Origin: a virus
IMG/VR virus record: IMGVR_UViG_3300047319_001872
Coordinates: 186,001-250,000 of that record
DNA length: 64,000 nucleotides
Reading direction: 5' to 3' (one strand)
Part shown: positions 1 to 64,000 of the stretch, piece by piece
How positions within the stretch are numbered: the stretch's first letter is position 1
How the letters are laid out: each line of letters starts with the position of its first letter
The notes under the pieces: model-generated
Database searches by the model: none
What the model was told of the DNA's origin: nothing
The model's input: the letters and a program-made list of their open reading frames with translations, nothing else
Made by a program: the position numbers and the translations under genes

Positions 1-264
1 GGGCACGAACTCCCGACCCGTTTGCGGGATCAACTCATCGAGCTCTTGCAGTCGCTCAAAGCTGATCTTCTCCGCCACCGCAATCGCGTCATCCGGGTCC
101 ATCGACATCTCGTAGCGACGTGAGGCTGCATCGAGCACCGACGTCACGGCAATACCGGGACGAAAGGTGGTATAGCCGACCCGCATCGAGTGGGTAATCT
201 TGCCGTCTTTCGCATGTCGTCCAAACACTGGATCGACGTCGTAGACTTTGAGTTGGGAGTTCAT
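1..264 (-). CDS. hypothetical protein, C-terminus cut by window edge
   Basis: The ATG at 264 opens 88 codons that run off the left edge without a stop. The start overlaps the stop of the DUF3307 gene as ATGA, so the two are probably translationally coupled. The visible part is soluble, mixed alpha/beta in composition and acidic toward the end, with no signal peptide or membrane segment. I recognise no family. Confidence 0.7.
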   Translation of the reverse strand, partial: MNSQLKVYDVDPVFGRHAKDGKITHSMRVGYTTFRPGIAVTSVLDAASRRYEMSMDPDDAIAVAEKISFERLQELDELIPQTGREFVP

Positions 265-611
265 AACTGACCAAACACCACAAAGAGGTAAAGGACCTTG
301 CAGGCGATGTGTAGTGCCTGGTCGGTGTTATAGGTGATGTACTTCTTGCACTTGCCGTAGTCGATGAACGCGTGCGCCACCAGCTCAATCACCGCACAAT
401 GCAGCGAGCCGGTAAAGAGCAAGACGAATCCGGACTGAATGTACGCATGGGCGAACAGCGCATGTTTCCACACGCCGTTCTGACCCAACGCACTATCGGG
501 ATTCTTCGCTTCACTGAGGTACGGTCCCTGGAGCGGATAATCAGCCACAAAGTGGCCGAAGATCAACAGGTACAGGAGAGTAGTCGCGGAGTGATGGAAG
601 AAGGCGAGCAT
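261..611 (-). CDS. DUF3307 family membrane protein
   Basis: This 116-residue protein begins with a hydrophobic helix followed by GHFVADYPLQ, matching the H/D pattern at the start of DUF3307 proteins. A second hydrophobic stretch (about 60-80) is followed by VAHAFIDYGK, and a C-terminal TDQALHIACK carries the typical DQ-x2-H. The function of DUF3307 is unknown; members are small integral membrane proteins of bacteria and phages. The ATG overlaps the upstream stop as TAATG, and the gene ends in an ATGA overlap with the next gene. Confidence 0.75.
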   Translation of the reverse strand: MLAFFHHSATTLLYLLIFGHFVADYPLQGPYLSEAKNPDSALGQNGVWKHALFAHAYIQSGFVLLFTGSLHCAVIELVAHAFIDYGKCKKYITYNTDQALHIACKVLYLFVVFGQL

Positions 612-1801
612 TACTTTTCCTTCTTCGCTTGACGCTGCAGCTTCAGGTACACCGGCGTGTAGTCCGGGGTTTCAGAAGCGAGTTGCGTCTGCACTTCAGC
701 GACGGTGTCGGCCATCTCAGGCACCTCGGGCAAGGGCGCTGGTTCTTCCGGCACGCTAATATACTGCTGGATCAGCCCGTCGAGCACCAGGTGCGCTTGC
801 TTGAAGACTTCCTGGCGGGTGAATTCGCGCAGGTCACTCCACTGCACACGCATGTTGTACGGTCCAGCCCCATTCACCGACAGCAAGATATTGCGGCTTG
901 CCCACTGGCCCTTCGTGTTCATGAAGGTGAGGATATACTCTTCGACCTGGATGCGAACAAACGAAGACAGGCCGTCATCGTTGCGCACGTAATGCTGGGT
1001 GACGTCCGGGAGCTTCTCTTCGGCATCGAAGACCTGGTCCATCTTCGTGTGCAGCTCAGCGAGGTTCGCCTCGACATCCACAGGCTTCTCAGCCGTGTAG
1101 CCGCTCTTGTTGGCGAGCTTCTCCCACTCGAGAGCAAACGCTTCCAGCACACCAGGGAAGATCGTCTCGCCCGGATCAGCCAACCAGACTTCTTCATGCG
1201 GGTGCCAGTACAGCAACACAGCGCGATGGTCCCGGCGCACGATGTAGCGCGCCTTCAGGCCGTTCTCGAGATCGGCAGCCAGTACCAGCCATTGCGGGCT
1301 CTCGCCCCCCGCTGCGTACGATTCCGGATTCGTACGGTGGATGCCCGAGGGCAGACCCACTTCGATACCAGGGTTGTAAGGTAGCGGCAACTCGATGTCG
1401 TGGTAAGTACCGAAGGCATTCATCGCTGCTTCTTCGAGCCACACCCGGAACGCCTTCGAGCGATCCGCGTCGTCCGTCACCGGCTGGAAGTCAAACTTCT
1501 TCAGCTTGTCTTCGAGCTTGAAAATGCCCATCGAGAAATGACGACTGATGGCCGCATAGTCGCGCAGCTTGTTGGCAATCGGACCGTGGCCCGAGAAGTA
1601 CTTCGCCACGCTCCACTTGTGCTGCGCCATGGCGACGATATGGCTATTCAGCGACTTGGCCAAACTCTCCAACTGCGGTTCGGGCTTCTTCATGCCGCTT
1701 CGCAGAAGCTCGATAAGCTCCAGCGTCACCATCGCCGAGGCACTATGGCCATCTTCTTCGATGGTGCTTTTGAGTTGTCCCACCATTTCGCTGTAAGTCA
1801 T
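611..1801 (-). CDS. hypothetical protein, 396 aa
   Basis: This is a soluble protein with a helical first 130 residues, a central part rich in aromatic residues and prolines (about 130-240), and a charged C-terminus ending in Lys/Glu. No catalytic motif or family was recognised. No strong ribosome binding site precedes the ATG, and a hairpin separates it from the gene transcribed before it. It is the first gene of a short unit continuing into the DUF3307 gene. Confidence 0.75.
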   Translation of the reverse strand: MTYSEMVGQLKSTIEEDGHSASAMVTLELIELLRSGMKKPEPQLESLAKSLNSHIVAMAQHKWSVAKYFSGHGPIANKLRDYAAISRHFSMGIFKLEDKLKKFDFQPVTDDADRSKAFRVWLEEAAMNAFGTYHDIELPLPYNPGIEVGLPSGIHRTNPESYAAGGESPQWLVLAADLENGLKARYIVRRDHRAVLLYWHPHEEVWLADPGETIFPGVLEAFALEWEKLANKSGYTAEKPVDVEANLAELHTKMDQVFDAEEKLPDVTQHYVRNDDGLSSFVRIQVEEYILTFMNTKGQWASRNILLSVNGAGPYNMRVQWSDLREFTRQEVFKQAHLVLDGLIQQYISVPEEPAPLPEVPEMADTVAEVQTQLASETPDYTPVYLKLQRQAKKEK

Positions 1802-1810
1802 GGTAATGCC

Positions 1811-1852
1811 AAAAAAAGTCGTGGTCTTGTCCCAGGGACCGTAGCCCCTGGG
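1811..1852 (-). terminator. probable intrinsic terminator
   Basis: On the minus strand a 7-bp stem CCCAGGG/CCCTGGG closes an 8-nt loop. A run of seven T lies about 13 nt after the stem, so the U-tract is displaced. It sits between the genes at 1859-2188 and 611-1801. Confidence 0.5.
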
Positions 1853-1858
1853 TACGTG

Positions 1859-2188
1859 TTATTGCTCGCGCTTCAGCTTCATTTCCGTCTTGAAGGCGAT
1901 GTGCTGCAACTGATCAATCGGGAACGCTTTGGTCACAACCTTCTTGACCACGTCCGGATCAGTGAAGAGGTACGCACCCTTATCGAGCAGGATACGCTTG
2001 CGACGTAAGTCCACTCGGGGTTTCGCATCCGCGGTCGAGAGCGGCTGGTTCGGCACGAGATCGATCGTGACTTTCAGGCCGAGCTCATCAGCGAGCTCCA
2101 ACAGTTCGCGGGCTTTGGTGCGCACCGCCGTCTCAGCGAAAGCATCGGCTTCCTCTTGAGAAAGCACTTTACTCAAAAGCTTCGTCAC
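1859..2188 (-). CDS. hypothetical protein, 109 aa
   Basis: The gene starts with GTG, preceded by GGGGATAAGAA as a plausible ribosome binding site. The protein is helical and charged, with an N-terminal Ala/Glu-rich helix and a Lys-rich C-terminus. It lies three bases after the 120-aa gene, suggesting one operon. No family recognised. Confidence 0.65.
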   Translation of the reverse strand: MTKLLSKVLSQEEADAFAETAVRTKARELLELADELGLKVTIDLVPNQPLSTADAKPRVDLRRKRILLDKGAYLFTDPDVVKKVVTKAFPIDQLQHIAFKTEMKLKREQ

Positions 2189-2191
2189 TTC

Positions 2192-2554
2192 TTATCCCCG
2201 TCTGATGGTGTACTTCACGCGACGCTTGGCTTGACGCTTGAATTGACGACGCCCGTCCATGGCGGTGAGCTTGCGAGCGCGGGGTCCTGCCATGGCGTTC
2301 AGATACAGAAACGCCAAATAGTAGACCGCATCTTCTCCGGTGGTGCCAACGAGTCCCGGAATATCCTGGCTGTAGTAATGCGCCGCATCGAGCGTACGAC
2401 GACAGTCGCGCTGGTACGCATCCAGGAAGACCGTGAGGTCGTTGTTGCGGGCACGCAGCTCGAGGTTCTCAGCAAGCAGCTTATTGAGGCTGCCTTCGAG
2501 GTCTGCCACGATACGTTCGTGGTCGAGCCTGCTCATCGACTCATGGTAGGGCAT
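2192..2554 (-). CDS. hypothetical protein, coiled-coil N-terminus and basic tail
   Basis: This 120-residue protein has a leucine-rich amphipathic helix at about 15-45 that looks like a short coiled coil. A Tyr-rich middle follows, and the tail is strongly basic (RRQFKRQAKRRVK), which might bind nucleic acid. AGGA sits 8 nt before the ATG. No family recognised. Confidence 0.65.
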   Translation of the reverse strand: MPYHESMSRLDHERIVADLEGSLNKLLAENLELRARNNDLTVFLDAYQRDCRRTLDAAHYYSQDIPGLVGTTGEDAVYYLAFLYLNAMAGPRARKLTAMDGRRQFKRQAKRRVKYTIRRG

Positions 2555-2558
2555 GACG

Positions 2559-2744
2559 TTATTCCTGCTCTTCTTTGTCCGCGTGTTCTTGCGCGTTCAC
2601 GGCAATCAGCATCTGTTGCGCGGCGTTAAACGACGCCCAGACCTTCTGAAGCCCCTCGTTGATGTAGTTCTTCCAGTCCCCACGCTGCGTCGTGCTGTCC
2701 CACTGCGGGCTGGTGTAGTCCTTCGGTACTGCTACTGCCGTCAT
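2559..2744 (-). CDS. small hypothetical protein, 61 aa
   Basis: The ATG at 2744 has GGGAG about 8 nt upstream. The protein is acidic at its C-terminus (KEEQE), with a central helix. The first 119 bases overlap, out of frame, the end of the 2626-3309 gene, an unusually long same-strand overlap. Its own ribosome binding site and normal composition favour this being a real gene. Confidence 0.55.
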   Translation of the reverse strand: MTAVAVPKDYTSPQWDSTTQRGDWKNYINEGLQKVWASFNAAQQMLIAVNAQEHADKEEQE

Positions 2745-3309
2745 GCTTGTTCTCCCACGGGGGTGTCACCCAAACGTCTTCACTGAAGAGTTCGGGCGGA
2801 GTAAATTGTTTATCGAGCAACTGATTGGCCGCGGCGGCGATCAGTGCTGCTTCTTTCCGGTCGACGTAACGTCCCCAATTCGTGAGAAAGCCCTGGTCTC
2901 GGTGATACGCGTGCGGCACCTTCAGCATGTCCATGGCCCAGAGGACATGATGATGGCGTCCAGGCGCCTCGACTGCCCAGATCTGACCCGTACCGTAGTG
3001 CAGCACCGCGGAACCCAGGATGCGCTCTTCGTCGTACAGGTCCGCGCGATGTTCCTTGAACTCGTCCGGACTACCAATCAAACATTCCAGACCAGGAGAA
3101 GCCCCGTCGTGATCTGGAACCTTGACAGCACGGGGCGGTTCGGGTAGAACGAACCACCGCTTGAGCTTCTCATCGGAGAGAAGACTGAGCAGCGCCATGC
3201 CAGCCAAGAAGGTGAGGAGATGGCTCGGATGCGACGCCCGCGCACTGACCAACATCCACACAGTTGCAACTACTACTGCTACACGAAACCACACAAAGAA
3301 GCCAAACAT
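2626..3309 (-). CDS. hypothetical membrane-anchored protein, 227 aa
   Basis: I chose the ATG at 3309 because GGGGA lies 7 nt upstream; a TTG ten codons earlier has no ribosome binding site. The N-terminus holds two hydrophobic helices (about 1-20 and 30-50), so it is probably membrane-anchored with the rest cytoplasmic. The last ~40 residues are Ser/Gly/Gln-rich and read through the next gene in another frame. That tail may be genuine or may reflect a frameshift near 2744. No family recognised. Confidence 0.6.
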   Translation of the reverse strand: MFGFFVWFRVAVVVATVWMLVSARASHPSHLLTFLAGMALLSLLSDEKLKRWFVLPEPPRAVKVPDHDGASPGLECLIGSPDEFKEHRADLYDEERILGSAVLHYGTGQIWAVEAPGRHHHVLWAMDMLKVPHAYHRDQGFLTNWGRYVDRKEAALIAAAANQLLDKQFTPPELFSEDVWVTPPWENKHDGSSSTEGLHQPAVGQHDAAWGLEELHQRGASEGLGVV

Positions 3310-3331
3310 CTTGTTATCCCCGAGAAGATGC

Positions 3332-3979
3332 TTATTCAATTACTACCATGAGTTGTCCGCTTCGGTATAGACGGCGGACTAGCGTCGGTGGGTTGGGATC
3401 AGGTTTATTTTCTTGGGCAGGCTTCTTCGCCTTACGGCGTTTTCCGTGCGTCGCTTTAATCCCCTTTCTTATTTGGTCGACGTCAATGGGTGGTGCAATC
3501 TCATTCAGGTTGGCGTAATCTACGCCCGACAGTACTCGTGAGACGCCTGAAACGGACCCCCCGAATAGTTCAGCCATCTGCGCCAGTGTGGCCTCCGGAT
3601 ACGCTCGTTTGTATTGGCGCATCTCGATCACTTTAGCAGGACTGAACGCATTGTGCTCGCGCCGCTGGATAGCGAACTGATGACTACGCACCAGGCAGTT
3701 GCCCGGTCCGAAGTTCTTCGACTGATCATCAAGCACGACTGCGTACTTCTCAGGATTACCCTGTTCTTGCAATTTCTCAGTCAGCCAGTTGAGGAAGTTC
3801 TGCAGCCCGAGATTGTTATCCCGATGCCAGTCCCACTCAACGATAATTCCCCTCGCACCGTAGCGCTTGTAGCTTTGGTTCTCTTCACGGTAGCACTTGG
3901 CGTGAATCCCCATCCAGCGCCAGTACAGTCGGTCTCGTGACATGCCGTGCGTATTACGTGCCCCGTGATTAGCGGCCAT
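3332..3979 (-). CDS. HNH/homing-endonuclease-related DNA-binding protein
   Basis: The 215-residue protein follows the plan of phage HNH-associated proteins: YWRWMGIHAKCY, then YKRYGARGIIVEWDW, then a Phe/Leu/Trp-rich helix and PGNCLVRSHQFAIQRREHN, which parallels the usual 'ENCRWATxxEQxxNRR'. The 'LDRIDN' region is replaced by VLDDQSK, so nuclease activity is doubtful. A helix-turn-helix-like segment (LAQMAELFGGSVSGVSRVL) and a basic tail follow, as in intron-associated nucleases. It could be a free-standing homing nuclease or a derived DNA-binding factor. Confidence 0.65.
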   Translation of the reverse strand: MAANHGARNTHGMSRDRLYWRWMGIHAKCYREENQSYKRYGARGIIVEWDWHRDNNLGLQNFLNWLTEKLQEQGNPEKYAVVLDDQSKNFGPGNCLVRSHQFAIQRREHNAFSPAKVIEMRQYKRAYPEATLAQMAELFGGSVSGVSRVLSGVDYANLNEIAPPIDVDQIRKGIKATHGKRRKAKKPAQENKPDPNPPTLVRRLYRSGQLMVVIE

Positions 3980-4072
3980 GGTTTCTTGTCAGTTATAAGG
4001 GTCGTACTGTTCTACAAAATGCCGTGTCTGGATAGAATTTACTAGACATGACTCATCTATTCCCTAACGGAA

Positions 4073-4085
4073 CAACGGCATAAAT
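4073..4085 (-). promoter_or_regulatory. TATGCCG motif, candidate promoter element
   Basis: The minus strand reads TTTATGCCGTTGTT, one of six copies of TATG(A/C)CG in intergenic regions of the window, and the only one well separated from its nearest hairpin. TATG is the core reported for phiKZ late promoters; its activity here is inferred. Confidence 0.35.
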
Positions 4086-4100
4086 AGATTTTCTAGCGAA

Positions 4101-4133
4101 AGCAGGAGACGGCCTGACAAGGCAGTCCCTGCT
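4101..4133 (-). other. imperfect hairpin
   Basis: AGCAGG pairs with CCTGCT, GAC with GTC and GCCT with AGGC around a 4-nt loop, giving about 13 pairs with small internal mismatches. On the minus strand it is followed by TTCGC rather than a T-run, so termination is possible but not classical. Confidence 0.45.
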
Positions 4134-4215
4134 CACGCTAAAAAGCCCAGTCGTCTGTCGAACTCCTACAAACGCCGTGCATGTTCCTCACAGAATGTGG
4201 TATCTGAGAGGAGGG

Positions 4216-4539
4216 TTAATTGACCGCAATATCCGTGAGTTCGTTACGCTCGCGCCAGCCTTTGATAAAGCTCTGGCGTTGCTTTTCGAGCGCCTGTTTC
4301 AGCGTGTCACACTCCATGTACTTCACGAAGAAGTCACGCCCTTTGTAGGTAAGTGCGGTGAAGCCGTCTTCACCCTTGACGACCACCCGGATCGCCATAC
4401 CGTGTTCGATCAGGTCATTGCGACCAGATTTCGAGGGCACGTCACCGTCCCAACACGGACCGTCTTTGGCCAGTGCGAGGAGAGTGTCAAAGCAGAACCC
4501 ATCACGGTTCTCGCTGCTCTTCGGTTGTTCAAATGCCAT
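4216..4539 (-). CDS. hypothetical protein, 107 aa
   Basis: This soluble protein has a region (about 45-80) reading like a small winged or beta-hairpin fold (RVVVKGEDGFTALTYKGRDF) and a charged helical C-terminus. GGGG lies just upstream of the ATG. It ends the unit that also encodes the two small membrane proteins before it. No family recognised. Confidence 0.65.
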   Translation of the reverse strand: MAFEQPKSSENRDGFCFDTLLALAKDGPCWDGDVPSKSGRNDLIEHGMAIRVVVKGEDGFTALTYKGRDFFVKYMECDTLKQALEKQRQSFIKGWRERNELTDIAVN

Positions 4540-4541
4540 GC

Positions 4542-4790
4542 CTACCCCTTTGAATTAAGTTCGGTAATCACTGCGTAGAGAAACGTCACGACAAGAAAGG
4601 AAGCGCCGAACACCCACCAGGTTCGGCGGCGCAGTTGCTGCGCATACATCGCATAGCGACGATAGCTGATCCTACCCTGAGAGCGACGCGACCGTAAAGC
4701 CAACCAACACCAGAGGCAATACAATACAAGGAAAAACACAAACGTAAACCAGAGACTGCCGATCTGCACCAACACGTCATGCCGATACAT
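4542..4790 (-). CDS. small two-helix membrane protein, 82 aa
   Basis: A perfect AGGAGG lies 5-6 nt before the ATG. Two hydrophobic segments (about 10-32 and 58-76) flank a very basic loop rich in Arg and Tyr, consistent with an inner-membrane hairpin with its loop in the cytoplasm. No family recognised. It follows the 46-aa membrane protein gene, so this part of the operon appears to modify the cell envelope. Confidence 0.7.
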   Translation of the reverse strand: MYRHDVLVQIGSLWFTFVFFLVLYCLWCWLALRSRRSQGRISYRRYAMYAQQLRRRTWWVFGASFLVVTFLYAVITELNSKG

Positions 4791-4826
4791 TGCCCCTCCT
4801 GGTCTGAAGAAGGTGTCACCTCGTGG

Positions 4827-4967
4827 CTACCGCAGCAACGAGCCGAGACCCGTCATGGTAAAACGAAAGAAAAGCGTGACTGCCTCGACCACTTCCCACC
4901 CTACTACACCGATCGCAGTGAGGCCCGCGAGGACCATCACTGCGCTTATGCCGATAACCTTCAGCAT
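4827..4967 (-). CDS. small membrane protein, 46 aa
   Basis: The ATG at 4967 overlaps the stop of the preceding gene as TGATG and opens 46 codons ending in TAG. The peptide starts MLKVIGISAVMVLAGL and is hydrophobic over its first ~25 residues, with a second, weaker hydrophobic stretch near the end. The overlap suggests translational coupling. The function is unknown. Confidence 0.55.
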   Translation of the reverse strand: MLKVIGISAVMVLAGLTAIGVVGWEVVEAVTLFFRFTMTGLGSLLR

Positions 4968-5908
4968 CAGGTCAAAGCGTACGGGTTGGCGCATTGCAGG
5001 CGGACACCGTCGAGCAGCGCCTGCGCTTCTGCCAGCACCGCGGGATTACGTACGTACGTCCCATCCAGCGTCGCCGTGACGCATTGGTTACCGAAGGGAT
5101 AGCCACCAACGTCACGCGCCGATAACAGACCCGTATAATGCACGGGCCGCAGGTTCATGCCCTTCCAGGCAGCGAGCACCCTGGTGTGAGTCGCATCGGT
5201 TTCGAAGAAGACGACGTCGATCGTCACGTCTTGCAGCGAGATCTTCGCCTTGTACGAGCGGTTATCGCGCGCCTGTTCTTCGTCAAGCAGGTAGTCGTTG
5301 TATCGATCACCCCAGTGATGCATGGTGGTGTCGATCACCCGATCCTGGCGCTCCAGCCAGGTGAAGTCGGCCACTGAGGCAGTGGCCATCACCCGCGTTT
5401 GCGTCTTCGAGAGTTCGCCAATCTTGAAGCCCGTGCGCAGACCCTTGATCTTGATGGGGTGCAGCTCGACGAGGGCCTTTAGCGACTCATTGAAGTTCGG
5501 CTCGAAAAGCGATTCGCGCGTACCGCGCACCAGCACCGCAATGATGTTGCGACCCTGGTAGACATTGTTGGTGATATGGCCGCCATCGCCTTCAGCGCCG
5601 ACTTCGGAAGTGCTGAATGCTTCAGCAATGCGACCTGGCTGGGTTTCCGGTTGTTTCTCGGTATCCGCATTGCCCGCTGTAACCGGGCCTTCATTGCCGA
5701 TACCCGGTACCCCGCCCATGATGTCGTCTTCCGGCGGGGGTGGATTGTCGATGCTCTCAGCGAGCTTAGCAGCGCCACCCAGACGCGCTTCGACGTCACG
5801 ACCATTACCTGCCCCAGCGAGCAGCGACGAGACCTCCAGGTGGTCCTGATTGCCGTCCTGATACTGCTTGTGGTTGTTGCTGTGCTTCTTACGCGATCCT
5901 GCTGACAT
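4967..5908 (-). CDS. paralogue of the 6210-6962 protein, possibly virion-related
   Basis: Residues 1-110 are a low-complexity, hydrophilic, Asn/Gly/Pro/Glu-rich leader. Residues 110-313 align with the protein at 6210-6962: VYQGRNIIAVLVRG against SYVGRNLIAVVTRN, LVELHP against MLELHP, then a shared HW-x-RDYN-type region and TIDVVFFE against TIDVMFIE. The beta-strand pattern resembles tube-like phage structural proteins, but this is only an impression. AGAGG precedes the ATG, and the start overlaps the end of the 106-aa gene by 20 bases. Confidence 0.7.
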   Translation of the reverse strand: MSAGSRKKHSNNHKQYQDGNQDHLEVSSLLAGAGNGRDVEARLGGAAKLAESIDNPPPPEDDIMGGVPGIGNEGPVTAGNADTEKQPETQPGRIAEAFSTSEVGAEGDGGHITNNVYQGRNIIAVLVRGTRESLFEPNFNESLKALVELHPIKIKGLRTGFKIGELSKTQTRVMATASVADFTWLERQDRVIDTTMHHWGDRYNDYLLDEEQARDNRSYKAKISLQDVTIDVVFFETDATHTRVLAAWKGMNLRPVHYTGLLSARDVGGYPFGNQCVTATLDGTYVRNPAVLAEAQALLDGVRLQCANPYALT

Positions 5909-6209
5909 CAGAACCTCTTGTTGTGTTAAGTTGATTTAAACCATACATGCGCATGTCGGCTAATTCGAGCCCCACGAGCGTGGCGATGTAGAGCGAGATA
6001 CCGGCCTCGACGCTGTCGTACTCCCACGGCTCGTCGACCAATTGTTCGGTCCGAATGACCATGTCACCGGCACTCACTGCCCACGTGACGATGTCGCCTG
6101 CGTCCGTCATGATGACGACGTGCACCGGCTCGTTACCGTACAGGAACATCGACCAACCTTCCGGTAGCGTGTACGTGAAGTTAAGACGCTGGCGACGATA
6201 CATGTTCAT
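5889..6209 (-). CDS. hypothetical protein, 106 aa
   Basis: This is a small, beta-rich soluble protein: N-terminal basic strand, Tyr/Phe-rich middle and acidic Glu/Asp patches. It lies between the two paralogous genes, one base after the upstream stop (TAAATG), so the three are probably co-transcribed and perhaps functionally linked. No family recognised. Confidence 0.65.
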   Translation of the reverse strand: MNMYRRQRLNFTYTLPEGWSMFLYGNEPVHVVIMTDAGDIVTWAVSAGDMVIRTEQLVDEPWEYDSVEAGISLYIATLVGLELADMRMYGLNQLNTTRGSDVSRIA

Positions 6210-6962
6210 TTAGCCCGCCTGGACTTCCGGACCAGCGTCTGGCGCAATGGCGGTGACGAACTCTTGTCGTGCGTGGGGATTCATGCCCTCAAGAGCGATT
6301 CCGTTCAAGATGCGCTGGGCATGATCGATCACGCGGTCGCCGTCTTCGTACGATTCGTAACCGAGCGTGAATTCGCACACGGTGCCCTTGATGCGTCGAT
6401 GCACGCGAAAGCCGTGGAAATTGAACACCGGTGACGCACGCATCAGATCGCGCTTGGACTGCAGGCCCGCGTATTCTTCCGGAAACATCTGGAACATGTG
6501 CCATGCCATTACCACCTTAGTGCAAGTGGGGTCAGGCTCGATAAACATCACGTCGATCGTGCACTGCTCTTTGGTCGGGCGCTGTTTGCCCTCGATCGGG
6601 TGCGCGGTATGCTGGTAGCAGTTGTAATCCCGCCGCCAGTGCGTGAGCAGGCGATCGACGGGCCGACCATACTTCTCGTTGACCTTAAAGCGCGGGTCTG
6701 GCATGAAGAAACCATCTTCACTGAAGCCAGTCCAGAAGCCATCGATCGAATACGGATGGAGTTCCAGCATCGCCTTGATCATGCCTGCGTACAGCTCGCC
6801 GTTTTCTTGGTCGGTCGACACGTTACGCGTCACTACCGCAATCAGATTCCGTCCCACATAGGACTGATTGCTGATCCATTCCGACAGATCGGGCTGATAG
6901 CTGCTGTCTGCTGGCACGCTTTTGAAACCAGGCGGTAGATCTTTAAGAATTAGTTTTACCAT
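6210..6962 (-). CDS. paralogue of the 4967-5908 protein, possibly virion-related
   Basis: The 250-residue protein shares its core with the neighbour (YVGRNLIAVVTRN, MLELHPYSIDGFWTGF, HWRRDYN, TIDVMFIEPD, a central W-x-MF-MFPEEYAGL). It lacks the long hydrophilic leader. GGGGTAAGCA provides a ribosome binding site. The pair is a clear local duplication. A structural or assembly role is a guess from the strand pattern; no enzyme motif is visible. Confidence 0.7.
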   Translation of the reverse strand: MVKLILKDLPPGFKSVPADSSYQPDLSEWISNQSYVGRNLIAVVTRNVSTDQENGELYAGMIKAMLELHPYSIDGFWTGFSEDGFFMPDPRFKVNEKYGRPVDRLLTHWRRDYNCYQHTAHPIEGKQRPTKEQCTIDVMFIEPDPTCTKVVMAWHMFQMFPEEYAGLQSKRDLMRASPVFNFHGFRVHRRIKGTVCEFTLGYESYEDGDRVIDHAQRILNGIALEGMNPHARQEFVTAIAPDAGPEVQAG

Positions 6963-6965
6963 TGC

Positions 6966-7769
6966 TTACCCCAATAACGCGCGCGGCTTCATGTGGCCGA
7001 GCAGTTCTTCCATGCCGCCCTTGATCGAATGGATCGCAGGCATGTCGACCGCAATGAGCTCATTACGTGTGACAATCCCTTGATGCAGGTGACGGTGCTG
7101 CTCGGGGATCTTGTTCAGTTCCTCAGCCGTCAGCAAACGATGCACCGCCGTGCGGCGCGCGTACGTGCCGCGCTTAAAGAAGGCCGGGTAGTCGTTGTAG
7201 TTGATGCCCTTCTGGAAGAGCATCTCGTTCAAGTCCGACCAGCCCTTCTTGTGCAGCTGCTTGTGGCTATACTGCGACTGCGCCGCCATCTGGATGCTGT
7301 TGGTGGTCGCATCCGATTCGCGCCACAGGAACATGTTGAAGACTTCTGCCATGTTCGGCAATTGCCAGACCCGGCAGTCGAACTCCGGATCGATGTGGGC
7401 TTTCTCTGGCAGGTGCTGATTCATGTGGCGGATGAACTTGCCCGTGACCGACGAAGCAAATGCCCCGATCAATTTCTGCACGCGGCCGTCGTAAGGCATC
7501 AAAGCAAACGGATCGTCGTTCTTCAGGAAGATCGTGATTTCATCGCTTTGCGTATAGCCCAACGTAGCGTGCCAGCGCTCTACCAGGCCCTTGGTGGTCT
7601 CGATCATGCAGGTCGATAGCCGCTCGTCGTACGGGCGCTTCAAACCCCGTGTGAATGTACTGAAAGCGATCCCGTCCATGCGGATGACAATCGGCAGCAA
7701 CGGCATCAGACGACGATCGTCCGAGAGCTCGTAGCGCTTCATGCGATCGCCGAGTTTGTCCTTTCTCAT
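6966..7769 (-). CDS. Thg1-like (tRNA-His guanylyltransferase family) 3'-5' polymerase
   Basis: Thg1 and Thg1-like proteins add nucleotides in the 3'-5' direction, either G-1 on tRNA-His or to repair truncated tRNA 5' ends. The 267-residue protein has the family signatures: RMDGIAF (metal-binding Asp32), YTQSDEITIF (Asp76, Glu77), FDCRVWQLPN, WRESDATTNS, and KKGWSDLNEMLFQKGINYND followed by FKRGTYA. All three catalytic carboxylates are present. The start at 7769 was chosen for AAGGA upstream; a 60-codon extension lies inside the previous gene. Full G-1 addition and repair cannot be told apart from sequence. Confidence 0.9.
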   Translation of the reverse strand: MRKDKLGDRMKRYELSDDRRLMPLLPIVIRMDGIAFSTFTRGLKRPYDERLSTCMIETTKGLVERWHATLGYTQSDEITIFLKNDDPFALMPYDGRVQKLIGAFASSVTGKFIRHMNQHLPEKAHIDPEFDCRVWQLPNMAEVFNMFLWRESDATTNSIQMAAQSQYSHKQLHKKGWSDLNEMLFQKGINYNDYPAFFKRGTYARRTAVHRLLTAEELNKIPEQHRHLHQGIVTRNELIAVDMPAIHSIKGGMEELLGHMKPRALLG

Positions 7770-7780
7770 TATTCTATCCT

Positions 7781-8026
7781 TCAACCCGGTCGGGTTTCTT
7801 CTTTGACCTCGTACTTGACCATCTTCATGTAGCGATCTTGACGAACGTCTAGCATCATGAACGCTGTTTTGTACGAGATGTCCGCGATGTCTGCTGACGT
7901 GAGATTCGTACCACGGGAGATATAGCCTTCCATAGCCCGCATCGCGCACGCATCTACGTAAGCGGCTTCCTCATCCGTGAGCGCGCGGTTCTGTGCCGGA
8001 TGCCAGAGCACTTTTGCGTAGGCCAT
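7781..8026 (-). CDS. hypothetical protein, 81 aa
   Basis: The ATG at 8026 has AAGGA 5 nt upstream, better than an in-frame TTG six codons earlier. The protein is helical, with an Ala/Met-rich middle and a Lys/Glu-rich end. It sits one base after the preceding stop and 11 before the Thg1-like gene. No family recognised. Confidence 0.65.
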   Translation of the reverse strand: MAYAKVLWHPAQNRALTDEEAAYVDACAMRAMEGYISRGTNLTSADIADISYKTAFMMLDVRQDRYMKMVKYEVKEETRPG

Positions 8027-8027
8027 G

Positions 8028-8294
8028 TCAGTCCTTATCGACAAACGTCTTCAGAAAGCTCGGTGAAAGCACCGCCACCGAACCACACCAGACAGGCTTA
8101 TCTCCGGCGTCTTCTGCAGAGACCGCGAGCGGATGCATATAGAGCTTTCCAAATCCATGCTCGTCCCGACTGAGCGTGAAATTGACATCAACGTTTGCTT
8201 GCATGACGGGCTTCAAGAACCCCAGCAAACCGATGACCTCTATCTCGCGCTCACGCAAGAACGCGAGTTCTTCTTCTAGGCTTTTCTCGGACAT
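8028..8294 (-). CDS. hypothetical protein, 88 aa
   Basis: The ATG at 8294 or a GTG two codons earlier (8300) could start translation. The N-terminus is an acidic helix (EKSLEEELAFLREREIEVI); the rest reads as a small beta sheet. It overlaps or touches the end of the thymidylate synthase gene. No family recognised. Confidence 0.65.
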   Translation of the reverse strand: MSEKSLEEELAFLREREIEVIGLLGFLKPVMQANVDVNFTLSRDEHGFGKLYMHPLAVSAEDAGDKPVWCGSVAVLSPSFLKTFVDKD

Positions 8295-8296
8295 GC

Positions 8297-9184
8297 TCAC
8301 ACCGCAAATGGATAGTTGATCGCCGGATGGTATTCCGGATACGTGACCTTGAAATCGTCGACCGTCACCCAGGTTTCCAGATCTTCCAGCGTCTTGATGT
8401 CTGGGTTGATGTCAATCGTCGGCTCAGCCAAAATCGACCGGCTCAACTGCACAGGCACCAAGTCCAGCTGGTTGCCGTAGATGTGCGAGTTCACATTACG
8501 GTGATACGCGTACTTCGGGTTCTTGCCCGTAATCTGCGCCATCAGTCGCAGGAACAACCAGACCTGCACCATGTTCGCCACGGTGCCGAGCGGCCAGTCT
8601 GAAGAGCGCTGGGTCGAATTCAGATACAGGTCGTCACCCAACAGCGAGAACTGATGTTCGTACATGCACGGCCGCAGGCAGCCCAAGTGGAACATACCCG
8701 GATTCCAGAACGTGATGATTTCGCCCCGATCATCGACGCCCTTCTTCAGGTTGTTGTAGACCTTGCGGAACAGATCGAGTGTGGTGTTCGACTCACCACC
8801 ATCCGGCGTGTAAAACTCAGTGACAGGCCAGTTCTTGGCGACTGCCCCGTAGATCAGGCCGAGGTCGTCTTCACCTTGACGGTTGGGGTTCTTCAGCCAT
8901 GCCGTATTTTCGTTGGCGTTGGCGTCCCACGACTTGGTGCCGAGCTCGCGCATCTGTGCGGCGGACGTGACACCCTTGATGTAACCGAGCAGCTCAGCGA
9001 TCGGGAGTTTCACCGGTGCTTTACGCGTGGTGACGATCGGTGCCTTGTTGCTGGTCGCGTCGTACGTGAGGTCGACATTGATCACCGTCCGACAGACGAT
9101 CCCGGTGCGTTCGTTCTTGAGATCGACGCCTTCGTCATGGATGCGGCGCAGGCCGTTCAGGTATTGTTGTTCAGCACGCAGCAT
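8297..9184 (-). CDS. thyA: thymidylate synthase
   Basis: It methylates dUMP to dTMP using methylene-tetrahydrofolate. The 295-residue protein carries the family blocks: KNERTGIV early, then [20 protein letters not shown] with the catalytic Cys at about residue 173, [14 protein letters not shown] for dUMP/phosphate binding, and [10 protein letters not shown] near the C-terminus. AAGGG precedes the ATG, and the start overlaps the previous gene by 14 bases. Together with dTMP kinase, DHFR and thioredoxin in the window it supplies dTTP for phage replication. Confidence 0.95.
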
Positions 9185-9578
9185 CTTTCCCTTCCTTGAA
9201 CGCTTTCAGTTGTTCTTGATACGGAGTAGATTCGATACCCGTATCGATCAGTACCGGAGAAGCGAAGACATCCGGTCGATCGGCCTTCATCCAGTCGACG
9301 ATAACCGGGTAGCCATAAGCGATGCGGGCGTCCATCAGTTCCGTCGTGTACATCTTCGGACGTAACTCGATTGCAGGATCGACCAGCGGCGAGAGCTGAT
9401 TGACCTTGCCGAAGCTAGGCACGACACTGCCTGCGGCATCGCGCTTGACTTCCTGGTACACCATCACGATCTTGCCCTTCACGTTGGTGAAACCGTGCTG
9501 AGCCAGTGCGTTCTCGATAATGCCTGCTACTGCGGCGGCAACACCGACATCGCCATGTTCGATATTGATCTTGAGCAT
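9171..9578 (-). CDS. hypothetical protein, 135 aa
   Basis: I start at the ATG at 9578; an in-frame GTG 19 codons upstream is less likely because that leader is proline-rich and unlike the rest. The N-terminus reads as a beta strand and helix ([20 protein letters not shown]), and the middle is mixed alpha/beta. No family recognised. It overlaps the thymidylate synthase start by 14 bases, suggesting co-regulation. Confidence 0.65.
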
Positions 9579-9669
9579 GTTCTTATTTGTAAGCTTGTAT
9601 GAGGTTGTGATCGGTCCAGCTCGTGGCCGGACCACGATCGACGAAGATAAGGTTCATCGTTTATCTTTG

Positions 9670-9780
9670 TTACGTCACCACGTAAAAACTGAAGACGGCA
9701 TGAGGAGCATCGGGATCAGCCTCCGCGCGCAGATCACGAATCTCGTAGCAGAGTTCAGCCCGGATGTCTGGATCAACCAC
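9670..9780 (-). CDS. possible small protein, 36 aa
   Basis: A GTG at 9780 with GAGG 5 nt upstream opens 36 codons ending in TAA. The peptide is acidic and protein-like (DPDIRAELCYEIRDLRAEAD). It overlaps the end of the 115-aa gene. A second 24-codon ORF (9583-9657) fills the rest of the gap, with only a weak ribosome binding site. Both are tentative. Confidence 0.35.
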   Translation of the reverse strand: MVDPDIRAELCYEIRDLRAEADPDAPHAVFSFYVVT

Positions 9781-10120
9781 GCCTACCTCGCCGTAGAGCG
9801 TTTTGGAAATCTCGCTCAGCTTCCTTCTTCATGCGACGATGCTGAATAAAGAGCGACACGCCGCACAGCAACAGGACACCGCCGAACAATGACGGCACGA
9901 AAATGTCTTCGTTGATCTGCGCTTGGTCAAAGAACGGTAGCATCAGCTTAGCGGGAATCGACAGGGCGAGCGGCCAACCAATAAAGGCAATGGGCCAGTA
10001 ACGACTCTCGCGAATCTTCTTCGCCTGTTCTTCGCGCATAACGAAGTAAAACATCGCAATCAGAAGCACCACGCCGAGGACAAAACAGAACTCCGGATTC
10101 GCGTTATTTAGATTGATCAT
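9773..10120 (-). CDS. membrane protein, three helices, 115 aa
   Basis: AGGAGG precedes the ATG. Hydrophobic segments at about 11-28, 42-60 and 72-92 indicate three membrane helices, with a basic loop between the first two and a strongly basic C-terminal tail (RRMKKEAERD... RRGRRG). It overlaps the previous gene as TGATG. No family recognised. Confidence 0.7.
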   Translation of the reverse strand: MINLNNANPEFCFVLGVVLLIAMFYFVMREEQAKKIRESRYWPIAFIGWPLALSIPAKLMLPFFDQAQINEDIFVPSLFGGVLLLCGVSLFIQHRRMKKEAERDFQNALRRGRRG

Positions 10121-10434
10121 CACGCCTCCTTAACGTAAGCGCTGTCGCAGGAAGTCTGCCAGGCCGAATGCTTGGGCGAGAACAGATGACGGATGTTGGT
10201 CTCGTCATTGACGAGCGAGAATGACATCGCGATGATCGTCGGATACTCCGCCCAATCGAACTCTTTCAGGTCGATGCGCTTGACCTTCAGCGTGCCTCGC
10301 AGCTCCTGAATGATCTCCGCGCAGGTGTCACGACTCTTGGCTACTACTTCGTCGATGTACTCGCGCAGCATAGCGCGAGCAACCATGCCCGAAAGAGGAT
10401 AGTCGCTTTCAGTCTTGGCTTCTACTCCAGTCAT
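10120..10434 (-). CDS. hypothetical protein, 104 aa
   Basis: This soluble protein has an N-terminal helical half (Ala/Arg/Glu-rich) and a C-terminal half with strand-like stretches. It is coupled by overlap to both neighbours. No family recognised. Confidence 0.65.
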   Translation of the reverse strand: MTGVEAKTESDYPLSGMVARAMLREYIDEVVAKSRDTCAEIIQELRGTLKVKRIDLKEFDWAEYPTIIAMSFSLVNDETNIRHLFSPKHSAWQTSCDSAYVKEA

Positions 10435-10760
10435 GCTGTTGTTTCCTTCTTATTCAATTCGTCGAGTTGGAAAAGTAGCGCCATGGCAGCCGAGCGCACC
10501 CGCAACGGATAATCCTTGTAGCTCAGCGCAAAGGCACTGCCGATCGCAAACATGTCGTGTGTGATGAGGTGCTTGTGCGGATGCTCAATCGTGTCGATAT
10601 TACGTTCCAGCCACTTGCAGATCCCTTCGAACAGATCGTCCGAAATCAAGGAACTGCAGTGGTGGTAGTAAATGAACGACGACATCAGAAACCACGATAC
10701 GTGCGCGGCCGGATACTTCGCCATGCATTGCTGAGCAAACGCATCGAGGTTTGCACTCAT
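10431..10760 (-). CDS. LigA-fragment-like protein
   Basis: The stretch SSFIYYHHCSSLISDDLFEG parallels the YY-x3-x-P-x-SD-x-YD-x-L segment of the Ia subdomain of NAD-dependent DNA ligases, which binds the nicotinamide mononucleotide part of NAD. The protein has only 109 residues, so it lacks the adenylation core and cannot seal DNA alone. Similar short 'LigA-related' proteins occur in phages; their role is unknown. The alternative is chance similarity in a helical protein. Confidence 0.5.
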   Translation of the reverse strand: MSANLDAFAQQCMAKYPAAHVSWFLMSSFIYYHHCSSLISDDLFEGICKWLERNIDTIEHPHKHLITHDMFAIGSAFALSYKDYPLRVRSAAMALLFQLDELNKKETTA

Positions 10761-11257
10761 GTGAGCAGGATGATCGGCTTCACACCCTTCGCCAGGAAGT
10801 TAGCGATCTGCTCGCCGAACTTCGCCGTATGACGCTGATGCACGAGGGTGCGGTGCACGAAGTCCTTCACGCCGTGTTCAGCGGCGATGAAGTCACAGTA
10901 GTCCACTTCCCGACTGTTTGGGTCTCGGCCCGGTGTCCAGGCAGTTTGCTTGTGCGGAATAACGACCGAGCGTACCATCAACACCATGGCTTGATCGGCA
11001 CCCAGTTGGTGCGTGGGGGCGGGACGGCCGATGAAACTTTCGTGCAGTCCGAAAGGCTTGAGTGCTTCCTTGGGGATGATCCCAAACACGTCGACCTTCT
11101 CACCATTAAACGGCTTGGTCGCAGTCAGAATCACCACCTTGTTCAGGCGAGCCGTATCCGCATCGAATAGGTCCAACCACTCGTCGTTCTTCACGAGCTC
11201 CATCACCCAGGGGCGCAACCCCTGAACGGATGCAATTGCTTCCATGTTACTGGCCAT
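10757..11257 (-). CDS. hypothetical protein, 166 aa
   Basis: Mixed alpha/beta soluble protein with KVVILTATKPFNGEKVDVFG early and a His-rich region (FVHRTLVHQRH) near residue 135. No catalytic motif is certain. It overlaps the LigA-fragment-like gene by four bases (ATGA), consistent with one operon. Confidence 0.65.
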   Translation of the reverse strand: MASNMEAIASVQGLRPWVMELVKNDEWLDLFDADTARLNKVVILTATKPFNGEKVDVFGIIPKEALKPFGLHESFIGRPAPTHQLGADQAMVLMVRSVVIPHKQTAWTPGRDPNSREVDYCDFIAAEHGVKDFVHRTLVHQRHTAKFGEQIANFLAKGVKPIILLT

Positions 11258-11266
11258 GCTTGATCC

Positions 11267-11500
11267 TTACGACAATTGGGTCTGCGAGTACAGGCTGGCA
11301 AACACCTGCCAGCCCTCGCTATTCATATCCGGGATGAGGCTACCAGTCACCACCCCGCCCGCAGTGCTACCTGCTTGCCACGTGAGCCGCAAATGGCGGT
11401 CGTAGCTGTACTGAACGTGATGCTCATCGCGTCCATTCTGACATACAGCGATCCCGCGCCCATGGCGCCGAATGATGCTTAGTGCTTCGCTCAGTTTCAT
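11267..11500 (-). CDS. hypothetical protein, 77 aa
   Basis: A short protein with a basic N-terminal helix and a strand-rich remainder (RLTWQAGSTAGGVVTG). It sits two bases after the nucleotidyltransferase gene stop. No family recognised. Confidence 0.6.
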   Translation of the reverse strand: MKLSEALSIIRRHGRGIAVCQNGRDEHHVQYSYDRHLRLTWQAGSTAGGVVTGSLIPDMNSEGWQVFASLYSQTQLS

Positions 11501-11502
11501 GA

Positions 11503-12306
11503 TCAGTTCTGTTGAAGGACAACGTCCGCAAAGAAACGATCGTACTGGACAATGTCCGGAGCTATACGGGTGAGACCTTGAGGGATCTCACGGCTTTCTA
11601 GCATCTTCTCAATCACACGGTCGATGCCAGCGATGCGTTGCACGCGCTCTTCGCCCTTAAGCTTCAGGTGCAACAGCTGCATGCAGCCTTCGAGCAGGTC
11701 GTGGTTGTACGCCGCCACATTGCACAATGCCAGGTAATTCACCGGCGGACATTCCGTGCCGAGGTCGAAGGTTGCGGTACGTTCGAACCAGATCGCATTC
11801 AATAGCGGCCGCACGGTGTGCAGGTACTTCTTCACTGAGACAGTGGGGCGTGGTTCGACGTAGGTCTTGTAATTGCGCCGCAAGATCGAGACGTTCTGCT
11901 GACGCAGCTTTAACGTCGAGAAACCTTTCCACATCAGTTCACGCAAGCGATTCGCATGATCCGTGGAATAATACTCGGGCAGTCGCAGCCAGTCGACGAT
12001 GGACGGATTCGAGTTGTACGCTAGGGTAGTGGCCTTCTCGATGTCAAAACCATTCAAGTCGCCAAAGCCGTCGACCTTGATTTCGAGCGTGTCACGGTTT
12101 TCCAGCAAGGCCGCGTCGCGATGCCCTTGGTTGATCTGGAAGTACGTGTGTTTAGGACGCACGTAGATGAAACCGATGTCATGGTCACTCTGTGGGTTGG
12201 CCAGTCCCCACGCCCGACTCCCTACTTCGACTGCGTGCAGGATGGTGACGTTATACGTCAGTCGGATGGATTCCAAATGGGCCAGCACGTTTTCATCTAC
12301 TGCCAT
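11503..12306 (-). CDS. RlaP/YcgL-type nucleotidyltransferase
   Basis: DNA polymerase beta superfamily nucleotidyltransferases of the COG3541 (RlaP-like) type are linked to RNA repair. The 267-residue protein has the defining segment HAVEVGSRAWGLANPQSDHD: Gly-Ser at 29-30 and the metal-binding Asp41 and Asp43, followed by IGFIYVRP. The C-terminal half is helical. The substrate is unknown; tRNA or RNA end modification is inferred from family and the nearby Thg1-like gene. It is coupled closely to the 54-aa gene before it. Confidence 0.8.
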   Translation of the reverse strand: MAVDENVLAHLESIRLTYNVTILHAVEVGSRAWGLANPQSDHDIGFIYVRPKHTYFQINQGHRDAALLENRDTLEIKVDGFGDLNGFDIEKATTLAYNSNPSIVDWLRLPEYYSTDHANRLRELMWKGFSTLKLRQQNVSILRRNYKTYVEPRPTVSVKKYLHTVRPLLNAIWFERTATFDLGTECPPVNYLALCNVAAYNHDLLEGCMQLLHLKLKGEERVQRIAGIDRVIEKMLESREIPQGLTRIAPDIVQYDRFFADVVLQQN

Positions 12307-12308
12307 CG

Positions 12309-12473
12309 CTATTTCCTGTTCTTGATCTGTTGTTGAAGACGCTTCACAGCGCGGACAATTTCGTCCTCGGTGAGCGCCTCTTGGCCGAGCTTGCGGATCG
12401 CAATCTTAATCCGACGCGATCCTGCCTGCTGCAACCGCTTGACGCGCATGTTAACCGAGAAGCAGGTCTTCAT
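12309..12473 (-). CDS. small basic protein, 54 aa
   Basis: The ATG at 12473 overlaps the preceding stop (ATGA) and opens 54 codons ending in TAG, two bases before the nucleotidyltransferase ATG. The product is strongly basic and helical (RVKRLQQAGSRRIKIAIRK), so RNA or DNA binding is plausible. No family recognised. Confidence 0.6.
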   Translation of the reverse strand: MKTCFSVNMRVKRLQQAGSRRIKIAIRKLGQEALTEDEIVRAVKRLQQQIKNRK

Positions 12474-12808
12474 GCGGCTTTACGACGCTTGGCCAGATTC
12501 TGACGCACGACACGCAAATGCAGACACACGTCGTCCAGTCCGTTCAAGTCGTCGCCTTGCACCAGGACATCCCCGATCTGGTGCTGAATCGTCACTGTAC
12601 CCCGATGACGATGGCCGGTACGAAACATGATCGTGGTGGAATGCATGGCGGTCATGCGTTCCGTGGTGATCGGTTGATGCCCGCCGCTCACCGCGATGAC
12701 TTCCAGCTTGGCGATCGGGTCCGCGTAATCGGTCCCGGCATCGTTGGTCTGCTGGAGGATGTTCATGTTGCCACGGCCCAGATACACTACTGCGTTATGC
12801 TCACTCAT
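12470..12808 (-). CDS. hypothetical protein, 112 aa
   Basis: Small protein with a strand-rich first half, a run of His/Thr/Arg (TGHRHRGTVTIQH) and a basic helical C-terminus. No metal-binding spacing is obvious. Coupled by ATGA to the next gene. No family recognised. Confidence 0.6.
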   Translation of the reverse strand: MSEHNAVVYLGRGNMNILQQTNDAGTDYADPIAKLEVIAVSGGHQPITTERMTAMHSTTIMFRTGHRHRGTVTIQHQIGDVLVQGDDLNGLDDVCLHLRVVRQNLAKRRKAA

Positions 12809-12823
12809 GTTAAATCCTAATGC

Positions 12824-13207
12824 TCAGGAGGGGCTGAAGCCCTCCACGCGACTTTCACGTAGAATCCGGATCTGGTATTTGAGACCACGGGAGATGTACG
12901 TGCGAATGTCGACTAATTCTTGTTCATCGCAAGTCTTCCACGCTTGCCAACCCCGACTAGCTTCGGCAACGTATGGACTTGCTTCGTAATGCCGGTACTG
13001 GTACACGATCGGGTCATCCCCGGATGCTTCCAATACCGGCACTTTGGCTCGTACTTCTGCGTACGCTTGACGCATCGAGCAAGATTCCTCGCAGAGCATG
13101 CCGTCCACGTGCACGCAACTGCCTTCGGCTTTATTCCGGTACACCCCACAGTCACGCACTGGATCGAAACTGCGGTTCAGGACGCGAGCAAAGAACGCGG
13201 CCCTCAT
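12824..13207 (-). CDS. hypothetical protein with Cys cluster, 127 aa
   Basis: Four cysteines lie close together in the first 45 residues (DCGVYRN..., SCVHVDGMLCEESC), a plausible metal or disulfide cluster. The C-terminus is helical. The gene overlaps the P-loop kinase by four bases. Similar 'CVHVDG-LC' proteins seem to recur in phages, but I know no function. Confidence 0.65.
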   Translation of the reverse strand: MRAAFFARVLNRSFDPVRDCGVYRNKAEGSCVHVDGMLCEESCSMRQAYAEVRAKVPVLEASGDDPIVYQYRHYEASPYVAEASRGWQAWKTCDEQELVDIRTYISRGLKYQIRILRESRVEGFSPS

Positions 13208-13968
13208 GCTGGCACCTTCAAACGCGGACGGAACGTGAGATCAATCGCCTGCGGATTCATCGAGACTTTGACATCCAGGTCCAATGACAGCGCAGCTGCC
13301 ATGTCGGTGTAAATCCGATGCGCGTCCGCCCGCACGGAGTACTGAGCGCTCTCGGCTGGATTGATCCAACCTTGCGCTTTGGCTTCGAGCATCTCGGCCC
13401 AGATGAGCCCAGCTTGAAAGCCATTCAGCATTTCGGTAGTGAAGTACGGTTGCCCCACTCGCAAGGCTTCTTTCGAATTCAGCGGGTTATGGAATACCTT
13501 AAAGCGCATGCCTTCATCGCTTTTGAGGATGTCCTGAGCAATGCGCTCGAGATACTCGCCTTCACCCAGGCCGATATGGATACCGTGCTTGTCATTGACC
13601 CACACGTCGTCCATGAACTCGTCCCACTTCGCATCCATCAGCTTAAGAAAGCCTTCCGGGGAGCCACGTTCCCGATAACGCGCCATGTACTCGTCCTTCA
13701 AGTACTTGTGCGCGGGTGCTGCAATGGCGTAACTGATCCCGGCTTTCACCAGCGCGTCACGCACAACCGTGTGCGTCGAACAAAGCACCCACGCACCCGC
13801 TGCGAGGCAGGCTTGGATATGAGCGATGTAGTTCTCGGGGAACTGGTCCTTGTTGAACTGGCTGCTGTCCGAATCATGGATCAAAATCCCGGAGTGACGC
13901 AGTTTGTTAAACAGGGTGGTTTTACCCACGCCAGGGAAACCACAGATAACGCGCGGACGACTATCCAT
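13204..13968 (-). CDS. P-loop NTPase, nucleotide or polynucleotide kinase-like
   Basis: Residues 10-18 are a Walker A loop (GFPGVGKTT), followed by HDSDSSQF, which could be the substrate or base-binding Asp, and ACLAAGAWVLCSTH as the second strand. A lid-like YMARYRERG segment follows. This layout fits the nucleoside/polynucleotide kinase branch of P-loop proteins. Residues beyond 150 form a helical extension I do not recognise. It could phosphorylate nucleotides or RNA ends; the choice is not supported by sequence alone. Confidence 0.7.
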   Translation of the reverse strand: MDSRPRVICGFPGVGKTTLFNKLRHSGILIHDSDSSQFNKDQFPENYIAHIQACLAAGAWVLCSTHTVVRDALVKAGISYAIAAPAHKYLKDEYMARYRERGSPEGFLKLMDAKWDEFMDDVWVNDKHGIHIGLGEGEYLERIAQDILKSDEGMRFKVFHNPLNSKEALRVGQPYFTTEMLNGFQAGLIWAEMLEAKAQGWINPAESAQYSVRADAHRIYTDMAAALSLDLDVKVSMNPQAIDLTFRPRLKVPA

Positions 13969-13991
13969 TTTCTTTTTTGTTCCTGTTGTTC

Positions 13992-15416
13992 TTAAGCAGC
14001 TTTAATGAGAGTGTCGATCTGGCGAATCGTGTCTTCCAGATCGTTGACTTTCGGGATGGCATCGATGAATTGATCGAAGTTATCGTGATGCTCGAAGTAC
14101 AGCGCCTGGAGGTCACACCCCAGGATACTGCTAAAGCACGCAGCGGGTTCCGCGCTCCGGCCAGGGAACATCAGCTCGATGTAGTCCAGCACTTCGCTGT
14201 GCGTGAGTGGCTTGATCTCGAAGACGTGGTCCACGCGACCCTTACGAATCACCGCCGGATCAATGTCATCCAGCGTATTGGTCGTGAGGAAGATCAGCGT
14301 GCCATGCAGCGAGGCAATGCCGTCCAGCGCGTTCAGAATACCGGAGAGCGTGAGGCCATCCATGTCTTCGAGGAGCTTGGCCATCGGATTAACCGGCGCG
14401 TCATCCACCCCTAGACCCTTGATCGAATTGATCGCGCTTTCCAGGTTCGGCTTACCGCTGCTGTCGTATTTCACTGCGACCGTGTACTTCGTGCTGTCGT
14501 CACTCTTCATAGCTGAACGCCGCCGCGTAGCTTTTGCCGAGTCAAAGTCCTCGATCGCCAGAATGGAGCGGCTCGGAATATTCGCGAGTGCCTCTTCCAG
14601 CATCTCGTCATTGAGCGCATTCAGGTTTAGCCGACACACGTTCAGATTGAAGTGGCTGGCGAGTGCCTTGATGAGACTGGTCTTACCGGTGCCAGGCACG
14701 CCATGCAGCACAAAGGTCTTCTTCCACGGCAGGCCGCGCTCAGTGTACCAGGCCTCGCTCATCTGGAAGTCCTCGATGGCTTTGACGAGCGACTGCTTGA
14801 GTGCCTTCTCGACAATCACGGTTTTCAACTCACGGCGATCGAGCATCGCGTAATCGGCCCAGTAATTGCTCTTAAAGCGCATCAGCTTCAGCTTGTTCTC
14901 CGGGAACTTGTGGCAAAACACATCCACCAGGTCTTGCATGATCGCTTTGTTGCGACCAAACATGGTGAGCGTCACCACGTAGACGATATTATCGCGGCCT
15001 TGCTTTTCCATCGTCCGGCGGTGCATCAGAAACAGGCGTCGCTTGAAGAAAAAAAAGTGGTTACCGTCACCGATAGCCACGTCAGCCGCATTGCGACTGC
15101 CGTGACCATTGTGTCGATCAAAGAACTGCGCACCGTAGGTCTGCAAAGCCAGCTGGCGCGAATACTTCGCCCACTTGTTCTGCATGAACCACTCCATGAA
15201 GCTTGCATAATTCTCCCGTGCCCAGCCCAGCTCCGTATTGTCGAAGGTGAGCGTGGTGGTGAGCTGGCCGTGAATCTTGCTGATGAGCTTCATCGGGATC
15301 TTGCGAAAGACCCAGGTGACTAGGCCTAAACCCCACAGAGAGACTGCCCCCGCAATCATGGGATTCGAATGTGAGTAAGCGTTAAACGCCAACCAGAGAT
15401 TCGTGAGGTAATTCAT
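13992..15416 (-). CDS. BCS1-like AAA+ ATPase
   Basis: A hydrophobic helix at about 20-37 anchors the protein, followed by a ~190-residue domain and an AAA+ core: Walker A GVPGTGKTS (239-247), Walker B SILAIEDFDS (284-293), sensor-like LTTNTLDDIDPAVIRKGR and a C-terminal alpha-helical lid. N-terminal membrane helix, central domain and AAA core is the BCS1 plan. BCS1 translocates a folded protein across mitochondrial membranes; the phage role is unknown. It starts just after a strong terminator. Confidence 0.85.
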   Translation of the reverse strand: MNYLTNLWLAFNAYSHSNPMIAGAVSLWGLGLVTWVFRKIPMKLISKIHGQLTTTLTFDNTELGWARENYASFMEWFMQNKWAKYSRQLALQTYGAQFFDRHNGHGSRNAADVAIGDGNHFFFFKRRLFLMHRRTMEKQGRDNIVYVVTLTMFGRNKAIMQDLVDVFCHKFPENKLKLMRFKSNYWADYAMLDRRELKTVIVEKALKQSLVKAIEDFQMSEAWYTERGLPWKKTFVLHGVPGTGKTSLIKALASHFNLNVCRLNLNALNDEMLEEALANIPSRSILAIEDFDSAKATRRRSAMKSDDSTKYTVAVKYDSSGKPNLESAINSIKGLGVDDAPVNPMAKLLEDMDGLTLSGILNALDGIASLHGTLIFLTTNTLDDIDPAVIRKGRVDHVFEIKPLTHSEVLDYIELMFPGRSAEPAACFSSILGCDLQALYFEHHDNFDQFIDAIPKVNDLEDTIRQIDTLIKAA

Positions 15417-15437
15417 TTTTCTTCCTCTAAATTAAAT

Positions 15438-15464
15438 AAAAAAGCGGGGTGGTCTAGGCCCCGC
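15438..15464 (-). terminator. intrinsic terminator
   Basis: GCGGGG pairs with CCCCGC around a 9-nt loop, followed on the minus strand by six T. It follows the DUF1653-like gene and precedes the AAA+ gene. Confidence 0.85.
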
Positions 15465-15471
15465 TTCCGCC

Positions 15472-15807
15472 TTAAGCGTACTTCTTCCTCAGTTGCGCTT
15501 CGGCGTGGTCCTTCTCAGTCGCACTCAGCGGCCGGTGCCGCGGCATGCCTTCGGCAATGTCCTGCATGAACACGGCCTTCGGGACGGCCTTGATGGAGAA
15601 CGCGTGCGGCCACAGATGCTTACGAATCACCATCGTTTCACCGGTCTCGGAATGCGGACATTCGAAGAGCACCTGATAGATGCCGCCCTTGTAGTGCTGG
15701 TGCGTGCCCATGATGATGGCTTGTTCACGCGCCAGCTCGGAGCCCTTGTTGTCCACTTCGCGCGCCACAATCTCGCGCATCGGGACATGCAGTTCAGACA
15801 CCGCCAT
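15472..15807 (-). CDS. DUF1653 family protein
   Basis: I start at the ATG at 15807, which has AGGAG 7 nt upstream; the upstream extension lies inside the previous gene. The C-terminal half reads HYKGGIYQVLFECPHSETGE followed by TMVIRKHLWPHAFSIKAV, closely matching DUF1653 ('HYKG-x-Y-V ... HSETGE-V-Y-R-L'). These small beta domains are widespread in bacteria and phages and have no known function. Confidence 0.8.
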   Translation of the reverse strand: MAVSELHVPMREIVAREVDNKGSELAREQAIIMGTHQHYKGGIYQVLFECPHSETGETMVIRKHLWPHAFSIKAVPKAVFMQDIAEGMPRHRPLSATEKDHAEAQLRKKYA

Positions 15808-16393
15808 GAGTCGTCTCCTGGGGCGGCCATTGCTTGAGCAGATCAGCTTCAGGCGCGCCTTCGATGAAACCGATGGTGAGCGGTTTGCTGTCCTGGTAAT
15901 GCGCCACCAGGACCCCGAACGGCCCATGCGAGAGCTCGATACTGAAATGCGTGAACCCCAGCCCGAAACGGGCGTTCTTCACAAACAGGATGTCCTCGAC
16001 TTCACTGAGCGAATCCACGTCGACTGCATTCACCGCGCCCTTAAAGAGATCGGTGTCGCCTTCGTGATACTCCGACACCACAATGCGTGGCTTGGTGTGA
16101 CCCACCACATCGCCAATGCCCTTGATGGCAAACCGATCCAGGACCTTGTCACTCCCGTCCAGTCGGTGCGAATGGTCAATCACCTTGTTGGTGAGGCTGA
16201 GCTTCTCGGGCGACACTTCGCCGCCGAAGTAGATGCAGTGCGGATCGACGTTGGCGATGTCTTTCGACTCCACCAGTAAGATCTCAAAACCACCTGCTTC
16301 CTGATCTGGCGCAGGCAACAGCACCACGCCGTGCAAATTGCAGACTTCGCGAATTTCGTTCACGATGGCTTGCAACTCTTCTTGGGTTTTCAT
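15794..16393 (-). CDS. hypothetical protein, 199 aa
   Basis: An alpha/beta protein with a helical start, a central stretch of strands, a His/Asp-rich segment (VIDHSHRLDGSDKV), and a basic-acidic mixed tail. It overlaps the DUF1653 gene by 14 bases. No family recognised. Confidence 0.65.
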   Translation of the reverse strand: MKTQEELQAIVNEIREVCNLHGVVLLPAPDQEAGGFEILLVESKDIANVDPHCIYFGGEVSPEKLSLTNKVIDHSHRLDGSDKVLDRFAIKGIGDVVGHTKPRIVVSEYHEGDTDLFKGAVNAVDVDSLSEVEDILFVKNARFGLGFTHFSIELSHGPFGVLVAHYQDSKPLTIGFIEGAPEADLLKQWPPQETTHGGV

Positions 16394-16408
16394 TCCGGGT
16401 TTCCTTGT

Positions 16409-17230
16409 TTAAAGCGACCGTACAATCTGCATAAAGGTTTCACGATCCAGCGTGAACGTCTGTTCATGCATGTCGTAAAAGCGTTCGGTGTCCTTCTTGA
16501 CCCACACGGTAAAGTGCGAGCGCAGACCCACCATAAACACCAGCTCGTCGATCGCAATCACCGCGTAGATTTCTCCCCGGCGTAGGGCATCCCGATAGAA
16601 GAAGCCACTGCGCCCCTGATCCCGCAAAATCCGGAGGAAGTGACCGTCGTCTTCGGCTTTGATGGCAGCGGGCACATGGTGACGAAAGTGCGTCGTTTTT
16701 GCCGAGGGCATCAGCGAGATCGAGACGTGCTGCTCCAGGGCTTCGATGAGCACCGCGTAGTTAAGCTCCATCTTGGGATGCAGGGACTCGACAAGCGCCT
16801 CGACTGTATTGACGTTATCGACCACTAGCGAGAGGTGATTGCGTTTGGGCTTCTGGCGCTGATCTTGCATGTGGTTCACCGCGTTGATGATGCGTTCTGC
16901 GTTGTGAAATTCCACCAAGCCAATTTCGTCCGCTACCTCATCCGGACCTTCGGTGGCGATCGCACTGACTTCGAGCTTCTCGAGCAATACGAAAATACCA
17001 TCCACCGTCGTCGGAACGGCCAGGTCGACCAAGAACGGCACCTGACCCGGCTCACCCTGGATACCAGCTACGACCCCAGCGCTCTGGCACACTTGCAGCG
17101 GCGGCTTCTCGGGGTTCTCCGAGTGATCGTCGACCAGATGGTAGTACATGGCCTGCCGCCCGAACAGCTCTTTGCCGATGTGTGTGGTCGTCGCCTTGCG
17201 GTAATCGATTTCGTACTGGCTGATAAACAT
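16409..17230 (-). CDS. hypothetical protein, 273 aa
   Basis: Soluble protein with an N-terminal Tyr/Asp-rich region, a strand-rich middle (PFLVDLAVPTTVDGIFVLLE) and a C-terminal half containing alternating helices and strands. No motif or family recognised. It is the first gene after the prohead-protease-like gene in this unit. Confidence 0.65.
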   Translation of the reverse strand: MFISQYEIDYRKATTTHIGKELFGRQAMYYHLVDDHSENPEKPPLQVCQSAGVVAGIQGEPGQVPFLVDLAVPTTVDGIFVLLEKLEVSAIATEGPDEVADEIGLVEFHNAERIINAVNHMQDQRQKPKRNHLSLVVDNVNTVEALVESLHPKMELNYAVLIEALEQHVSISLMPSAKTTHFRHHVPAAIKAEDDGHFLRILRDQGRSGFFYRDALRRGEIYAVIAIDELVFMVGLRSHFTVWVKKDTERFYDMHEQTFTLDRETFMQIVRSL

Positions 17231-17259
17231 GGTGATTCCTCGTTTTAGTTTATGTTAAT

Positions 17260-17706
17260 TCAGGTCGGCGAGATTACATCGAAGGTGACGATGTCCTTCA
17301 CCTTGACTTCACCGTCTGCTTTAATGTCGCACAGCGCACGAATCCCCAGCGTGACGGGTACGTCGTCTTCCAACAGTTGTTCAAGCGAGCCCTTCCAGCG
17401 CCCCGAGGGCTTCATGCAGGCGACCAACTTGTTCTCTTCGATCTTCACGTCAGTGATCTGACAGCAGGTATTCCCCATCTCCACCGTCTGGCAGCGCTCT
17501 TTGTACTGTTCGTGGGACTGACCTGCGTAGCGAGCAGGTTGGCCCAGTTCACCGTGCGCGCGGCCCTGCTCCACACGCGCATTAAACTTCTCCACAGCTT
17601 TGGCCATGGCTTGGGGGTTCCAGACTCGGCCCAGTTGGTCCGGCTCTCCCAACACCTTCACGACCACTTCAACCGAACCATCTTCCTTACGCACAAATTC
17701 CGTCAT
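17260..17706 (-). CDS. prohead-protease-fold-like protein, probably inactive
   Basis: The start at 17706 has AGGAG 6 nt before it. The protein (148 aa) follows the T4 gp21-type plan: LGRVWNPQAMAKAVEKFNAR, then GRAHGELGQP, then a Cys pair and strand, DDVPVTLGIRALCD, and TFDVISP at the end. The usual catalytic His in 'GEL-H-P' is Gln here, and the catalytic Ser of 'G-S-R' is absent (TLGIRAL). It may be a non-catalytic relative of the protease; fold assignment is by motif only. Confidence 0.6.
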   Translation of the reverse strand: MTEFVRKEDGSVEVVVKVLGEPDQLGRVWNPQAMAKAVEKFNARVEQGRAHGELGQPARYAGQSHEQYKERCQTVEMGNTCCQITDVKIEENKLVACMKPSGRWKGSLEQLLEDDVPVTLGIRALCDIKADGEVKVKDIVTFDVISPT

Positions 17707-17736
17707 GGCACACTCCTGTAATAGTCCAATCAATGG

Positions 17737-17775
17737 GTCAACGGCATAAAAAAGAGACCAGCCGAAGCTGGTCTC
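17737..17775 (-). terminator. terminator with TATGCCG motif
   Basis: GAGACCAGC pairs with GCTGGTCTC around a TTCG loop and is followed on the minus strand by six T and then TATGCCGTTGAC. The hairpin (17754-17775) closes the thioredoxin unit; the TATGCCG copy (17737-17750) may be promoter-like for the following genes. Confidence 0.8.
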
Positions 17776-17817
17776 GAAATGCCTCGCCCGTCAAAGCGAG
17801 GTCCCCACGATGTCGGG

Positions 17818-18144
17818 TTAGATGTGCTGATCGAGCCAGGCCTTCAAGGCCTGCTTCGAAAGCGCACCGGCTTTCTGCGCGACGATGGCGCCGTCCTTGT
17901 AGATGAAGAGTGCCGGAATACCACGCACACCGAGCTTAGTCGGCGTCGCATCGTTTTCGTCGACGTTCACTTTCACGATCTGCAGCTTGTCGGCGTACTC
18001 GGGCGCGATGTCCGCCAGCGTCGGGACCAGCGTCTTGCACGGACCGCACCAGGGTGCCCAGAAGTCGACGAGAACCGGCTTGGACGATTGCACTACGTCT
18101 GCTTCGAACGTCGCGTCAGAAGCGTTTTTGATGATTTCGCTCAT
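17818..18144 (-). CDS. trxA: thioredoxin
   Basis: The 108-residue protein is a complete thioredoxin: VLVDFWAPWCGPCKTLVP with the redox WCGPC at 32-36, then the cis-proline loop RGIPALFIYKDG and a C-terminal helix. It reduces disulfides, here probably to support ribonucleotide reduction or phage enzymes in the cytoplasm. It is flanked by a terminator downstream and the DHFR ORF upstream. No unusual residue was seen at the active site. Confidence 0.95.
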   Translation of the reverse strand: MSEIIKNASDATFEADVVQSSKPVLVDFWAPWCGPCKTLVPTLADIAPEYADKLQIVKVNVDENDATPTKLGVRGIPALFIYKDGAIVAQKAGALSKQALKAWLDQHI

Positions 18145-18212
18145 TGCTACTACAATCCTTGCTGTTAAGGGAGATGGGACACTGCATAGACATACAACAG
18201 TGTCCCGGCATG

Positions 18213-20093
18213 TTACAGCGTCGGCTCATCGGCACCGACAAGGCCACCCGAGATATTCAGGTTCCCATTGATCACCACCGGCGTATCCGACGCCACGACA
18301 ATCACCACCTTCGCATCGATCAGCGCCTGGACGCGCTCGTCGAGCTTCAGCAAGCGTGACGCCATGTCTTCGGTCACGTAGTAGCGCATCGAGTGATCGG
18401 CCAGATCATCGCCCGTGAGCGCCAGCACCATCTGCAGCACCTTGACCGTGAGGCGCGCTCGCGCGTCTTCGATGTTGGTGACGTTGCTGACCGCTTCGAG
18501 CGTCACATGCGGGGCCGACACCATCGGCAGTTCGTCGTCCGGCTGCGGCACATTCACACGCAAGCCTGCCGGAATCGACCCACTGCCCAGCAGATGCAAG
18601 TTCATGCGGCGCAGTTGGGCAACCGTGGTATGGAACTCGATCGCCAGTTCGGTGATCTTGTCGCCTTCCTTCGCTTCGATGTAGTACTGGTGCGTGACCG
18701 GATCGAAAATCGCCGGACGCACTTGCGAAGGTTCCACTGTCGAGTCGACACCTGCCAATGCCTCGAGTACGATACGCGACCAGTTCTCGAACTTCAGGCC
18801 AGCCGCGAGCAGTTCCTTGACTGTGCCGCGCGGTCCGTCGATCAGTTCTTCTTCGGCCACCTTCGCCTTGAGCGACTTGGGCACGACGATCAGGTTCACG
18901 AGACCCAGGTGCACCTTGCCGACGTTATCGCTGTCGTCACGGATGAAACCCAGATGTTCGAAGCGAAACAGCGACGGCGTCTTGAGCGGGGTTGCTTGGA
19001 GGCCATCGGCGTCGACGAAGACGAGTTCTTCGTTCGCCACTTCGCGCTGCAAGTTGGTGTTGATGGTCGTTTCGATGTCGAGCACCGACTGATCGTTGAC
19101 CTTGACGTCCAGGTGATCGACGTGACCGCCATAGCCCACCGAGAACTTGCCACCGAGACGCTCTTCGCCGACTTTCTTGGTGCGCTGATACGAAGAGATT
19201 TCATCCGTGTCCCAGTTGATCGGCAGCCCTTGACGGAAGGCTTCGTCGTCCTGGAAGACGACCGGCGAATACGGCAGCAACTGACGGTAGAACGGATTGG
19301 CTTCGAGGCCATCACGCTGACGGATGACCGTCTCAGCACCGACGATCGAGAGCCAGGTTTTGTACTCCTCCGCACTCAAGCGCGTGAGGCCGTGCGTGAG
19401 TCCCATGCCGGGCAGATTGTCCGTGAAGTCCTTGTCGATGGCAAGGATGTGACCGGGGTGTTTATATGTCTTCATCGTGGTTCCTTTGTTTTTGTGAATC
19501 GATCGATGGGAAAGCATCTGGGCGAGAAACTCACTCGTCCAGCGCTCTTGCGGAGAAAGCAAACGCTTAGCCTGTTCCGCCTGCTGACGCTCCTGCACCA
19601 CATGGGCAGGCTCGTAAGTGACGAAACTGTACTTAATACCGTGGATGCCCGAGGCGTGATCTTCGCGACGAGTCTCAGTCCACTGGGTCGGACGAATCGC
19701 CGGAAAGAAGGCATCGCCTTCAAATTCTCGATCAATCTCGGTGATGAGGAGTTTGTCGGCCTTGGGTAAGGCTTGTTCGTAGAGGGTCGCTCCGCCGATG
19801 AGAAACATCTCTTCCTCACCGCGATACTTACAATACTCGATCGCGGCTTCCAGTGAGCCTGCGGTCAAGCACCCTCTAAACTGCGCGGTCGCTTTGGTGG
19901 TCACGATAATGTTCTCGCGACCCGGCAAAGCGAAGCCGATGGACTCGTGCGTCTTGCGCCCCATGATGACGGGCTTGCCCGTCGTGATGCGCTTAAAGTA
20001 CGCCAGGTCCTCCGGCAAGTGCCAGGGAAGTTGGTTGTTCAAACCAATTACACTGTTACGGTCGCGCGCAGCGATGATGACAAGCTTAGTCAT
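18213..20093 (-). CDS. folA-like: DHFR-Nudix-like-LysM-like fusion ORF
   Basis: Residues 1-165 are a dihydrofolate reductase: GLNNQLPWHLPEDLAYFKR with the active-site Asp29, GRKTHESIG, and LIGGATLYEQAL. This enzyme regenerates tetrahydrofolate after thymidylate synthase. The frame continues through a 40-residue linker to a module (207-400) with a Nudix-type motif: VGYGGHVDHL and REVANEELVF at about 350-359. Residues 470-516 resemble a LysM domain. An internal ATG at 19475 has AAGGA 6 nt upstream, so the second half may also be made separately. Fusion or two genes is unresolved, but no stop separates them. Confidence 0.8.
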   Translation of the reverse strand: MTKLVIIAARDRNSVIGLNNQLPWHLPEDLAYFKRITTGKPVIMGRKTHESIGFALPGRENIIVTTKATAQFRGCLTAGSLEAAIEYCKYRGEEEMFLIGGATLYEQALPKADKLLITEIDREFEGDAFFPAIRPTQWTETRREDHASGIHGIKYSFVTYEPAHVVQERQQAEQAKRLLSPQERWTSEFLAQMLSHRSIHKNKGTTMKTYKHPGHILAIDKDFTDNLPGMGLTHGLTRLSAEEYKTWLSIVGAETVIRQRDGLEANPFYRQLLPYSPVVFQDDEAFRQGLPINWDTDEISSYQRTKKVGEERLGGKFSVGYGGHVDHLDVKVNDQSVLDIETTINTNLQREVANEELVFVDADGLQATPLKTPSLFRFEHLGFIRDDSDNVGKVHLGLVNLIVVPKSLKAKVAEEELIDGPRGTVKELLAAGLKFENWSRIVLEALAGVDSTVEPSQVRPAIFDPVTHQYYIEAKEGDKITELAIEFHTTVAQLRRMNLHLLGSGSIPAGLRVNVPQPDDELPMVSAPHVTLEAVSNVTNIEDARARLTVKVLQMVLALTGDDLADHSMRYYVTEDMASRLLKLDERVQALIDAKVVIVVASDTPVVINGNLNISGGLVGADEPTL

Positions 20094-20106
20094 TACTAAT
20101 CCTTGG

Positions 20107-20292
20107 TTATCCGATTTTGTTCATTGACTCTGTCATCACCCAGATCAGGATGCTGCCAAAGCTGACCAGCGTCGTCACGAGCGCACTGGTTTCTACCCGA
20201 CAGACTATCCGGGACTTCTCTTCTCGCATTGCGCACACAGCGAACACAATGAGGGAGAGAACGAAAATCGAAAAGAGAGGGAAAAAGATCAT
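20107..20292 (-). CDS. small membrane protein, 61 aa
   Basis: The first ~20 residues and residues 38-54 are hydrophobic, giving two membrane helices with a charged middle (MREEKSRIVCR). It overlaps the 156-aa membrane protein gene as ATGA. No family recognised. Confidence 0.65.
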   Translation of the reverse strand: MIFFPLFSIFVLSLIVFAVCAMREEKSRIVCRVETSALVTTLVSFGSILIWVMTESMNKIG

Positions 20293-20759
20293 AGGCGTTT
20301 CAGCACGAAGAGCAGCACACTACTTAAGAGCGCCAGCTGTCCGCACCAGATCAAAACTCCAGCGTAATGAAAATGTCTTGCCCGGATGCGCCGCGCATGG
20401 GCGTGATCGGTCCGACGATATTGACGAAACTGGCCTTCTGCCCGAAAGCAGGCGAGCAGCGCCAACAGAAAGAAAAGTGCACTACTAAAGGACACCAGCG
20501 CACAAGGCTCAAGCGGAGTGTCAGCATAAGCTGCCTCTACTCCGTAAAAAAGTTGTTGCGCAAGACTCACCAGGAACTGCACAAACCACCAGACTACGGT
20601 CGCGCCAGTAATACAACAGCCCAACACAAACAGCACCGAGCCCACACGATCACTGGCGGCATAGGGCTTGCCCTGCTTGTGCTCTTCTTGCGTGATCCCA
20701 AAACAACTCAGAAGGGTAAGACCCACTGCGAACATGCCCAGCCCCACGTAAAACCACAT
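20289..20759 (-). CDS. four-helix membrane protein, 156 aa
   Basis: Hydrophobic segments at about 1-20, 42-68, 86-105 and 133-152 suggest four membrane helices, with a basic His/Arg-rich loop before the last. It is coupled to the 61-aa membrane protein. No family recognised; both probably act in the cytoplasmic membrane. Confidence 0.65.
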   Translation of the reverse strand: MWFYVGLGMFAVGLTLLSCFGITQEEHKQGKPYAASDRVGSVLFVLGCCITGATVVWWFVQFLVSLAQQLFYGVEAAYADTPLEPCALVSFSSALFFLLALLACFRAEGQFRQYRRTDHAHARRIRARHFHYAGVLIWCGQLALLSSVLLFVLKRL

Positions 20760-20780
20760 GAGCTCATCCTAAAAGGAAAT

Positions 20781-20804
20781 AAAAAGAGGGCCGAAGCCCT
20801 CTCT
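20781..20804 (-). terminator. intrinsic terminator
   Basis: The minus strand reads GAGAGGGC-TTCG-GCCCTC followed by TTTTTA. It closes the unit ending with the 583-aa gene. Confidence 0.85.
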
Positions 20805-20815
20805 TCAGTTAGGGA

Positions 20816-22567
20816 TTACTCCCAACGGTCGATGACGATCGTGCGATCGCCGAACTCGGTCTTCACCTTCAGGCGCCGCGGTTGTGCGTTACCGCCCTTC
20901 ACAATCATGAGGCCGCAGGCCTGACGCTTCACCTCGCCTTCGAAGACGGCCTCGTTGGAGAACGTTTCCACCACCCGCGAGATGTCGTACAGGTCTTGCT
21001 TGAGCAGCTGCGGGAAGAGCGCAATGCCCTTGTCGCCGCGCTCGTTTTGCTTGTCGTACGCGCCTTCGATGATGAAGAGCGCCTGCTCACCCAGTTGCGG
21101 GAACTCAGCCGTGCCGAACATGTGCGGTGCCTTGACAATACCCTGCACCTTGTGGTACTGGTTATTTGCCAGGTTCCAGATGTCGGGCGTGGTGCCGATC
21201 AGGCTGCCGCGGAAGTCCTTCGACGAACGCTGGTACATCGACATCGGGTTGCGGTAGTCGTCGAAATCGTACATCAGGATGGGCGGTGCATCGAGATCCG
21301 CGGCCGTCGCCACACCGGTAAAGAAGTCCGCTGCCCACGGGATGTAGATTTCGATGTCCAATGCCTTGGGGAGCACTTCAGCCTGGAACTTGTTCCACGA
21401 CATCGTCACCGGCGGCAACTTCAGGTCTTCTTGCTGGGTGTCGATGACGTCCTTCGTCTTCGGCGCCAGGTGAGCGAACACACCAGTCGGTTGCTTTTCC
21501 TCAGGCGGCGTGAAGTTCAGCAGATCACGCGCATCCCAATGGAAGGCATCTTTCGGGATGTCCTCGAGGTACGCCACGCGACGGCGCAGCGACTGCTGCA
21601 TGCCGAGTTCCGCGATGCGCTTTTCAGCGATCTGGAGTTGGTTCATCGTGGGTGCCGCGACCGGACGACGGTAAACGTCAGCCTTCGTCTTCTTGCCGAA
21701 CGAACGCTTGATCTGTTCGAACGACTGACCTTCGAGCAGTGCGTCGAGCACCGTGCCGACCAGGGTCTTGTTCGGATGGGCCCAACCCATGGCTGCGGCC
21801 GACACGGCACGCCACAGCTTGTTCTCACGCGCACGGGTATTCTTTTCCGCCGCGCGTTCGACGGCCGTTTCGTACAGCCAACGACCCGAGCCTTCGATCA
21901 TCTCATCCCCGACGAGGACTTCCGCTTCGATGATCTGCATGAGCTTCTTGAGCGTCGCCACCGAGCCCTTCTCGGTCTCGAAGAACTTCGCCATCAGCTT
22001 GTAGTCTTCACGCAGCTGGGCTTGACGCTGACGCGGCGTGAGACGACCAGTGTGCTGCAGCATCGAGGGCACCATGATGCCGAAGTGCTCGAAGCCGCCC
22101 TTTTCGTACGCACCCCAGATCTGCTTGTTGTCCTTGAACGGACCGACCACCCGACCCGACTCCACCACTTCTTGCATGCGCTCGACGAGCGTGAAGTAGT
22201 AGTTATCCGTGGGGAACGTCGTCGAATCCCACAGGACCGACTTGGTCTTCCCGTCCTTGTCGATCATGACCGTACCGGCGTAGTGCTTCATGAACGAGCC
22301 GCAGCACGAGCATGTGTGGTAGGCACGCTCGTCTTCGGTCAGGGCACCGAGGTAGACGTGATTAAGCGTCACGTCGACGGAAATCTTGTTCTCGACCATT
22401 TGCGGGGTCGGCTTCATTTCCGTCCTGGTCCGGAAGAGCGACGTCCGGCCTTCGGAGAGACGCTGGTCGAGCGTACGTTGCATGTGCTTCACGAGCGCCT
22501 TGTAATCAGCGTCGTACTTCGTGAACGGCTTTGTGGTGCCGGTCGAACCAGCTTGCACTTGTTCCAT
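20816..22567 (-). CDS. hypothetical protein with Cys cluster, 583 aa
   Basis: A large soluble protein with an early TCSCCGSF motif (about residue 86), a possible metal site near HVYLGAL. The middle is helical and charged, with basic segments around residues 250-330; the rest is mixed. No enzymatic motif was identified and I know no family. It is followed by a terminator, so this is the last gene of its unit. A role in nucleic-acid handling is possible but not supported. Confidence 0.7.
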   Translation of the reverse strand: MEQVQAGSTGTTKPFTKYDADYKALVKHMQRTLDQRLSEGRTSLFRTRTEMKPTPQMVENKISVDVTLNHVYLGALTEDERAYHTCSCCGSFMKHYAGTVMIDKDGKTKSVLWDSTTFPTDNYYFTLVERMQEVVESGRVVGPFKDNKQIWGAYEKGGFEHFGIMVPSMLQHTGRLTPRQRQAQLREDYKLMAKFFETEKGSVATLKKLMQIIEAEVLVGDEMIEGSGRWLYETAVERAAEKNTRARENKLWRAVSAAAMGWAHPNKTLVGTVLDALLEGQSFEQIKRSFGKKTKADVYRRPVAAPTMNQLQIAEKRIAELGMQQSLRRRVAYLEDIPKDAFHWDARDLLNFTPPEEKQPTGVFAHLAPKTKDVIDTQQEDLKLPPVTMSWNKFQAEVLPKALDIEIYIPWAADFFTGVATAADLDAPPILMYDFDDYRNPMSMYQRSSKDFRGSLIGTTPDIWNLANNQYHKVQGIVKAPHMFGTAEFPQLGEQALFIIEGAYDKQNERGDKGIALFPQLLKQDLYDISRVVETFSNEAVFEGEVKRQACGLMIVKGGNAQPRRLKVKTEFGDRTIVIDRWE

Positions 22568-22614
22568 TTCTAATTAACTTCCTAACGTGATGGGGTGATT
22601 TACTGCTTGACGTT

Positions 22615-23922
22615 TTACTGCCGTTGCATAGCCGTACTCATGGTCGCGGGGTAATCCTTGACCAGTTGGATATACTGCGTGAGGAATTCACGCGCTTCTG
22701 CTTGCTGCTCTGCAGTACCAACCAAGCCCATGACCACGGCCTTCTGGATCGTAGTCGGGTCCGTCAATGCTGAGACAGCGTAGACGGGTTTGGTTGCCCG
22801 GACGGCGGCCGCTAACTGCTGGGGCGTGGCATCCGTGGGAAGACGAGCAAGGTTTTCGATGATGCGCTCGGTCGACTGGGGGTACTCCTTCGTGTTACGA
22901 CCGCAGCAGCCTTCCAGCACCGCCTGGTTCGGACATTCCGCACAGGTGAATTCCTTAACGGAACTGACATCCGGTACACCGAGATCCGTGTGGACCTTGA
23001 CTTGCTCCGGCGCCGCATTCACGATCGACGGCTTGAGCCTGCAGTTGCCTTGTTCGGACAACGGACGGTTACGCGTGCAGCAACCGGGCGAATTGGTACA
23101 GACGACTTCAGGCGTACTGATCGGACTACCCGTGTTAATGCGGTCTGCCGGAACTGCATACGGGTTACAGTAGTGCGAGGTGTCCATGGGCTCCTCCACG
23201 CGCAGTTTGCCTGTGTACGTACCTGCGACCTTCTGTACGACTGTTTCCAGACTGACGTGGCCGTAGCAGATCTCGTTGGCGAACTGCTTGAACGCCTGGA
23301 CCAGACTCGTACTGTTCGGTGAGCCCAGATCGTTCATCAATCGCTTGATGGTCTCTTCCTGCTTGCTGGCACTGACGCGACTGATCAGAGACGGTTCATG
23401 CAGATGGGCCACTGCCGAGCCCAACTTAACGATCCAGGTCTGTGCGGCCTGGGGTTCGACCTTGCGCAGGTATTTGACCCAGTCAGCTTCGTAGATGATT
23501 TCGTACGGTTCACCCGGTGCAACCACCACATTGACGACCGAGGTCCGCTTGGCCTTGTTGATCAGATGGTCCAGCGAAATGCCGACGTTGTCCGTCACCA
23601 TTTCCTTCGGCAGGAACCAGCCCGCTTCCGAGAACTTGTTGCTTCGTTCAGCCTCGAGCTCCGTCTGGCGGTTCGCCAGTGCGATCTCGTGATTGCGCAG
23701 CTGATCTTCCAGTTCGGCGATCTTGCTCTTGAGCGTATTGACCACTTCTTCGCGATACACCGCCCTCGTGCCAGCGACGGTTTCAGGCGTGCCCAGCGCG
23801 ATATGCTCCATCATCGCAGGCGCGAGGTTATTCTGCACTGTTTGACAGACGTAGATAAAACCGACCGGATCGGCCGCAATAGCTTCCTCGTACGTCAGCC
23901 CTTGTTGTTGTTCTGCGCTCAC
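22615..23922 (-). CDS. hypothetical protein with coiled coil and Cys-rich segment, 435 aa
   Basis: I start at the GTG at 23922, overlapping the upstream stop as TAGTG and preceded by AGGAG at 6 nt; an upstream GTG at 23976 has no such site. The N-terminal third contains a charged coiled coil (KSKIAELEDQLRNHEIALAN). Residues ~270-350 hold many cysteines in pairs (GCCTRN, TCAECPNQ, GCCGRN), suggesting metal binding or disulfides. No family recognised. Confidence 0.65.
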   Translation of the reverse strand: MSAEQQQGLTYEEAIAADPVGFIYVCQTVQNNLAPAMMEHIALGTPETVAGTRAVYREEVVNTLKSKIAELEDQLRNHEIALANRQTELEAERSNKFSEAGWFLPKEMVTDNVGISLDHLINKAKRTSVVNVVVAPGEPYEIIYEADWVKYLRKVEPQAAQTWIVKLGSAVAHLHEPSLISRVSASKQEETIKRLMNDLGSPNSTSLVQAFKQFANEICYGHVSLETVVQKVAGTYTGKLRVEEPMDTSHYCNPYAVPADRINTGSPISTPEVVCTNSPGCCTRNRPLSEQGNCRLKPSIVNAAPEQVKVHTDLGVPDVSSVKEFTCAECPNQAVLEGCCGRNTKEYPQSTERIIENLARLPTDATPQQLAAAVRATKPVYAVSALTDPTTIQKAVVMGLVGTAEQQAEAREFLTQYIQLVKDYPATMSTAMQRQ

Positions 23923-24731
23923 TACTTTCTCCTGTTGAATAGTTTTCTGAGCAGCTTGCCGGGTACGTTCCACCACATGTGGCCGTGCACGTAGCCTTGA
24001 TTCTTGTCCGCCATCTCCTGCATGAGCTTAGGATCGCTGAACACGCGACGATAAACTTCATTGGCGGCTCTCCCCGCCTTGGCGAGATCGTCGGCATTGA
24101 CCAGACCGTCTTCGTTAGTCGGGAGTTCCGTCAGGGATTTCAGCGCTTCGTCCAGATGGTCTTCCGGCGTCTTGAGCTTCCAGTACTTCCAGCTGTCCTC
24201 ATCATCCTCGTTGTCCTTCACGAGCTTGACGCGCGACATGTCGAAGTAGTAGAGCGCTTCCGGCCACTGCGGGTAATGGCAGTCATGACGACTCGGCACG
24301 CGCCACCACGGACCGTCGTATTCCATCTTCTCGACGATGGTGTAGCGCGCCCCGATCCAATGCTCGATCTGCCAGAACTCCTTGAACGCTGAGAGTTCCC
24401 GATGAAGGAACTCTTCGGTGATAGCGGGATCGAAATACCGCATGGCGCGCTCAAAGAACTCCGGCTTGAAAGTCTTCGGCTTGTACCAGGGACTGTCAGG
24501 CCAAACCGGTTGCTCACATTCGGCCACCGTGAAGTTCAGCGCAGTCTTGATCCCCACGATCACGGCTTGTACACAGGCGCGATCGAACTGGGCTTTACGC
24601 TCAGCAGCCGCGGCTTCTTCCCGACGGCGCTCATGCAGATAGCGAATCGTCCCCGCGCGTTCTTTGATCAAAGCCTTCTGACGACGAAAGCGCCCCGGAT
24701 TCACGGTGTGCTCGAAACTGTAAGTGCTCAT
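23922..24731 (-). CDS. hypothetical protein, 269 aa
   Basis: The N-terminus is basic and helical (RFRRQKALIKER, RYLHERRREE), and the middle contains many Trp/Tyr/Phe residues (WPDSPWYKPKTF, GPWWRVPSRHDC). The C-terminus is basic (KLLRKLFNRRK). It overlaps the previous gene's start region by its stop codon. No family recognised. Confidence 0.65.
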   Translation of the reverse strand: MSTYSFEHTVNPGRFRRQKALIKERAGTIRYLHERRREEAAAAERKAQFDRACVQAVIVGIKTALNFTVAECEQPVWPDSPWYKPKTFKPEFFERAMRYFDPAITEEFLHRELSAFKEFWQIEHWIGARYTIVEKMEYDGPWWRVPSRHDCHYPQWPEALYYFDMSRVKLVKDNEDDEDSWKYWKLKTPEDHLDEALKSLTELPTNEDGLVNADDLAKAGRAANEVYRRVFSDPKLMQEMADKNQGYVHGHMWWNVPGKLLRKLFNRRK

Positions 24732-24755
24732 CCTGCTTCCTTGTTTTTTTGTACC

Positions 24756-25490
24756 TTAAGCGACGCTCGTGCTCTTGTCGATCCACTCCTGCACGAAGCG
24801 GGAAAGATCCGGCCGATCCGGGTAGCCGAACTTCGGCATGTTCTCACCCGTGTGACAGGGCAGCACGTCCCATTCGAGCCACGAGTTGATCTGCATGTCG
24901 ATGTAGATCGGCGCCATGTTCGCATCGACACGATACACGTTCTTGAAGAGCTTCTCGTCGTAGGCCTTCTTGAAGCCCTCGTTGACGCGCTTCTTGAACG
25001 CGATGCCTTCTTGGTCGATGCGGTCGCTCTTGCCGTTGTCTTCAGCGCGCTGATTCAGACGCCGGATGCCTTCTTCGACCTCGACATCGAAATACGCCAC
25101 GAAGTCGGGCCAGGCACCATTACGCGCGAAGGTGTCCAGCATCGTCACATCCGGTCCCAGCCCGCGCGCCACTTGCTGATAGGCGTAGCTTGACATCGAG
25201 AAGCGATCACACAGCACGATGTACCCTGCTTCCAGTGCCGGTTTGATCATCTGCTCGACGTGTTGTGCGCGCGCCGCTGCAAAGAGCAGCATCTCACAAC
25301 GCGGCACACAGTACTGGTGCAGAATGATTTCACGGATCTCTTCACTGACCGGTGTGCCGCCCGGTTCACGGGTCTTCAAGACTTTGTAGCCCTGTTTCGT
25401 GAGACGCTCGTAGGTGGCATTCAACGACGTCGTCTTGCCTGCGCCGTCCGGTCCTTCAAAAGCGATCCAAATACCCCGAGTATTGCTCAT
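24756..25490 (-). CDS. tmk: thymidylate kinase
   Basis: It phosphorylates dTMP to dTDP. The 244-residue protein has the P-loop FEGPDGAGKTT (11-21), the tmk-typical REPGGTPVSEEIR (41-53) and the nucleotide-binding IVLCDRFSMSSYAYQQVARG (91-110), with an N-terminal start right at the fold. It lies directly downstream of the DNA metabolism genes in transcription order and completes, with thymidylate synthase, the dTTP pathway. Start ATG at 25490. Confidence 0.95.
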   Translation of the reverse strand: MSNTRGIWIAFEGPDGAGKTTSLNATYERLTKQGYKVLKTREPGGTPVSEEIREIILHQYCVPRCEMLLFAAARAQHVEQMIKPALEAGYIVLCDRFSMSSYAYQQVARGLGPDVTMLDTFARNGAWPDFVAYFDVEVEEGIRRLNQRAEDNGKSDRIDQEGIAFKKRVNEGFKKAYDEKLFKNVYRVDANMAPIYIDMQINSWLEWDVLPCHTGENMPKFGYPDRPDLSRFVQEWIDKSTSVA

Positions 25491-25512
25491 TGCTTTTTTT
25501 CACCAAAAGAAT

Positions 25513-25552
25513 AAAAAGGAAGACACCCCAACTCCTGTGCTAGAAGTGTCTC
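25513..25552 (-). terminator. intrinsic terminator
   Basis: GGA and GACACTTC pair with GGGGTGTC and TCC (one bulge), followed by TTTTTA on the minus strand. It sits between the 279-aa gene and the dTMP kinase gene. Confidence 0.7.
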
Positions 25553-25563
25553 CGTAAAACGGG

Positions 25564-26403
25564 TTAAACCACTACAGGTTCTGGGCTTTCGAGGAGCTGC
25601 AGCGTCAGATGATCGCAACGGACATACGAGGCTGGGATCTTGATGCCAGACATCACAGCGTAAGCGGTCGCGAGGGACTGGATTACGTTGGTGTTGAGCA
25701 ACGTTATACCCTTCAGTACATCACGATAGCCGGTAAGATTTCTCGAGAAGACCGACAGGCACGGAAACTCATCGGCCTGGGCAGCAGCAAGAATCAGGGC
25801 ACCGACACTGGGCATCAGGTACGCATAGTTGCGCGCATCCAAATCAGGGCAGTCGCGTTTACCCAGCATATTGGTCACTTCCTGACGCACTTGTTGCTCG
25901 CTCACGGCCCGTAGCGCCATATCGAAGCCCAGACGCACCCAGAGGGCTTTGGTGCGGTTGTCGACCATGCGCAGGACCTTGGGTATGCGCACGTCATGAA
26001 ACGCCGCAGACGCCGTTATAGCGCGTTTGGTGTCGAGCAACAGGGCTTCGTCCATTCGATCCAGTTCGAGAATCCATTGGGCGAAATCCGACGCGGTCGG
26101 TTTAGTCGTGTACTTCTCCAACGCAGGCGGAAACTCACGGGGCACATCGTAATTGCCGCTGCGATCCCGATACTTGCGCATCTCCTCGGCCGTGACACTG
26201 ATGAACTGGTCCTCGGGGTTAGGCAGCGCGGGAACCGGCAGCGCTCGGACCAAACGCCGAACCTGACGCTTAGTAAATTGCAGGCTACTGATAACGTAGA
26301 GAATAAACGCAATGCGCCAGTACAGATCGGTCGCACGCAACTGGCTCTTGGCTTGAGCCACCAAGGGCGTAAAGTCCTGCATTAACAAATCAAGGTAAGA
26401 CAC
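25564..26403 (-). CDS. hypothetical protein, 279 aa, early unit
   Basis: I start at the GTG at 26403, preceded by GGGGATTACT; a TTG upstream has no ribosome binding site. The protein is helical throughout, with a hydrophobic N-terminal segment (LYWRIAFILYVISSL) and a long central helix. It lies immediately downstream of the early-promoter-like site at 26430-26446, leaving only about 30 nt of leader. This suggests early expression. No family recognised. Confidence 0.65.
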   Translation of the reverse strand: MSYLDLLMQDFTPLVAQAKSQLRATDLYWRIAFILYVISSLQFTKRQVRRLVRALPVPALPNPEDQFISVTAEEMRKYRDRSGNYDVPREFPPALEKYTTKPTASDFAQWILELDRMDEALLLDTKRAITASAAFHDVRIPKVLRMVDNRTKALWVRLGFDMALRAVSEQQVRQEVTNMLGKRDCPDLDARNYAYLMPSVGALILAAAQADEFPCLSVFSRNLTGYRDVLKGITLLNTNVIQSLATAYAVMSGIKIPASYVRCDHLTLQLLESPEPVVV

Positions 26404-26429
26404 AGTAATCCCCAAACGGTGGTTATAAG

Positions 26430-26446
26430 GCTAGGTTTGTAATATA
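26430..26446 (-). promoter_or_regulatory. phiKZ-type early promoter candidate
   Basis: The minus strand reads TATATTACAAACCTAGC. TATATTAC matches the conserved core known for phiKZ early promoters used by the virion RNA polymerase. A near-identical copy at 30829-30845 differs by one base. It sits about 27 bases before the GTG of the 279-aa gene and just after a strong terminator. Confidence 0.65.
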
Positions 26447-26471
26447 TCGCCAGCTTCTTTTGTAATAAGAC

Positions 26472-26502
26472 AAAAAAAAAGAGTGTCGGTGAGGACACTC
26501 TT
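26472..26502 (-). terminator. intrinsic terminator
   Basis: AAGAGTGTC pairs with GACACTCTT around a 6-nt loop, followed by a long T-run on the minus strand. It ends the 105-aa gene's unit. Confidence 0.9.
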
Positions 26503-26516
26503 CACCCACGCCTCCG

Positions 26517-26834
26517 TTACCGGATGCGCAGGCGAGCAGCCGCGAGGCTGCCTGAGAGACGTTTGATCAAGAAAGCACTGCGACCCCGTTTGACTTCAAG
26601 CGTGGTGGCGGGCATCGACATGCGATCGAGCTGACGGAAGAGCCGATCATTCATCTCACGATCGTAAGGCGTCAAGCGATGGGGCTTATCGGCCAGAAAG
26701 CCGATGTGGCGCACACCGTTTTGCGTGTCGTAGTGCACGACGCCGTGGCGCTTTTCTTTACTCATCTGTGCCGAGACGCCGAGCTGCACCGAGTTATCAT
26801 GAAAGCCGAGGAAGTCAAGCAACTTGAATAGCAT
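26517..26834 (-). CDS. hypothetical protein, 105 aa
   Basis: Start at the ATG at 26834 with AAGGAG 6 nt upstream; the longer upstream ORF reads through the previous gene. The protein has LLDFLGFHDNSVQLG at the start, then a strand pair and a basic helical end. No family recognised. Terminator immediately downstream. Confidence 0.65.
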   Translation of the reverse strand: MLFKLLDFLGFHDNSVQLGVSAQMSKEKRHGVVHYDTQNGVRHIGFLADKPHRLTPYDREMNDRLFRQLDRMSMPATTLEVKRGRSAFLIKRLSGSLAAARLRIR

Positions 26835-26844
26835 GGTCGTCTCC

Positions 26845-27201
26845 TTAACGCATGAAGGTCGGATGGGCTTTGAACACAGCCTCCAAGGCGCGATGGAACT
26901 TCTGCAAGTCATCGTGATCGAGGTTGTAGAAGAACGCTTTGTAAGCATCCAGATCATGCGCCCAGCGATAACCAGTTTCCGAGTTGTACCCATAAGCGAC
27001 ATCGGCAATGCCGAAGTCCGAAGCGTTCAGACCTGCATGCTGAATCGCCGTCAGATATACCGGCAAGCGATGCGGCTGAAAGTTCGTCAGAAACGTCAAG
27101 GGCAAACCATCGTCAGTCACGCCTGTGTCCGGACCATCGAAATCATCCGGAAACGATTGGACAACCTTCTTGATACCGGGTAAATCGAAAATCATGTCCA
27201 T
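26845..27201 (-). CDS. hypothetical protein, 118 aa
   Basis: Start at the ATG at 27201, with AGGTGAT upstream; a GTG three codons earlier is possible. The protein is mixed and contains a Tyr/Trp-rich core (GYNSETGYRWAHDLDAYKAF) and a helical end. No family recognised. Confidence 0.6.
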   Translation of the reverse strand: MDMIFDLPGIKKVVQSFPDDFDGPDTGVTDDGLPLTFLTNFQPHRLPVYLTAIQHAGLNASDFGIADVAYGYNSETGYRWAHDLDAYKAFFYNLDHDDLQKFHRALEAVFKAHPTFMR

Positions 27202-27248
27202 CGTGATCACCTCATTCTAATTAGCTACGCGTTGATGAAAGGTACTAC

Positions 27249-27722
27249 TTAGGTCAGCATGTGTTGCTGAAACTGGTTATGATCGTACTGGGGTTCGTCG
27301 GGAAACCGATCCTGCCTGTCGGACCACATGAGCTGCATGACGCGATTGCAGCGGCTCGGATAGAGTCGCTTGGTATATTTCAAATATTCGTTCAACGCGC
27401 CATCAACATCAATGAGATCGCGTAGTCGGGTCCGGTGGGTGAACGTCGACGAGAGATCCAGATTGCTTAGGTTCTCATTCTGATGCTGAAGCAACAGACG
27501 CGCTGCTTTGTCAACGTACTGGTAGCTGATTGCGACATCACCGGCAGAGAACAGGATCAGCTCCGGAATGCCCTTCTCACACAGTCCGATAGTGTAAACC
27601 ATGTGTTGACGCTGGTCAGCTGGGAAAGGCGTCGACATCATGGTGAAACCATTCTCGCGAATGCGCTGGCACAGTGTCGCATCCAGCTGGGCAAAGCTTG
27701 TCTGCATCTGGGTATCCATCAT
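27249..27722 (-). CDS. DUF4262 family protein
   Basis: The 157-residue protein matches the DUF4262 plan: RENGFTMMSTPFPAD, then HMVYTIGLCEKGIPELILFS, and a C-terminal LMWSDRQDRFPDEPQYDH. This family occurs in bacteria and phages without a known biochemical role. AGGTGCC precedes the start. The gene overlaps the 59-aa gene by four bases. Confidence 0.75.
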   Translation of the reverse strand: MMDTQMQTSFAQLDATLCQRIRENGFTMMSTPFPADQRQHMVYTIGLCEKGIPELILFSAGDVAISYQYVDKAARLLLQHQNENLSNLDLSSTFTHRTRLRDLIDVDGALNEYLKYTKRLYPSRCNRVMQLMWSDRQDRFPDEPQYDHNQFQQHMLT

Positions 27723-27898
27723 GGCACCTGTGGTTGGGATTTCTGTTTAGCCTCCTTCCAGGCCGAGAAGGATTCTTGCCGGGTGTCACCGAAGCCGAAA
27801 TACTTGTCGCACTCGGTGATGTACTTCAGATGCCCAAAGCCGACACGACGCGGCTGATTCAGGCGGGTACTGGGCAGGCCCTTGATACGCAATGCCAT
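27719..27898 (-). CDS. small protein, 59 aa
   Basis: The ATG at 27898 overlaps the preceding stop (TAATG) and opens 59 codons ending in TGA, which itself overlaps the DUF4262 ATG. The product is basic at the N-terminus and Lys/Gln-rich at the end. The coupling on both sides supports it as a real gene. No family recognised. Confidence 0.6.
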   Translation of the reverse strand: MALRIKGLPSTRLNQPRRVGFGHLKYITECDKYFGFGDTRQESFSAWKEAKQKSQPQVP

Positions 27899-28530
27899 TA
27901 CCGTTTCCTCACAGAGTTGTTACGCAACCATTGAGCCAGTAGCTGCGTGGTCATGAAAGGCAGCTGCGTGATCGCCCGTGTTTTGCCGACATTACTGGCC
28001 GTCAGCTGGTAATGCGTGTCCGCCATCTCGATCACCTTCTTTTCGAAGGGATGGTCGAAATCCGCCAGATCTTTCAGCGACACTTGTGGCGTGCTGAAGA
28101 AATAGCGCGGCAAGCGACGACCACCGGGAAAGACCAACTCAGCGTCTGCGTTGTGACTGATCTTCGCCGGATGGAACGGGTTCTCCTCCTGTTGACGACG
28201 GATGAAGATCGGATCTGCCGTCAAGTGCTTGGATGCCAGGATCGCGCTCGACATCCGTTCGCCCCGACCACCCGGAATCGGCAAGGGGTCCAGCGTCCTG
28301 CGCCGTGAGAAATACTCGATGTCCTCCAACGGGCTATGATACTCACGATAGCGGTAGACGTGATTCAGCACTTCTTTGGAGCACTGCACACCGTACGCGA
28401 TCCATTGCCGGTGGTCCAGATCACGCGCTGCTCGAGGCCGCTTCAACCCCAACAACTTCGGATGGTCAAAGTGGAGGGCCTCGTCGACGATCATCCGAAT
28501 GCTGCGTTCCACACGAGGTTTCTTACTCAT
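27898..28530 (-). CDS. hypothetical protein, 210 aa
   Basis: Basic overall, with a helical first half and a Pro/Gly-rich middle (DPLPIPGGRGER). The C-terminus is rich in Asn/Arg. No motif recognised. It is coupled to the 59-aa gene downstream. Confidence 0.65.
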   Translation of the reverse strand: MSKKPRVERSIRMIVDEALHFDHPKLLGLKRPRAARDLDHRQWIAYGVQCSKEVLNHVYRYREYHSPLEDIEYFSRRRTLDPLPIPGGRGERMSSAILASKHLTADPIFIRRQQEENPFHPAKISHNADAELVFPGGRRLPRYFFSTPQVSLKDLADFDHPFEKKVIEMADTHYQLTASNVGKTRAITQLPFMTTQLLAQWLRNNSVRKR

Positions 28531-28531
28531 T

Positions 28532-29020
28532 TCACTCTCCTTGTTTCTTCTTGAGTTCGTTTACAGCCTTCTCGTGGTCTTCGCGAGCCTGATCGATCTC
28601 AGCAGGCATCTTCTTGTAATCGTCCGGACGTCCGTAGATGTCGAGGATCTTGCGGCGCGCAGCAGCAATCAAGAAAATCTGACGGCGAGCCAGGTACTGG
28701 CTATAGCTCACGTCGCCCGAGCGAATGAATGCCTGCCATTGTTGGCGCGTCCAGGTACGGATTTTCCTGAAGATCTCTGTAGTCTCTTGATGCTGATACT
28801 GGGGCATTTCGACCTTTTCGCCTAACGTCGTGATTACGACATCGAAATGCTTGTTTTCGCCTAACGTCGTGATTACGACATCGAAATGCTTGGATGATAA
28901 GACCGATTGGACTGGCGGCAATTGCGAGATGAAGAAGTCACGCATGTCGCGCTTCCAGCCGGGTACTTTATGCTTGGTTTTATTGATTGCGATACGTTGC
29001 TTGACCTGTTTGCTCAACAT
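28532..29020 (-). CDS. hypothetical protein with a perfect internal 13-residue repeat, 162 aa
   Basis: The start at 29020 has GAGGAG upstream; the upstream extension is unlikely. The N-terminus is basic. Residues 43-68 consist of two exact 13-residue repeats (KHFDVVITTLGE-x) encoded by a perfect 39-bp duplication. The C-terminal half is helical and charged. No family recognised. Confidence 0.7.
   Translation of the reverse strand: MLSKQVKQRIAINKTKHKVPGWKRDMRDFFISQLPPVQSVLSSKHFDVVITTLGENKHFDVVITTLGEKVEMPQYQHQETTEIFRKIRTWTRQQWQAFIRSGDVSYSQYLARRQIFLIAAARRKILDIYGRPDDYKKMPAEIDQAREDHEKAVNELKKKQGE
28815..28892 (-). repeat. perfect 39-bp tandem duplication
   Basis: Two identical copies (28815-28853 and 28854-28892) lie within the 162-aa gene. 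Each holds a small inverted repeat (GTCGTGATTACGAC). The unit length is a multiple of three, so the frame is kept. Exact identity suggests a recent duplication. Confidence 0.95.
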
Positions 29021-29050
29021 TGTAATTCTCCTCGTTGCAATAACGGAAAT

Positions 29051-29097
29051 AAAAAGGAAGTACACCCAGCGGAGGAGCTCCCCGTAGGAAGCTCCTC
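29051..29097 (-). terminator. probable terminator
   Basis: GAGGAGCTTCC pairs with GGGAGCTCCTC around a TACG loop. Five T lie about 17 nt further on. It separates the 162-aa gene from the 185-aa gene. Confidence 0.5.
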
Positions 29098-29109
29098 GAC
29101 TTGGCTTAC

Positions 29110-29667
29110 TTAGCTTTGTGCAGCAGCGAAGCCTGCCGTCTGGAAGCCGTCGCCTTCAGCCTGCTGTTTGCGCAGGAACGCAGGTACTTCGACGGCGCTG
29201 TAATCACGCCCGCTCGTCGCAGCGGCGGATGCCATCGCGGTCGAGACTGCGGCTTCCGCTTCGGCCGCCGACGTGCTACCCAGGTTCATGTGCAGCGCCT
29301 GGCGACCATCGACGAGTGCCGGAGCCTGACCGTGTTCCGCCATGATGGCCAGAACGCGCTTATGCGCAGCCAGGGCATCGGGTTCCGCGGACTCGATGAC
29401 CGAACCGTACTTGGCGAGTTCGAGCGGGATGAAGCCCTGCGCTTGCGCTTCCTTCCAGATGTGCGCGAACAGGCGATGGTTCAGCGGCAACGGCGTCGTG
29501 TGACCCTTCAGGCAGAAGATCACTTCCTTCTCGATGATGCCGAGCGAACGGTTGCTGGCGATCAGACGACCATGCTCACCAAAGTACGCGGCTTCCGTGT
29601 GGAAAAGGATTTCCAGTTGTTCGATTTGGATTTCTTTGGAACCGAAGATTGCCTTGATGATACCCAT
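29110..29667 (-). CDS. hypothetical protein, 185 aa
   Basis: The N-terminal half contains strands and helices, including the segment FGSKEIQIEQLEILFHTEAA. The C-terminal 60 residues are Ala/Ser-rich and low complexity (AAEAEAAVSTAMASAAATSG). No catalytic motif recognised. It is preceded on its own strand by the 55-aa gene and a 92-nt gap without genes. Confidence 0.65.
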   Translation of the reverse strand: MGIIKAIFGSKEIQIEQLEILFHTEAAYFGEHGRLIASNRSLGIIEKEVIFCLKGHTTPLPLNHRLFAHIWKEAQAQGFIPLELAKYGSVIESAEPDALAAHKRVLAIMAEHGQAPALVDGRQALHMNLGSTSAAEAEAAVSTAMASAAATSGRDYSAVEVPAFLRKQQAEGDGFQTAGFAAAQS

Positions 29668-29760
29668 TTTGAAGCTCCTTGTTTAAGTTGTAAAAGACTA
29701 TTGCGATAAGTGGGCTAGTGTGTACAACTACTAACGCGTGCCCGTAGCGTCAGCATTAGA

Positions 29761-29928
29761 CTATCCTTTCAACTGAGAGCAGATGAGCCGGATCAGCGGA
29801 TAAAGCGCCAAGCTAATGGGGGCGACTGCCAGGAGCAGGTAGAGGACCGCGCCCCTTACCCAGCCCACTGAGTCGCCCGACATGTAGACGCGATTCTTAT
29901 CGCGTTCGTACAGTTGACGATTGCCCAT
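29761..29928 (-). CDS. small membrane protein, 55 aa
   Basis: The ATG at 29928 overlaps the stop of the 103-aa gene (TAATG) and opens 55 codons ending in TAG. A charged N-terminus of about 20 residues is followed by a long hydrophobic stretch (GAVLYLLLAVAPISLALYPL), consistent with one membrane helix. Function unknown. Confidence 0.65.
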   Translation of the reverse strand: MGNRQLYERDKNRVYMSGDSVGWVRGAVLYLLLAVAPISLALYPLIRLICSQLKG

Positions 29929-30239
29929 TACTTGTCATCCACGTGAGTGAGCTCACCGCTGACGTTGCAATTGTTGCGGCCATCCATGCGCACGACCGTG
30001 TTGAAGCTATCGGGCACGGCGATCGCGAGTTCCTTGAGCTTCTTTTCGAAGTACGCCCAATCGCGGCAGCCTGCGGCCTGATCGTCATCCAGGTTCGAGT
30101 AGATGCGACCTTCCATCTCGTCGTCCTCGGGCGACTCATCCTGCTCAATCACCAGGAAGAATTGCTGCAGGGGATAGTCCCAGCCAGCGCGAACCGTGAT
30201 AGCATCACCAAAATGCTGCGTCTTGTAAACATGCTGCAT
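29928..30239 (-). CDS. hypothetical protein, 103 aa
   Basis: I use the ATG at 30239, with AAGGAG 6 nt upstream. The protein is acidic (FFLVIEQDESPEDDEMEG) and contains several Asp-rich stretches with strand-like segments between. No family recognised. Preceded by a terminator. Confidence 0.6.
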   Translation of the reverse strand: MQHVYKTQHFGDAITVRAGWDYPLQQFFLVIEQDESPEDDEMEGRIYSNLDDDQAAGCRDWAYFEKKLKELAIAVPDSFNTVVRMDGRNNCNVSGELTHVDDK

Positions 30240-30318
30240 CATGTTCTCCTTGATCAACCACAATCGGGGGCATCGTAGAATGAATCCACCCGATAAATTC
30301 CATTTAGGGCATAAAAGC

Positions 30319-30358
30319 AAAAAGAGCCTGGCGGGAGACCGAAGCCTCAGCCGCCAGG
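30319..30358 (-). terminator. intrinsic terminator
   Basis: CCTGGCGG pairs with CCGCCAGG, with inner pairs GAGGC/GTCTC, followed on the minus strand by CTCTTTTTGCTTTTATG. It closes the unit carrying the 30-aa and 92-aa genes. Confidence 0.8.
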
Positions 30359-30384
30359 TAAAGTCGCTTAACGCCCCCTACAAA

Positions 30385-30477
30385 TTACATCTTTAAACGA
30401 GTTGAGATCAACCACACGACGAGCACGCCCAAAGCGACGCCCCATTCGATGGCCCACTTCTTCCAACGCGGCGGCAT
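30385..30477 (-). CDS. tiny membrane protein, 30 aa
   Basis: The ATG at 30477 with AAGGAG 6 nt upstream starts MPPRWKKWAIEWGV and continues as a single hydrophobic helix ending in TRLKM. Basic residues before the helix imply a cytoplasmic N-terminus. It lies in the early unit with the 92-aa gene. Confidence 0.6.
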   Translation of the reverse strand: MPPRWKKWAIEWGVALGVLVVWLISTRLKM

Positions 30478-30487
30478 GCCAGACTCC

Positions 30488-30766
30488 TTAATGCAGAGTG
30501 ACAGAGGGTACACGCTGTGCACCACAGGATGCCTTTGCATTGTCGAGGATCTGTTCGCCGAATACGAGTGCCTGGTCAGCCAGGTCTTTGAGCAGATTGA
30601 GCTCACCCTTCATCTGGTCGGGGATCGCATCACCCAACAGATTGAAGTGTTCACGGATTTCTTGAGCACGCGCCATCGTGAGCTGCAGACATTCAGTCAC
30701 TTCGGTGAGGTTCACCGGACCAAAGACGATGTAGTGCTTCAGGCGGGCGATTTGAGCTTGTTGCAT
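30488..30766 (-). CDS. hypothetical protein, 92 aa, early unit
   Basis: I use the ATG at 30766, with GAGGAG upstream; a TTG seven codons earlier is unlikely. The protein is helical with no recognised motif. It is the first gene after the early-promoter-like site at 30829-30845, so it is probably expressed immediately after infection, together with the 30-aa membrane protein. Confidence 0.65.
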   Translation of the reverse strand: MQQAQIARLKHYIVFGPVNLTEVTECLQLTMARAQEIREHFNLLGDAIPDQMKGELNLLKDLADQALVFGEQILDNAKASCGAQRVPSVTLH

Positions 30767-30828
30767 GGTAAACTCCTCATTGATCAACTCATGGAAAGGT
30801 AAAGGGAAAGTTCTTTAATTCCCTAATT

Positions 30829-30845
30829 GCTAGGTTTGTTATATA
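30829..30845 (-). promoter_or_regulatory. phiKZ-type early promoter candidate
   Basis: The minus strand reads TATATAACAAACCTAGC, identical to the 26430-26446 site except for one base in the core (TATATAAC rather than TATATTAC). It lies about 63 bases before the ATG at 30766 and after the hairpin at 30876-30899. Confidence 0.55.
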
Positions 30846-30863
30846 GGGCTGAAATTCGTTTGA

Positions 30864-30899
30864 ATCAGCGTCATAGAGGCGAGCCCGTAGGCTCGCCTC
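30864..30899 (-). terminator. hairpin with TATGACG motif
   Basis: GAGGCGAGCC pairs with GGCTCGCCTC around a TACG loop (30876-30899), and the stem is followed at once by TATGACGCTGATTC (30864-30879). There is no T-run, unlike most terminators here. It separates the module array from the early genes. Confidence 0.6.
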
Positions 30900-30920
30900 G
30901 CTGTATGTCGCGACTGTTCT

Positions 30921-31994
30921 TTAATCCAGCGTAAAGGGAGTAGTCGGTGCCGTAAAGGCACTCGTGTAACGGGCGACATTGGAAACGCGCACTTCGTCCA
31001 TTTTACCGCCTGCCAAACCCAGGTTCAAACCATTGGTCCAGTTACCCACACACAGGGCGTTGGTATTTTGACCGAACGGCAGACTAGAGGTCGCGGTAGC
31101 GAGTGATACGCCATTTAACCACAAGGTGACCGTGGTGCCGTGCTTGGTGATCGCCACGTGATAACGGGTACCAGCCACCACATTAGACGTCACCTGGATA
31201 ATCGGTGAATTGGTGCTACCCAATGAAACGTAGAACTGACCGTTGTAGTGGTCGATATACGAACCCGTGCCCTTGGAGAAAACGACTTGAGGCGTAGCCG
31301 TGCTGGCCAGTGCCAGGAAGAACTCAATCGTGAAATCTCCCGTCAACTCCAGCTCAGGCGCATCGGGCGTCGTAACATAACTCAGGGCGTCATTTGAGGT
31401 GTACGAAGAAGTTCCGATCAACGGGCTGCTGGTGGTCAGCTGTGCCGAGCCGCCTGGCGTCATCGGGTGACCCGCTGCATCCGTAAAGACCGTGCTGCCG
31501 TTGCTGCCCTCAAAATGCATCAAGAGCACGGTCTTAGGTGGTTGCCAAGCGACGGTAATATCCGTCGAACCGTCCTCGTAGATCAACGAACCGCTCGCCT
31601 GCAAGGTGACAGTTTGGTTGCCTGCTGTGCCTTGTGGAGTAAAGCTCGGTGCTGAAATTTCTGAAGGAATGAAACCAAAATACTGACTCACAGCTGCCAG
31701 CGTGGCGGCCTTACTCGTACCCAACTGCACCGGTACAGGACCTGCAGGGCTGGCAGCCTCAGCAGCGAGTGTCAGCCGTTTATAGGTGACATCGACGCTG
31801 CCTGTAAAATTCGCGTAACTGCCCTGAGGGCCAGTGCCCGTCAGGGTGACCTTAGTATCAGCCCCATTCGGGAAACTACCGGTCGTCACGGCGCTTACTG
31901 TCACTTCGTTAGGAAGGTTCGGTGCTTGCGCATTGGAGGCATCAATCAGCGCAAGCAGATTCTGTACTGCGCTTTTTGTGGGGTCGATTTTCAT
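30921..31994 (-). CDS. virion module protein, B + LamG architecture, 357 aa
   Basis: The N-terminal half has the 'LLALIDASNA' opening and VDVTYKRLTLA signature of module B, the repeated beta-rich module of this region. The C-terminal half is LamG/concanavalin-like: LLMHFEG, LTGDFTIEFFLA, VTLWLNGVSLA and the ending MDEVRVSNVARYTSAF. LamG folds bind carbohydrates or proteins in phage fibres and bacterial adhesins. Surface exposure is inferred. The start is the ATG at 31994; a TTG four codons earlier is less likely. It is the last gene of the array in transcription order. Confidence 0.75.
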   Translation of the reverse strand: MKIDPTKSAVQNLLALIDASNAQAPNLPNEVTVSAVTTGSFPNGADTKVTLTGTGPQGSYANFTGSVDVTYKRLTLAAEAASPAGPVPVQLGTSKAATLAAVSQYFGFIPSEISAPSFTPQGTAGNQTVTLQASGSLIYEDGSTDITVAWQPPKTVLLMHFEGSNGSTVFTDAAGHPMTPGGSAQLTTSSPLIGTSSYTSNDALSYVTTPDAPELELTGDFTIEFFLALASTATPQVVFSKGTGSYIDHYNGQFYVSLGSTNSPIIQVTSNVVAGTRYHVAITKHGTTVTLWLNGVSLATATSSLPFGQNTNALCVGNWTNGLNLGLAGGKMDEVRVSNVARYTSAFTAPTTPFTLD

Positions 31995-32040
31995 TCGGGT
32001 CGCCAAAATAAGGAAAGGTCATAAAATGAACCTGTAGAAA

Positions 32041-32073
32041 ATGACGGCATAAAGGCAGAGCCGAAGCCCCACC
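32041..32073 (-). terminator. hairpin with TATGCCG motif
   Basis: GGTGGGGC pairs with GCTCTGCC (with wobbles) around TTCG, followed by TTTATGCCGTCATTT on the minus strand. It stands between the 180-aa gene and the 357-aa gene. Confidence 0.6.
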
Positions 32074-32092
32074 CCTACGAGCACTGAAGTGC

Positions 32093-32635
32093 TTAGCTTG
32101 CGGCGTCGAAGCCCGAGAGGTCCGTGACCGTAACGGCCGAGGACAGCGCGACTTGCGGAGCCTGCCAGGTCATGGCGATCGCTTGCAGCGAACCGTCCAC
32201 GTACAGCAGCGAACCCGCATTAGCCACCAGATCGAGCGTGGCTTGATTGCCGCTCTGTGCGCCCGAAAGCGGTGTACCCGGAGCCGCCGGATCTTCGAGA
32301 TGCAGTTCCGACTCCACGAGACCGAGCTGAGCAGCCAGCGCCGTCACGAGCGCAGCCGCCGTGGTACCGGTGGTCGCGGTGTAGCTATCGACCGGGCTGA
32401 GCACCGAGTCGTTCAGACCCCGGCGGGTGTAGTTGACCGAGACCGCACCTGTGTAGCCCTGGCCGCCAACGGCCGTCAGTGCTACCGTGGTGTTACGGCC
32501 GTCGCCCGTATCGGATTTGACGCTGGGTGCACCTGCAGTCACTTGCGCGTTCGTGATCGTCTGGCCGGTATTAGCAGCATTGACGAGCGCGAGCAGGTTA
32601 TCCAACGCCGACAAGCTGGTGTTGATTTTTGCCAT
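32093..32635 (-). CDS. virion module protein, B only, 180 aa
   Basis: A complete single module B: DNLLALVNAANTGQTIT, GRNTTVALTAVGGQGYTG, VSVNYTRRGLN, a helix of about 20 residues, then DLVANAGSLLYVDGS. This is one of 12 copies in the window. The module resembles beta-sandwich phage decoration or fibre repeats, but no known family was assigned. It follows a promoter-like site with a 5' leader hairpin. Confidence 0.75.
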   Translation of the reverse strand: MAKINTSLSALDNLLALVNAANTGQTITNAQVTAGAPSVKSDTGDGRNTTVALTAVGGQGYTGAVSVNYTRRGLNDSVLSPVDSYTATTGTTAAALVTALAAQLGLVESELHLEDPAAPGTPLSGAQSGNQATLDLVANAGSLLYVDGSLQAIAMTWQAPQVALSSAVTVTDLSGFDAAS

Positions 32636-32670
32636 TTCCGTTCCTTAAAGGAGAAGTGATCTACTGCACT

Positions 32671-32697
32671 GCGGGGCCCACATAAGAAGGACCCCGC
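32671..32697 (-). other. 5' leader hairpin
   Basis: GCGGGGTCC pairs with GGCCCCGC with a ~10-nt loop immediately after the CTATG signal. No T-run follows. It would lie at the 5' end of the mRNA of the 180-aa gene and may stabilise it. Confidence 0.45.
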
Positions 32698-32722
32698 ATA
32701 GGATGCAAGTATTTTTTTACTG
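32697..32722 (-). promoter_or_regulatory. candidate late promoter
   Basis: The minus strand reads CAGTAA, 15 bases, then CTATG (CATCCTATGCG in full). The CAGTAA begins one base after the stop codon of the 515-aa gene. Copies occur at 48832-48855 and 49426-49452. TATG is the core of phiKZ late promoters. It drives, by inference, the 180-aa gene. Confidence 0.5.
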
Positions 32723-32723
32723 C

Positions 32724-34271
32724 TTAATCTACCACAAATGGAGCAGCAGGTGGGATAAAAGTCGTCGTGTAGCGAGCCATGTTACTCAGGCGCAACTCAT
32801 CGATGCGGCCATTAAACAGCATGGCTGTACTACCGTTGAGGAATTGACCGATCCACAGCGGGTAGGTGTTGTTACCAAATGTTTGAGTACTGGTAACGGT
32901 TTGTACCAACACACCATCGACGAAACATTTCCAACTGTTGCCAGCGCGTACAAAGGCAAAATGCTGCCACGTACCCACTTTGGTACTGCTTGTATCAGGC
33001 GTACCCACGATGACACTACCGTCGGTCCCGAGGATGCGAACCAGGCCACTAGTGGACTGGATATACTGGTAACCTGATTGGGCGCTCGTGCCCTTGGACA
33101 AAATCATGCCGTTTTGAGTGACGTTGTTGTGCCAAGCCCAAAACTCAATCGTCAGATCACCCGTAAAATGCAAATCGGGCGCGTCACTCACAGCAAGATA
33201 TCCGGCACCCGATGGGAAGTAACCGGCACCAAATTTACCTCCAGCACCAGCTACTGCTGCACCATTGTTGGTAACGGTATGGCCGAGCACATCCGCGTAG
33301 GCCGAGGTGCCTGCATTGTCAAAATGCATCAGCAACTTCGTATTGGCTGCGGGACCGACGCCGCTTGCATTAGCAAAGCCAGGCAGATTCACTGTCGTCA
33401 CTGCTGTCGACAACACCACGGAATTCATCAGGTACACATTCGTGCCCGGCGCAAATACGTAGCTGTTCGGATCGACCACCAGCTGCAACTTTGTCGCGTT
33501 CGCTGCAACCGGACCATCCACCACATCCGTCGGATCAAGCGTCAAGCCGTATTGCGTGTTGATCTGAGGGATCAGCGCGCGAATGGTCGTAGCCGAACTA
33601 ATCGTGCCGAGCTTCCAGGTGTTATTGGTGCCACCTAGAAACGCGTTCGCAATGTCCGTGCGATTGTAATAGAGCTTGTACGTGCCTGAGTACTGCTGCA
33701 GCAACGTGCCGATGGGCGCCACCGTCACGTAAGTGTTACAGTTGATCTGTGAACTATCTGCAACGGGCGCGCTCACCGATAACTGTGACTGGGAGATGGT
33801 CTGCTTCGCGTCAGCTTGAATCAATGCCCACAAACCCGCCAAACCTCCTGTCTTAATCTGGAACTGTTTCTTCTGCATGACGAATGCAGAGACTTGACGC
33901 AACTGGCCTTGGGTCGATGACTTCTGCATCGCAAAGGCCGACACCTGACGCAGCGAGCCACTACTGGATAGCTTGGTCCACGTCACTGCGGGCATTGCCC
34001 GGAACTTTGCGCCGATGGCGTCCTGCGTCCATTGCAAGGCCATCACGCGCCGGATCGACATCGTGGGGTTGTCCTGCGACCACTGCAGTGCGGTCACCTT
34101 ACGCAACGTGACAGGCGTGGGTGAGCTGAACCACTGCACTGCCTGCATTTGGCGGAAATACGCGTTGATGTTTTGCGTCGTCCACACGACAGGGGCGGCT
34201 TGACGAACCTGGGCACTACTGCTCGTTCCTTGCCACACCAGTGGGGCGAAGTAGCGAATTGTTGTCGTCAT
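32724..34271 (-). CDS. virion module protein: 17-residue repeats + B + LamG, 515 aa
   Basis: Residues 9-144 are eight near-tandem copies of a 17-residue repeat ('A-x-x-W ... LR-x-V'). Residues 145-290 match module B: LWALIQADAKQTISQ, YKLYYNRTDIA, LIPQINTQYGLTL. The C-terminal part is LamG-like (LLMHFDN, LTIEFWAWHNN, GRIDELRLSNMARYTTTF). The repeat region probably forms a thin fibre or solenoid linking to other parts. The start ATG lies at 34271. It is the only B protein here with an N-terminal repeat extension. Confidence 0.75.
   Translation of the reverse strand: MTTTIRYFAPLVWQGTSSSAQVRQAAPVVWTTQNINAYFRQMQAVQWFSSPTPVTLRKVTALQWSQDNPTMSIRRVMALQWTQDAIGAKFRAMPAVTWTKLSSSGSLRQVSAFAMQKSSTQGQLRQVSAFVMQKKQFQIKTGGLAGLWALIQADAKQTISQSQLSVSAPVADSSQINCNTYVTVAPIGTLLQQYSGTYKLYYNRTDIANAFLGGTNNTWKLGTISSATTIRALIPQINTQYGLTLDPTDVVDGPVAANATKLQLVVDPNSYVFAPGTNVYLMNSVVLSTAVTTVNLPGFANASGVGPAANTKLLMHFDNAGTSAYADVLGHTVTNNGAAVAGAGGKFGAGYFPSGAGYLAVSDAPDLHFTGDLTIEFWAWHNNVTQNGMILSKGTSAQSGYQYIQSTSGLVRILGTDGSVIVGTPDTSSTKVGTWQHFAFVRAGNSWKCFVDGVLVQTVTSTQTFGNNTYPLWIGQFLNGSTAMLFNGRIDELRLSNMARYTTTFIPPAAPFVVD
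33840..34247 (-). repeat. eight degenerate 17-residue repeats
   Basis: Successive units such as APVVWTTQNINAYFRQM, TALQWSQDNPTMSIRRV and SAFAMQKSSTQGQLRQV keep exact 17-residue spacing. A hydrophobic residue and Trp or Met stand at positions 3-5 and an Arg at 15. The last unit loses the Arg. The DNA copies have diverged, so the array is old. Confidence 0.85.
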
Positions 34272-34281
34272 TCACTCCTCC

Positions 34282-35355
34282 TTAGTTAGTGGGTGTCAGT
34301 ACGAACTGAGTCTGGTTAATCTTCGCGCCTGTCCAGTTTGAACCATCCGGCGCTTTCGTCTGCCAAGGCAACTTTTGATTCAGTACCAGTCCATTGCTAT
34401 TGGCAAACTGGCCAAGCGGTGAAACGTTACTGGAAGCATCCGCAAAGCTCGCTGCAATCTTGGCGGGACCAGCCCCACTCGGTTGAAACGACAGTGTGGG
34501 TTGAACAGCCAGGACTTTCTGACTACTGTCATTAACGGTGACGCCCATCGTCACTGCCAGGGACTGGTTATCTGCCGGAGCCTGCGCATAGGGGCTAATG
34601 ACGGGCGGGTTTTGGTTAGCGGTATTGAGCACCGTCACCAGATCTGCTGCGCCGTTAGGTACCCATTCCGAGCCCGACGCGGCCGCCGTGCGCGACGCTT
34701 TGGCGCGAATCGGACCCAGTCGACCCGGCGTCGATGCATCCACGTCGAGAAAATAGAAGTCGCGATAGCCGCGTGCGTAATTCGCGCTCCCGGTGGACGC
34801 GCCTCCAAAGGTAATGTAGCCCGTGCTGTTAAAGACAGCGGACGTCACCGTACCGGAATTGATCAAAACGCCGTTGCCATACACCTGGAACGTCAGTGCA
34901 CTACGATCGATAAAGACCTCAATGTAGATTTCACCACCCACACCCACCATCCCTGCTGCGATCAGATGTGACTCATCGAGCAGCGAAGTCCAGCTACCGA
35001 AGGATGTGCTGTTGGTCACGATGACCACATGGGGTGCACCGAGCGTGTTATTCACGATCAGCTTCGTGCGGAAACCAAACCAATACTGCGTTGCCACGCT
35101 CCAGTCCTGCACAGCTGCGGTGGGTACAAAGAGCGCCCCGCATTGACCGGACGAATTAGCGGCGTTCGACAAGAAGCCATCGGCCGTCACGGAGAAGATG
35201 TTGCTGGGGGTAGTGTTATTAACGTAGGTGAGCGGCTGACCGACATTGCCAGTATACTGGTTGTAGATCGTGTTGCCGTTATAACTCGATCCCGCGGCAC
35301 TCAGTGTCATCCCCACTGGCGCATTCTCAAAATGCCACAAATCGTGAAGGGCCAT
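34282..35355 (-). CDS. virion module protein, A type, 357 aa
   Basis: Belongs to the five-member A family: it starts MALHDLWHFENAP, contains the strand-rich body with GYRDFYFLDVDAS and GRLGPIRAKAS around residue 200, and ends with a beta region (WTGAKINQTQFVLTP). No LamG part is present. The function is unknown; location among fibre-like module proteins suggests a virion surface component. Start codon ATG at 35355. Confidence 0.75.
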   Translation of the reverse strand: MALHDLWHFENAPVGMTLSAAGSSYNGNTIYNQYTGNVGQPLTYVNNTTPSNIFSVTADGFLSNAANSSGQCGALFVPTAAVQDWSVATQYWFGFRTKLIVNNTLGAPHVVIVTNSTSFGSWTSLLDESHLIAAGMVGVGGEIYIEVFIDRSALTFQVYGNGVLINSGTVTSAVFNSTGYITFGGASTGSANYARGYRDFYFLDVDASTPGRLGPIRAKASRTAAASGSEWVPNGAADLVTVLNTANQNPPVISPYAQAPADNQSLAVTMGVTVNDSSQKVLAVQPTLSFQPSGAGPAKIAASFADASSNVSPLGQFANSNGLVLNQKLPWQTKAPDGSNWTGAKINQTQFVLTPTN

Positions 35356-35370
35356 GTTCGTTACTCTCTG

Positions 35371-36420
35371 TTACGGGGTGAGGGTCGCGACCATCGCCGC
35401 CAACGACTGGGGTGTGAAGGGCGTGCCATCCGGTGCTTTCTCGAGCACAAACGCGTTCTGATTCCAGTACATCTGGGCGCCGTTCGGATAGGTAATTTGC
35501 TTACCATTCACGGACTGGCCGTTATACGAAACACTCGCCTGTGGGGCGAAGATGTAACTCGCCGTGCGCTGGCCCGACACGTCCGCTTTCGCAGCGAGAA
35601 TACTCTCGCCTGCAATCAGGCCCGCATTCGAGAGCTTGAACTGCAACGGGTCCATGGTCGCGGGCTCTGTCAGCAGCGGTGCATTTTGAGACCCGGCCGT
35701 TGTGCCAAGCGGCGTCGACAGGTCGACCAACGCCGTGCTGCTATCGCTGGAGGTCCAGTTCGGTGCCGTCACGCTGGCCAAAGCGGCAGGCGTAACATCC
35801 ACCGGACCGAGGCGATTACATTGCGTGGCATCCTGGGTGTCATCGATGAAGTACACATCGCGCAGGTACCAGGTGTAAGTAGCTGAAGGATTGTTACAGC
35901 CCCATACCAACCAGGCGTTGCCGTCCGCCGACACGAACGCATTGAAGTCAAAGAACGTGCTCGACACTTGCACCCCGTCGATCCACACCACGATCTGGGT
36001 GTTGGCACGATCAATCATTACCTCGATGTACTGGGGGGTGTTTAGTGCCAGCTGCGTATTCAGCACCAGGGTCTGCTTAGTGCCTGCTGTGTTCTGTAAA
36101 TACAGCACCGGGACGGACAGGCTGTTATTATTGACCTGAAACCGCATCCCGATAAAGCTGCGCGGCGCGCTAAAAACGCTGAGGTTCTGATAGGGGATGG
36201 AAATGAGCGGATTGTAGGTCCCGTAATTCGTGTTCGGATACGGGTTAGTGGCGCCAATGCACGTCAGCCAGTTCGCCCAGCTGCCGGTCCCTTTGATCAC
36301 GGTTCCGTAGTTAGTGTAATAGTTGGTGACCACAATATCGCCGCGCAAGTAGTTAAGCGCCGTGGCACCTGCCGTGTAAGGAGGGATATTGTCGAAGCCC
36401 CAAAAATCTCGGATAGCCAT
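35371..36420 (-). CDS. virion module protein, A type, 349 aa
   Basis: Same layout as its neighbour: MAIRDFWGFDN start, LRDVYFIDDTQDA and NRLGPVDVTPAA, then APNWTSSDSSTALVD. It ends in a beta-rich tail with PLQFKLSNAGL and APDGTPFTPQSL. It differs mainly in short insertions. It is transcribed from the unit that starts after the terminator at 36449-36487. Confidence 0.75.
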   Translation of the reverse strand: MAIRDFWGFDNIPPYTAGATALNYLRGDIVVTNYYTNYGTVIKGTGSWANWLTCIGATNPYPNTNYGTYNPLISIPYQNLSVFSAPRSFIGMRFQVNNNSLSVPVLYLQNTAGTKQTLVLNTQLALNTPQYIEVMIDRANTQIVVWIDGVQVSSTFFDFNAFVSADGNAWLVWGCNNPSATYTWYLRDVYFIDDTQDATQCNRLGPVDVTPAALASVTAPNWTSSDSSTALVDLSTPLGTTAGSQNAPLLTEPATMDPLQFKLSNAGLIAGESILAAKADVSGQRTASYIFAPQASVSYNGQSVNGKQITYPNGAQMYWNQNAFVLEKAPDGTPFTPQSLAAMVATLTP

Positions 36421-36448
36421 CTTTAAACTCTCTTGATGATAACGAACA

Positions 36449-36487
36449 TAAAAACCCCGACACCCTCCCTGAGGAGAGCGTCAGGGC
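36449..36487 (-). terminator. intrinsic terminator
   Basis: CCCTGACGCTCTCC pairs with GGAGGGTGTCGGGG (wobbles) around TCAG, followed by TTTTTATG on the minus strand. It ends the 358-aa gene's unit. Confidence 0.75.
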
Positions 36488-36500
36488 TCTCGTGCCGCTA

Positions 36501-37577
36501 CTAGGTGGTCGACACGGGCTGAACGATCAACTGCGTCGCATTAAAGCGCGCATCACTCCACGCATTGCCACTCGGGTCCGTCGTCTGCACACCCGCCAGA
36601 TCCCGACCGTAATCCATCGTCGTATCGGTGAAACTGTAGTTGGGCAGATTCTTCGTGGCTGAACCGTTATTCAACTGTGCCGTGACTTGCGCCGCTGCCG
36701 TCACGCTTGCCGCCATCTTGTACTGCACCGCAATCATGCCTGCGCCTGCAGGTGCGGTCGACTGATACGTCACCGTAATCGGGTCGTTGGTCGGAGCATT
36801 CGACTGCGTCGGCGCGGGCGACGGTGTAGCGCTGTAGCCGGTCTGGAAATCCAGCAAGGCGGACTTGCCGTCGCTTGACGAATAGTTTGGGGCGGTCACG
36901 GCCGCGTACTGTGCGACCGCGGACTGAATAGGACCCAGTCGCGTATTGGGTAGCGTTGCGTCGCCGTCGATGAAGTAGAAGTCCTGCAGCGAGAAGTTGC
37001 AGGAGTTCGTTGTCACTGCGTTCGAGCCAAATACCAGATACGTAAAACCAGTCGCCAGCACGGCCTTATCGATGATCTTCAACCCATCGACCCAGGCCGT
37101 GTACTGACTGTTGGCGATGTCGAGCATCACCTCCACGTACTGCGTCACATTCACGGTCCGACTGAGCTGCGTCTCGTTCACCAGCGAGGTCGGTGCAACC
37201 GTCGCCGAAGAAGCCGTCCCAAATACCGATGAGGTGCCAGGTGCGGGAATCGCTGAGCTCCAGGTGCGAAAACCAATGTAAGCTTTGGTCGCGCCACTTT
37301 GCAACAAAGGAATATCGGCAAGCGCCACGACCAGTGCCTGAGCCTGCGAGGTGCTATTGCCAAATCCCAGTCCGCCACCACGATAAGTGCCACCCGACGC
37401 ACCTGCCACGACGCTATTGATCACGCAGTTTGACGCACCAGCGCGCAGAATCAGCGTACCCGGATTACCGGTGAGCTGATTATACGCATTGTTCGGTGTG
37501 TACGCAGCGATCGCAGTCAGCGGGATGTTGGATGCGTTGGCAATGTGATCGTACGTCCACAAGGCTCGCAAAGTCAT
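36501..37577 (-). CDS. virion module protein, A type, 358 aa
   Basis: Family A: starts MTLRALWTYDHIAN, contains LQDFYFIDGDATLPNTRLGP, APNYSSSDGKSALLD and a C-terminal part (VQYKMAASVTAAAQV, then WSDARFNATQLIVQP). The start ATG is at 37577. A terminator follows its stop. Confidence 0.75.
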   Translation of the reverse strand: MTLRALWTYDHIANASNIPLTAIAAYTPNNAYNQLTGNPGTLILRAGASNCVINSVVAGASGGTYRGGGLGFGNSTSQAQALVVALADIPLLQSGATKAYIGFRTWSSAIPAPGTSSVFGTASSATVAPTSLVNETQLSRTVNVTQYVEVMLDIANSQYTAWVDGLKIIDKAVLATGFTYLVFGSNAVTTNSCNFSLQDFYFIDGDATLPNTRLGPIQSAVAQYAAVTAPNYSSSDGKSALLDFQTGYSATPSPAPTQSNAPTNDPITVTYQSTAPAGAGMIAVQYKMAASVTAAAQVTAQLNNGSATKNLPNYSFTDTTMDYGRDLAGVQTTDPSGNAWSDARFNATQLIVQPVSTT

Positions 37578-37603
37578 GTTAATCTCTCTTCAAAGAAACT
37601 GGG

Positions 37604-37637
37604 TCTGGAAGCCATTTAGTAAAAAATAACTTCCAGA
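37604..37637 (-). other. hairpin with T-rich loop
   Basis: TCTGGAAG pairs with CTTCCAGA around an 18-nt loop that contains six T. It lies between two array genes (start of the 358-aa gene and end of the 557-aa gene). The long T-rich loop is unlike the UUCG terminators. Confidence 0.5.
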
Positions 37638-37658
37638 ATACACATCATTAGCCGCCTT

Positions 37659-39332
37659 TTAGTCGATCACAAAGGGCGCGGAAGGCGGGGTGAAGTTCGC
37701 GGTGTAGCGTGCGATGTTACTCACCCGCAGTTCATCGATGTAGCCTGGGAACTGCGAAGCCGTATTGTACTGGTTGCCACCGATCGTCCACGTACTGCCC
37801 GACAGACCAAAGGTCAGTGCCGACGTCAGAGTGCCTTGGGCCACCCCGCCGATGTAGCCTGTATAGACACCATTGGCGTACACCACAGCACAATGCTGCC
37901 ATTTGTTGAGCGTAAAGGCGGCGGCCGGGGCCAGTGTCTTCCAACCCGAGCCGTCAGTCAGGTAAATCCCTAATCCCTTATCAGACTGCTGACCAATTGA
38001 GGTTTGGCCTGTAGTGGTATTAGCAGTCTTCGAACTGAGAATGGTCGTGTCGCCCAGTGCTGCGGTCCGATAAAGCCAGAACTCAACCGTCATCGCGCTA
38101 CCGAGCACCATCGTCGCATCGGAAGCAACCGAGAGGTTACCCGTGGTGCTCGAGTTATACGACTTGCTCCCCATGGCCACCTGACCCGTGGTGAGTACAC
38201 CATTGCCGTTCGATGTCCAGGTCCGACCTGTGTCATCGACGAAACTTTCCATGTGCATCAAGACCACGGTGTTGAGGGTCTTCGGCGTGAGGATTGCGCT
38301 CGACGCATTGATCTTTGCCGGTGTCCACAACCCACCGTCAGGCGCCTTACGTTGCACACCCCACTTTTGGTTGAAGAGGTTCGTGTTGGGTGGCACGACA
38401 ATTTTACCCGCAGCCAGCGTGTTCGATGCCTGGCTAAAGGATACATCGATCGAATTCGACGCTGAATCACCGATCAGGGTGAGCTGTGGCTGCACGGCGA
38501 TGATGGGCACATTCGCTGCCACGCTGGTGCTTAGGTTCGCAGTCACAGGCTGGTTGTTCGCCGGAGCTGACGCACTCGGCGTGGTGACCGGCGGGTTCTG
38601 CAAGGCAGTTGTCAATGCCGTGGGCAAATCCGCTGCACTATTGAGTGTCCAGTCCGTTCCAGCGATATTCGAAAGACCCGCGTGCGATGAACGAATCGGA
38701 CCCAGTCGTACCGTATCGGTGCTATCAAAATCCAAAAAGTAGAAATCCCGATAACCCCGCGCAGCATTGGCCGTTCCTACTGTACTACCGGTTCCAAACA
38801 CACCGTAACCCGTCGCCGGAAAGGCACTGGCGGAGAATGTCGTCGAACGCACCAGATTACCATTCACATACAGCCAGTACGTGAGCGCCACCGAATCAAC
38901 GATAAGCTCCACATAGAGCTCGGTATTAGCTGGAGCGACCAGATCCGCTTCCGAGATCCAGATCAGCAACGTCGCGGTCGCAAAGCCTGCGGTGGTGATG
39001 AACACTCGGCCCGGCGTGGAGCCGGTCACTGCTTGACTGGATTTGGTTCGAAAACCGATACCCCACTTGGTGGCACCGCTCATGTTCAGCGCTTGGGCGA
39101 GCTTAAACCAAATCATGCTGCCGTTGCCGCTCGAGTTATTCGTCGAGGTAGCAAAGCCATTTGCGTCCACCGCCAGCGTACTGCCACTGTAAGTGTAGGT
39201 GCAGCCTGGGTTTCCGGTGTAGTAGTTGTAAACGTTGCTCGGCCCCGTGGTCGAGGTGAGGTCAGTCGTGCCGGTGAGCAAACTCGTACCCACTGGCGCA
39301 TTATCAAACGACCACAAGTCATGGATTGCCAT
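37659..39332 (-). CDS. virion module protein, A + LamG, 557 aa
   Basis: The first ~340 residues follow the A plan (MAIHDLWSFDNAP, YRDFYFLDFDSTDTVRLGPI, TDWTLNSAADLPTAL), followed by a LamG domain (VVLMHMESFVDD, MTVEFWLYRTAA, YTGYIGGVAQG, and the ending YIDELRVSNIARYTANF). Adding LamG to an A backbone shows the modules can be exchanged. It probably sits on the virion surface and might contact receptors. Confidence 0.75.
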   Translation of the reverse strand: MAIHDLWSFDNAPVGTSLLTGTTDLTSTTGPSNVYNYYTGNPGCTYTYSGSTLAVDANGFATSTNNSSGNGSMIWFKLAQALNMSGATKWGIGFRTKSSQAVTGSTPGRVFITTAGFATATLLIWISEADLVAPANTELYVELIVDSVALTYWLYVNGNLVRSTTFSASAFPATGYGVFGTGSTVGTANAARGYRDFYFLDFDSTDTVRLGPIRSSHAGLSNIAGTDWTLNSAADLPTALTTALQNPPVTTPSASAPANNQPVTANLSTSVAANVPIIAVQPQLTLIGDSASNSIDVSFSQASNTLAAGKIVVPPNTNLFNQKWGVQRKAPDGGLWTPAKINASSAILTPKTLNTVVLMHMESFVDDTGRTWTSNGNGVLTTGQVAMGSKSYNSSTTGNLSVASDATMVLGSAMTVEFWLYRTAALGDTTILSSKTANTTTGQTSIGQQSDKGLGIYLTDGSGWKTLAPAAAFTLNKWQHCAVVYANGVYTGYIGGVAQGTLTSALTFGLSGSTWTIGGNQYNTASQFPGYIDELRVSNIARYTANFTPPSAPFVID

Positions 39333-39419
39333 AACCTACTCCAATGTAATTCGATGACATAAGTGGACACCCAATCTCCTCTCCTCACCTAGGAGAAGAG
39401 ACCGAATGCCCTCTCATGT

Positions 39420-41144
39420 TTAGTTGATGTTTGCCGCCGTGGTCGACTGCGGCTGCAACACCAGGTTGGTCGCCGAAATGGTACTGCTAGTCCAGGCGTT
39501 GCCGTTCGGATCGGTCGTCTGAATGCCCGCCAGATCTCGTGTGTACTGCGCCGCGGTATCGCGAAACTGATACGTCGCCAGTGCCTTGTTGGTTGCGCCT
39601 TCTTGGAGCGAAGCCAACAGGTTGATCGCAAACGGTACCTGCGCGGCAAGCTTATACTGCATCGCGAGAACCTTCTGTCCGGCCGGAACGCTCGGAGCGA
39701 AGTTCACCGTCATGGGTTGATTATCCGCACCGTTTTGGACGAACGGCGTAATGGCCGCTGTGGCCGCGTAAGCCGTCTGCAAAGCCGACACTGTGTTACC
39801 ACTCGAATCCGCCACGTAGGTCGAACCGTTAAGTACGCTCGCGTCCAGGTGCATCAGGAGCATGGTGTTGGCGTCTGTCGTGAACGGCCCAGTCGGCGGA
39901 GTAAAGCCCGTGGTGTAACGCGCCATATTCGAGACCCGGAACTCGTCAATATAACCTTGCCAGGGACTGGTTAGATTGTTATTATTGCCGAGAATCAGGT
40001 TCGACGTATTGTTACCGAACGTCGCGTTGCCCGCCACGTTACCCAGCGCCACCCCGTTCTGGTAAATGGTCCAGGTGCCTTGGTAGCGGACCAGCGCCAG
40101 GTGGAACCACTGGTTGACCACCGGGTTACCCGTCACACTGAGCGCGGGCGTGCCCGAAGTCTGGTCGGTAAGGAGCTGCCATACGCCCGAGACATACTGC
40201 AAACGGGCCCACGGTGAAGCGCCTGAGTCCTTACACATAAAACCTACCGACTGCCCAGCATTGGTGCTCATGGCCCAGCACTCGTACGTCATGTCACCCG
40301 TTACCGTGCGGTACTGCACGGCATCAGGAATCACCACTGCGCCGCTGGCGACACCATTCGTCGTAAATGAAGCGGGGCCAAACTTCGCCTGAGCATTCGA
40401 AATCGCCGATGCACCATTCAGCGTACCGATAAAGTTTCCGTAGTTCGGCGCTTGCACGCCACTGACAAGCGGGATAAGCGGGGTGCTCGTGATCGGACCG
40501 AGCCGACCATTGGGCTTGGTGGCGTCCACATCCAAGAAATAGAAGTCCCGGAAGGCCTGTCCGAACGAGCCACTAAAGGGTTGACCACTGTAGACGAAGT
40601 GAGTGAAACCAGTTGGCAACGTCCCACTGCTAGTTGCCACGCCATTGACGTAAGTCTGATACGTATGGTTAGCGTTATCCAGGAAGACTTCAACGTACTG
40701 CGCACCTGCTACGCCTGCTGTCACGCGATTAAGCTGGGTTTCGTTGATAAGTGAAACGACGTTGGCACCGCCCCCGCCCAACACACCCGCTGCGGATGAC
40801 GGCAACACACCGAAACAGTTACAACTGCCAGGTGCAAGACCAGTGGCGTAGGTACGGAAGCCCAACCAGGCCTGCGTAGCGCCGCCCTGAAACAGACCAG
40901 AGTCCGCCAGCGAAATCACATAACCCGCATACAGCGTAGAGTTACTGACCCCGAGACTCAGCCAGCCCGGTGAAGGCGTGGTGCTGATGTTAGCGCCATT
41001 GGAGCTGTTGCCGGTCATCATCGCGCCAGGCGCGCCGTACTGGGTCTGAAAGCTATTCGGTGTAGCATAGGTAGTGCCGACCGTCAGCGCAAACGCAGCC
41101 GTGAGCTGAACATGGTCAAACGAGATTAATGCGCGGAGCGTCAT
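39420..41144 (-). CDS. virion module protein, A with inserted LamG, 574 aa
   Basis: Start at the ATG at 41144, with AGAGGG upstream. The first ~230 residues are A type (MTLRALISFDHV, FRDFYFLDVDATKPNGRLGP). A LamG domain is inserted at about 240-430 (MTYECWAMSTN, WTIYQNGVALG, YIDEFRVSNMARYTTGF). The A-type C-terminal part then continues (MTVNFAPSVPAG, VLAMQYKLAAQVPF, ARDLAGIQTTD-like). This is the only A member with an internal LamG. Confidence 0.75.
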   Translation of the reverse strand: MTLRALISFDHVQLTAAFALTVGTTYATPNSFQTQYGAPGAMMTGNSSNGANISTTPSPGWLSLGVSNSTLYAGYVISLADSGLFQGGATQAWLGFRTYATGLAPGSCNCFGVLPSSAAGVLGGGGANVVSLINETQLNRVTAGVAGAQYVEVFLDNANHTYQTYVNGVATSSGTLPTGFTHFVYSGQPFSGSFGQAFRDFYFLDVDATKPNGRLGPITSTPLIPLVSGVQAPNYGNFIGTLNGASAISNAQAKFGPASFTTNGVASGAVVIPDAVQYRTVTGDMTYECWAMSTNAGQSVGFMCKDSGASPWARLQYVSGVWQLLTDQTSGTPALSVTGNPVVNQWFHLALVRYQGTWTIYQNGVALGNVAGNATFGNNTSNLILGNNNNLTSPWQGYIDEFRVSNMARYTTGFTPPTGPFTTDANTMLLMHLDASVLNGSTYVADSSGNTVSALQTAYAATAAITPFVQNGADNQPMTVNFAPSVPAGQKVLAMQYKLAAQVPFAINLLASLQEGATNKALATYQFRDTAAQYTRDLAGIQTTDPNGNAWTSSTISATNLVLQPQSTTAANIN

Positions 41145-41180
41145 GATTCCCTCTGTCAAAAAGCTTAATGCATATTCCAG

Positions 41181-41205
41181 GAAAGCCTCTGGGAGGCCCT
41201 CCCAG
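41181..41205 (-). terminator. probable terminator
   Basis: CTGGGAG pairs with CTCCCAG around GGC, followed by a short T-run (TTTCC). It lies between the 114-aa gene stop and the start of the A+LamG gene. Confidence 0.5.
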
Positions 41206-41213
41206 AATCGGTA

Positions 41214-41558
41214 TTACGCTTGCCGAGGTGTTTCGTTGTACTGCAAAACCAGAAGATTGTGTGGACCATTGGCCCACGGCAACTCCAGCACCAGCGCGTA
41301 CTTGAACAAAGCGTTCGAGGGCAGGTGCGTGTGGTTCACGCCGTTAAACCTCACCTCGGCTCCAGCCAACGTATAAGGCTCTTCTTCTTTGTCGGTCCAT
41401 TGGGCACGATGCTCGCCCTTGTCATGGGTGCTCAGAGATGCCGCCAGGAGCGTCACATCCGTCGCACTCAGTGTACCGAGTGGTACTTTTGCCAGCACAT
41501 CGCCATCGCTGGAAAAGTCCGTGAAGAAGAGATAGTTCGGCCAAAAAGTCGTTGCCAT
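41214..41558 (-). CDS. virion module protein, C only, 114 aa
   Basis: The protein matches the C-terminal part of the B-C proteins: YLFFTDFSSDGDVL, then AGAEVRFNGVNHTHL, NALFKYALVLELP and LLVLQYNE at the end. AAGGATGTGAG precedes the ATG. It lies 13 bases after a gene encoding only module B, so the pair looks like a split B-C gene. Confidence 0.7.
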   Translation of the reverse strand: MATTFWPNYLFFTDFSSDGDVLAKVPLGTLSATDVTLLAASLSTHDKGEHRAQWTDKEEEPYTLAGAEVRFNGVNHTHLPSNALFKYALVLELPWANGPHNLLVLQYNETPRQA

Positions 41559-41571
41559 CTCACATCCTTTC

Positions 41572-42072
41572 TTAGAAGCCCGTCAGCACGTTCGAGTAGA
41601 ACAGATTACTGATGTTAGGCAAGGGGGCCAACACGCAGTCAAACGAACCGGTGTACCCGTAGGAGGTCGACAGTGCGGTCAACGTCACATGGGTGTTACC
41701 ATCACCGCCGGTAGTCGTCGTCGCGTCAGCGATGTCGTTCATCGTCAGCGTAAAACCATACTGGTCACGAATCGTGTTCAGTACGGTCGAGACGTCATTA
41801 CTGGGCGCTGCCACCAGCAGCACCGGACTGAAGTTCGCCCAGGCACCCAGATCGAGTCGATCGTAGTACAGCGTCATCTCACCCCGAAGCGGCGCTCCGG
41901 CGTTCATCGACACGTGGACCTTGGTGTTCTTGCCATTAGCCACTCCGGCCTGCTCAGCAGTCGTGGTCGGTTTTAACGCCACCACGGTAAACTGGCTGGA
42001 CGTCACCGTCACGCCGGAGGCTGCACTGATTAACGAGGCGAGGTCGTCGCTCGAATTTTGATACAAACTCAC
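41572..42072 (-). CDS. virion module protein, B only, 166 aa
   Basis: Module B: DLASLISAASGVTVT, MTLYYDRLDLG, VLNTIRDQYGFTLTMNDI, then TALSTSYGYTGSF. The GTG start at 42072 has GGGAGG 5 nt upstream; an ATG two bases upstream is out of frame and stops at once. The stop comes just where B-C proteins continue into module C, which is encoded by the next gene. Confidence 0.7.
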   Translation of the reverse strand: MSLYQNSSDDLASLISAASGVTVTSSQFTVVALKPTTTAEQAGVANGKNTKVHVSMNAGAPLRGEMTLYYDRLDLGAWANFSPVLLVAAPSNDVSTVLNTIRDQYGFTLTMNDIADATTTTGGDGNTHVTLTALSTSYGYTGSFDCVLAPLPNISNLFYSNVLTGF

Positions 42073-42084
42073 ATCGACCTCCCT

Positions 42085-42972
42085 TTAATTAAAGTGCAGA
42101 TAGAACGCGCCCTGAAACCAGGACCCGGCTACCGCCGTGATCGTTACCACATACGCAAACTTGTTGCTATTCGCGCCCGGCACTGAAGCCGAAGGCAACG
42201 TGTAGCGCGACACCAGCAGATTACCCAAACCACCGGACGTGGTGGTGGAATCCTGGCCGCTCAGATTCAGACTCGGTAGGCTCTGTTGCAGAAAAGCCAA
42301 AATGCCTGCCAACGCACTGCCTGCCAGGAGCCAGTTTGAAGGGGTCGGTGTGGAGGATGAGCTCAGTGCTAAAAGCTGCGTACGAATCTTCGAACAATCG
42401 AGACCGTAGCTCAACACATCAGCCTGGGGTTTACGGCCACCGCCAAAGGTGTTCCCGCCCGGATACAGCTTACCCGTCAGTACCGGGGTCGTGATGACCT
42501 GGCTCATGTACGGCGCACCTTGCGTCCACTTGAAAGTAAATGACCCTTCGTAGCACAAGGACGTCGACAGCATCGTAACGGTGTACGAGTTGCCCGAGGT
42601 AAAATTCGAGGCAGTGAAATCGCTCGTCGTCAGCTCGGTGCCGTACTTGGCATTGAAACACTGACAGAACTGCGCGGGTGTCATGCTCGTTGAGCCGATG
42701 TAGTTATCGAGCGTCAACGTCATGCTGCGGAAAAGATTAGCCAGGTTAATGCGCCGGTAATACACCGTTTGCTTACCGATATACTGACCGACATTACCGG
42801 GCAAGGACAGGAGCACCAGGCTCGTGTCCTGAATCTGGCCGGAGCCAGGTGTTACGACAGTTGGCACCAACGAGCGTAGCATCGCGGTCGTCAGAGGCAC
42901 CTTCAGACCGGGATTCGACGTGTTAATCAACCCGAGCAAGGTGTTCAACTGCGTGTCAAGAAATGGGTACAT
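42085..42972 (-). CDS. virion module protein, B + C, 295 aa
   Basis: Module B (LNTLLGLINTSNPGLKVP, TVYYRRINLANLF, CFNAKYGTELTTSDFTASN) then a C module with YGLDCSKIRTQLLAL and the ending FQGAFYLHFN. The 'LHFN' ending marks this module across the array. No enzymatic motif was seen. Confidence 0.75.
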   Translation of the reverse strand: MYPFLDTQLNTLLGLINTSNPGLKVPLTTAMLRSLVPTVVTPGSGQIQDTSLVLLSLPGNVGQYIGKQTVYYRRINLANLFRSMTLTLDNYIGSTSMTPAQFCQCFNAKYGTELTTSDFTASNFTSGNSYTVTMLSTSLCYEGSFTFKWTQGAPYMSQVITTPVLTGKLYPGGNTFGGGRKPQADVLSYGLDCSKIRTQLLALSSSSTPTPSNWLLAGSALAGILAFLQQSLPSLNLSGQDSTTTSGGLGNLLVSRYTLPSASVPGANSNKFAYVVTITAVAGSWFQGAFYLHFN

Positions 42973-42988
42973 TAAACACCTCGTTTCG

Positions 42989-43009
42989 GGAGCGGGTCAA
43001 CCCCGCTCC
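42989..43009 (-). terminator. probable terminator or processing hairpin
   Basis: GGAGCGGG pairs with CCCGCTCC around a 5-nt loop. Only a weak T-run follows. It separates two B-C genes. Confidence 0.45.
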
Positions 43010-43022
43010 GTATGCTCTCGAC

Positions 43023-43916
43023 TTAGAAGTTGTTCGGGTCGAACGGATCGTTGTAGTGCAGGTACAGCGTGCCCGAAGGCGTCGTCTGATTCGCTGCCAA
43101 CTGGATCGCCATCACGTACTTGTAGGCCGGGTTGGTCGGGTTATTCACCGCATCATTCAGGCCGTTCGAGACGATGGTGGCCCCCGTCAAGTTCCAGGTC
43201 GTGTTAGCGCCCGTGTCCACCCACAGCGACTTACCTGCGCCCACATCCACGGCTTGAATGGCCGCCAACACGGCATCGAGCTGAGTCTGGGTCATCGCGC
43301 CGGGCGCATACGACAGGAACGTCGACTGCCAGGACGTGAAGTCGTACGGATACAGATACGCCGGGCCGTACACTGCCGTGGCGGGCGGGGCTGACGCATC
43401 GGCCACCGGATAGTTAATACCCGGCAAGTTCGTGGTCAAAGCAGCCGCATCAATCGGCACGCCGCCCGGCACCACATTGAGCATCACGCTACCTTGCCAG
43501 CCGAGCGAGTTCGGGTCCGCCGAGAGCTGCACTTGACCCGTACCATCGCCATTGAGCGTAATCGGCAGGTTCTGCAAGTCCCCTTGCACGAACTGGATGC
43601 CCAGGTAGTACGCGAGCTGGGGCAGGATGTCCCAGGTTGTTTGCGGATTGCTCACGGCCAGATCCGTGACGCCGTGCAGATTGGCCAGCTGGGCCAAATC
43701 CAGGCGATTATAGAGAATCACCTGCGAGCCTTGATAATTCGCTGAAGCCGCCGTCACTTTCACCGCAGTGTTGCGATCGCTCGACAAACCTTGCCAGGTC
43801 CCCGATACCACTTTCGGATTCGAGAACGACAGATCGGACGCCGTAAACGTCGTCGCATTGGCGGCGTTGATCGCGTTCAGCAAATCAGTCAAGGATGGGA
43901 GTTGAAAAGTCGACAT
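43023..43916 (-). CDS. virion module protein, B + C, 297 aa
   Basis: Module B: LTDLLNAINAANATTF, VILYNRLDLAQLAN, ILPQLAYYLGIQFVQGDL, DPNSLGWQGSV. Module C: YPYDFTSWQSTFLSY, LTGATIVSNGLN, YKYVMAIQLA, TLYLHYND. It shows both modules in full. Confidence 0.75.
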   Translation of the reverse strand: MSTFQLPSLTDLLNAINAANATTFTASDLSFSNPKVVSGTWQGLSSDRNTAVKVTAASANYQGSQVILYNRLDLAQLANLHGVTDLAVSNPQTTWDILPQLAYYLGIQFVQGDLQNLPITLNGDGTGQVQLSADPNSLGWQGSVMLNVVPGGVPIDAAALTTNLPGINYPVADASAPPATAVYGPAYLYPYDFTSWQSTFLSYAPGAMTQTQLDAVLAAIQAVDVGAGKSLWVDTGANTTWNLTGATIVSNGLNDAVNNPTNPAYKYVMAIQLAANQTTPSGTLYLHYNDPFDPNNF

Positions 43917-43925
43917 ATCTCACCC

Positions 43926-44897
43926 TTAAACGTTGTAGTGCATGATGATGCGGCCTGCGCCCCACGAAGCACCGGCAGGCAGATCCAGATACAGCGCACG
44001 ATTGAAGTACTTGCTGTCCGCTTCCGGCAACGCCGCACTCGGCAGCGTCACGTTCGTGAACTTAATCCCGTACAGACTGTATGGGGTCGAAGCCGGATTG
44101 GTCAGGTTGTACTGTGTAGTAATCGCGGCGTTGATCGAAGCGAGCAGCGAGTTATGTACCGTCGCACCTGTGCCAGTTTGGGTGCCCAGGCCGTAGCTGG
44201 TCAAGAAAACAAGGACTTGAGCCAAAGTTTGGCTCGACGCCACACCTGCCTGGTTAAGCGCATTGGTCCAGTCGATCGAGTAGAAGTCCAGATCCGGCAC
44301 GTAGACGCCGTTATCCACCACATTGCGACCCCCAGGGAACACGCGGGCATTTTCCAGACTCGTCACCGAGATCATCGACGCGATGTCCTGCGGGGCCTGC
44401 ACCCAGTAAAGGGTAAAGCTACCGATAAACCCAGGGCTACCGGTCGCGGCTGCGACAGTCGCCGCACTGTTACGCGTGCCTGCTACCAGACCAATGGCTG
44501 GCACGGCGTTATTGTTACCGACAGGGAGATTGGCATCGACGATGTCGGCGGTAGTCAGCGTCAGACCGTACTTTGCATTGATCGACGGCAACAGATCCGA
44601 GATCTTAAACGGCGAACCAGCATTGGGCGAGTACTTGTAAATGACGATCGGCAAATTGCGGAACAAAATACCGAAGTCCAACCGACGATACAGCAGCGTG
44701 GTGTTACCCACGTATTTCGTCCCAGCCTGCGCGGTGACCTTGATCGACGTGTTCTGAATGTTGCCCCCCGTCGGCGTCACCGCAGTGGGCGTACCGTACA
44801 GGGCATTCGTCGTGGTCAGCGGCACAGGCAGAGAGGGATTTGCTTGGTTGATCAAATCAACCAGCATCTGCATGGACTGCTTGGGATAAAGAGACAT
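43926..44897 (-). CDS. virion module protein, B + C, 323 aa
   Basis: Module B: MQMLVDLINQANPSLPVPL, TLLYRRLDFGILFRN, LLPSINAKYGLTLTTADIV. Module C: LDFYSIDWTNALNQA, ISLYGIKF-like strand and the ending AGRIIMHYNV. It resembles its neighbours closely. No catalytic motif. Confidence 0.75.
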   Translation of the reverse strand: MSLYPKQSMQMLVDLINQANPSLPVPLTTTNALYGTPTAVTPTGGNIQNTSIKVTAQAGTKYVGNTTLLYRRLDFGILFRNLPIVIYKYSPNAGSPFKISDLLPSINAKYGLTLTTADIVDANLPVGNNNAVPAIGLVAGTRNSAATVAAATGSPGFIGSFTLYWVQAPQDIASMISVTSLENARVFPGGRNVVDNGVYVPDLDFYSIDWTNALNQAGVASSQTLAQVLVFLTSYGLGTQTGTGATVHNSLLASINAAITTQYNLTNPASTPYSLYGIKFTNVTLPSAALPEADSKYFNRALYLDLPAGASWGAGRIIMHYNV

Positions 44898-44907
44898 GGT
44901 TCAAGCC

Positions 44908-45780
44908 CTAACGATTTTCGAGGACGTTGTAGTGAAAGTACATGGCGCTGCCGTAGAAGACACCAGCCCAAATCGTACCGAGAATCACTACCCGATCAAA
45001 ATTCTTGTTACTGTCGGCGATCTGTGAGGTCGCGTAATCTCCCGCGCCCGTGTAGGCGTAGCGCGCATCCGGAAAGTAAGGAATCCCCACTTTCGCACAA
45101 GCTGCACTGAGCGTCGCGTAGTCCGCAATGCCGTTGTAGCCCACGAACTGGTTAAGAGCGTAGTACTTGATCGCCAGCGCATCACGCATTGACGTGAAGT
45201 CGTAGTTCCACAGATAATCCCGACCATTGAGTCGATACGGGACATGGTTCACCACAGCGGCGCTATAGTCGTCAAACATCGTGTTCAACCGATTACTCGC
45301 GATCACCACATTCAGGTGCGGCTTATCGTGGGTAATCGTGATGTCGACTGAGCCTTTCCACCCGAGCGAGTCATCGGCCGCTACCAGCGTCACCGTACTC
45401 GAACCGAGGAGGGGTGGCGTGGTGATGTCCTGCGGAACAAAATCTTCCTCTTGCAGGAACGTCCCCAAGGACGCATTCATCAACGTCGCGATGCTCGCCA
45501 GCGTGAAGTTATCCAGCGAGGCCAGCGAGACCCGGCCTGCCAGATTGGAGAGGGGGACGCGGGTGTACTGAATCACCGCGTCACCATAGTAGCCTCGACC
45601 TGGCACCCCTGTGACGTCCACCGTGGTATCGTAGCCCACCGCGCCGTCAGGCGCAGCTTGCGGCGTACCGAAGATCAGGTTCTTATCCGAGAAGATCGGA
45701 TTCGGGGTGAACGTCTCATTGAGCAGGATAATCAGCTGCTCTCCGGAGAGAGTCGTCGGCTGTGACGTAATACCTGTCAT
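44908..45780 (-). CDS. virion module protein, B + C, 290 aa
   Basis: I use the ATG at 45780; a GTG one codon earlier is possible. Module B has GEQLIILLNETFTPN, VIQYTRVPLSNLAG and DDSLGWKGSVDIT. Module C has YLWNYDFTSMRDALA and ends AMYFHYNVLENR. Confidence 0.75.
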   Translation of the reverse strand: MTGITSQPTTLSGEQLIILLNETFTPNPIFSDKNLIFGTPQAAPDGAVGYDTTVDVTGVPGRGYYGDAVIQYTRVPLSNLAGRVSLASLDNFTLASIATLMNASLGTFLQEEDFVPQDITTPPLLGSSTVTLVAADDSLGWKGSVDITITHDKPHLNVVIASNRLNTMFDDYSAAVVNHVPYRLNGRDYLWNYDFTSMRDALAIKYYALNQFVGYNGIADYATLSAACAKVGIPYFPDARYAYTGAGDYATSQIADSNKNFDRVVILGTIWAGVFYGSAMYFHYNVLENR

Positions 45781-45795
45781 CACTCTCTCCTTGGA

Positions 45796-47340
45796 TTAAT
45801 CAACGTAGAACTGATCGGTGATCGGCGTGAAGAGGGCCGAGTACCGGGCGACATTACTGATGCGGAATTCCTCGAGGTACGCTTGCGCGGGGGCAGTCGT
45901 CACGAAAGGGTTACCGCCGATTGACAACATCCCTGCGTTGTTGCCCCAGGTCTTGCCGGTCGCCGTCGCGGTGGCTTGCGGTACACCGTCCACGTAAAGC
46001 GTCCACACGCCTGCTTTACTGACCAGCGCGATATGTTGCCACTGATTGAGCACCAACTTGTTAGCGGCCACGGTGAGCGTCTGGCTCCCCGGCGTAATAG
46101 CGTCCTGATCCGCATAGACCACCAAGGTCCCGTCGCTATACATCTGAATGCGACCACCCGAGCTGGCGTTATCCGGCGCCTTCATGGCCAACACCTGGAC
46201 GGCGTTGTTCGCGAGCAGATACTGATCGAACTCGAGGGTGAAGTCCGAGGTGAGGCGCAGCTCAGCAGAGTCCGCCGTGGTCACGTTCGCACCTGCAGCC
46301 AACGCCGCCAGCGAAGAACCACCCCAGAGCGACTGTGCGGTGGAGATCGCAGCCGGTGCATTGGCGTTGAGGACCCGCGACGGATAGGCCTGGTCATGCA
46401 AAATGGTCGAGCCGTTGATGCCGTCAAAGCGCAACAGCATCGCGGTCTTCACCGGCGGCAAGAGGTCCGTATTCGCATACGGGTCGATGAGACCATAATG
46501 CAGGAACATGTAGCCCGAGTAGCCGAGCGAGTACGAGTTGTTCAGCTTGACAATCAGCACGTACTGGTAGGCCGGGTTGGGGGTACAAAGCGAGTCACCC
46601 AGCGGCACGAAGTCCGACACCAGTCCGTTGTACACCACCGAAGCACCTTGCAAACTGTACTGGGCGGCCGCAACGTTGGTCCAGTTGTTACCCGTCAGTG
46701 CTTTCAAATCCAGCGCGAGCTGCGTCAGGTCATTGCTCGAGGTATTGTAGTTCTGCAGATGCGCCTGGTACGGCGTCATGTCGCGGAAGTACGAATACAG
46801 CTCACCGAAGGGCTTACCCGCGTCGGTGTTCGGATACAAGAGACCCGAGAGCGTCGTGCCGGTGGCCACCGTGGCCAGATCGTAATTACCGGCCTGGAAC
46901 GGTAGCGTCACCGAACCAATCCAGCCCAACGAATTCGGCTGCGCAGTCAAGGTGACGGAACCCGAACCATCCGAGCCGATCACCAGCGCCGTGTTGTCGT
47001 TCAGGTCGCCTGCGACAAAGTTCAGACCGAAGTTCGCATTGAGCACGGCCCAGAAATCCGCGACCGTGGTCCAACCGTTGCCGAAGATCGGCTGGGGCAA
47101 GAGGATCGCCAGGTCCGCCAGATTCAGACGTCGATAGTAAATCGTTTGCGCGCCCTGGTACGGCGCATTGACGTCGTTGACCGTAATCAGCAGCGACGTG
47201 TTTTCAATTCCCTGGGGGTCCTGATAGACGACAGGATTGCTAAAGGTGTACTGACTGGGCACGAGTGTCACGCCCTTGTTCTGAGCCGCAATCGCAGTCA
47301 GAATCGCAGTCAGTGGTGCGGGATAAAGCGTTTGCGCCAT
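45796..47340 (-). CDS. virion module protein, B + C + LamG, 514 aa
   Basis: The protein contains three modules in order: B (TAILTAIAAQNKGVTLVP, TIYYRRLNLADLAILL, AQPNSLGWIGSVTL), C (SYFRDMTPYQAHLQNYNT to GYMFLHYGLID) and LamG (TSDFTLEFDQYLL, YLEEFRISNVARYSALF). This is the only member with B, C and LamG together and shows how LamG is added at the C-terminus. Confidence 0.75.
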   Translation of the reverse strand: MAQTLYPAPLTAILTAIAAQNKGVTLVPSQYTFSNPVVYQDPQGIENTSLLITVNDVNAPYQGAQTIYYRRLNLADLAILLPQPIFGNGWTTVADFWAVLNANFGLNFVAGDLNDNTALVIGSDGSGSVTLTAQPNSLGWIGSVTLPFQAGNYDLATVATGTTLSGLLYPNTDAGKPFGELYSYFRDMTPYQAHLQNYNTSSNDLTQLALDLKALTGNNWTNVAAAQYSLQGASVVYNGLVSDFVPLGDSLCTPNPAYQYVLIVKLNNSYSLGYSGYMFLHYGLIDPYANTDLLPPVKTAMLLRFDGINGSTILHDQAYPSRVLNANAPAAISTAQSLWGGSSLAALAAGANVTTADSAELRLTSDFTLEFDQYLLANNAVQVLAMKAPDNASSGGRIQMYSDGTLVVYADQDAITPGSQTLTVAANKLVLNQWQHIALVSKAGVWTLYVDGVPQATATATGKTWGNNAGMLSIGGNPFVTTAPAQAYLEEFRISNVARYSALFTPITDQFYVD

Positions 47341-47348
47341 GACTAATC

Positions 47349-48179
47349 CTAGCTCTGGTTATAGTGGAAGAGCGCCGCGCCTACGTAGGTGCTACCCACC
47401 ACGTTTTTCTGAACCACGACCCGCTCAAAGTTGGTGTTCGCGCCAGGATACTTCGAAGTCGCGTAATCGGTCACCGTACTCGCTGCAGGGGTGGGCCAGT
47501 CGGTGTAGCCGAACTGTTTCTGGATCGCTGCTTTGAGCAACGCCAGATTACTCCAGGTACCGCTTGCACTCACGGCCAACGCATTGGCTGAAGCCGCGGT
47601 GCTGTAGAACGGCGACATATCGACATTCCACATCTGCATGCCGATGTCAAGCTTGTTAAGCGTCGGGTCAATCTTATCGTAGTTCTGTGTGTCCAAACTC
47701 ACACTGCGGATCACCGAAGAGAGCTCCGGCCAGATCCGGTGAAATTCCAACACCATCGAGCCAGTGTAGCCGAGTGAAGTCGGTTTGGCGATAATGTTGA
47801 TATTGACTGCGGCACCTTCATCGACGCGCGCAATATTAGTGTCAACAACGTCGGCCTGGGTGAAGTTCAACCCAAGGTACGCATTGACCGTGTCGAGCAT
47901 GTTGTACAGCGTATCGGCACCCACACTGCGCATGACTGGAATATAGTCGTAGGCTTGCGTGAGATTAATGCGCTGATACTTGAAATCCTGATAACCGTGA
48001 TACACTGTCCCCAGCACCCCAACTGTCGGGACGATAGAAGACTTGCCGTCCGAGGCACTCGGGTCCAGACGTGCGCCACCCAGATACAGGTTACTTTTCG
48101 TAACCGGTGTCGGAAGATGCGGATTTGCCTGATTAATGAGTGCCAACAGCCGGTCGGAAGCGACTGGCACAAAAGACAT
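47349..48179 (-). CDS. virion module protein, B + C, 276 aa
   Basis: Module B: DRLLALINQANPHLPTPV, FKYQRINLTQAYDYI, MLDTVNAYLGLNFTQADVV. Module C: MQMWNVDMSPFYSTA to AALFHYNQS. It is adjacent to the terminator at 48195-48223. Confidence 0.75.
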   Translation of the reverse strand: MSFVPVASDRLLALINQANPHLPTPVTKSNLYLGGARLDPSASDGKSSIVPTVGVLGTVYHGYQDFKYQRINLTQAYDYIPVMRSVGADTLYNMLDTVNAYLGLNFTQADVVDTNIARVDEGAAVNINIIAKPTSLGYTGSMVLEFHRIWPELSSVIRSVSLDTQNYDKIDPTLNKLDIGMQMWNVDMSPFYSTAASANALAVSASGTWSNLALLKAAIQKQFGYTDWPTPAASTVTDYATSKYPGANTNFERVVVQKNVVGSTYVGAALFHYNQS

Positions 48180-48194
48180 ACGTACCCCTTAACG

Positions 48195-48223
48195 AATAAA
48201 GAGGGGACCCGAAGGTCCCCTCT
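48195..48223 (-). terminator. intrinsic terminator
   Basis: GAGGGGACC pairs with GGTCCCCTC around a UUCG-type loop, followed by TTTATTC on the minus strand. It ends the 176-aa gene. Confidence 0.75.
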
Positions 48224-48251
48224 CGTTTTAGGTCTGAACCAACAAAACGAC

Positions 48252-48782
48252 TTAGGCCGGTTGGACGTACACGAGACCCGTGAGCGTCGGCGACGTAATG
48301 ACGCTCGACAGCGGGATGTCGTTGGACTTGAGCGTGAGGGTCATCACGCCTTCGTACACAACCGAATCCGCCGTGGCAGCGATCTGGAAGTTGTGCTCTT
48401 CGTTCGGCACACCGCCAGTGAAGGTCGGCAGCGGGCCGTCGGTGTAGTCAGCAGCCGTCAGGTTGATCTGGTATGCGGCGTTCACTTCCGGAATCATGTC
48501 CGAAATGTTCGCTGCATTGCCCAGCGCGTAGACGGTGCTGCGGGCGCCCGGAATCGTCGACAGGTTCACGCGGTTGTAGTTCACCACCACGCTGCCGGTG
48601 TAGCCCGAACCTGCTTGCGCCGACACGGTGATTTGCGTGTCCGGGTTCGGATTGGTGCCCGTCATGGCCGTCGGAATCCCGAAGGAGATGAGAGCAAGCG
48701 TCAGGGCACTGGCGTTGTCGTGGTTGATCTGGTCCAGAAGGACCTGATCAGGGTCTTTGGTAAAGTCAAGTTGCCATGCCAT
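48252..48782 (-). CDS. virion module protein, B only, 176 aa
   Basis: Module B with DQINHDNASALTLALIS, VVVNYNRVNLSTIPG, MIPEVNAAYQINLTAADY, ADSVVYEGVM and the ending PTLTGLVYVQPA. It follows a candidate late promoter and carries no C or LamG part. Confidence 0.75.
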   Translation of the reverse strand: MAWQLDFTKDPDQVLLDQINHDNASALTLALISFGIPTAMTGTNPNPDTQITVSAQAGSGYTGSVVVNYNRVNLSTIPGARSTVYALGNAANISDMIPEVNAAYQINLTAADYTDGPLPTFTGGVPNEEHNFQIAATADSVVYEGVMTLTLKSNDIPLSSVITSPTLTGLVYVQPA

Positions 48783-48831
48783 TTTCGATACCTTCTGGAA
48801 GGTTAATGGGGTCGAAGAAAAAACACATTCG

Positions 48832-48855
48832 CATAGGATGCGCCAACTTTTACTG
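48832..48855 (-). promoter_or_regulatory. candidate late promoter
   Basis: CAGTAA, 13 bases, CTATG on the minus strand (with CATCCTATGCG as at 32.7 kb). As at 32.7 kb, CAGTAA begins one base after the stop codon of the preceding gene. It lies about 50 bases before the ATG at 48782. Confidence 0.5.
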
Positions 48856-48856
48856 C

Positions 48857-49396
48857 TTACACAGGGGGCTGGACGTAGACCAGACCACTCAGCGTAGGAC
48901 GAACAATCACCGAACTTAAGGGAATTAAGGCCCCCGGTAATTGAACCTGGAACTCATAAGTCGAGTCCAGCCACGCTAAGGAATTGGCACCGCGCGCAGT
49001 CAGCTGGTAGGTGCTTTGTTCTTCGCTGTAGACTGTGTCTTCAACCTCGTCGGGCGTCAGATTAAGGCCCAACGCTTCGTTGATTACATCCAACGAAGCA
49101 TGAATGGAAAACGGAAATGCATCGATGACAACGGGCTTAACCCAACCTGCAGGCAGCAACGACAGTACGCTTAATGGTAGACGCCTGTAATGGATGTCCT
49201 CCGGCCCCACGTAGTCAGTCCCTGCTACCGGGGTCAGCGTCACCTGAGTATTCCGTCCCTGAGCATCTGTGTGCTCTTGGGGTAGTCCGTACGTGAAATC
49301 AACGTGCTCAACCCGATGCAAACCAGGATTGTAGACGTTAATCAAAGCGGTCAAACGATCGCTACTCAATCCACCGTAAGGCTTAGGTGTGGCCAT
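48857..49396 (-). CDS. virion module protein, B only, 179 aa
   Basis: Module B: SDRLTALINVYNPGLHR, RNTQVTLTPVAGTDYVG, IHYRRLPLSVLSLLPA, INEALGLNLTPDEVED, and the ending RPTLSGLVYVQPPV. It is the first gene of the array in transcription order and follows a promoter-like signal and hairpin. Confidence 0.75.
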   Translation of the reverse strand: MATPKPYGGLSSDRLTALINVYNPGLHRVEHVDFTYGLPQEHTDAQGRNTQVTLTPVAGTDYVGPEDIHYRRLPLSVLSLLPAGWVKPVVIDAFPFSIHASLDVINEALGLNLTPDEVEDTVYSEEQSTYQLTARGANSLAWLDSTYEFQVQLPGALIPLSSVIVRPTLSGLVYVQPPV

Positions 49397-49425
49397 GGTG
49401 TTGGTCCCAAGATTGAATAATTAAT

Positions 49426-49452
49426 CATAGAATTGACGATATTTTCTTACTG
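49426..49452 (-). promoter_or_regulatory. candidate late promoter
   Basis: CAGTAA, 16 bases, CTATG on the minus strand, followed by an A/T-rich stretch (ATTAATTATT). It lies about 30 bases before the ATG at 49396 and downstream of the hairpin at 49471-49494. It would start the module array. Confidence 0.55.
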
Positions 49453-49458
49453 TACCGT

Positions 49459-49494
49459 GTCAGCGGCATAAAGGGAGAGCCGAAGCTCTCCCTT
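49459..49494 (-). terminator. terminator with TATGCCG motif
   Basis: AAGGGAGAGC pairs with GCTCTCCCTT around TTCG (49471-49494), followed by TTTATGCCGCTGAC. It ends the virion gene unit that precedes the array. Confidence 0.75.
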
Positions 49495-49498
49495 TATG

Positions 49499-49750
49499 TC
49501 AGGGTGTTAATGCACGCAACCCTTGATAGCCGTGGGTGTCTTCCTTAAAGCAGCGAAAGGGCTGACACACCTGGAGTACCGCGCCGTGTTCGAGATCGGC
49601 GACCAACAACCGAGCGAACTCTGCGAGCGGGATCAACGGCGTAGCCCGCGGCAAGTATGGTGCGATAAACCCAATGGTGCCAGCTGTTGCGGCAACTGCA
49701 ACGTAGACTAGCGCCCCCGTGAGGCCCGCTCGGACTAGTAGCTGTCGCAT
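49499..49750 (-). CDS. small membrane protein, 83 aa
   Basis: An N-terminal hydrophobic segment (LTGALVYVAVAATAGTIGF) precedes a hydrophilic C-terminal half with a Cys pair (VCQPFRCFKED). It lies between the structural genes and the module array and could be a holin-like or regulatory membrane protein; no test supports either. No family recognised. Confidence 0.65.
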   Translation of the reverse strand: MRQLLVRAGLTGALVYVAVAATAGTIGFIAPYLPRATPLIPLAEFARLLVADLEHGAVLQVCQPFRCFKEDTHGYQGLRALTP

Positions 49751-49788
49751 GGTCTTCCCCTCTAAAGCGTCGAAGCTCTCGTGCTCGA

Positions 49789-51150
49789 CTATGACGTCCC
49801 CTGAGACTGGCCTTGCGTAAAGATCGTCAGTGCAGTACGGGTCACGTGCCGCGCTACCGTCAAACCTGGGGCTGCCATTTGTACGGAGTGGTGAGCCTTC
49901 AGGAGAACCCCGTACATCTGTTCAATGGAATCATCGGACAGATACAGAATCCGCAGCATCATGCCAGGCACAATCAACGAGGGATCAGTGTGCTCCCACA
50001 CGAGACCCACGAGACCGCCATTGCGCTGAGCCAATGCCGAGTATTCCAGATAAGGATTGGCAGTGATGCGGTTAGGCGATACCTGCACATTATTCATGCC
50101 ATTGGGGCGCTGCACCGAGACAAATTCACTGTTGGTGGAACCGCGTGCCGCCAGTGTCTTATTGTCCTGGGTGTAGACAAAGCCCTCCATCATCTTGCTG
50201 GCGTCAGCAAAGCGCAGGCCGTTACCTTGCGAGAGCTGTTTGGAGTCCGAGTTATCCTGCGTCTTCACCGTGCCGGTAGCTAAGATGACGAGGTTGCTGC
50301 CATCCTGTCGGTAGGTGCGATCCAGGTTCGGGTACTTATTCTCCGGGATGATGATAATGGTCGCCTGAGAGAACGCCTGGCTATAGCGAGTCGGATCGTA
50401 AAGCGGATAGACATGCCAGAAACCGTCTTGCAAGTAGTAACCCATCCCGGCGCCGTACACTCCGCCACACTTCTCCTGCACGTACTTGGGCAGATTGACG
50501 AGCTTGGTGCCCTGCGGAATCACCAGGTGATCGCGCTTTGCGGTATTATCGGCCGCCACCATTTGCACACCCTGCACCGCTTGCGCCCCATTCACCATGA
50601 TGTTGCTGGACTGCTGGGTGAGCACGCCGGTGATGACATCTTGCGGCGTCATGTAGCGAAAGATGTTACCGTAGGTGCGCATGCGCAATTGCTCAAGCGC
50701 CTTATCCACCAACTGGAAGTTGATGTTTAAGAGCGAGACGCGATCCAGATCGTCTTCAGACACCACGTTCCGACCATTGCCGCTTAAGGTCGGATTACCC
50801 CGATCCACCAGCGTAGCCGTAAAACGCTGCTGCTGCACTTGCTGGGCGGTGTTGGTCGTGTCACCCGTTTCACTCAGCGGTGTCTTGATGATCGTGATGT
50901 CGAGATTGCTCTGATTGGGGTAGACCTGATACGCGTACTTGCCTGCCGGGATCAGGAGCTCCACCATGATCACGTCACCGTAGTTCAGCTCATAGTCCGC
51001 CTGGATGTCATAGGACACCAGCTTCAGCGGCACCAGATCGACGCCAGTGGCATTCAGGTGAATGATCGCAGACCACGCAAAGTGCACGGGATTGGGCGCA
51101 GCAGTGATCGCCTGCACCTCTTGATACAATCCCGATTGTTCCAGTTCCAT
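49789..51150 (-). CDS. virion structural protein, 453 aa
   Basis: Mixed alpha/beta protein starting MELEQSGLYQEVQAI, with strand-rich stretches, an internal aromatic segment (GMGYYLQDGFWHVYPLYDP) and Gln/Asn/Thr-rich linkers. It resembles virion structural proteins by composition. The exact role (baseplate or other) cannot be read. It is followed by the 228-aa gene in the same unit. Confidence 0.65.
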   Translation of the reverse strand: MELEQSGLYQEVQAITAAPNPVHFAWSAIIHLNATGVDLVPLKLVSYDIQADYELNYGDVIMVELLIPAGKYAYQVYPNQSNLDITIIKTPLSETGDTTNTAQQVQQQRFTATLVDRGNPTLSGNGRNVVSEDDLDRVSLLNINFQLVDKALEQLRMRTYGNIFRYMTPQDVITGVLTQQSSNIMVNGAQAVQGVQMVAADNTAKRDHLVIPQGTKLVNLPKYVQEKCGGVYGAGMGYYLQDGFWHVYPLYDPTRYSQAFSQATIIIIPENKYPNLDRTYRQDGSNLVILATGTVKTQDNSDSKQLSQGNGLRFADASKMMEGFVYTQDNKTLAARGSTNSEFVSVQRPNGMNNVQVSPNRITANPYLEYSALAQRNGGLVGLVWEHTDPSLIVPGMMLRILYLSDDSIEQMYGVLLKAHHSVQMAAPGLTVARHVTRTALTIFTQGQSQGTS

Positions 51151-51159
51151 AAGGGCTCC

Positions 51160-51846
51160 TTACTTCCATTTGTCGCTTAAGCCCGGCACGGGGACACGCT
51201 CACCACTCTTTTCCGGCAGCCTCTGTTGGGGCAACAGGCCGCGGTTCAAAGAGCCCGCCTGCAGGCGTCGGGCAAACACATCCGACATGTCCTGACGATC
51301 CGGAAACTGCTCGGCGAGTTTCTCCTCATCCGTGCGTGTGTCCTGGGGCTGGATCGAAGGCTTGGCGACGAACATGTTGCCTCGCGACACGCGCAGCGAG
51401 CTGGAGATATGACGCTGCAATACGTCTTCCATCCACTGGTTGGTGAACTGGTACTTGGCGTGCGAGTAGACGAGGTTGGCAAACTGATCCAGATCCACCA
51501 AGTCCTGCAAAGGGGCATCACCCGTATTGAGGCTCGACTCCAGGTGCTTCTTCCAGCCTTGCAGATGCAAACTGATGGCTTCGTAAATCTCCTTACAATC
51601 GTTGCGGTTCTTTACGTAGACATGCACGCCCGTCTTGGTGTACTCGACCATCCGCTCAATGGTGAGCATCCGGTCCACCAGCTCATTCGCCGTCGCACGA
51701 TCCCGATCCAGGTCGCCTGACTGGGGCGTGCCAAAATGCTTGATGTGCTCGACGGAGCGCGAGGCGTTAAACGGTACCCGACACCACCACAGCTTTTCAA
51801 AGATGTAGTAATCCGTGGTAAAGGTTTCGTTGATAACAATAGGCAT
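51160..51846 (-). CDS. hypothetical virion-region protein, 228 aa
   Basis: A helical, acidic/basic mixed protein with a hydrophobic beginning (DYYIFEKLWWCRV) and a Lys/Arg/Gln-rich C-terminus with RLPEKSGER. It lies between two structural genes in the same unit and is probably part of the virion or its assembly. No family recognised. Confidence 0.6.
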   Translation of the reverse strand: MPIVINETFTTDYYIFEKLWWCRVPFNASRSVEHIKHFGTPQSGDLDRDRATANELVDRMLTIERMVEYTKTGVHVYVKNRNDCKEIYEAISLHLQGWKKHLESSLNTGDAPLQDLVDLDQFANLVYSHAKYQFTNQWMEDVLQRHISSSLRVSRGNMFVAKPSIQPQDTRTDEEKLAEQFPDRQDMSDVFARRLQAGSLNRGLLPQQRLPEKSGERVPVPGLSDKWK

Positions 51847-51862
51847 GATGGGGCCATCCTTC

Positions 51863-53233
51863 TTATACCGCGCGGGTCGCTGCGTTAATCAGCACCAGCA
51901 CGACAGGGAGGTAGTAAAAACGCTCGAGTCCACCCCAGGCATGGTAGGTGTCACAGAACTGCAAGAGCAGCTTGCGATTGATCGCCTTACCTTGGAGGAA
52001 ATCTCGAACACACAGTTCTAGCTTGGACTGACCGTCCGGGTAGTTGTTGTAGAAGGCTTCCGAGAACACGTAGTAGTCGTCACACAACACTGGATTGATC
52101 AGTGGCGCATTGCCGTAGACTTGCAAGCCTTGCTCCTGCGACGGATCGAGCAGGTCTTTGAGCGTGCCCTTGCGGGATTGCACCGGACTCAGGGCAATCG
52201 TGCCGTCTGCGCTTTTGACAGCAGGCAAGGCAGCAAAGTCCACCGTAAGTTCCGGGTCGATCGGATACACCACCCGGCGGATACCCGAGTAATGAATCCC
52301 TTCCAGCATTGCATTGCGCGTGAAGAGGCAAGCAGGAACGAGCCCGGCGCGCTTGTTCACGAACTTCATCAGGTGATCATCCCGATTGACCAGCGCGTCC
52401 CAGATCGTGATCGACTTCATCACGTCGTCGTCATCACAGTTCAGGATACGGTTCTGACGGATCAGGTACGTGTCCCAGGTGGTGAAGAACTTCATCACCG
52501 CCTTCATGACAAAGTGATCGTACGTCGGCTCCGGCTGACCCGGCAGCACCAGGGTCTTGTACTCGTTGGAGGAGAACATCTTGAAGTACATCGTCACCAG
52601 GTCGCGGTAACGATCGCTGAGCTCATTCAGGTCATGCCAGTCCTCTTCCTGAATCAAGGGGTTCTGGCCATGAATCAGAAAGTCGCGCAGGAAGTACAGA
52701 TTCTGCACGGTCTTGCTGACCAAGTCGCTCATGCGCTCCTTGGTCGCTTCATCGACCAGGATGTACTCGATGTAATAGCAGGTGTCCTTGTAGATCGAAC
52801 GCTCTTCCGAGTGCGTGATCTGACAGATGCCTGCCCGACCATCGAGCAAGGTCACCACGAACATGTCACCTTCATTGGGCACCACGAACGGATACATGGT
52901 CGCGTTGCCGGTGACAGCCTGGGTCTTTTGGCTGTTGTCCTGCGTCGACTTCAGGTCCTGGCTGACCTTGATCTCCAGGTTTTGAATCCGACGGTACTGC
53001 TGATAGATCCCTTCCTTGTCGACCGACTGACCCGTGAGCGCATTGTCCTCATCGATCACTTGCGAGAAGTAATCGACCGTCCAGCTCATGCCCTCGATAT
53101 TCGTCAAGAGCGATTGCTGCGGGATGAGGGTCGTGTCGACCACCACGCCACGGTAGGCGGGTTTAGAGATCTGAATGGTGGCCGGAACAGGCGTCGCAAT
53201 CGGCGAGCTCGGCACTTCGTCAAAAACAGGCAT
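51863..53233 (-). CDS. virion structural protein, 456 aa
   Basis: Strand and helix content is mixed: EGDMFVVTLLDGRAGICQI, YYIEYILVDEATKERM, a long helix and a Trp/Tyr-rich C-terminal end (WGGLERFYYLPVVLVL). It occupies the middle of a conserved-looking structural block. Its exact part in the particle is not recognisable. Confidence 0.65.
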   Translation of the reverse strand: MPVFDEVPSSPIATPVPATIQISKPAYRGVVVDTTLIPQQSLLTNIEGMSWTVDYFSQVIDEDNALTGQSVDKEGIYQQYRRIQNLEIKVSQDLKSTQDNSQKTQAVTGNATMYPFVVPNEGDMFVVTLLDGRAGICQITHSEERSIYKDTCYYIEYILVDEATKERMSDLVSKTVQNLYFLRDFLIHGQNPLIQEEDWHDLNELSDRYRDLVTMYFKMFSSNEYKTLVLPGQPEPTYDHFVMKAVMKFFTTWDTYLIRQNRILNCDDDDVMKSITIWDALVNRDDHLMKFVNKRAGLVPACLFTRNAMLEGIHYSGIRRVVYPIDPELTVDFAALPAVKSADGTIALSPVQSRKGTLKDLLDPSQEQGLQVYGNAPLINPVLCDDYYVFSEAFYNNYPDGQSKLELCVRDFLQGKAINRKLLLQFCDTYHAWGGLERFYYLPVVLVLINAATRAV

Positions 53234-53242
53234 GGTATTCCT

Positions 53243-54868
53243 TTAGCAAGAGCAGTCGTCACGCGAGTCAGCCGGAGCCAGGCCCGGCGCATAGCCCCAC
53301 GTCGCGGCATTGGTATTCACACCATCCACTGCGCGACCCGTCTGGATAAAGAGCGTGCCCACGTTCCATCCGGCTGGGGCGTTTTGCTGCGTCGCAGTCG
53401 CTCCATTGATGGCGTTGATCGCTTTCTCCAGACACGGCCAGGTGACCCAGGTGTCGCCCACAATACACGGCAGCAGTCCCCGACCTTTGAGTGTCGGATC
53501 AATCGCATCGAGGAGTTTGATGAGACAGGGCGCACAATCACGCAAACGATCCAGCGCAGCTCGCGGAATGAGGCGCAGGTTCTTTACCAGACTGACCCGC
53601 ACGTGATAGGTCTGACGCAGATCCATGTCAAACGTCGTCTTCACATTCAGGTCGGCATCGACCGTCAGCTTATCGGGGGTTTGGAGCAACTGACCCGTAT
53701 AGAGACTCACGTTAAAGATCGACTGCATCGGTTGCGTCATGTACGGCCACTCTTTTTCCAGACAGCACCGGATGTCCGGGTCCATCATGATGTCCCCACC
53801 GATATTATCCGTGAGGTTAAAGAGCGCGCGCGGATTCGCCGGATCGATCTTCACGAGCGCGGTCATCAAGCGCAGCGTATTCGGTACCACACTAAACGGG
53901 ATGAACTCGTCATAGGAGGGCACCTGATAGCCTTGACGCCGCTGCATGTAGTGCATCGGGCCACCAGTCTCGAAGTACGCAAACATCTTGGCCGAGAGCG
54001 CATAACGGCGCAGCTGGTTTTCGATCTGGTACATCGGTTGATCGGGCGGCTCCGGATGGTACTTGATCATCTGGTTGTGGACGATCAGCGGATACTGCAT
54101 CGCGCAGGCGTTCGGTTTGTCGTACTTAAACTTGTACGAAAAGCCAATGGTCCAGGTCGAGCCATCGTCTTCCTTGCTGCCTTGCTCAGGCTGGCCTTCC
54201 CAATCAAACCAACCCAGTACCCGGATCTGCGACTCCGCAATCCCCCAGCGACCATTGCGCCCTGCTTGGTCGGTTAAGAAGCGCGCCTTACTGGTACGGT
54301 TGTTCTTAAAGTAGGTCGCGAAATCCTCACCGTACCCGGCCACATTCTCACGCAGCCGATGAATCTCACCGAGCACCACAAACATCTCTTCGGGCACCAG
54401 GTAGTGATAGGCGATCTGGTGTACAAACTGCTCGCGACCCTGAGCGGTGCGGTTCTTGACCTCATCGCGCCAGCGCGTGGCCTGCTGCTTACTGCGTGCA
54501 CGGAACTTCACCGTCACGGTGGTGTCGCACGAACCGTACACCGGCTTGATCCCCACACCCAGAGCATCGTCACGAAAGATAAAGGGATTCTCCGGCCGCC
54601 ATACCGCCGACGAGAGCAAGCGGTCTTCCTGATACTGCTCATCCACTTCGATCGTCAGTTGCGAGGTGTACGCAAACTTCGTTGCTTCGGGATGCGTCGA
54701 GGTAATCGAGGAGCCATCTTGCATGGCGCGCTCAATGTCACCCGGATAGTTGATGCGGATGTCCTTCGGCAAGCCCGTACGCTGGATCATATCGCGCACG
54801 ATGTTGTACACCACCGGGCGCGTAATGCTCTCGTACGTCTCGTGAAGCTCCACCATGATTTTGGGCAT
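53243..54868 (-). CDS. virion structural protein, 541 aa
   Basis: The first 180 residues are mixed with a basic segment, then an aromatic and Gly-rich core (RVLGWFDWEGQPEQG). The C-terminus is Cys-rich (DDCSC at the very end). It follows a hairpin and candidate promoter at 54.9 kb, so it is the first gene of the structural unit at 49.8-54.9 kb. No family recognised. Confidence 0.65.
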   Translation of the reverse strand: MPKIMVELHETYESITRPVVYNIVRDMIQRTGLPKDIRINYPGDIERAMQDGSSITSTHPEATKFAYTSQLTIEVDEQYQEDRLLSSAVWRPENPFIFRDDALGVGIKPVYGSCDTTVTVKFRARSKQQATRWRDEVKNRTAQGREQFVHQIAYHYLVPEEMFVVLGEIHRLRENVAGYGEDFATYFKNNRTSKARFLTDQAGRNGRWGIAESQIRVLGWFDWEGQPEQGSKEDDGSTWTIGFSYKFKYDKPNACAMQYPLIVHNQMIKYHPEPPDQPMYQIENQLRRYALSAKMFAYFETGGPMHYMQRRQGYQVPSYDEFIPFSVVPNTLRLMTALVKIDPANPRALFNLTDNIGGDIMMDPDIRCCLEKEWPYMTQPMQSIFNVSLYTGQLLQTPDKLTVDADLNVKTTFDMDLRQTYHVRVSLVKNLRLIPRAALDRLRDCAPCLIKLLDAIDPTLKGRGLLPCIVGDTWVTWPCLEKAINAINGATATQQNAPAGWNVGTLFIQTGRAVDGVNTNAATWGYAPGLAPADSRDDCSC

Positions 54869-54893
54869 TTCTGTTCCCCGGCTATAATTTCAT

Positions 54894-54935
54894 CATAGGA
54901 TCGGCGTCATAGAGGCAGGACCGAAGTCCTGCCTC
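54894..54935 (-). terminator. terminator with TATGACG motif and second TATG
   Basis: GAGGCAGGAC pairs with GTCCTGCCTC around TTCG (54912-54935), followed by TATGACGCCGATCCTATGATGAAATTAT. Two TATG cores lie within 20 bases. It ends the inner-body gene unit and probably also starts the next one. Confidence 0.65.
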
Positions 54936-54952
54936 CATTATGCCCTTGGGGC

Positions 54953-56320
54953 TTAGGCCGGTTGAGCCTGGCCTTGCAGCTCGCCGACGAGCGACTTTTC
55001 CTTGTTCGGATCAGCCACTTCGTACACCGAGTTGTAATGCGCGATGATCATCATCAGCGTACGCGCCACACCAATCACCTTGGTGTAGAACGCCACGCTC
55101 GGCTGTTGCACCCAGCGCGCGAGCGCCGAGTTAAAATCGAGCATGCTCTTCACCATGGCCGCTTCGATGGGTTGTTGCTCCGCCATCTTGCCTGCTTCGA
55201 TGACCACGTGATCAGCCGCTTGTTCGAGCTTCGCCCGCGCTGCCTTCAATTGCTTCAGGCCACCTTGCGAACCGTTGAACTGCGCGATCTTCTGCAATGC
55301 GTCGTTCATGAGCTGCACCGCGTGCTCGTAGACAGTTGCGGTAGCGTGCTTGAAGACGACATCGTCGCTCTTCGGATCTTCGCCTTCCAGCATGGTGAGA
55401 CCGCCGTGACGCAGACGCTCGATCGCTTCGAAGTTACCGACGCTACCGTTGTCCTTGAACTCGCGGAACTGGAAGTACGTACAGCCGAGAATTTCCTGGC
55501 AGGACATGAGCGAGAACTCACCCTCGTTCGACACGAAGGGCAGCGCGAAGCTACTGCGCAGCTTTTGCGACTGCACCAGTGCCTGACGCATTTCGGCGGC
55601 GACGTCATCCGTCTTCTCCGGCGTCCACTTCGCGATGGAAGCAGCCAGCGCATCCGTCAGGGTGACCACACGTTGCGGGTTGTCGACGTAGACGAAGTTC
55701 ACCGCACTCACGAAGCGCTCGAGCTCTTTGGTGAACTCGGGCATCGAGCGCGTGACCCGAATGCCGTTGGAGAAATAGTTCATCCCGTGTTCGACATTCA
55801 TCGCCGGATTCGCGCCGTACTTCAGCTGACCCGTGCGGTTCTTCATCTGCTTCAAGAGCAGCTGCAGCTTCGCATAGATCGTCGGCAGAATCACGTGAAC
55901 CTTGAAGAACTTGTCGATCGCTTCCCAGATCTTCGCACAGAGCGCTTTGATAGCCGCCCAGAGCTTACCGGCCGTTTCGCGCCAGTTCTCGGTAGCGATC
56001 TGTTGGCCCACTGCCAGCTCAGGACCACCCAGCAACTGTTCCGGCGGCATGTCCGTACCGGCACAGGCCATTTGCGCGACGTTGTCGATCAGATCGAGTT
56101 CCGTTGCGGTCGGCTTTTCGATCCCGTCTGCAATCACGGCGAGATCTTCGATGGCTTTCGCCAGGTCCGTCATGCGTTCGGTTTCGCACAGCAGATCTTC
56201 AGACTTTGCCGCTTGTTCATTGGCTTGGTCCACGAGGATGATCTGTTCCTCGAGTGACACTCGAAAGGTCGAGCGCACGTCCTCCGACGGGGGCGTCGGA
56301 GCAAAGTGTTTACGCAGCAT
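54953..56320 (-). CDS. inner-body/ejection-like protein, paralogue 1, 455 aa
   Basis: A helical protein with the N-terminal EEQIILVDQANEQAAKSEDL, a conserved motif (WRETAGKLWAAIKALCAKIW followed by EAIDKFFKVH) and a C-terminal FNSALARWVQQPSVAFYTKV. Two neighbouring proteins share these blocks. PhiKZ-related phages have paralogous inner-body proteins of this size, cleaved by the prohead protease and thought to be ejected with DNA. The role is inferred from size, paralogy and location. A hydrophobic segment near the end may be membrane-active. Confidence 0.7.
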   Translation of the reverse strand: MLRKHFAPTPPSEDVRSTFRVSLEEQIILVDQANEQAAKSEDLLCETERMTDLAKAIEDLAVIADGIEKPTATELDLIDNVAQMACAGTDMPPEQLLGGPELAVGQQIATENWRETAGKLWAAIKALCAKIWEAIDKFFKVHVILPTIYAKLQLLLKQMKNRTGQLKYGANPAMNVEHGMNYFSNGIRVTRSMPEFTKELERFVSAVNFVYVDNPQRVVTLTDALAASIAKWTPEKTDDVAAEMRQALVQSQKLRSSFALPFVSNEGEFSLMSCQEILGCTYFQFREFKDNGSVGNFEAIERLRHGGLTMLEGEDPKSDDVVFKHATATVYEHAVQLMNDALQKIAQFNGSQGGLKQLKAARAKLEQAADHVVIEAGKMAEQQPIEAAMVKSMLDFNSALARWVQQPSVAFYTKVIGVARTLMMIIAHYNSVYEVADPNKEKSLVGELQGQAQPA

Positions 56321-56336
56321 GTTGACGTGCTCCTTG

Positions 56337-57701
56337 TTAGGCGGACTTGCCGAGAACGACTTTACCGTCGATGCTCAGCTGACACCAGGCCAGCACGAAC
56401 CGGCAAGCACTGACGATGTAGCTGTAGAACGGCAGGGTCGGCACTTGCGCCCAACGGGCGAACATCGCATTCAGGTTCAGTGCGGCCTTGAGTTCGTGCT
56501 CAGCTTCTGCTGCGCCTTCACCCTGCACGGTACCCGAGAAAGTCGCGACGACCTTATCAGAGGCTGCCTTCAGGCGATCCGACACGCTCTTGAGCTTCGG
56601 TGCATGTTGGCTGTGGAAGTTCTCGATCACCGCCAACAGCGTTTCGGCACCCTTGAGCGCTTGTTGCAACATCGCACGATCCGACAGGTAGAAGACCGCC
56701 TGGTCGCCTTGCGTGTAGCCCTTGTGCGTCATACGATCGGTGTCACCCTTTTCGAGCGTGATACCCGAATGACGAATCGCATCGAGGGCTTGCGCAGCAG
56801 GCATGTTCGGCTGGACCTTGAAGGTCTTCCCGATCAGCATGCCATTACCGAGGAACGACTGGCAGGTCGCGACTTCGTAACCATTGTCGTTACCTTCCGA
56901 GACTGCCATCGGCAGACCACCGAAGTTCAGACGGCCGAGCTGCTTCACGACGTTCTGCAACACGTCGTCGACGTTTTGCGGCGTCACGCTGCCGAGGATG
57001 GTTTCCAGACGCTGACCGGTCGCTTCGATTTCGTTGGCGTAGGTGTCGTAAATGAAGCCCGCCACCTTGGCCGTCGAATGCAGGGCGTTGATGGTGTCTT
57101 GTTCGGACTTCAGGTGCTCGCCTTCGAACGAGAACCAATCGCCCAGCTGGCTCAGCGACTCCGCTCGACCAGCTTCAGTCGGCGGGCGGAACCGGTACTT
57201 GGTTTCGTCTTGCAGCGCGACTTGCATCTGCTTGATCTTGGATTTCAGTTCCCGCACCACCACGTGGATACGGAAGAAGGCCATGAACTTTTCCCACAGA
57301 CGAGCGATGAACGCGAGGATGTTCTTCCACAGCGTCTTCGCTTTTTCAGCCAGGCTCTCGAAGGCGATCTGCTTGCCTTCTTGGAGGCCTTCCATCGCGG
57401 GCAGCATCAGCTCCGGTTCGTTATCCGTTCCGGCGACACCGGCCTGACCGGCGGTCGCGATGAGTTGCAGTTCCGTGGGGGAGGCTTCCCGGATGTTTTG
57501 GGCAACGGCAGCCAGATCTTCCAGGGCATCGGAGAGTTCGAGCTGTTTGTTGACTTCTTGGAGACCGGACGTACATGACGTCATGTCCCGGTGTGCTTGG
57601 TCGAGAACCAGGGCTTCCTCTTCCAGCGACAAACGACGGACTGGTGGGGCTGCTTTGGGCACCTGAACCACACGCACAGTCGCGGCCATTGTTTTACGCA
57701 T
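56337..57701 (-). CDS. inner-body/ejection-like protein, paralogue 2, 454 aa
   Basis: Equivalent to its neighbour: EEEALVLDQAHRDMTSCTSG, LAEKAKTLWKNILAFIARLW then EKFMAFFRIHVV, LNAMFARWAQVPTLPFYSYI. Size and blocks are nearly the same, showing a duplication. It lies in the same unit and starts with ATG CGT AAA ACA. Confidence 0.7.
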   Translation of the reverse strand: MRKTMAATVRVVQVPKAAPPVRRLSLEEEALVLDQAHRDMTSCTSGLQEVNKQLELSDALEDLAAVAQNIREASPTELQLIATAGQAGVAGTDNEPELMLPAMEGLQEGKQIAFESLAEKAKTLWKNILAFIARLWEKFMAFFRIHVVVRELKSKIKQMQVALQDETKYRFRPPTEAGRAESLSQLGDWFSFEGEHLKSEQDTINALHSTAKVAGFIYDTYANEIEATGQRLETILGSVTPQNVDDVLQNVVKQLGRLNFGGLPMAVSEGNDNGYEVATCQSFLGNGMLIGKTFKVQPNMPAAQALDAIRHSGITLEKGDTDRMTHKGYTQGDQAVFYLSDRAMLQQALKGAETLLAVIENFHSQHAPKLKSVSDRLKAASDKVVATFSGTVQGEGAAEAEHELKAALNLNAMFARWAQVPTLPFYSYIVSACRFVLAWCQLSIDGKVVLGKSA

Positions 57702-57732
57702 GTTCTCTGTATCCTTGTCTTAGCAGCAATAA

Positions 57733-57766
57733 CCCCCTCCCAGGCCCCTGAGGACCCAGGAGGGGG
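57733..57766 (-). terminator. probable terminator
   Basis: CCCCCTCC pairs with GGAGGGGG with extended partial pairing, followed by a short TTATTG tract. It lies between the 761-aa gene and the 454-aa gene. Confidence 0.5.
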
Positions 57767-57787
57767 TAATCACACGCAAGCTACGTG

Positions 57788-60073
57788 TTAGGCCTTCGCC
57801 GGAACTTCACCAGCAGCAGGCTTCGCTGCGGCCGGAGCAGCAGCGCCGTAAACGGCAGCCGACTTCTCGACCCAGTTCAGTGCTGCATTGCCGGTGCGGA
57901 TCGCGTAGACGTTGAACGACTTGAACGGCTCGTCCAGCGCCTTCTTGATCGCCAGCACCGCTTGACGCGCGGCATCTGCCTTCGCCTTCACGCTTTCGTC
58001 TTGCGACACGTTGTTGAGCATCGAGAAGTTGCGCGCCACTTGTGCCAGCTTTTGGCCAGCAGCGACAGCCTTCGAGATCTCTTGCTTCGATTGCTTGACG
58101 AGTGCAGCGATGGCAGCCACCTGGTTCGCTACCGTACCAGCTTGCGGAGCCGACAGAACCGGCAGGGCTGCCTTGGCATTCACGTCGCCGATTTGATCGA
58201 GCACCGCTTCGCTGTTGCCCACGTCGTCGGAGATGAAGAACTCCAGACGCATGTTACCCGGCAGAACAGCCGACATCAGGCGATTGCCATTGGCTTCGCT
58301 GGCCCAGCCCGACAGCATCTGTGCAGTCCACGGATAGGCAAACTTCGCATCTTCGCCGACGTTGATGAAACCGTCTGCATGCGAGAGTTGACCGATGGTG
58401 CTTTCTGCAGCTTGCAGCATCTGCGGGTAAGCCTTGTAGAGGCCTTGCGCGACCTTTTGCAGACCCACCAGTCCGTTCATCGGATTGCCACCCGGCACGA
58501 AGAGTGCCTCGGCGACCGACTGGTCTTCGATCTGACGCACGCTCGGCTGACCTTGCAGTGCTTGTGCCTTGGCGGCGACTTGCTTCGCACGCGCTTCGAG
58601 TGCGACCGCACCGTTGAAGAGCTTCTCGGCAAATTGACCCGCCATCTTCAGACCAGCCAGGATTGCCTGGTAGATCTTTTCCCAGATCGCCTTGATCTGC
58701 TCGCCGAGCGATTCGAGCGACAGTTGCGACGCGCTGATCTGCTTCGAGGCACCACCGAACGATTCGAGCGAGATCGGACGCGGCATTTGCATGTCCAGAC
58801 GCTGATAGAGCGCTTCCAGACCGATGTGCATCATGCGTGCGCCGTGGCGGTTCAGGCCACCCGACTCGACCGCCGTCGACAGCGCTTCGCGATAGGCTTC
58901 CATCGATTCGACGACTTCGAAACCTTCTTCGACGCGGCGATTGACTTCATCGACGTCGCCTTCCGATTCCGCGATGTCCATCAGTTCCGTTTCCAGACCC
59001 GAGGCGCTGTCTTCGACTTGCTCAGCTTCGGCTTCGACTTGCGTCGGCAGGGCACCCAGTTCTGCGCCTTCGCCACCGGCGAGTTCAGCACCGGCATCCA
59101 GACCAGCCGTTTCAGCACCCGCATCAGCCGCCGGGACTTCACGACCTTCTGCGCGAGCAGCTTGTTCGTCGGCACGCGCGACCAGACGACGGGCGTTGTC
59201 GAGCTCGACCGGATCGATCACTTCGTCGACCACCACAGCAGCCACTTCACCACCTTCTTCACCTGCCGGGGGCACTGCGCCGACATCGGCTGCACCGGCT
59301 TCGCCACCGAGATCAGCACCGAGCTCTGCGCCCGCTTCCGTGCCAGCCGCCGGAACTTCAGCAGCTGCGCCAGTTGCATCTTGACCGGGGACTTCACCTG
59401 CGGCGGCTTCTGCACCGGCAGCCGCTTCAGCGGGGTCGCCCGTGACTTCAGCTGCACCACCCAGTTCTGCACCTGCTTCGCCGACAGCCGGGACTTCCGG
59501 GATTTCAGCAGCTGCGCCTTCGTCGCCTGCGGGCGGCACTTCAGCAGCGGGCACTTCAGCGCCGCGTGCCGGGGCTTCCAGCGCGCCTTCTTCTTGACGG
59601 CGGATTTCGGCTTCGGCTTCTTCCGAGGTGAGGCCGTCGTCTTCGAGCGCGACCTTGATACGGGCACGCTGGATCGGCGAGAACTTCACGCGCTTCGGTG
59701 CCTTGGCACCACGCGATTCGAGTGCACCTGCCGTGCCGACGAGTTCCTTGACCTTGCCTTCGCCACCCGTGGCGACCGAGACCGTCGGGTCTTCGCCGTT
59801 CGAGAGTTGCGGATCGACTTCGCCGTCCTTCTTCACCGCCGAGCTGCCGATGTCGTTCTTTTCCTTGGGCTCGTCTTTGCCCTTGGTGCCGTCCATGTTG
59901 CCAGCGACCGGGTCTTCACCGTTCGCGACGTTAGCCGGGACTTCGCCTTCCTTCTTGGGAGCCGGGATGCTCTTGTCGCCAGCGCCGATCGCTGCTGCGG
60001 CTTCGGGCGACAGATCTGCTTCTTCCAGCGCCTTACGGAAACGGGCGCCAAAGCCAGTACGAATGCTACGCAT
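57788..60073 (-). CDS. inner-body/ejection-like protein with long acidic Ala/Glu/Pro segment, 761 aa
   Basis: The N-terminal ~25 residues are basic/helical. Residues ~30-350 are a low-complexity, acidic segment rich in Ala, Glu, Gly and Pro, with EVPA-type repeats (AEVPAAEVPPAGDEGAAAE). The remainder carries LESLGEQIKAIWEKIYQAIL, equivalent to the LW-rich motif of the paralogues. The acidic segment could be a scaffold-like or propeptide region removed by the head protease. The DNA of this segment gives a long antisense ORF that is a shadow. Confidence 0.7.
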   Translation of the reverse strand: MRSIRTGFGARFRKALEEADLSPEAAAAIGAGDKSIPAPKKEGEVPANVANGEDPVAGNMDGTKGKDEPKEKNDIGSSAVKKDGEVDPQLSNGEDPTVSVATGGEGKVKELVGTAGALESRGAKAPKRVKFSPIQRARIKVALEDDGLTSEEAEAEIRRQEEGALEAPARGAEVPAAEVPPAGDEGAAAEIPEVPAVGEAGAELGGAAEVTGDPAEAAAGAEAAAGEVPGQDATGAAAEVPAAGTEAGAELGADLGGEAGAADVGAVPPAGEEGGEVAAVVVDEVIDPVELDNARRLVARADEQAARAEGREVPAADAGAETAGLDAGAELAGGEGAELGALPTQVEAEAEQVEDSASGLETELMDIAESEGDVDEVNRRVEEGFEVVESMEAYREALSTAVESGGLNRHGARMMHIGLEALYQRLDMQMPRPISLESFGGASKQISASQLSLESLGEQIKAIWEKIYQAILAGLKMAGQFAEKLFNGAVALEARAKQVAAKAQALQGQPSVRQIEDQSVAEALFVPGGNPMNGLVGLQKVAQGLYKAYPQMLQAAESTIGQLSHADGFINVGEDAKFAYPWTAQMLSGWASEANGNRLMSAVLPGNMRLEFFISDDVGNSEAVLDQIGDVNAKAALPVLSAPQAGTVANQVAAIAALVKQSKQEISKAVAAGQKLAQVARNFSMLNNVSQDESVKAKADAARQAVLAIKKALDEPFKSFNVYAIRTGNAALNWVEKSAAVYGAAAPAAAKPAAGEVPAKA

Positions 60074-60195
60074 GGTTCTTTCTTCCTATCGATAGGGTTT
60101 AAATCGGAGTGCACTTTACAGCAGAGTACCCGCGCGGTACGTCCTTAATAACCCTGGGTTAGAGTTACTATAGTATTTACGGCTTACTTACTCGT
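60074..60195 (-). promoter_or_regulatory. intergenic region with three inverted repeats
   Basis: The 122-base gap contains TAACCCTGGGTTA (60149-60161), GTACCCGCGCGGTAC (60126-60140) and the palindrome TACTATAGTA (60166-60175). CTATCG near the 761-aa start may be a degenerate TATG signal. Terminator, operator or promoter roles are all possible. Confidence 0.4.
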
Positions 60196-60813
60196 TTACG
60201 AGCGTGAGCCGAACAGGACGTGCAGCGACAGGAGCAGGTCTTCCAGACCATTCGGTTGTGCACACCAATCTTGCAGGACATCCACGAGCATCGTATTGCG
60301 ACGTTGACGAACGTAGCCGTTGGTGGTGATGCCGAAGAACTCAGCCGTGTACTCGCTTACCGGTCCGCGCATTTCGCCGGAGTCCGAATAATCGATCAGG
60401 CTGTCCCAGGTTTCCAGCGACATCTCCCGACGACCGGTCAGGATGAAGCGCAGACAATCCTCGAGAAAGCGACGATGCATGTCGCCCACTGAGGCACTTT
60501 CGAACTGCTTGAGGTACCAGAAATCGAACGCATCGGTACCAAACGCATTCAACGCCGTGATCAGCACCAGCTTACGGAATTCAAACGCTTCCGCCTTGTA
60601 GGTGTTACGGATGTACTTCGAGTACAGCGACTCGACGTTCTCGTTGACTGCGATGGTCGATGAGCTCGGCTGGAAGAGGCTCAGATTGTTCTGAAGCTTC
60701 CGGTACTCGTCCTGAAACGGTGCCGGAGACTTCTCAATCCGCGGAGCGAGGACTGCGCCCAGGAAACCCCGCGGATAAATCGTGAACCCCGTATTGGAGA
60801 CGAGGCCAGCCAT
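60196..60813 (-). CDS. hypothetical virion-region protein, 205 aa
   Basis: Soluble, mainly helical protein with a C-terminal AEFFGITTNGYVRQRRNTML followed by a helical tail. It is coupled to the gene transcribed before it: the 205-aa ATG (60813) shares a base with the 300-aa stop as TAATG. No family recognised; the location suggests a structural or assembly role. Confidence 0.65.
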   Translation of the reverse strand: MAGLVSNTGFTIYPRGFLGAVLAPRIEKSPAPFQDEYRKLQNNLSLFQPSSSTIAVNENVESLYSKYIRNTYKAEAFEFRKLVLITALNAFGTDAFDFWYLKQFESASVGDMHRRFLEDCLRFILTGRREMSLETWDSLIDYSDSGEMRGPVSEYTAEFFGITTNGYVRQRRNTMLVDVLQDWCAQPNGLEDLLLSLHVLFGSRS

Positions 60814-61715
60814 TACTTGCCCTCCATCTTCGTGATCTTGTACTGCAGATCCTTAGCCCGTTGTTCCAGATATTCGATTTCCTTCTGGACTTTCGGGTTC
60901 GGCTTGCCTTGGCTGACTTGCTCGAGGTTCAGCTTACGCAGCTGCACCATCTTGAGCGTTTCCTTGGCTTGCTTGTAACGAGCGGCTTGCCACTCAGCCC
61001 ACAACAAACCCACGCCGTACCACAGGCTCCAGGTGCCCGTACCGATGATGAGGTTCTGCTTGAGCGGGTCGAGCTTGGCGGCACCCATCGTTTGCGGCAG
61101 CGTGTCGATGTTGTCGTCAGTGACGACGATGTCGGGCACTTCGGCGAGCTTCTTCTTCACTTCGCCGGGGTTCTCCGTCACGACTTCGAAAGCCGTGCAG
61201 AAGCTGATGAAGTTGTCTTCGATGAAGGCCTTCTCCGCCGGAGCCAGCGCGTCACGCACCGAGGTGATGCCGCTATTTTCCACCTTGGCGGTTTCGCAGA
61301 CATAGACGTAGTTCAGGAACTGCACCAGAAAGCGCGAGACGAACTGCACGTTGGTCACGAACTGGATCAACTGCGCCTTCTTGTAGGTCAGGCCCGCGGT
61401 CACCACTTCGTCGCCAATCGAAGCCTTGATCAGCTCTTCGACGTCGTTCAGGTTCTGCACCATCAGGGGCAGACCACGATCGATCGTGACGATGATGTTG
61501 CCGCCGTTGCTCTTCACGAGGCCCTTCCACGTCTCGATGCGATCTTGCATCTCGTCGGACTTGAACGACCAGTTCTTCAAGAACACAGCCGCTTGCCCGT
61601 ACATGGGTTTCAGGGTTTCTTCGATTTCCGCCCGAGTCAGACGGCAATCCTCGATGATGCGATCGCGACCGAACGTCGGCAGCAGATTACGCAAGAAATC
61701 ACGAATGGAACTCAT
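60813..61715 (-). CDS. virion-region protein, 300 aa
   Basis: Helical protein with N-terminal LRNLLPTFGRDRIIEDCRL, a hydrophobic middle (LIQFVTNVQFVSRFLVQFLN), a Trp-rich segment (WSLWYGVGLLWAEWQA) and a C-terminal coiled coil (EYLEQRAKDLQYKI). Looks like a virion or head-assembly protein. No family recognised. Confidence 0.65.
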   Translation of the reverse strand: MSSIRDFLRNLLPTFGRDRIIEDCRLTRAEIEETLKPMYGQAAVFLKNWSFKSDEMQDRIETWKGLVKSNGGNIIVTIDRGLPLMVQNLNDVEELIKASIGDEVVTAGLTYKKAQLIQFVTNVQFVSRFLVQFLNYVYVCETAKVENSGITSVRDALAPAEKAFIEDNFISFCTAFEVVTENPGEVKKKLAEVPDIVVTDDNIDTLPQTMGAAKLDPLKQNLIIGTGTWSLWYGVGLLWAEWQAARYKQAKETLKMVQLRKLNLEQVSQGKPNPKVQKEIEYLEQRAKDLQYKITKMEGK

Positions 61716-61736
61716 TTTTGTACCTTGAGGAATGCC

Positions 61737-61759
61737 GGGCCCTCCCTAAAGAGGACCCC
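61737..61759 (-). terminator. possible weak terminator
   Basis: GGGGTCCTC can pair with GGGAGGGCCC around a TTTA loop on the minus strand, but the T-run is weak. It lies between the 369-aa gene stop and the 300-aa gene start. Confidence 0.4.
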
Positions 61760-61775
61760 AGCCGACAAAGGGGAA

Positions 61776-62885
61776 TCAGAACGACGGGGCGTTACCGAGC
61801 TGGTACGCTTTCAGGATCTCGCCGATGTCCGGACCGTCGCCCTTGGTGGATTGCTTGAGCGCCTTAAAGGGCAGGCTCGTCACTTCCGGGAGCGAACGGT
61901 GGTAGAACGTCACGCGATCCCATTGCGGATCGAGCACCGCCACGATCATCAGCGAGGTTTCCTTGAACAGCTTCTCACGCACCGAGAAGTTGCTGAACTT
62001 GGCGCTGATTTCAAGCTCAAGCTGAGCGATCGTATTGGTCGAGGTGATCACCATGTTGGAGGCCGTGGCCACCGACGGGTTGCCCGACAGAATCGCCGAC
62101 AGCTGGTTGCCACGCTGGCGCTTGATGATGCTCGCGTAGGTGCCGTCGTCGCTCATCAGGTGCTTCTTGTGCGCGTCGATCAGGTCCAGACACAGCAGGA
62201 AATCGCGGAAGAATTCGATGCGACCGGCGCGCCACGCATGGTAGCGCTCTTTCATACTCGTCGACTGCTTGTTGCCAAGGCTAAGAATATGAACCAGGGC
62301 TTCTGTGGGCGTATCGATTGCGATCAGTCGCAACGCCACCGGAATGATCCCCTTTTGACCGTTGTCGCTGATTTCCACCGACAGCATCTTGCCCACGGAG
62401 AGGCTCGCGACTTCCTTGGCTTCCTTGATCGCGTCCTTACCGACGCCGACGCTGTCTTCCAGCGCGACTTGCTTGCCGAACGCGGGCAGCGCATCTTTGT
62501 AGCTTTCTTGCGAGAGCATCGAGATGGCGCCCGCGGCGTTTCCAGCGAGGTTGCCCCACAGGTTACCTGCGGTGCCGCTCGTGATCGGGTCACGGCTGGG
62601 GTTAAACTTGTCCAACGTAGCCATCACGTTGACATTGCCGATGTGGGCCGAGAGGGCGATCGCTTGCAGGTAGTAACCCGCAAACATCGACTGCAGGGCT
62701 TGCATGGCATCGTACGTAGCGTCATGGTACAGCACATCGGCGTCGACCAAGCAAAGCGGTTCCACGCGGGCGGGTTTGCTGTATTCGACAAGCGAATCCG
62801 CACGCATGGCAGCGACTGCGCCGATGGCGTCACGGATAGCGTTGATACCGATGCTTGCACCGGCGACTGCGGCGAGTCCGGTCAT
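61776..62885 (-). CDS. virion-region protein, 369 aa
   Basis: N-terminal Ala/Gly-rich hydrophobic start (LAAVAGASIGINAIRDAIGA), a central region (YHDATYDAMQALQSMFAGYY) and a helical core. The C-terminus contains PQWDRVTFYHRSLPE. AGAAGG precedes the ATG, and it starts 31 bases from the divergent gene on the + strand. No enzymatic motif; a conserved virion protein is the best guess. Confidence 0.65.
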   Translation of the reverse strand: MTGLAAVAGASIGINAIRDAIGAVAAMRADSLVEYSKPARVEPLCLVDADVLYHDATYDAMQALQSMFAGYYLQAIALSAHIGNVNVMATLDKFNPSRDPITSGTAGNLWGNLAGNAAGAISMLSQESYKDALPAFGKQVALEDSVGVGKDAIKEAKEVASLSVGKMLSVEISDNGQKGIIPVALRLIAIDTPTEALVHILSLGNKQSTSMKERYHAWRAGRIEFFRDFLLCLDLIDAHKKHLMSDDGTYASIIKRQRGNQLSAILSGNPSVATASNMVITSTNTIAQLELEISAKFSNFSVREKLFKETSLMIVAVLDPQWDRVTFYHRSLPEVTSLPFKALKQSTKGDGPDIGEILKAYQLGNAPSF

Positions 62886-62916
62886 GATTTTCCTTCTTTC
62901 AGATTAAGGTTTTCAA

Positions 62917-64000
62917 ATGGCTGATCCATACAACATAACTGTAGACGACATCCTGACGGCGGCCTCAACTGGTCAATCCGTTTCCGATATGGTCGATCAA
63001 GTTTTCCAGCTTGGACCGGCAGGCTCGTTTGATACAGCCATTGGTAACACCGTGTTCGGGCTGAACCATCGGCAACAACCTCCGGCGATCCTCAGCAATC
63101 GTGACCATTACGGGTATACGTTCTTTACGCGTCCCCGCATGAACATGACTGATGAGAACCTTCGGACACAGCGTCGTTTTGGTCCGCTGCTCTCGCAGCA
63201 GGATTACAGCTGGCAACGCGCCGTGCGCTGCACGCTTGACCCCGAGCTCGCCTGGGCAGACACGCCCGTGACGTGTTCACTGGTGGACCGGCAACAAGCG
63301 TTCATACCAATTCTCTCGAACACCCTCCTGTCCATGTCAGGGTGGCCGGACCTGGAAGCCCAGACATTCACCGCGCATGAAGGCATATACAAGGAGTCCT
63401 TCAGCATCGTGGATAGCGTGGTCGACAGGTATGAGACATACGATATAACCGCCAATTTCCGGAACCTGCCGGGCGATCCTGTCACGTTGATGATGATGTC
63501 GTGGCTCTTTTACGAGTCCTACGTCTACCTCGGCGAGCTCGTGCCGTATCCGGACATGCTGATCAATAACGAGATCGATTATCAGACCCGGATTTACCGC
63601 CTGGTGATGGACCCGGATAAGCGGCGTGTGCAAGGCATTGCAGCGTGCGGTGCAGGCTTTCCGGTGACCTGTCCGATTGGGGCGAAGTTTAACTTCGAGT
63701 CGGATCAGCCGTTGAATAAGAACATGGATCAAATCAGCGTGACCTTCCGCTGTGCGGGTGCCATGTACAACGACGACATCCTGATTGATGAATTCAACCG
63801 GACGCAGGCGCTGCACAATAACAACATGCACCCGAGTAACTTCTCGGGCTTTGGACAGAATACGACCAATCCGAATTATCGGCTGCTTCAGCTTAACGAG
63901 GTGGAGCTCTTTAACCACACCGGTTATCCACGCATCGACCCGGTCACCTACGAGTTGCAATGGTGGGTCGATAAGACCACTTACGGGCGCATGCTGCCGA
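62917..64000 (+). CDS. virion structural protein, C-terminus beyond window
   Basis: The only + strand gene: an open frame from the ATG at 62917 (AAGG about 9 nt upstream) to the window end, 361 codons without a stop. The beginning is MADPYNITVDDILTAAS; later segments include NRDHYGYTFFTRPRMN, RRFGPLLSQQDYSWQRA and WPDLEAQTFTAHEGIYK. The style is that of a large virion protein of this phage group. It is transcribed away from the 369-aa gene with a 31-base gap. Its real length cannot be seen. Confidence 0.8.
   Translation, partial: MADPYNITVDDILTAASTGQSVSDMVDQVFQLGPAGSFDTAIGNTVFGLNHRQQPPAILSNRDHYGYTFFTRPRMNMTDENLRTQRRFGPLLSQQDYSWQRAVRCTLDPELAWADTPVTCSLVDRQQAFIPILSNTLLSMSGWPDLEAQTFTAHEGIYKESFSIVDSVVDRYETYDITANFRNLPGDPVTLMMMSWLFYESYVYLGELVPYPDMLINNEIDYQTRIYRLVMDPDKRRVQGIAACGAGFPVTCPIGAKFNFESDQPLNKNMDQISVTFRCAGAMYNDDILIDEFNRTQALHNNNMHPSNFSGFGQNTTNPNYRLLQLNEVELFNHTGYPRIDPVTYELQWWVDKTTYGRMLP

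Follow-up and report, generated by a model that had tools for sequence, protein, structure and literature searches.

Among the closest described counterparts of the locus analysed here is the Paralog family B array of the Salmonella jumbo phage SPN3US, a tandem set of 17 virion-protein genes carrying DUF7941 (gp138-154, in our own mapping from reversed RefSeq numbers) that spans 17.8 kb (115393-133154). The family name was given to the SPN3US DUF7941 genes by the authors who described them (PMC5694885; PMC5105663), and the family was assigned to the head on the basis that its members are equally abundant in tailless particles and in virions (PMC5694885; PMC5105663; PMC10052503). Work on another tailless mutant yielded comparable sets of head and tail proteins, except that the family member gp237 was transferred to the tail (PMC10052503), and abundant members were labelled 'Head ejection?' by the authors (PMC5694885), which would place these proteins inside the capsid. 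Within the array, other partner domains occur in gp145-153, a three-gene cassette present three times over, and in SPN3US gp155 DUF7941 is fused to a Gp38 tail-fibre adhesin domain (Gp38 E 7e-18). In phiKZ, the family is present in few copies (gp126, gp127 and a weak gp143), with no lectin fusion seen; gp127 is the sole solved DUF7941 relative and is located in the tail, at the baseplate's outer periphery (PDB 9xqd). DUF7941 thus occurs in both head and baseplate, so a location cannot be transferred to another array with certainty. The family is uncharacterised, and in SPN3US and related phages no other set of paralogs is larger. A literature search found no phage papers naming DUF7941, its one match being a paper on a symbiont genome, although this is weak evidence of novelty since the search was poor in subscription papers.

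The window analysed here, 64,000 nucleotides in length, belongs to a virus record of 313,315 bases whose nearest isolate is Burkholderia phage FLC9, a virus of Burkholderia glumae. A review groups FLC9 with Chimalliviridae, its genus being unclassified (PMC12388082). On its minus strand, the block 30921-49396 (window coordinates, as for all genes below) holds 18 ORFs, every one of which is built from modules termed A, B, C and LamG. A sequence-only reading of this DNA had described seventeen genes of this composition; the composition was borne out, whereas the number was not, and a 114-residue gene made of C alone (41214-41558) may be the one overlooked. Its tally of 12 B, five A, seven C and five LamG copies was reproduced exactly using module HMMs and Pfam, and all the architectures it named were recovered in a scan with the module HMMs. 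The scores from that scan (86-317 bits per module) were matched by construction, because the HMMs were made from the window's own copies. Independent support came from Pfam, with E-values of 1e-9 to 1e-51 for DUF7941 (PF25613) and 9e-16 to 4e-20 for LamG (PF13385). All 12 B genes exceeded the curated PF25613 cut-off of 27 bits (38 to 176 bits), as did the five LamG domains that of PF13385 (58.8 to 72.8 bits against 27.6). The modular make-up of the array is far beyond chance. Large tandem arrays are a trait shared with SPN3US (12 DUF7941 genes among 18 here, versus the 17-gene array there); unlike the array here, however, that of SPN3US lacks both LamG and A.

Numbered by coordinate as genes 1-18 (W01-W18), the array begins with three B genes, two of which carry LamG. 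Gene 1 (30921-32006, 361 aa) is B-LamG (PF25613 E 1.3e-9, PF13385 E 9e-16), gene 2 (32093-32635, 180 aa) is B alone (PF25613 E 9e-18) and 84% identical to FLC9 gp309, and gene 3 (32724-34271, 515 aa) joins about seven 17-residue repeats to B-LamG (PF25613 E 9e-21, PF13385 E 7e-18); self-identity in this repeat region was 34% at period 17, 18% at 34 and 3-10% at other offsets. The following five genes carry A. Gene 4 (34282-35355, 357 aa; phrog_2448 E 1e-10), gene 5 (35371-36420, 349 aa; with a weak LamG-profile match of 12 bits within A) and gene 6 (36501-37577, 358 aa; phrog_2448 E 2e-6) consist of A, gene 7 (37659-39332, 557 aa; PF13385 E 4e-20) is A-LamG, and in gene 8 (39420-41159, 579 aa; PF13385 E 5e-18) LamG is inserted between the two halves of A. 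Gene 9 is the C-only gene noted above, which matched positions 187-283 of phrog_1037 (E 5e-8) and scored 135 bits with the C model.

The remaining nine genes all carry B. Gene 10 (41572-42072, 166 aa; PF25613 E 5e-25) is B alone, and B-C is the architecture of gene 11 (42085-42972, 295 aa; E 2e-38), gene 12 (43023-43916, 297 aa; E 1e-51), gene 13 (43926-44897, 323 aa; E 2e-42), gene 14 (44908-45783, 291 aa; E 6e-26) and gene 16 (47349-48179, 276 aa; E 6e-36). Between the last two lies the B-C-LamG gene 15 (45796-47340, 514 aa; PF25613 E 4e-47, PF13385 E 8e-17), and the array closes with two further genes of B alone, gene 17 (48252-48782, 176 aa; E 3e-31) and gene 18 (48857-49396, 179 aa; E 1e-23). 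At the DNA level only short, imperfect repeats were found among these paralogs, indicating that the copies are old, and recent duplication at this level was rejected.

Directly upstream of the array lies a homolog of phiKZ gp101 (49789-51150, minus strand; tblastn to PHIKZ101, 29% identity over 99%, E 1e-54), followed by phiKZ-type internal head genes, including one at 57788-60073 on the same strand (PF12699 E 2e-42). The SPN3US equivalent of phiKZ gp101 is gp64, a proposed neck or head-tail joining protein (PMC5105663). Across the 313-kb record, A and LamG (five matches) were restricted to the array, and one extra DUF7941 gene lay outside it (record positions 70058-70489). No reverse transcriptase (RVT_1) match was found in this record, which may be incomplete, and on that basis the array was rejected as a target of a diversity-generating retroelement. 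A search of this genome for Gp38 likewise gave no match, with an uninformative control.

Profile comparisons and structure prediction were applied to the B and C modules. B and B-C correspond to DUF7941, B and C being parts of one Pfam family. B comprises two related sub-repeats (B1-B2 comparison: 91%, E 1e-6), while the resemblance of C to these sub-repeats (probability 23% and 1%) was too weak to mark it as a third copy. An AlphaFold2 model of the B-C protein encoded by gene 12 (30 sequences; pLDDT 79.6, pTM 0.48) is confident in its parts and uncertain in their relative arrangement. Its top structural match was phiKZ gp127 (Foldseek E 1.8e-6, TM 0.70 by target), which was also the one PDB sequence that B-C matched significantly (profile E 6e-18); by profile and by fold, the two belong to the same family. 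At the level of individual genes, by contrast, gene 12 and SPN3US gp143 were reciprocal best matches (35% identity, E 6e-52), with gp127 a weak match at 24%. Gene 16 was likewise the reciprocal best match of SPN3US gp144. A B-module tree including SPN3US and phiKZ, built to place the modules relative to head and tail members, left the deep branches unresolved; within it, gene 2 clustered with gene 1 and SPN3US gp160 (support 88/83).

Module A belongs to no Pfam family and resembles phrog_2448. It had no match among PDB sequences, and a pattern search of genome contigs found no cellular relatives. When an AlphaFold2 model of gene 4 (16 sequences; pLDDT 76.7, pTM 0.79) was compared with the PDB using Foldseek, concanavalin-A-like folds were recovered (for example 8q2a, E 3e-6), including plant lectins, alginate lyases, bacterial carbohydrate-associated domains and receptor-binding domains of the same fold. 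TM scores were about 0.3-0.34 over the whole query and 0.4-0.55 by target for single-domain targets. Among viral models, the matches came from many phages and were either virion proteins or uncharacterised, some in multi-copy sets; one was a virion structural protein from Achromobacter phage AchV4. The N-terminal half of A, which in gene 4 is followed by a C-terminal domain, is thus predicted to adopt a concanavalin-A-like jelly-roll fold, and the LamG profile matches A weakly (12-15 bits). Since the A model matches concanavalin-A-like lectins, the array would encode about ten lectin-fold domains. Many LamG folds bind no sugar.

The array is conserved in FLC9 and in four IMG/VR genomes (G001-G004), and the earlier view of it as unusual for one genome needs qualifying, as these five relatives share it. 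In FLC9 (gp307-gp326, whose products are annotated solely as hypothetical proteins), gene order and module set are as here except for a few genes, at about 50-84% identity: two B-LamG genes stand where one is found here, an extra A-LamG gene (gp315) is present, and gp314 has the architecture A-LamG-halfB-LamG-halfB-LamG. Across these six phages, which are few and related, B modules formed clades by gene position. The LamG tree, by contrast, showed seven changes of host type, compared with a minimum of three and a mean of 15.2 after shuffling. As seven is far below the random expectation, most LamG copies follow their own gene and moves are the exceptions. In AU tests, a single clade was rejected for B-borne, A-inserted and A-tail LamGs (p-AU 3e-5, 1.6e-4 and far lower), with the groups set by architecture and the tests run after a quick LamG tree had been viewed. 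Both LamG domains of FLC9 gp310 (the C-terminal one for its long branch, the first as too divergent for the LamG model) and, again for divergence, that of G002:15415 were left out of the careful tree.

Individual moves could be traced in these data. The LamG of the FLC9 A-LamG gene paired with a B-LamG of G002 (75% identical, support 100/99), the third LamG of FLC9 gp314 paired with that of gene 3 (70%), and the B-LamGs of G003 fell within the clade of A-inserted LamGs. FLC9 gp310 is the ortholog of gene 3, yet it carries other C-terminal domains. Gene 15 is, judged from its sequence identities, a mosaic: against G001 its B, C and LamG modules are 95, 96 and 60% identical, whereas against G002 the values are 95, 98 and 97%. 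More generally, lectin modules were less conserved than B and C against G002 (p 0.03, or 0.0005 with the N-half of A included) and against FLC9 (p 0.004, or 0.0003), while the difference against G001 was not significant (p 0.11); these three comparisons are mutually non-independent. At the DNA level, the ends of LamG cassettes had a mean identity of 0.61 versus 0.46 overall, a likeness that may aid exchange or could equally reflect structural constraint. Because B stays with its gene position while LamG moves between host genes, these results support the combinatorial evolution that had been suggested for the locus.

A conserved chassis bearing changeable lectin tips points to the display of binding domains, an idea further supported by the fusion of DUF7941 to the Gp38 adhesin in SPN3US gp155. 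We therefore regard the locus as a lectin-bearing DUF7941 array of phiKZ-like jumbo phages, in which the chassis seats the products and swappable lectin tips are displayed, most likely on the head exterior, a reading to which we give about an even chance. In this model, B, with C behind it, would form a conserved structural chassis anchoring each product to the particle, and LamG, at the protein end or inserted, would provide several carbohydrate-binding tips. The chassis modules would be inherited with gene position, while recombination among related phages would replace LamG and carry it from one gene to another, so that its exchange could alter glycan specificity and leave assembly undisturbed. 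Presence in this virion, a position on the head, outward display and glycan binding are all features that we infer. The earlier description of the products as fibre- or adhesin-like surface parts is accordingly plausible in its adhesin-like half, given the concanavalin-A-like folds (predicted for A) and the gp155 fusion, and conjectural as regards fibres.

The main competing location is the outer edge of the tail baseplate, where the products would form peripheral fibres or whiskers with LamG and A as receptor-binding tips. The match of B-C to phiKZ gp127, in both structure and sequence, favours this, as do the reassignment of SPN3US gp237 to the tail and the adhesin domain on gp155. We nevertheless consider it rather unlikely, as the SPN3US family is classed as head from tailless particles, genes 12, 16 and 2 are closest to gp143, gp144 and gp160, which belong to the array or the head, and the array adjoins gp101-type and internal head genes. 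The head assignment itself does not extend to the lectin carriers and A genes, since SPN3US has neither LamG nor A. The nearby internal head genes, together with the 'Head ejection?' mark, would also fit products that share the capsid with the DNA and are ejected along with it into the host, where the lectin folds would act on cell-wall or intracellular glycans. This appears improbable: no family B member is among the listed processed SPN3US head proteins, the gp155 fusion is of an outward type, and the turnover of lectin modules better fits contact with varying surfaces, although none of these points is decisive. Lower still do we rate the possibility that LamG and A are a ligand-free structural cement whose movement reflects neutral recombination in a redundant paralog family. 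LamG_3 domains are often uncharacterised and the conserved cassette ends could permit neutral exchange, but the chassis modules have not been exchanged between gene positions in any comparable way, and relative to G002 and FLC9 it is the lectin modules that have diverged more.

Surface adhesion roles have already been suggested for LamG in jumbo phages (PMC8541153; PMC7824862), so the proposed function is not new in kind; new here are a DUF7941 chassis that bears lectins, a predicted fold for A and individual module moves that could be traced. The fusions of DUF7941 to interchangeable lectin domains and to the Gp38 adhesin give this family a testable function, namely the display of binding modules. 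If the head carries that display, capsid proteins would serve jumbo phages, besides tail fibres, as a means of varying adhesion. Our tentative extension of this reading is a capsid coated with some ten lectin domains on a common DUF7941 chassis, reshuffled by recombination and setting the surfaces to which the particle adheres. Lectin reshuffling on the capsid would then be a counterpart of the exchange of tail-fibre tips, a parallel that we regard as speculative. T4 Hoc and further binding domains displayed on capsids resemble the array in this proposed outward display; their modules are unrelated to those of the array, Hoc is one protein versus many paralogs here, and the head location of the array products is the putative one given above. 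In SPN3US, an outer Hoc-like protrusion, of unidentified composition and present in ~260 copies, stands at the hexamer centres (PMC7552025). The abundant virion proteins gp141 and gp160, members of the DUF7941 family estimated by densitometry at >300 copies, are ones that we would link to this protrusion.

The Burkholderia phage FLC9, which carries the same array, encodes an ortholog of gene 3 (gp310; 5054-8284 of FLC9 locus L006) in which the single LamG module of gene 3 is replaced by two LamG modules and a glycine-rich stretch, the latter corresponding to phrog_4474. A thirteenth DUF7941 gene was located separately from the array, at 70058-70489 of the virus record (L022:4050-4496, a locus of the same record); its group takes in gene 17 as well as counterparts from FLC9 and the related IMG/VR genome G002.

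In Salmonella jumbo phage SPN3US (locus L007), gp155 (L007:21170-23347) is a fusion of DUF7941 and PF05268, the Gp38 adhesin domain of phage tail fibres (E 7e-18). Within the DUF7941 array of this phage, a three-gene cassette occurs three times across gp145-153 (L007:9519-19657), each unit comprising DUF7941-X followed by two genes that, where tested, were phrog_1062-related.

Relatives of the predicted module A fold are carried as several paralogs each by other tailed phages, with paralogy read from adjoining accessions and names only; those of Serratia phage JS26 are BFVD A0A7G8AMI0-AMI3 and AMI5.

Elsewhere in the window, dihydrofolate reductase forms the N-terminal part of a 626-aa protein (18213-20093), whose remaining ~460 residues had no Pfam match. 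The gene at 13992-15416 encodes an AAA ATPase similar to those of the mitochondrial BCS1 type, with a match to BCS1_N (PF08740, E 4e-12). Near the array, three adjoining genes (54953-60073) are akin to phiKZ-type internal head proteins (phrog_2497), and PF12699 was found in the largest.
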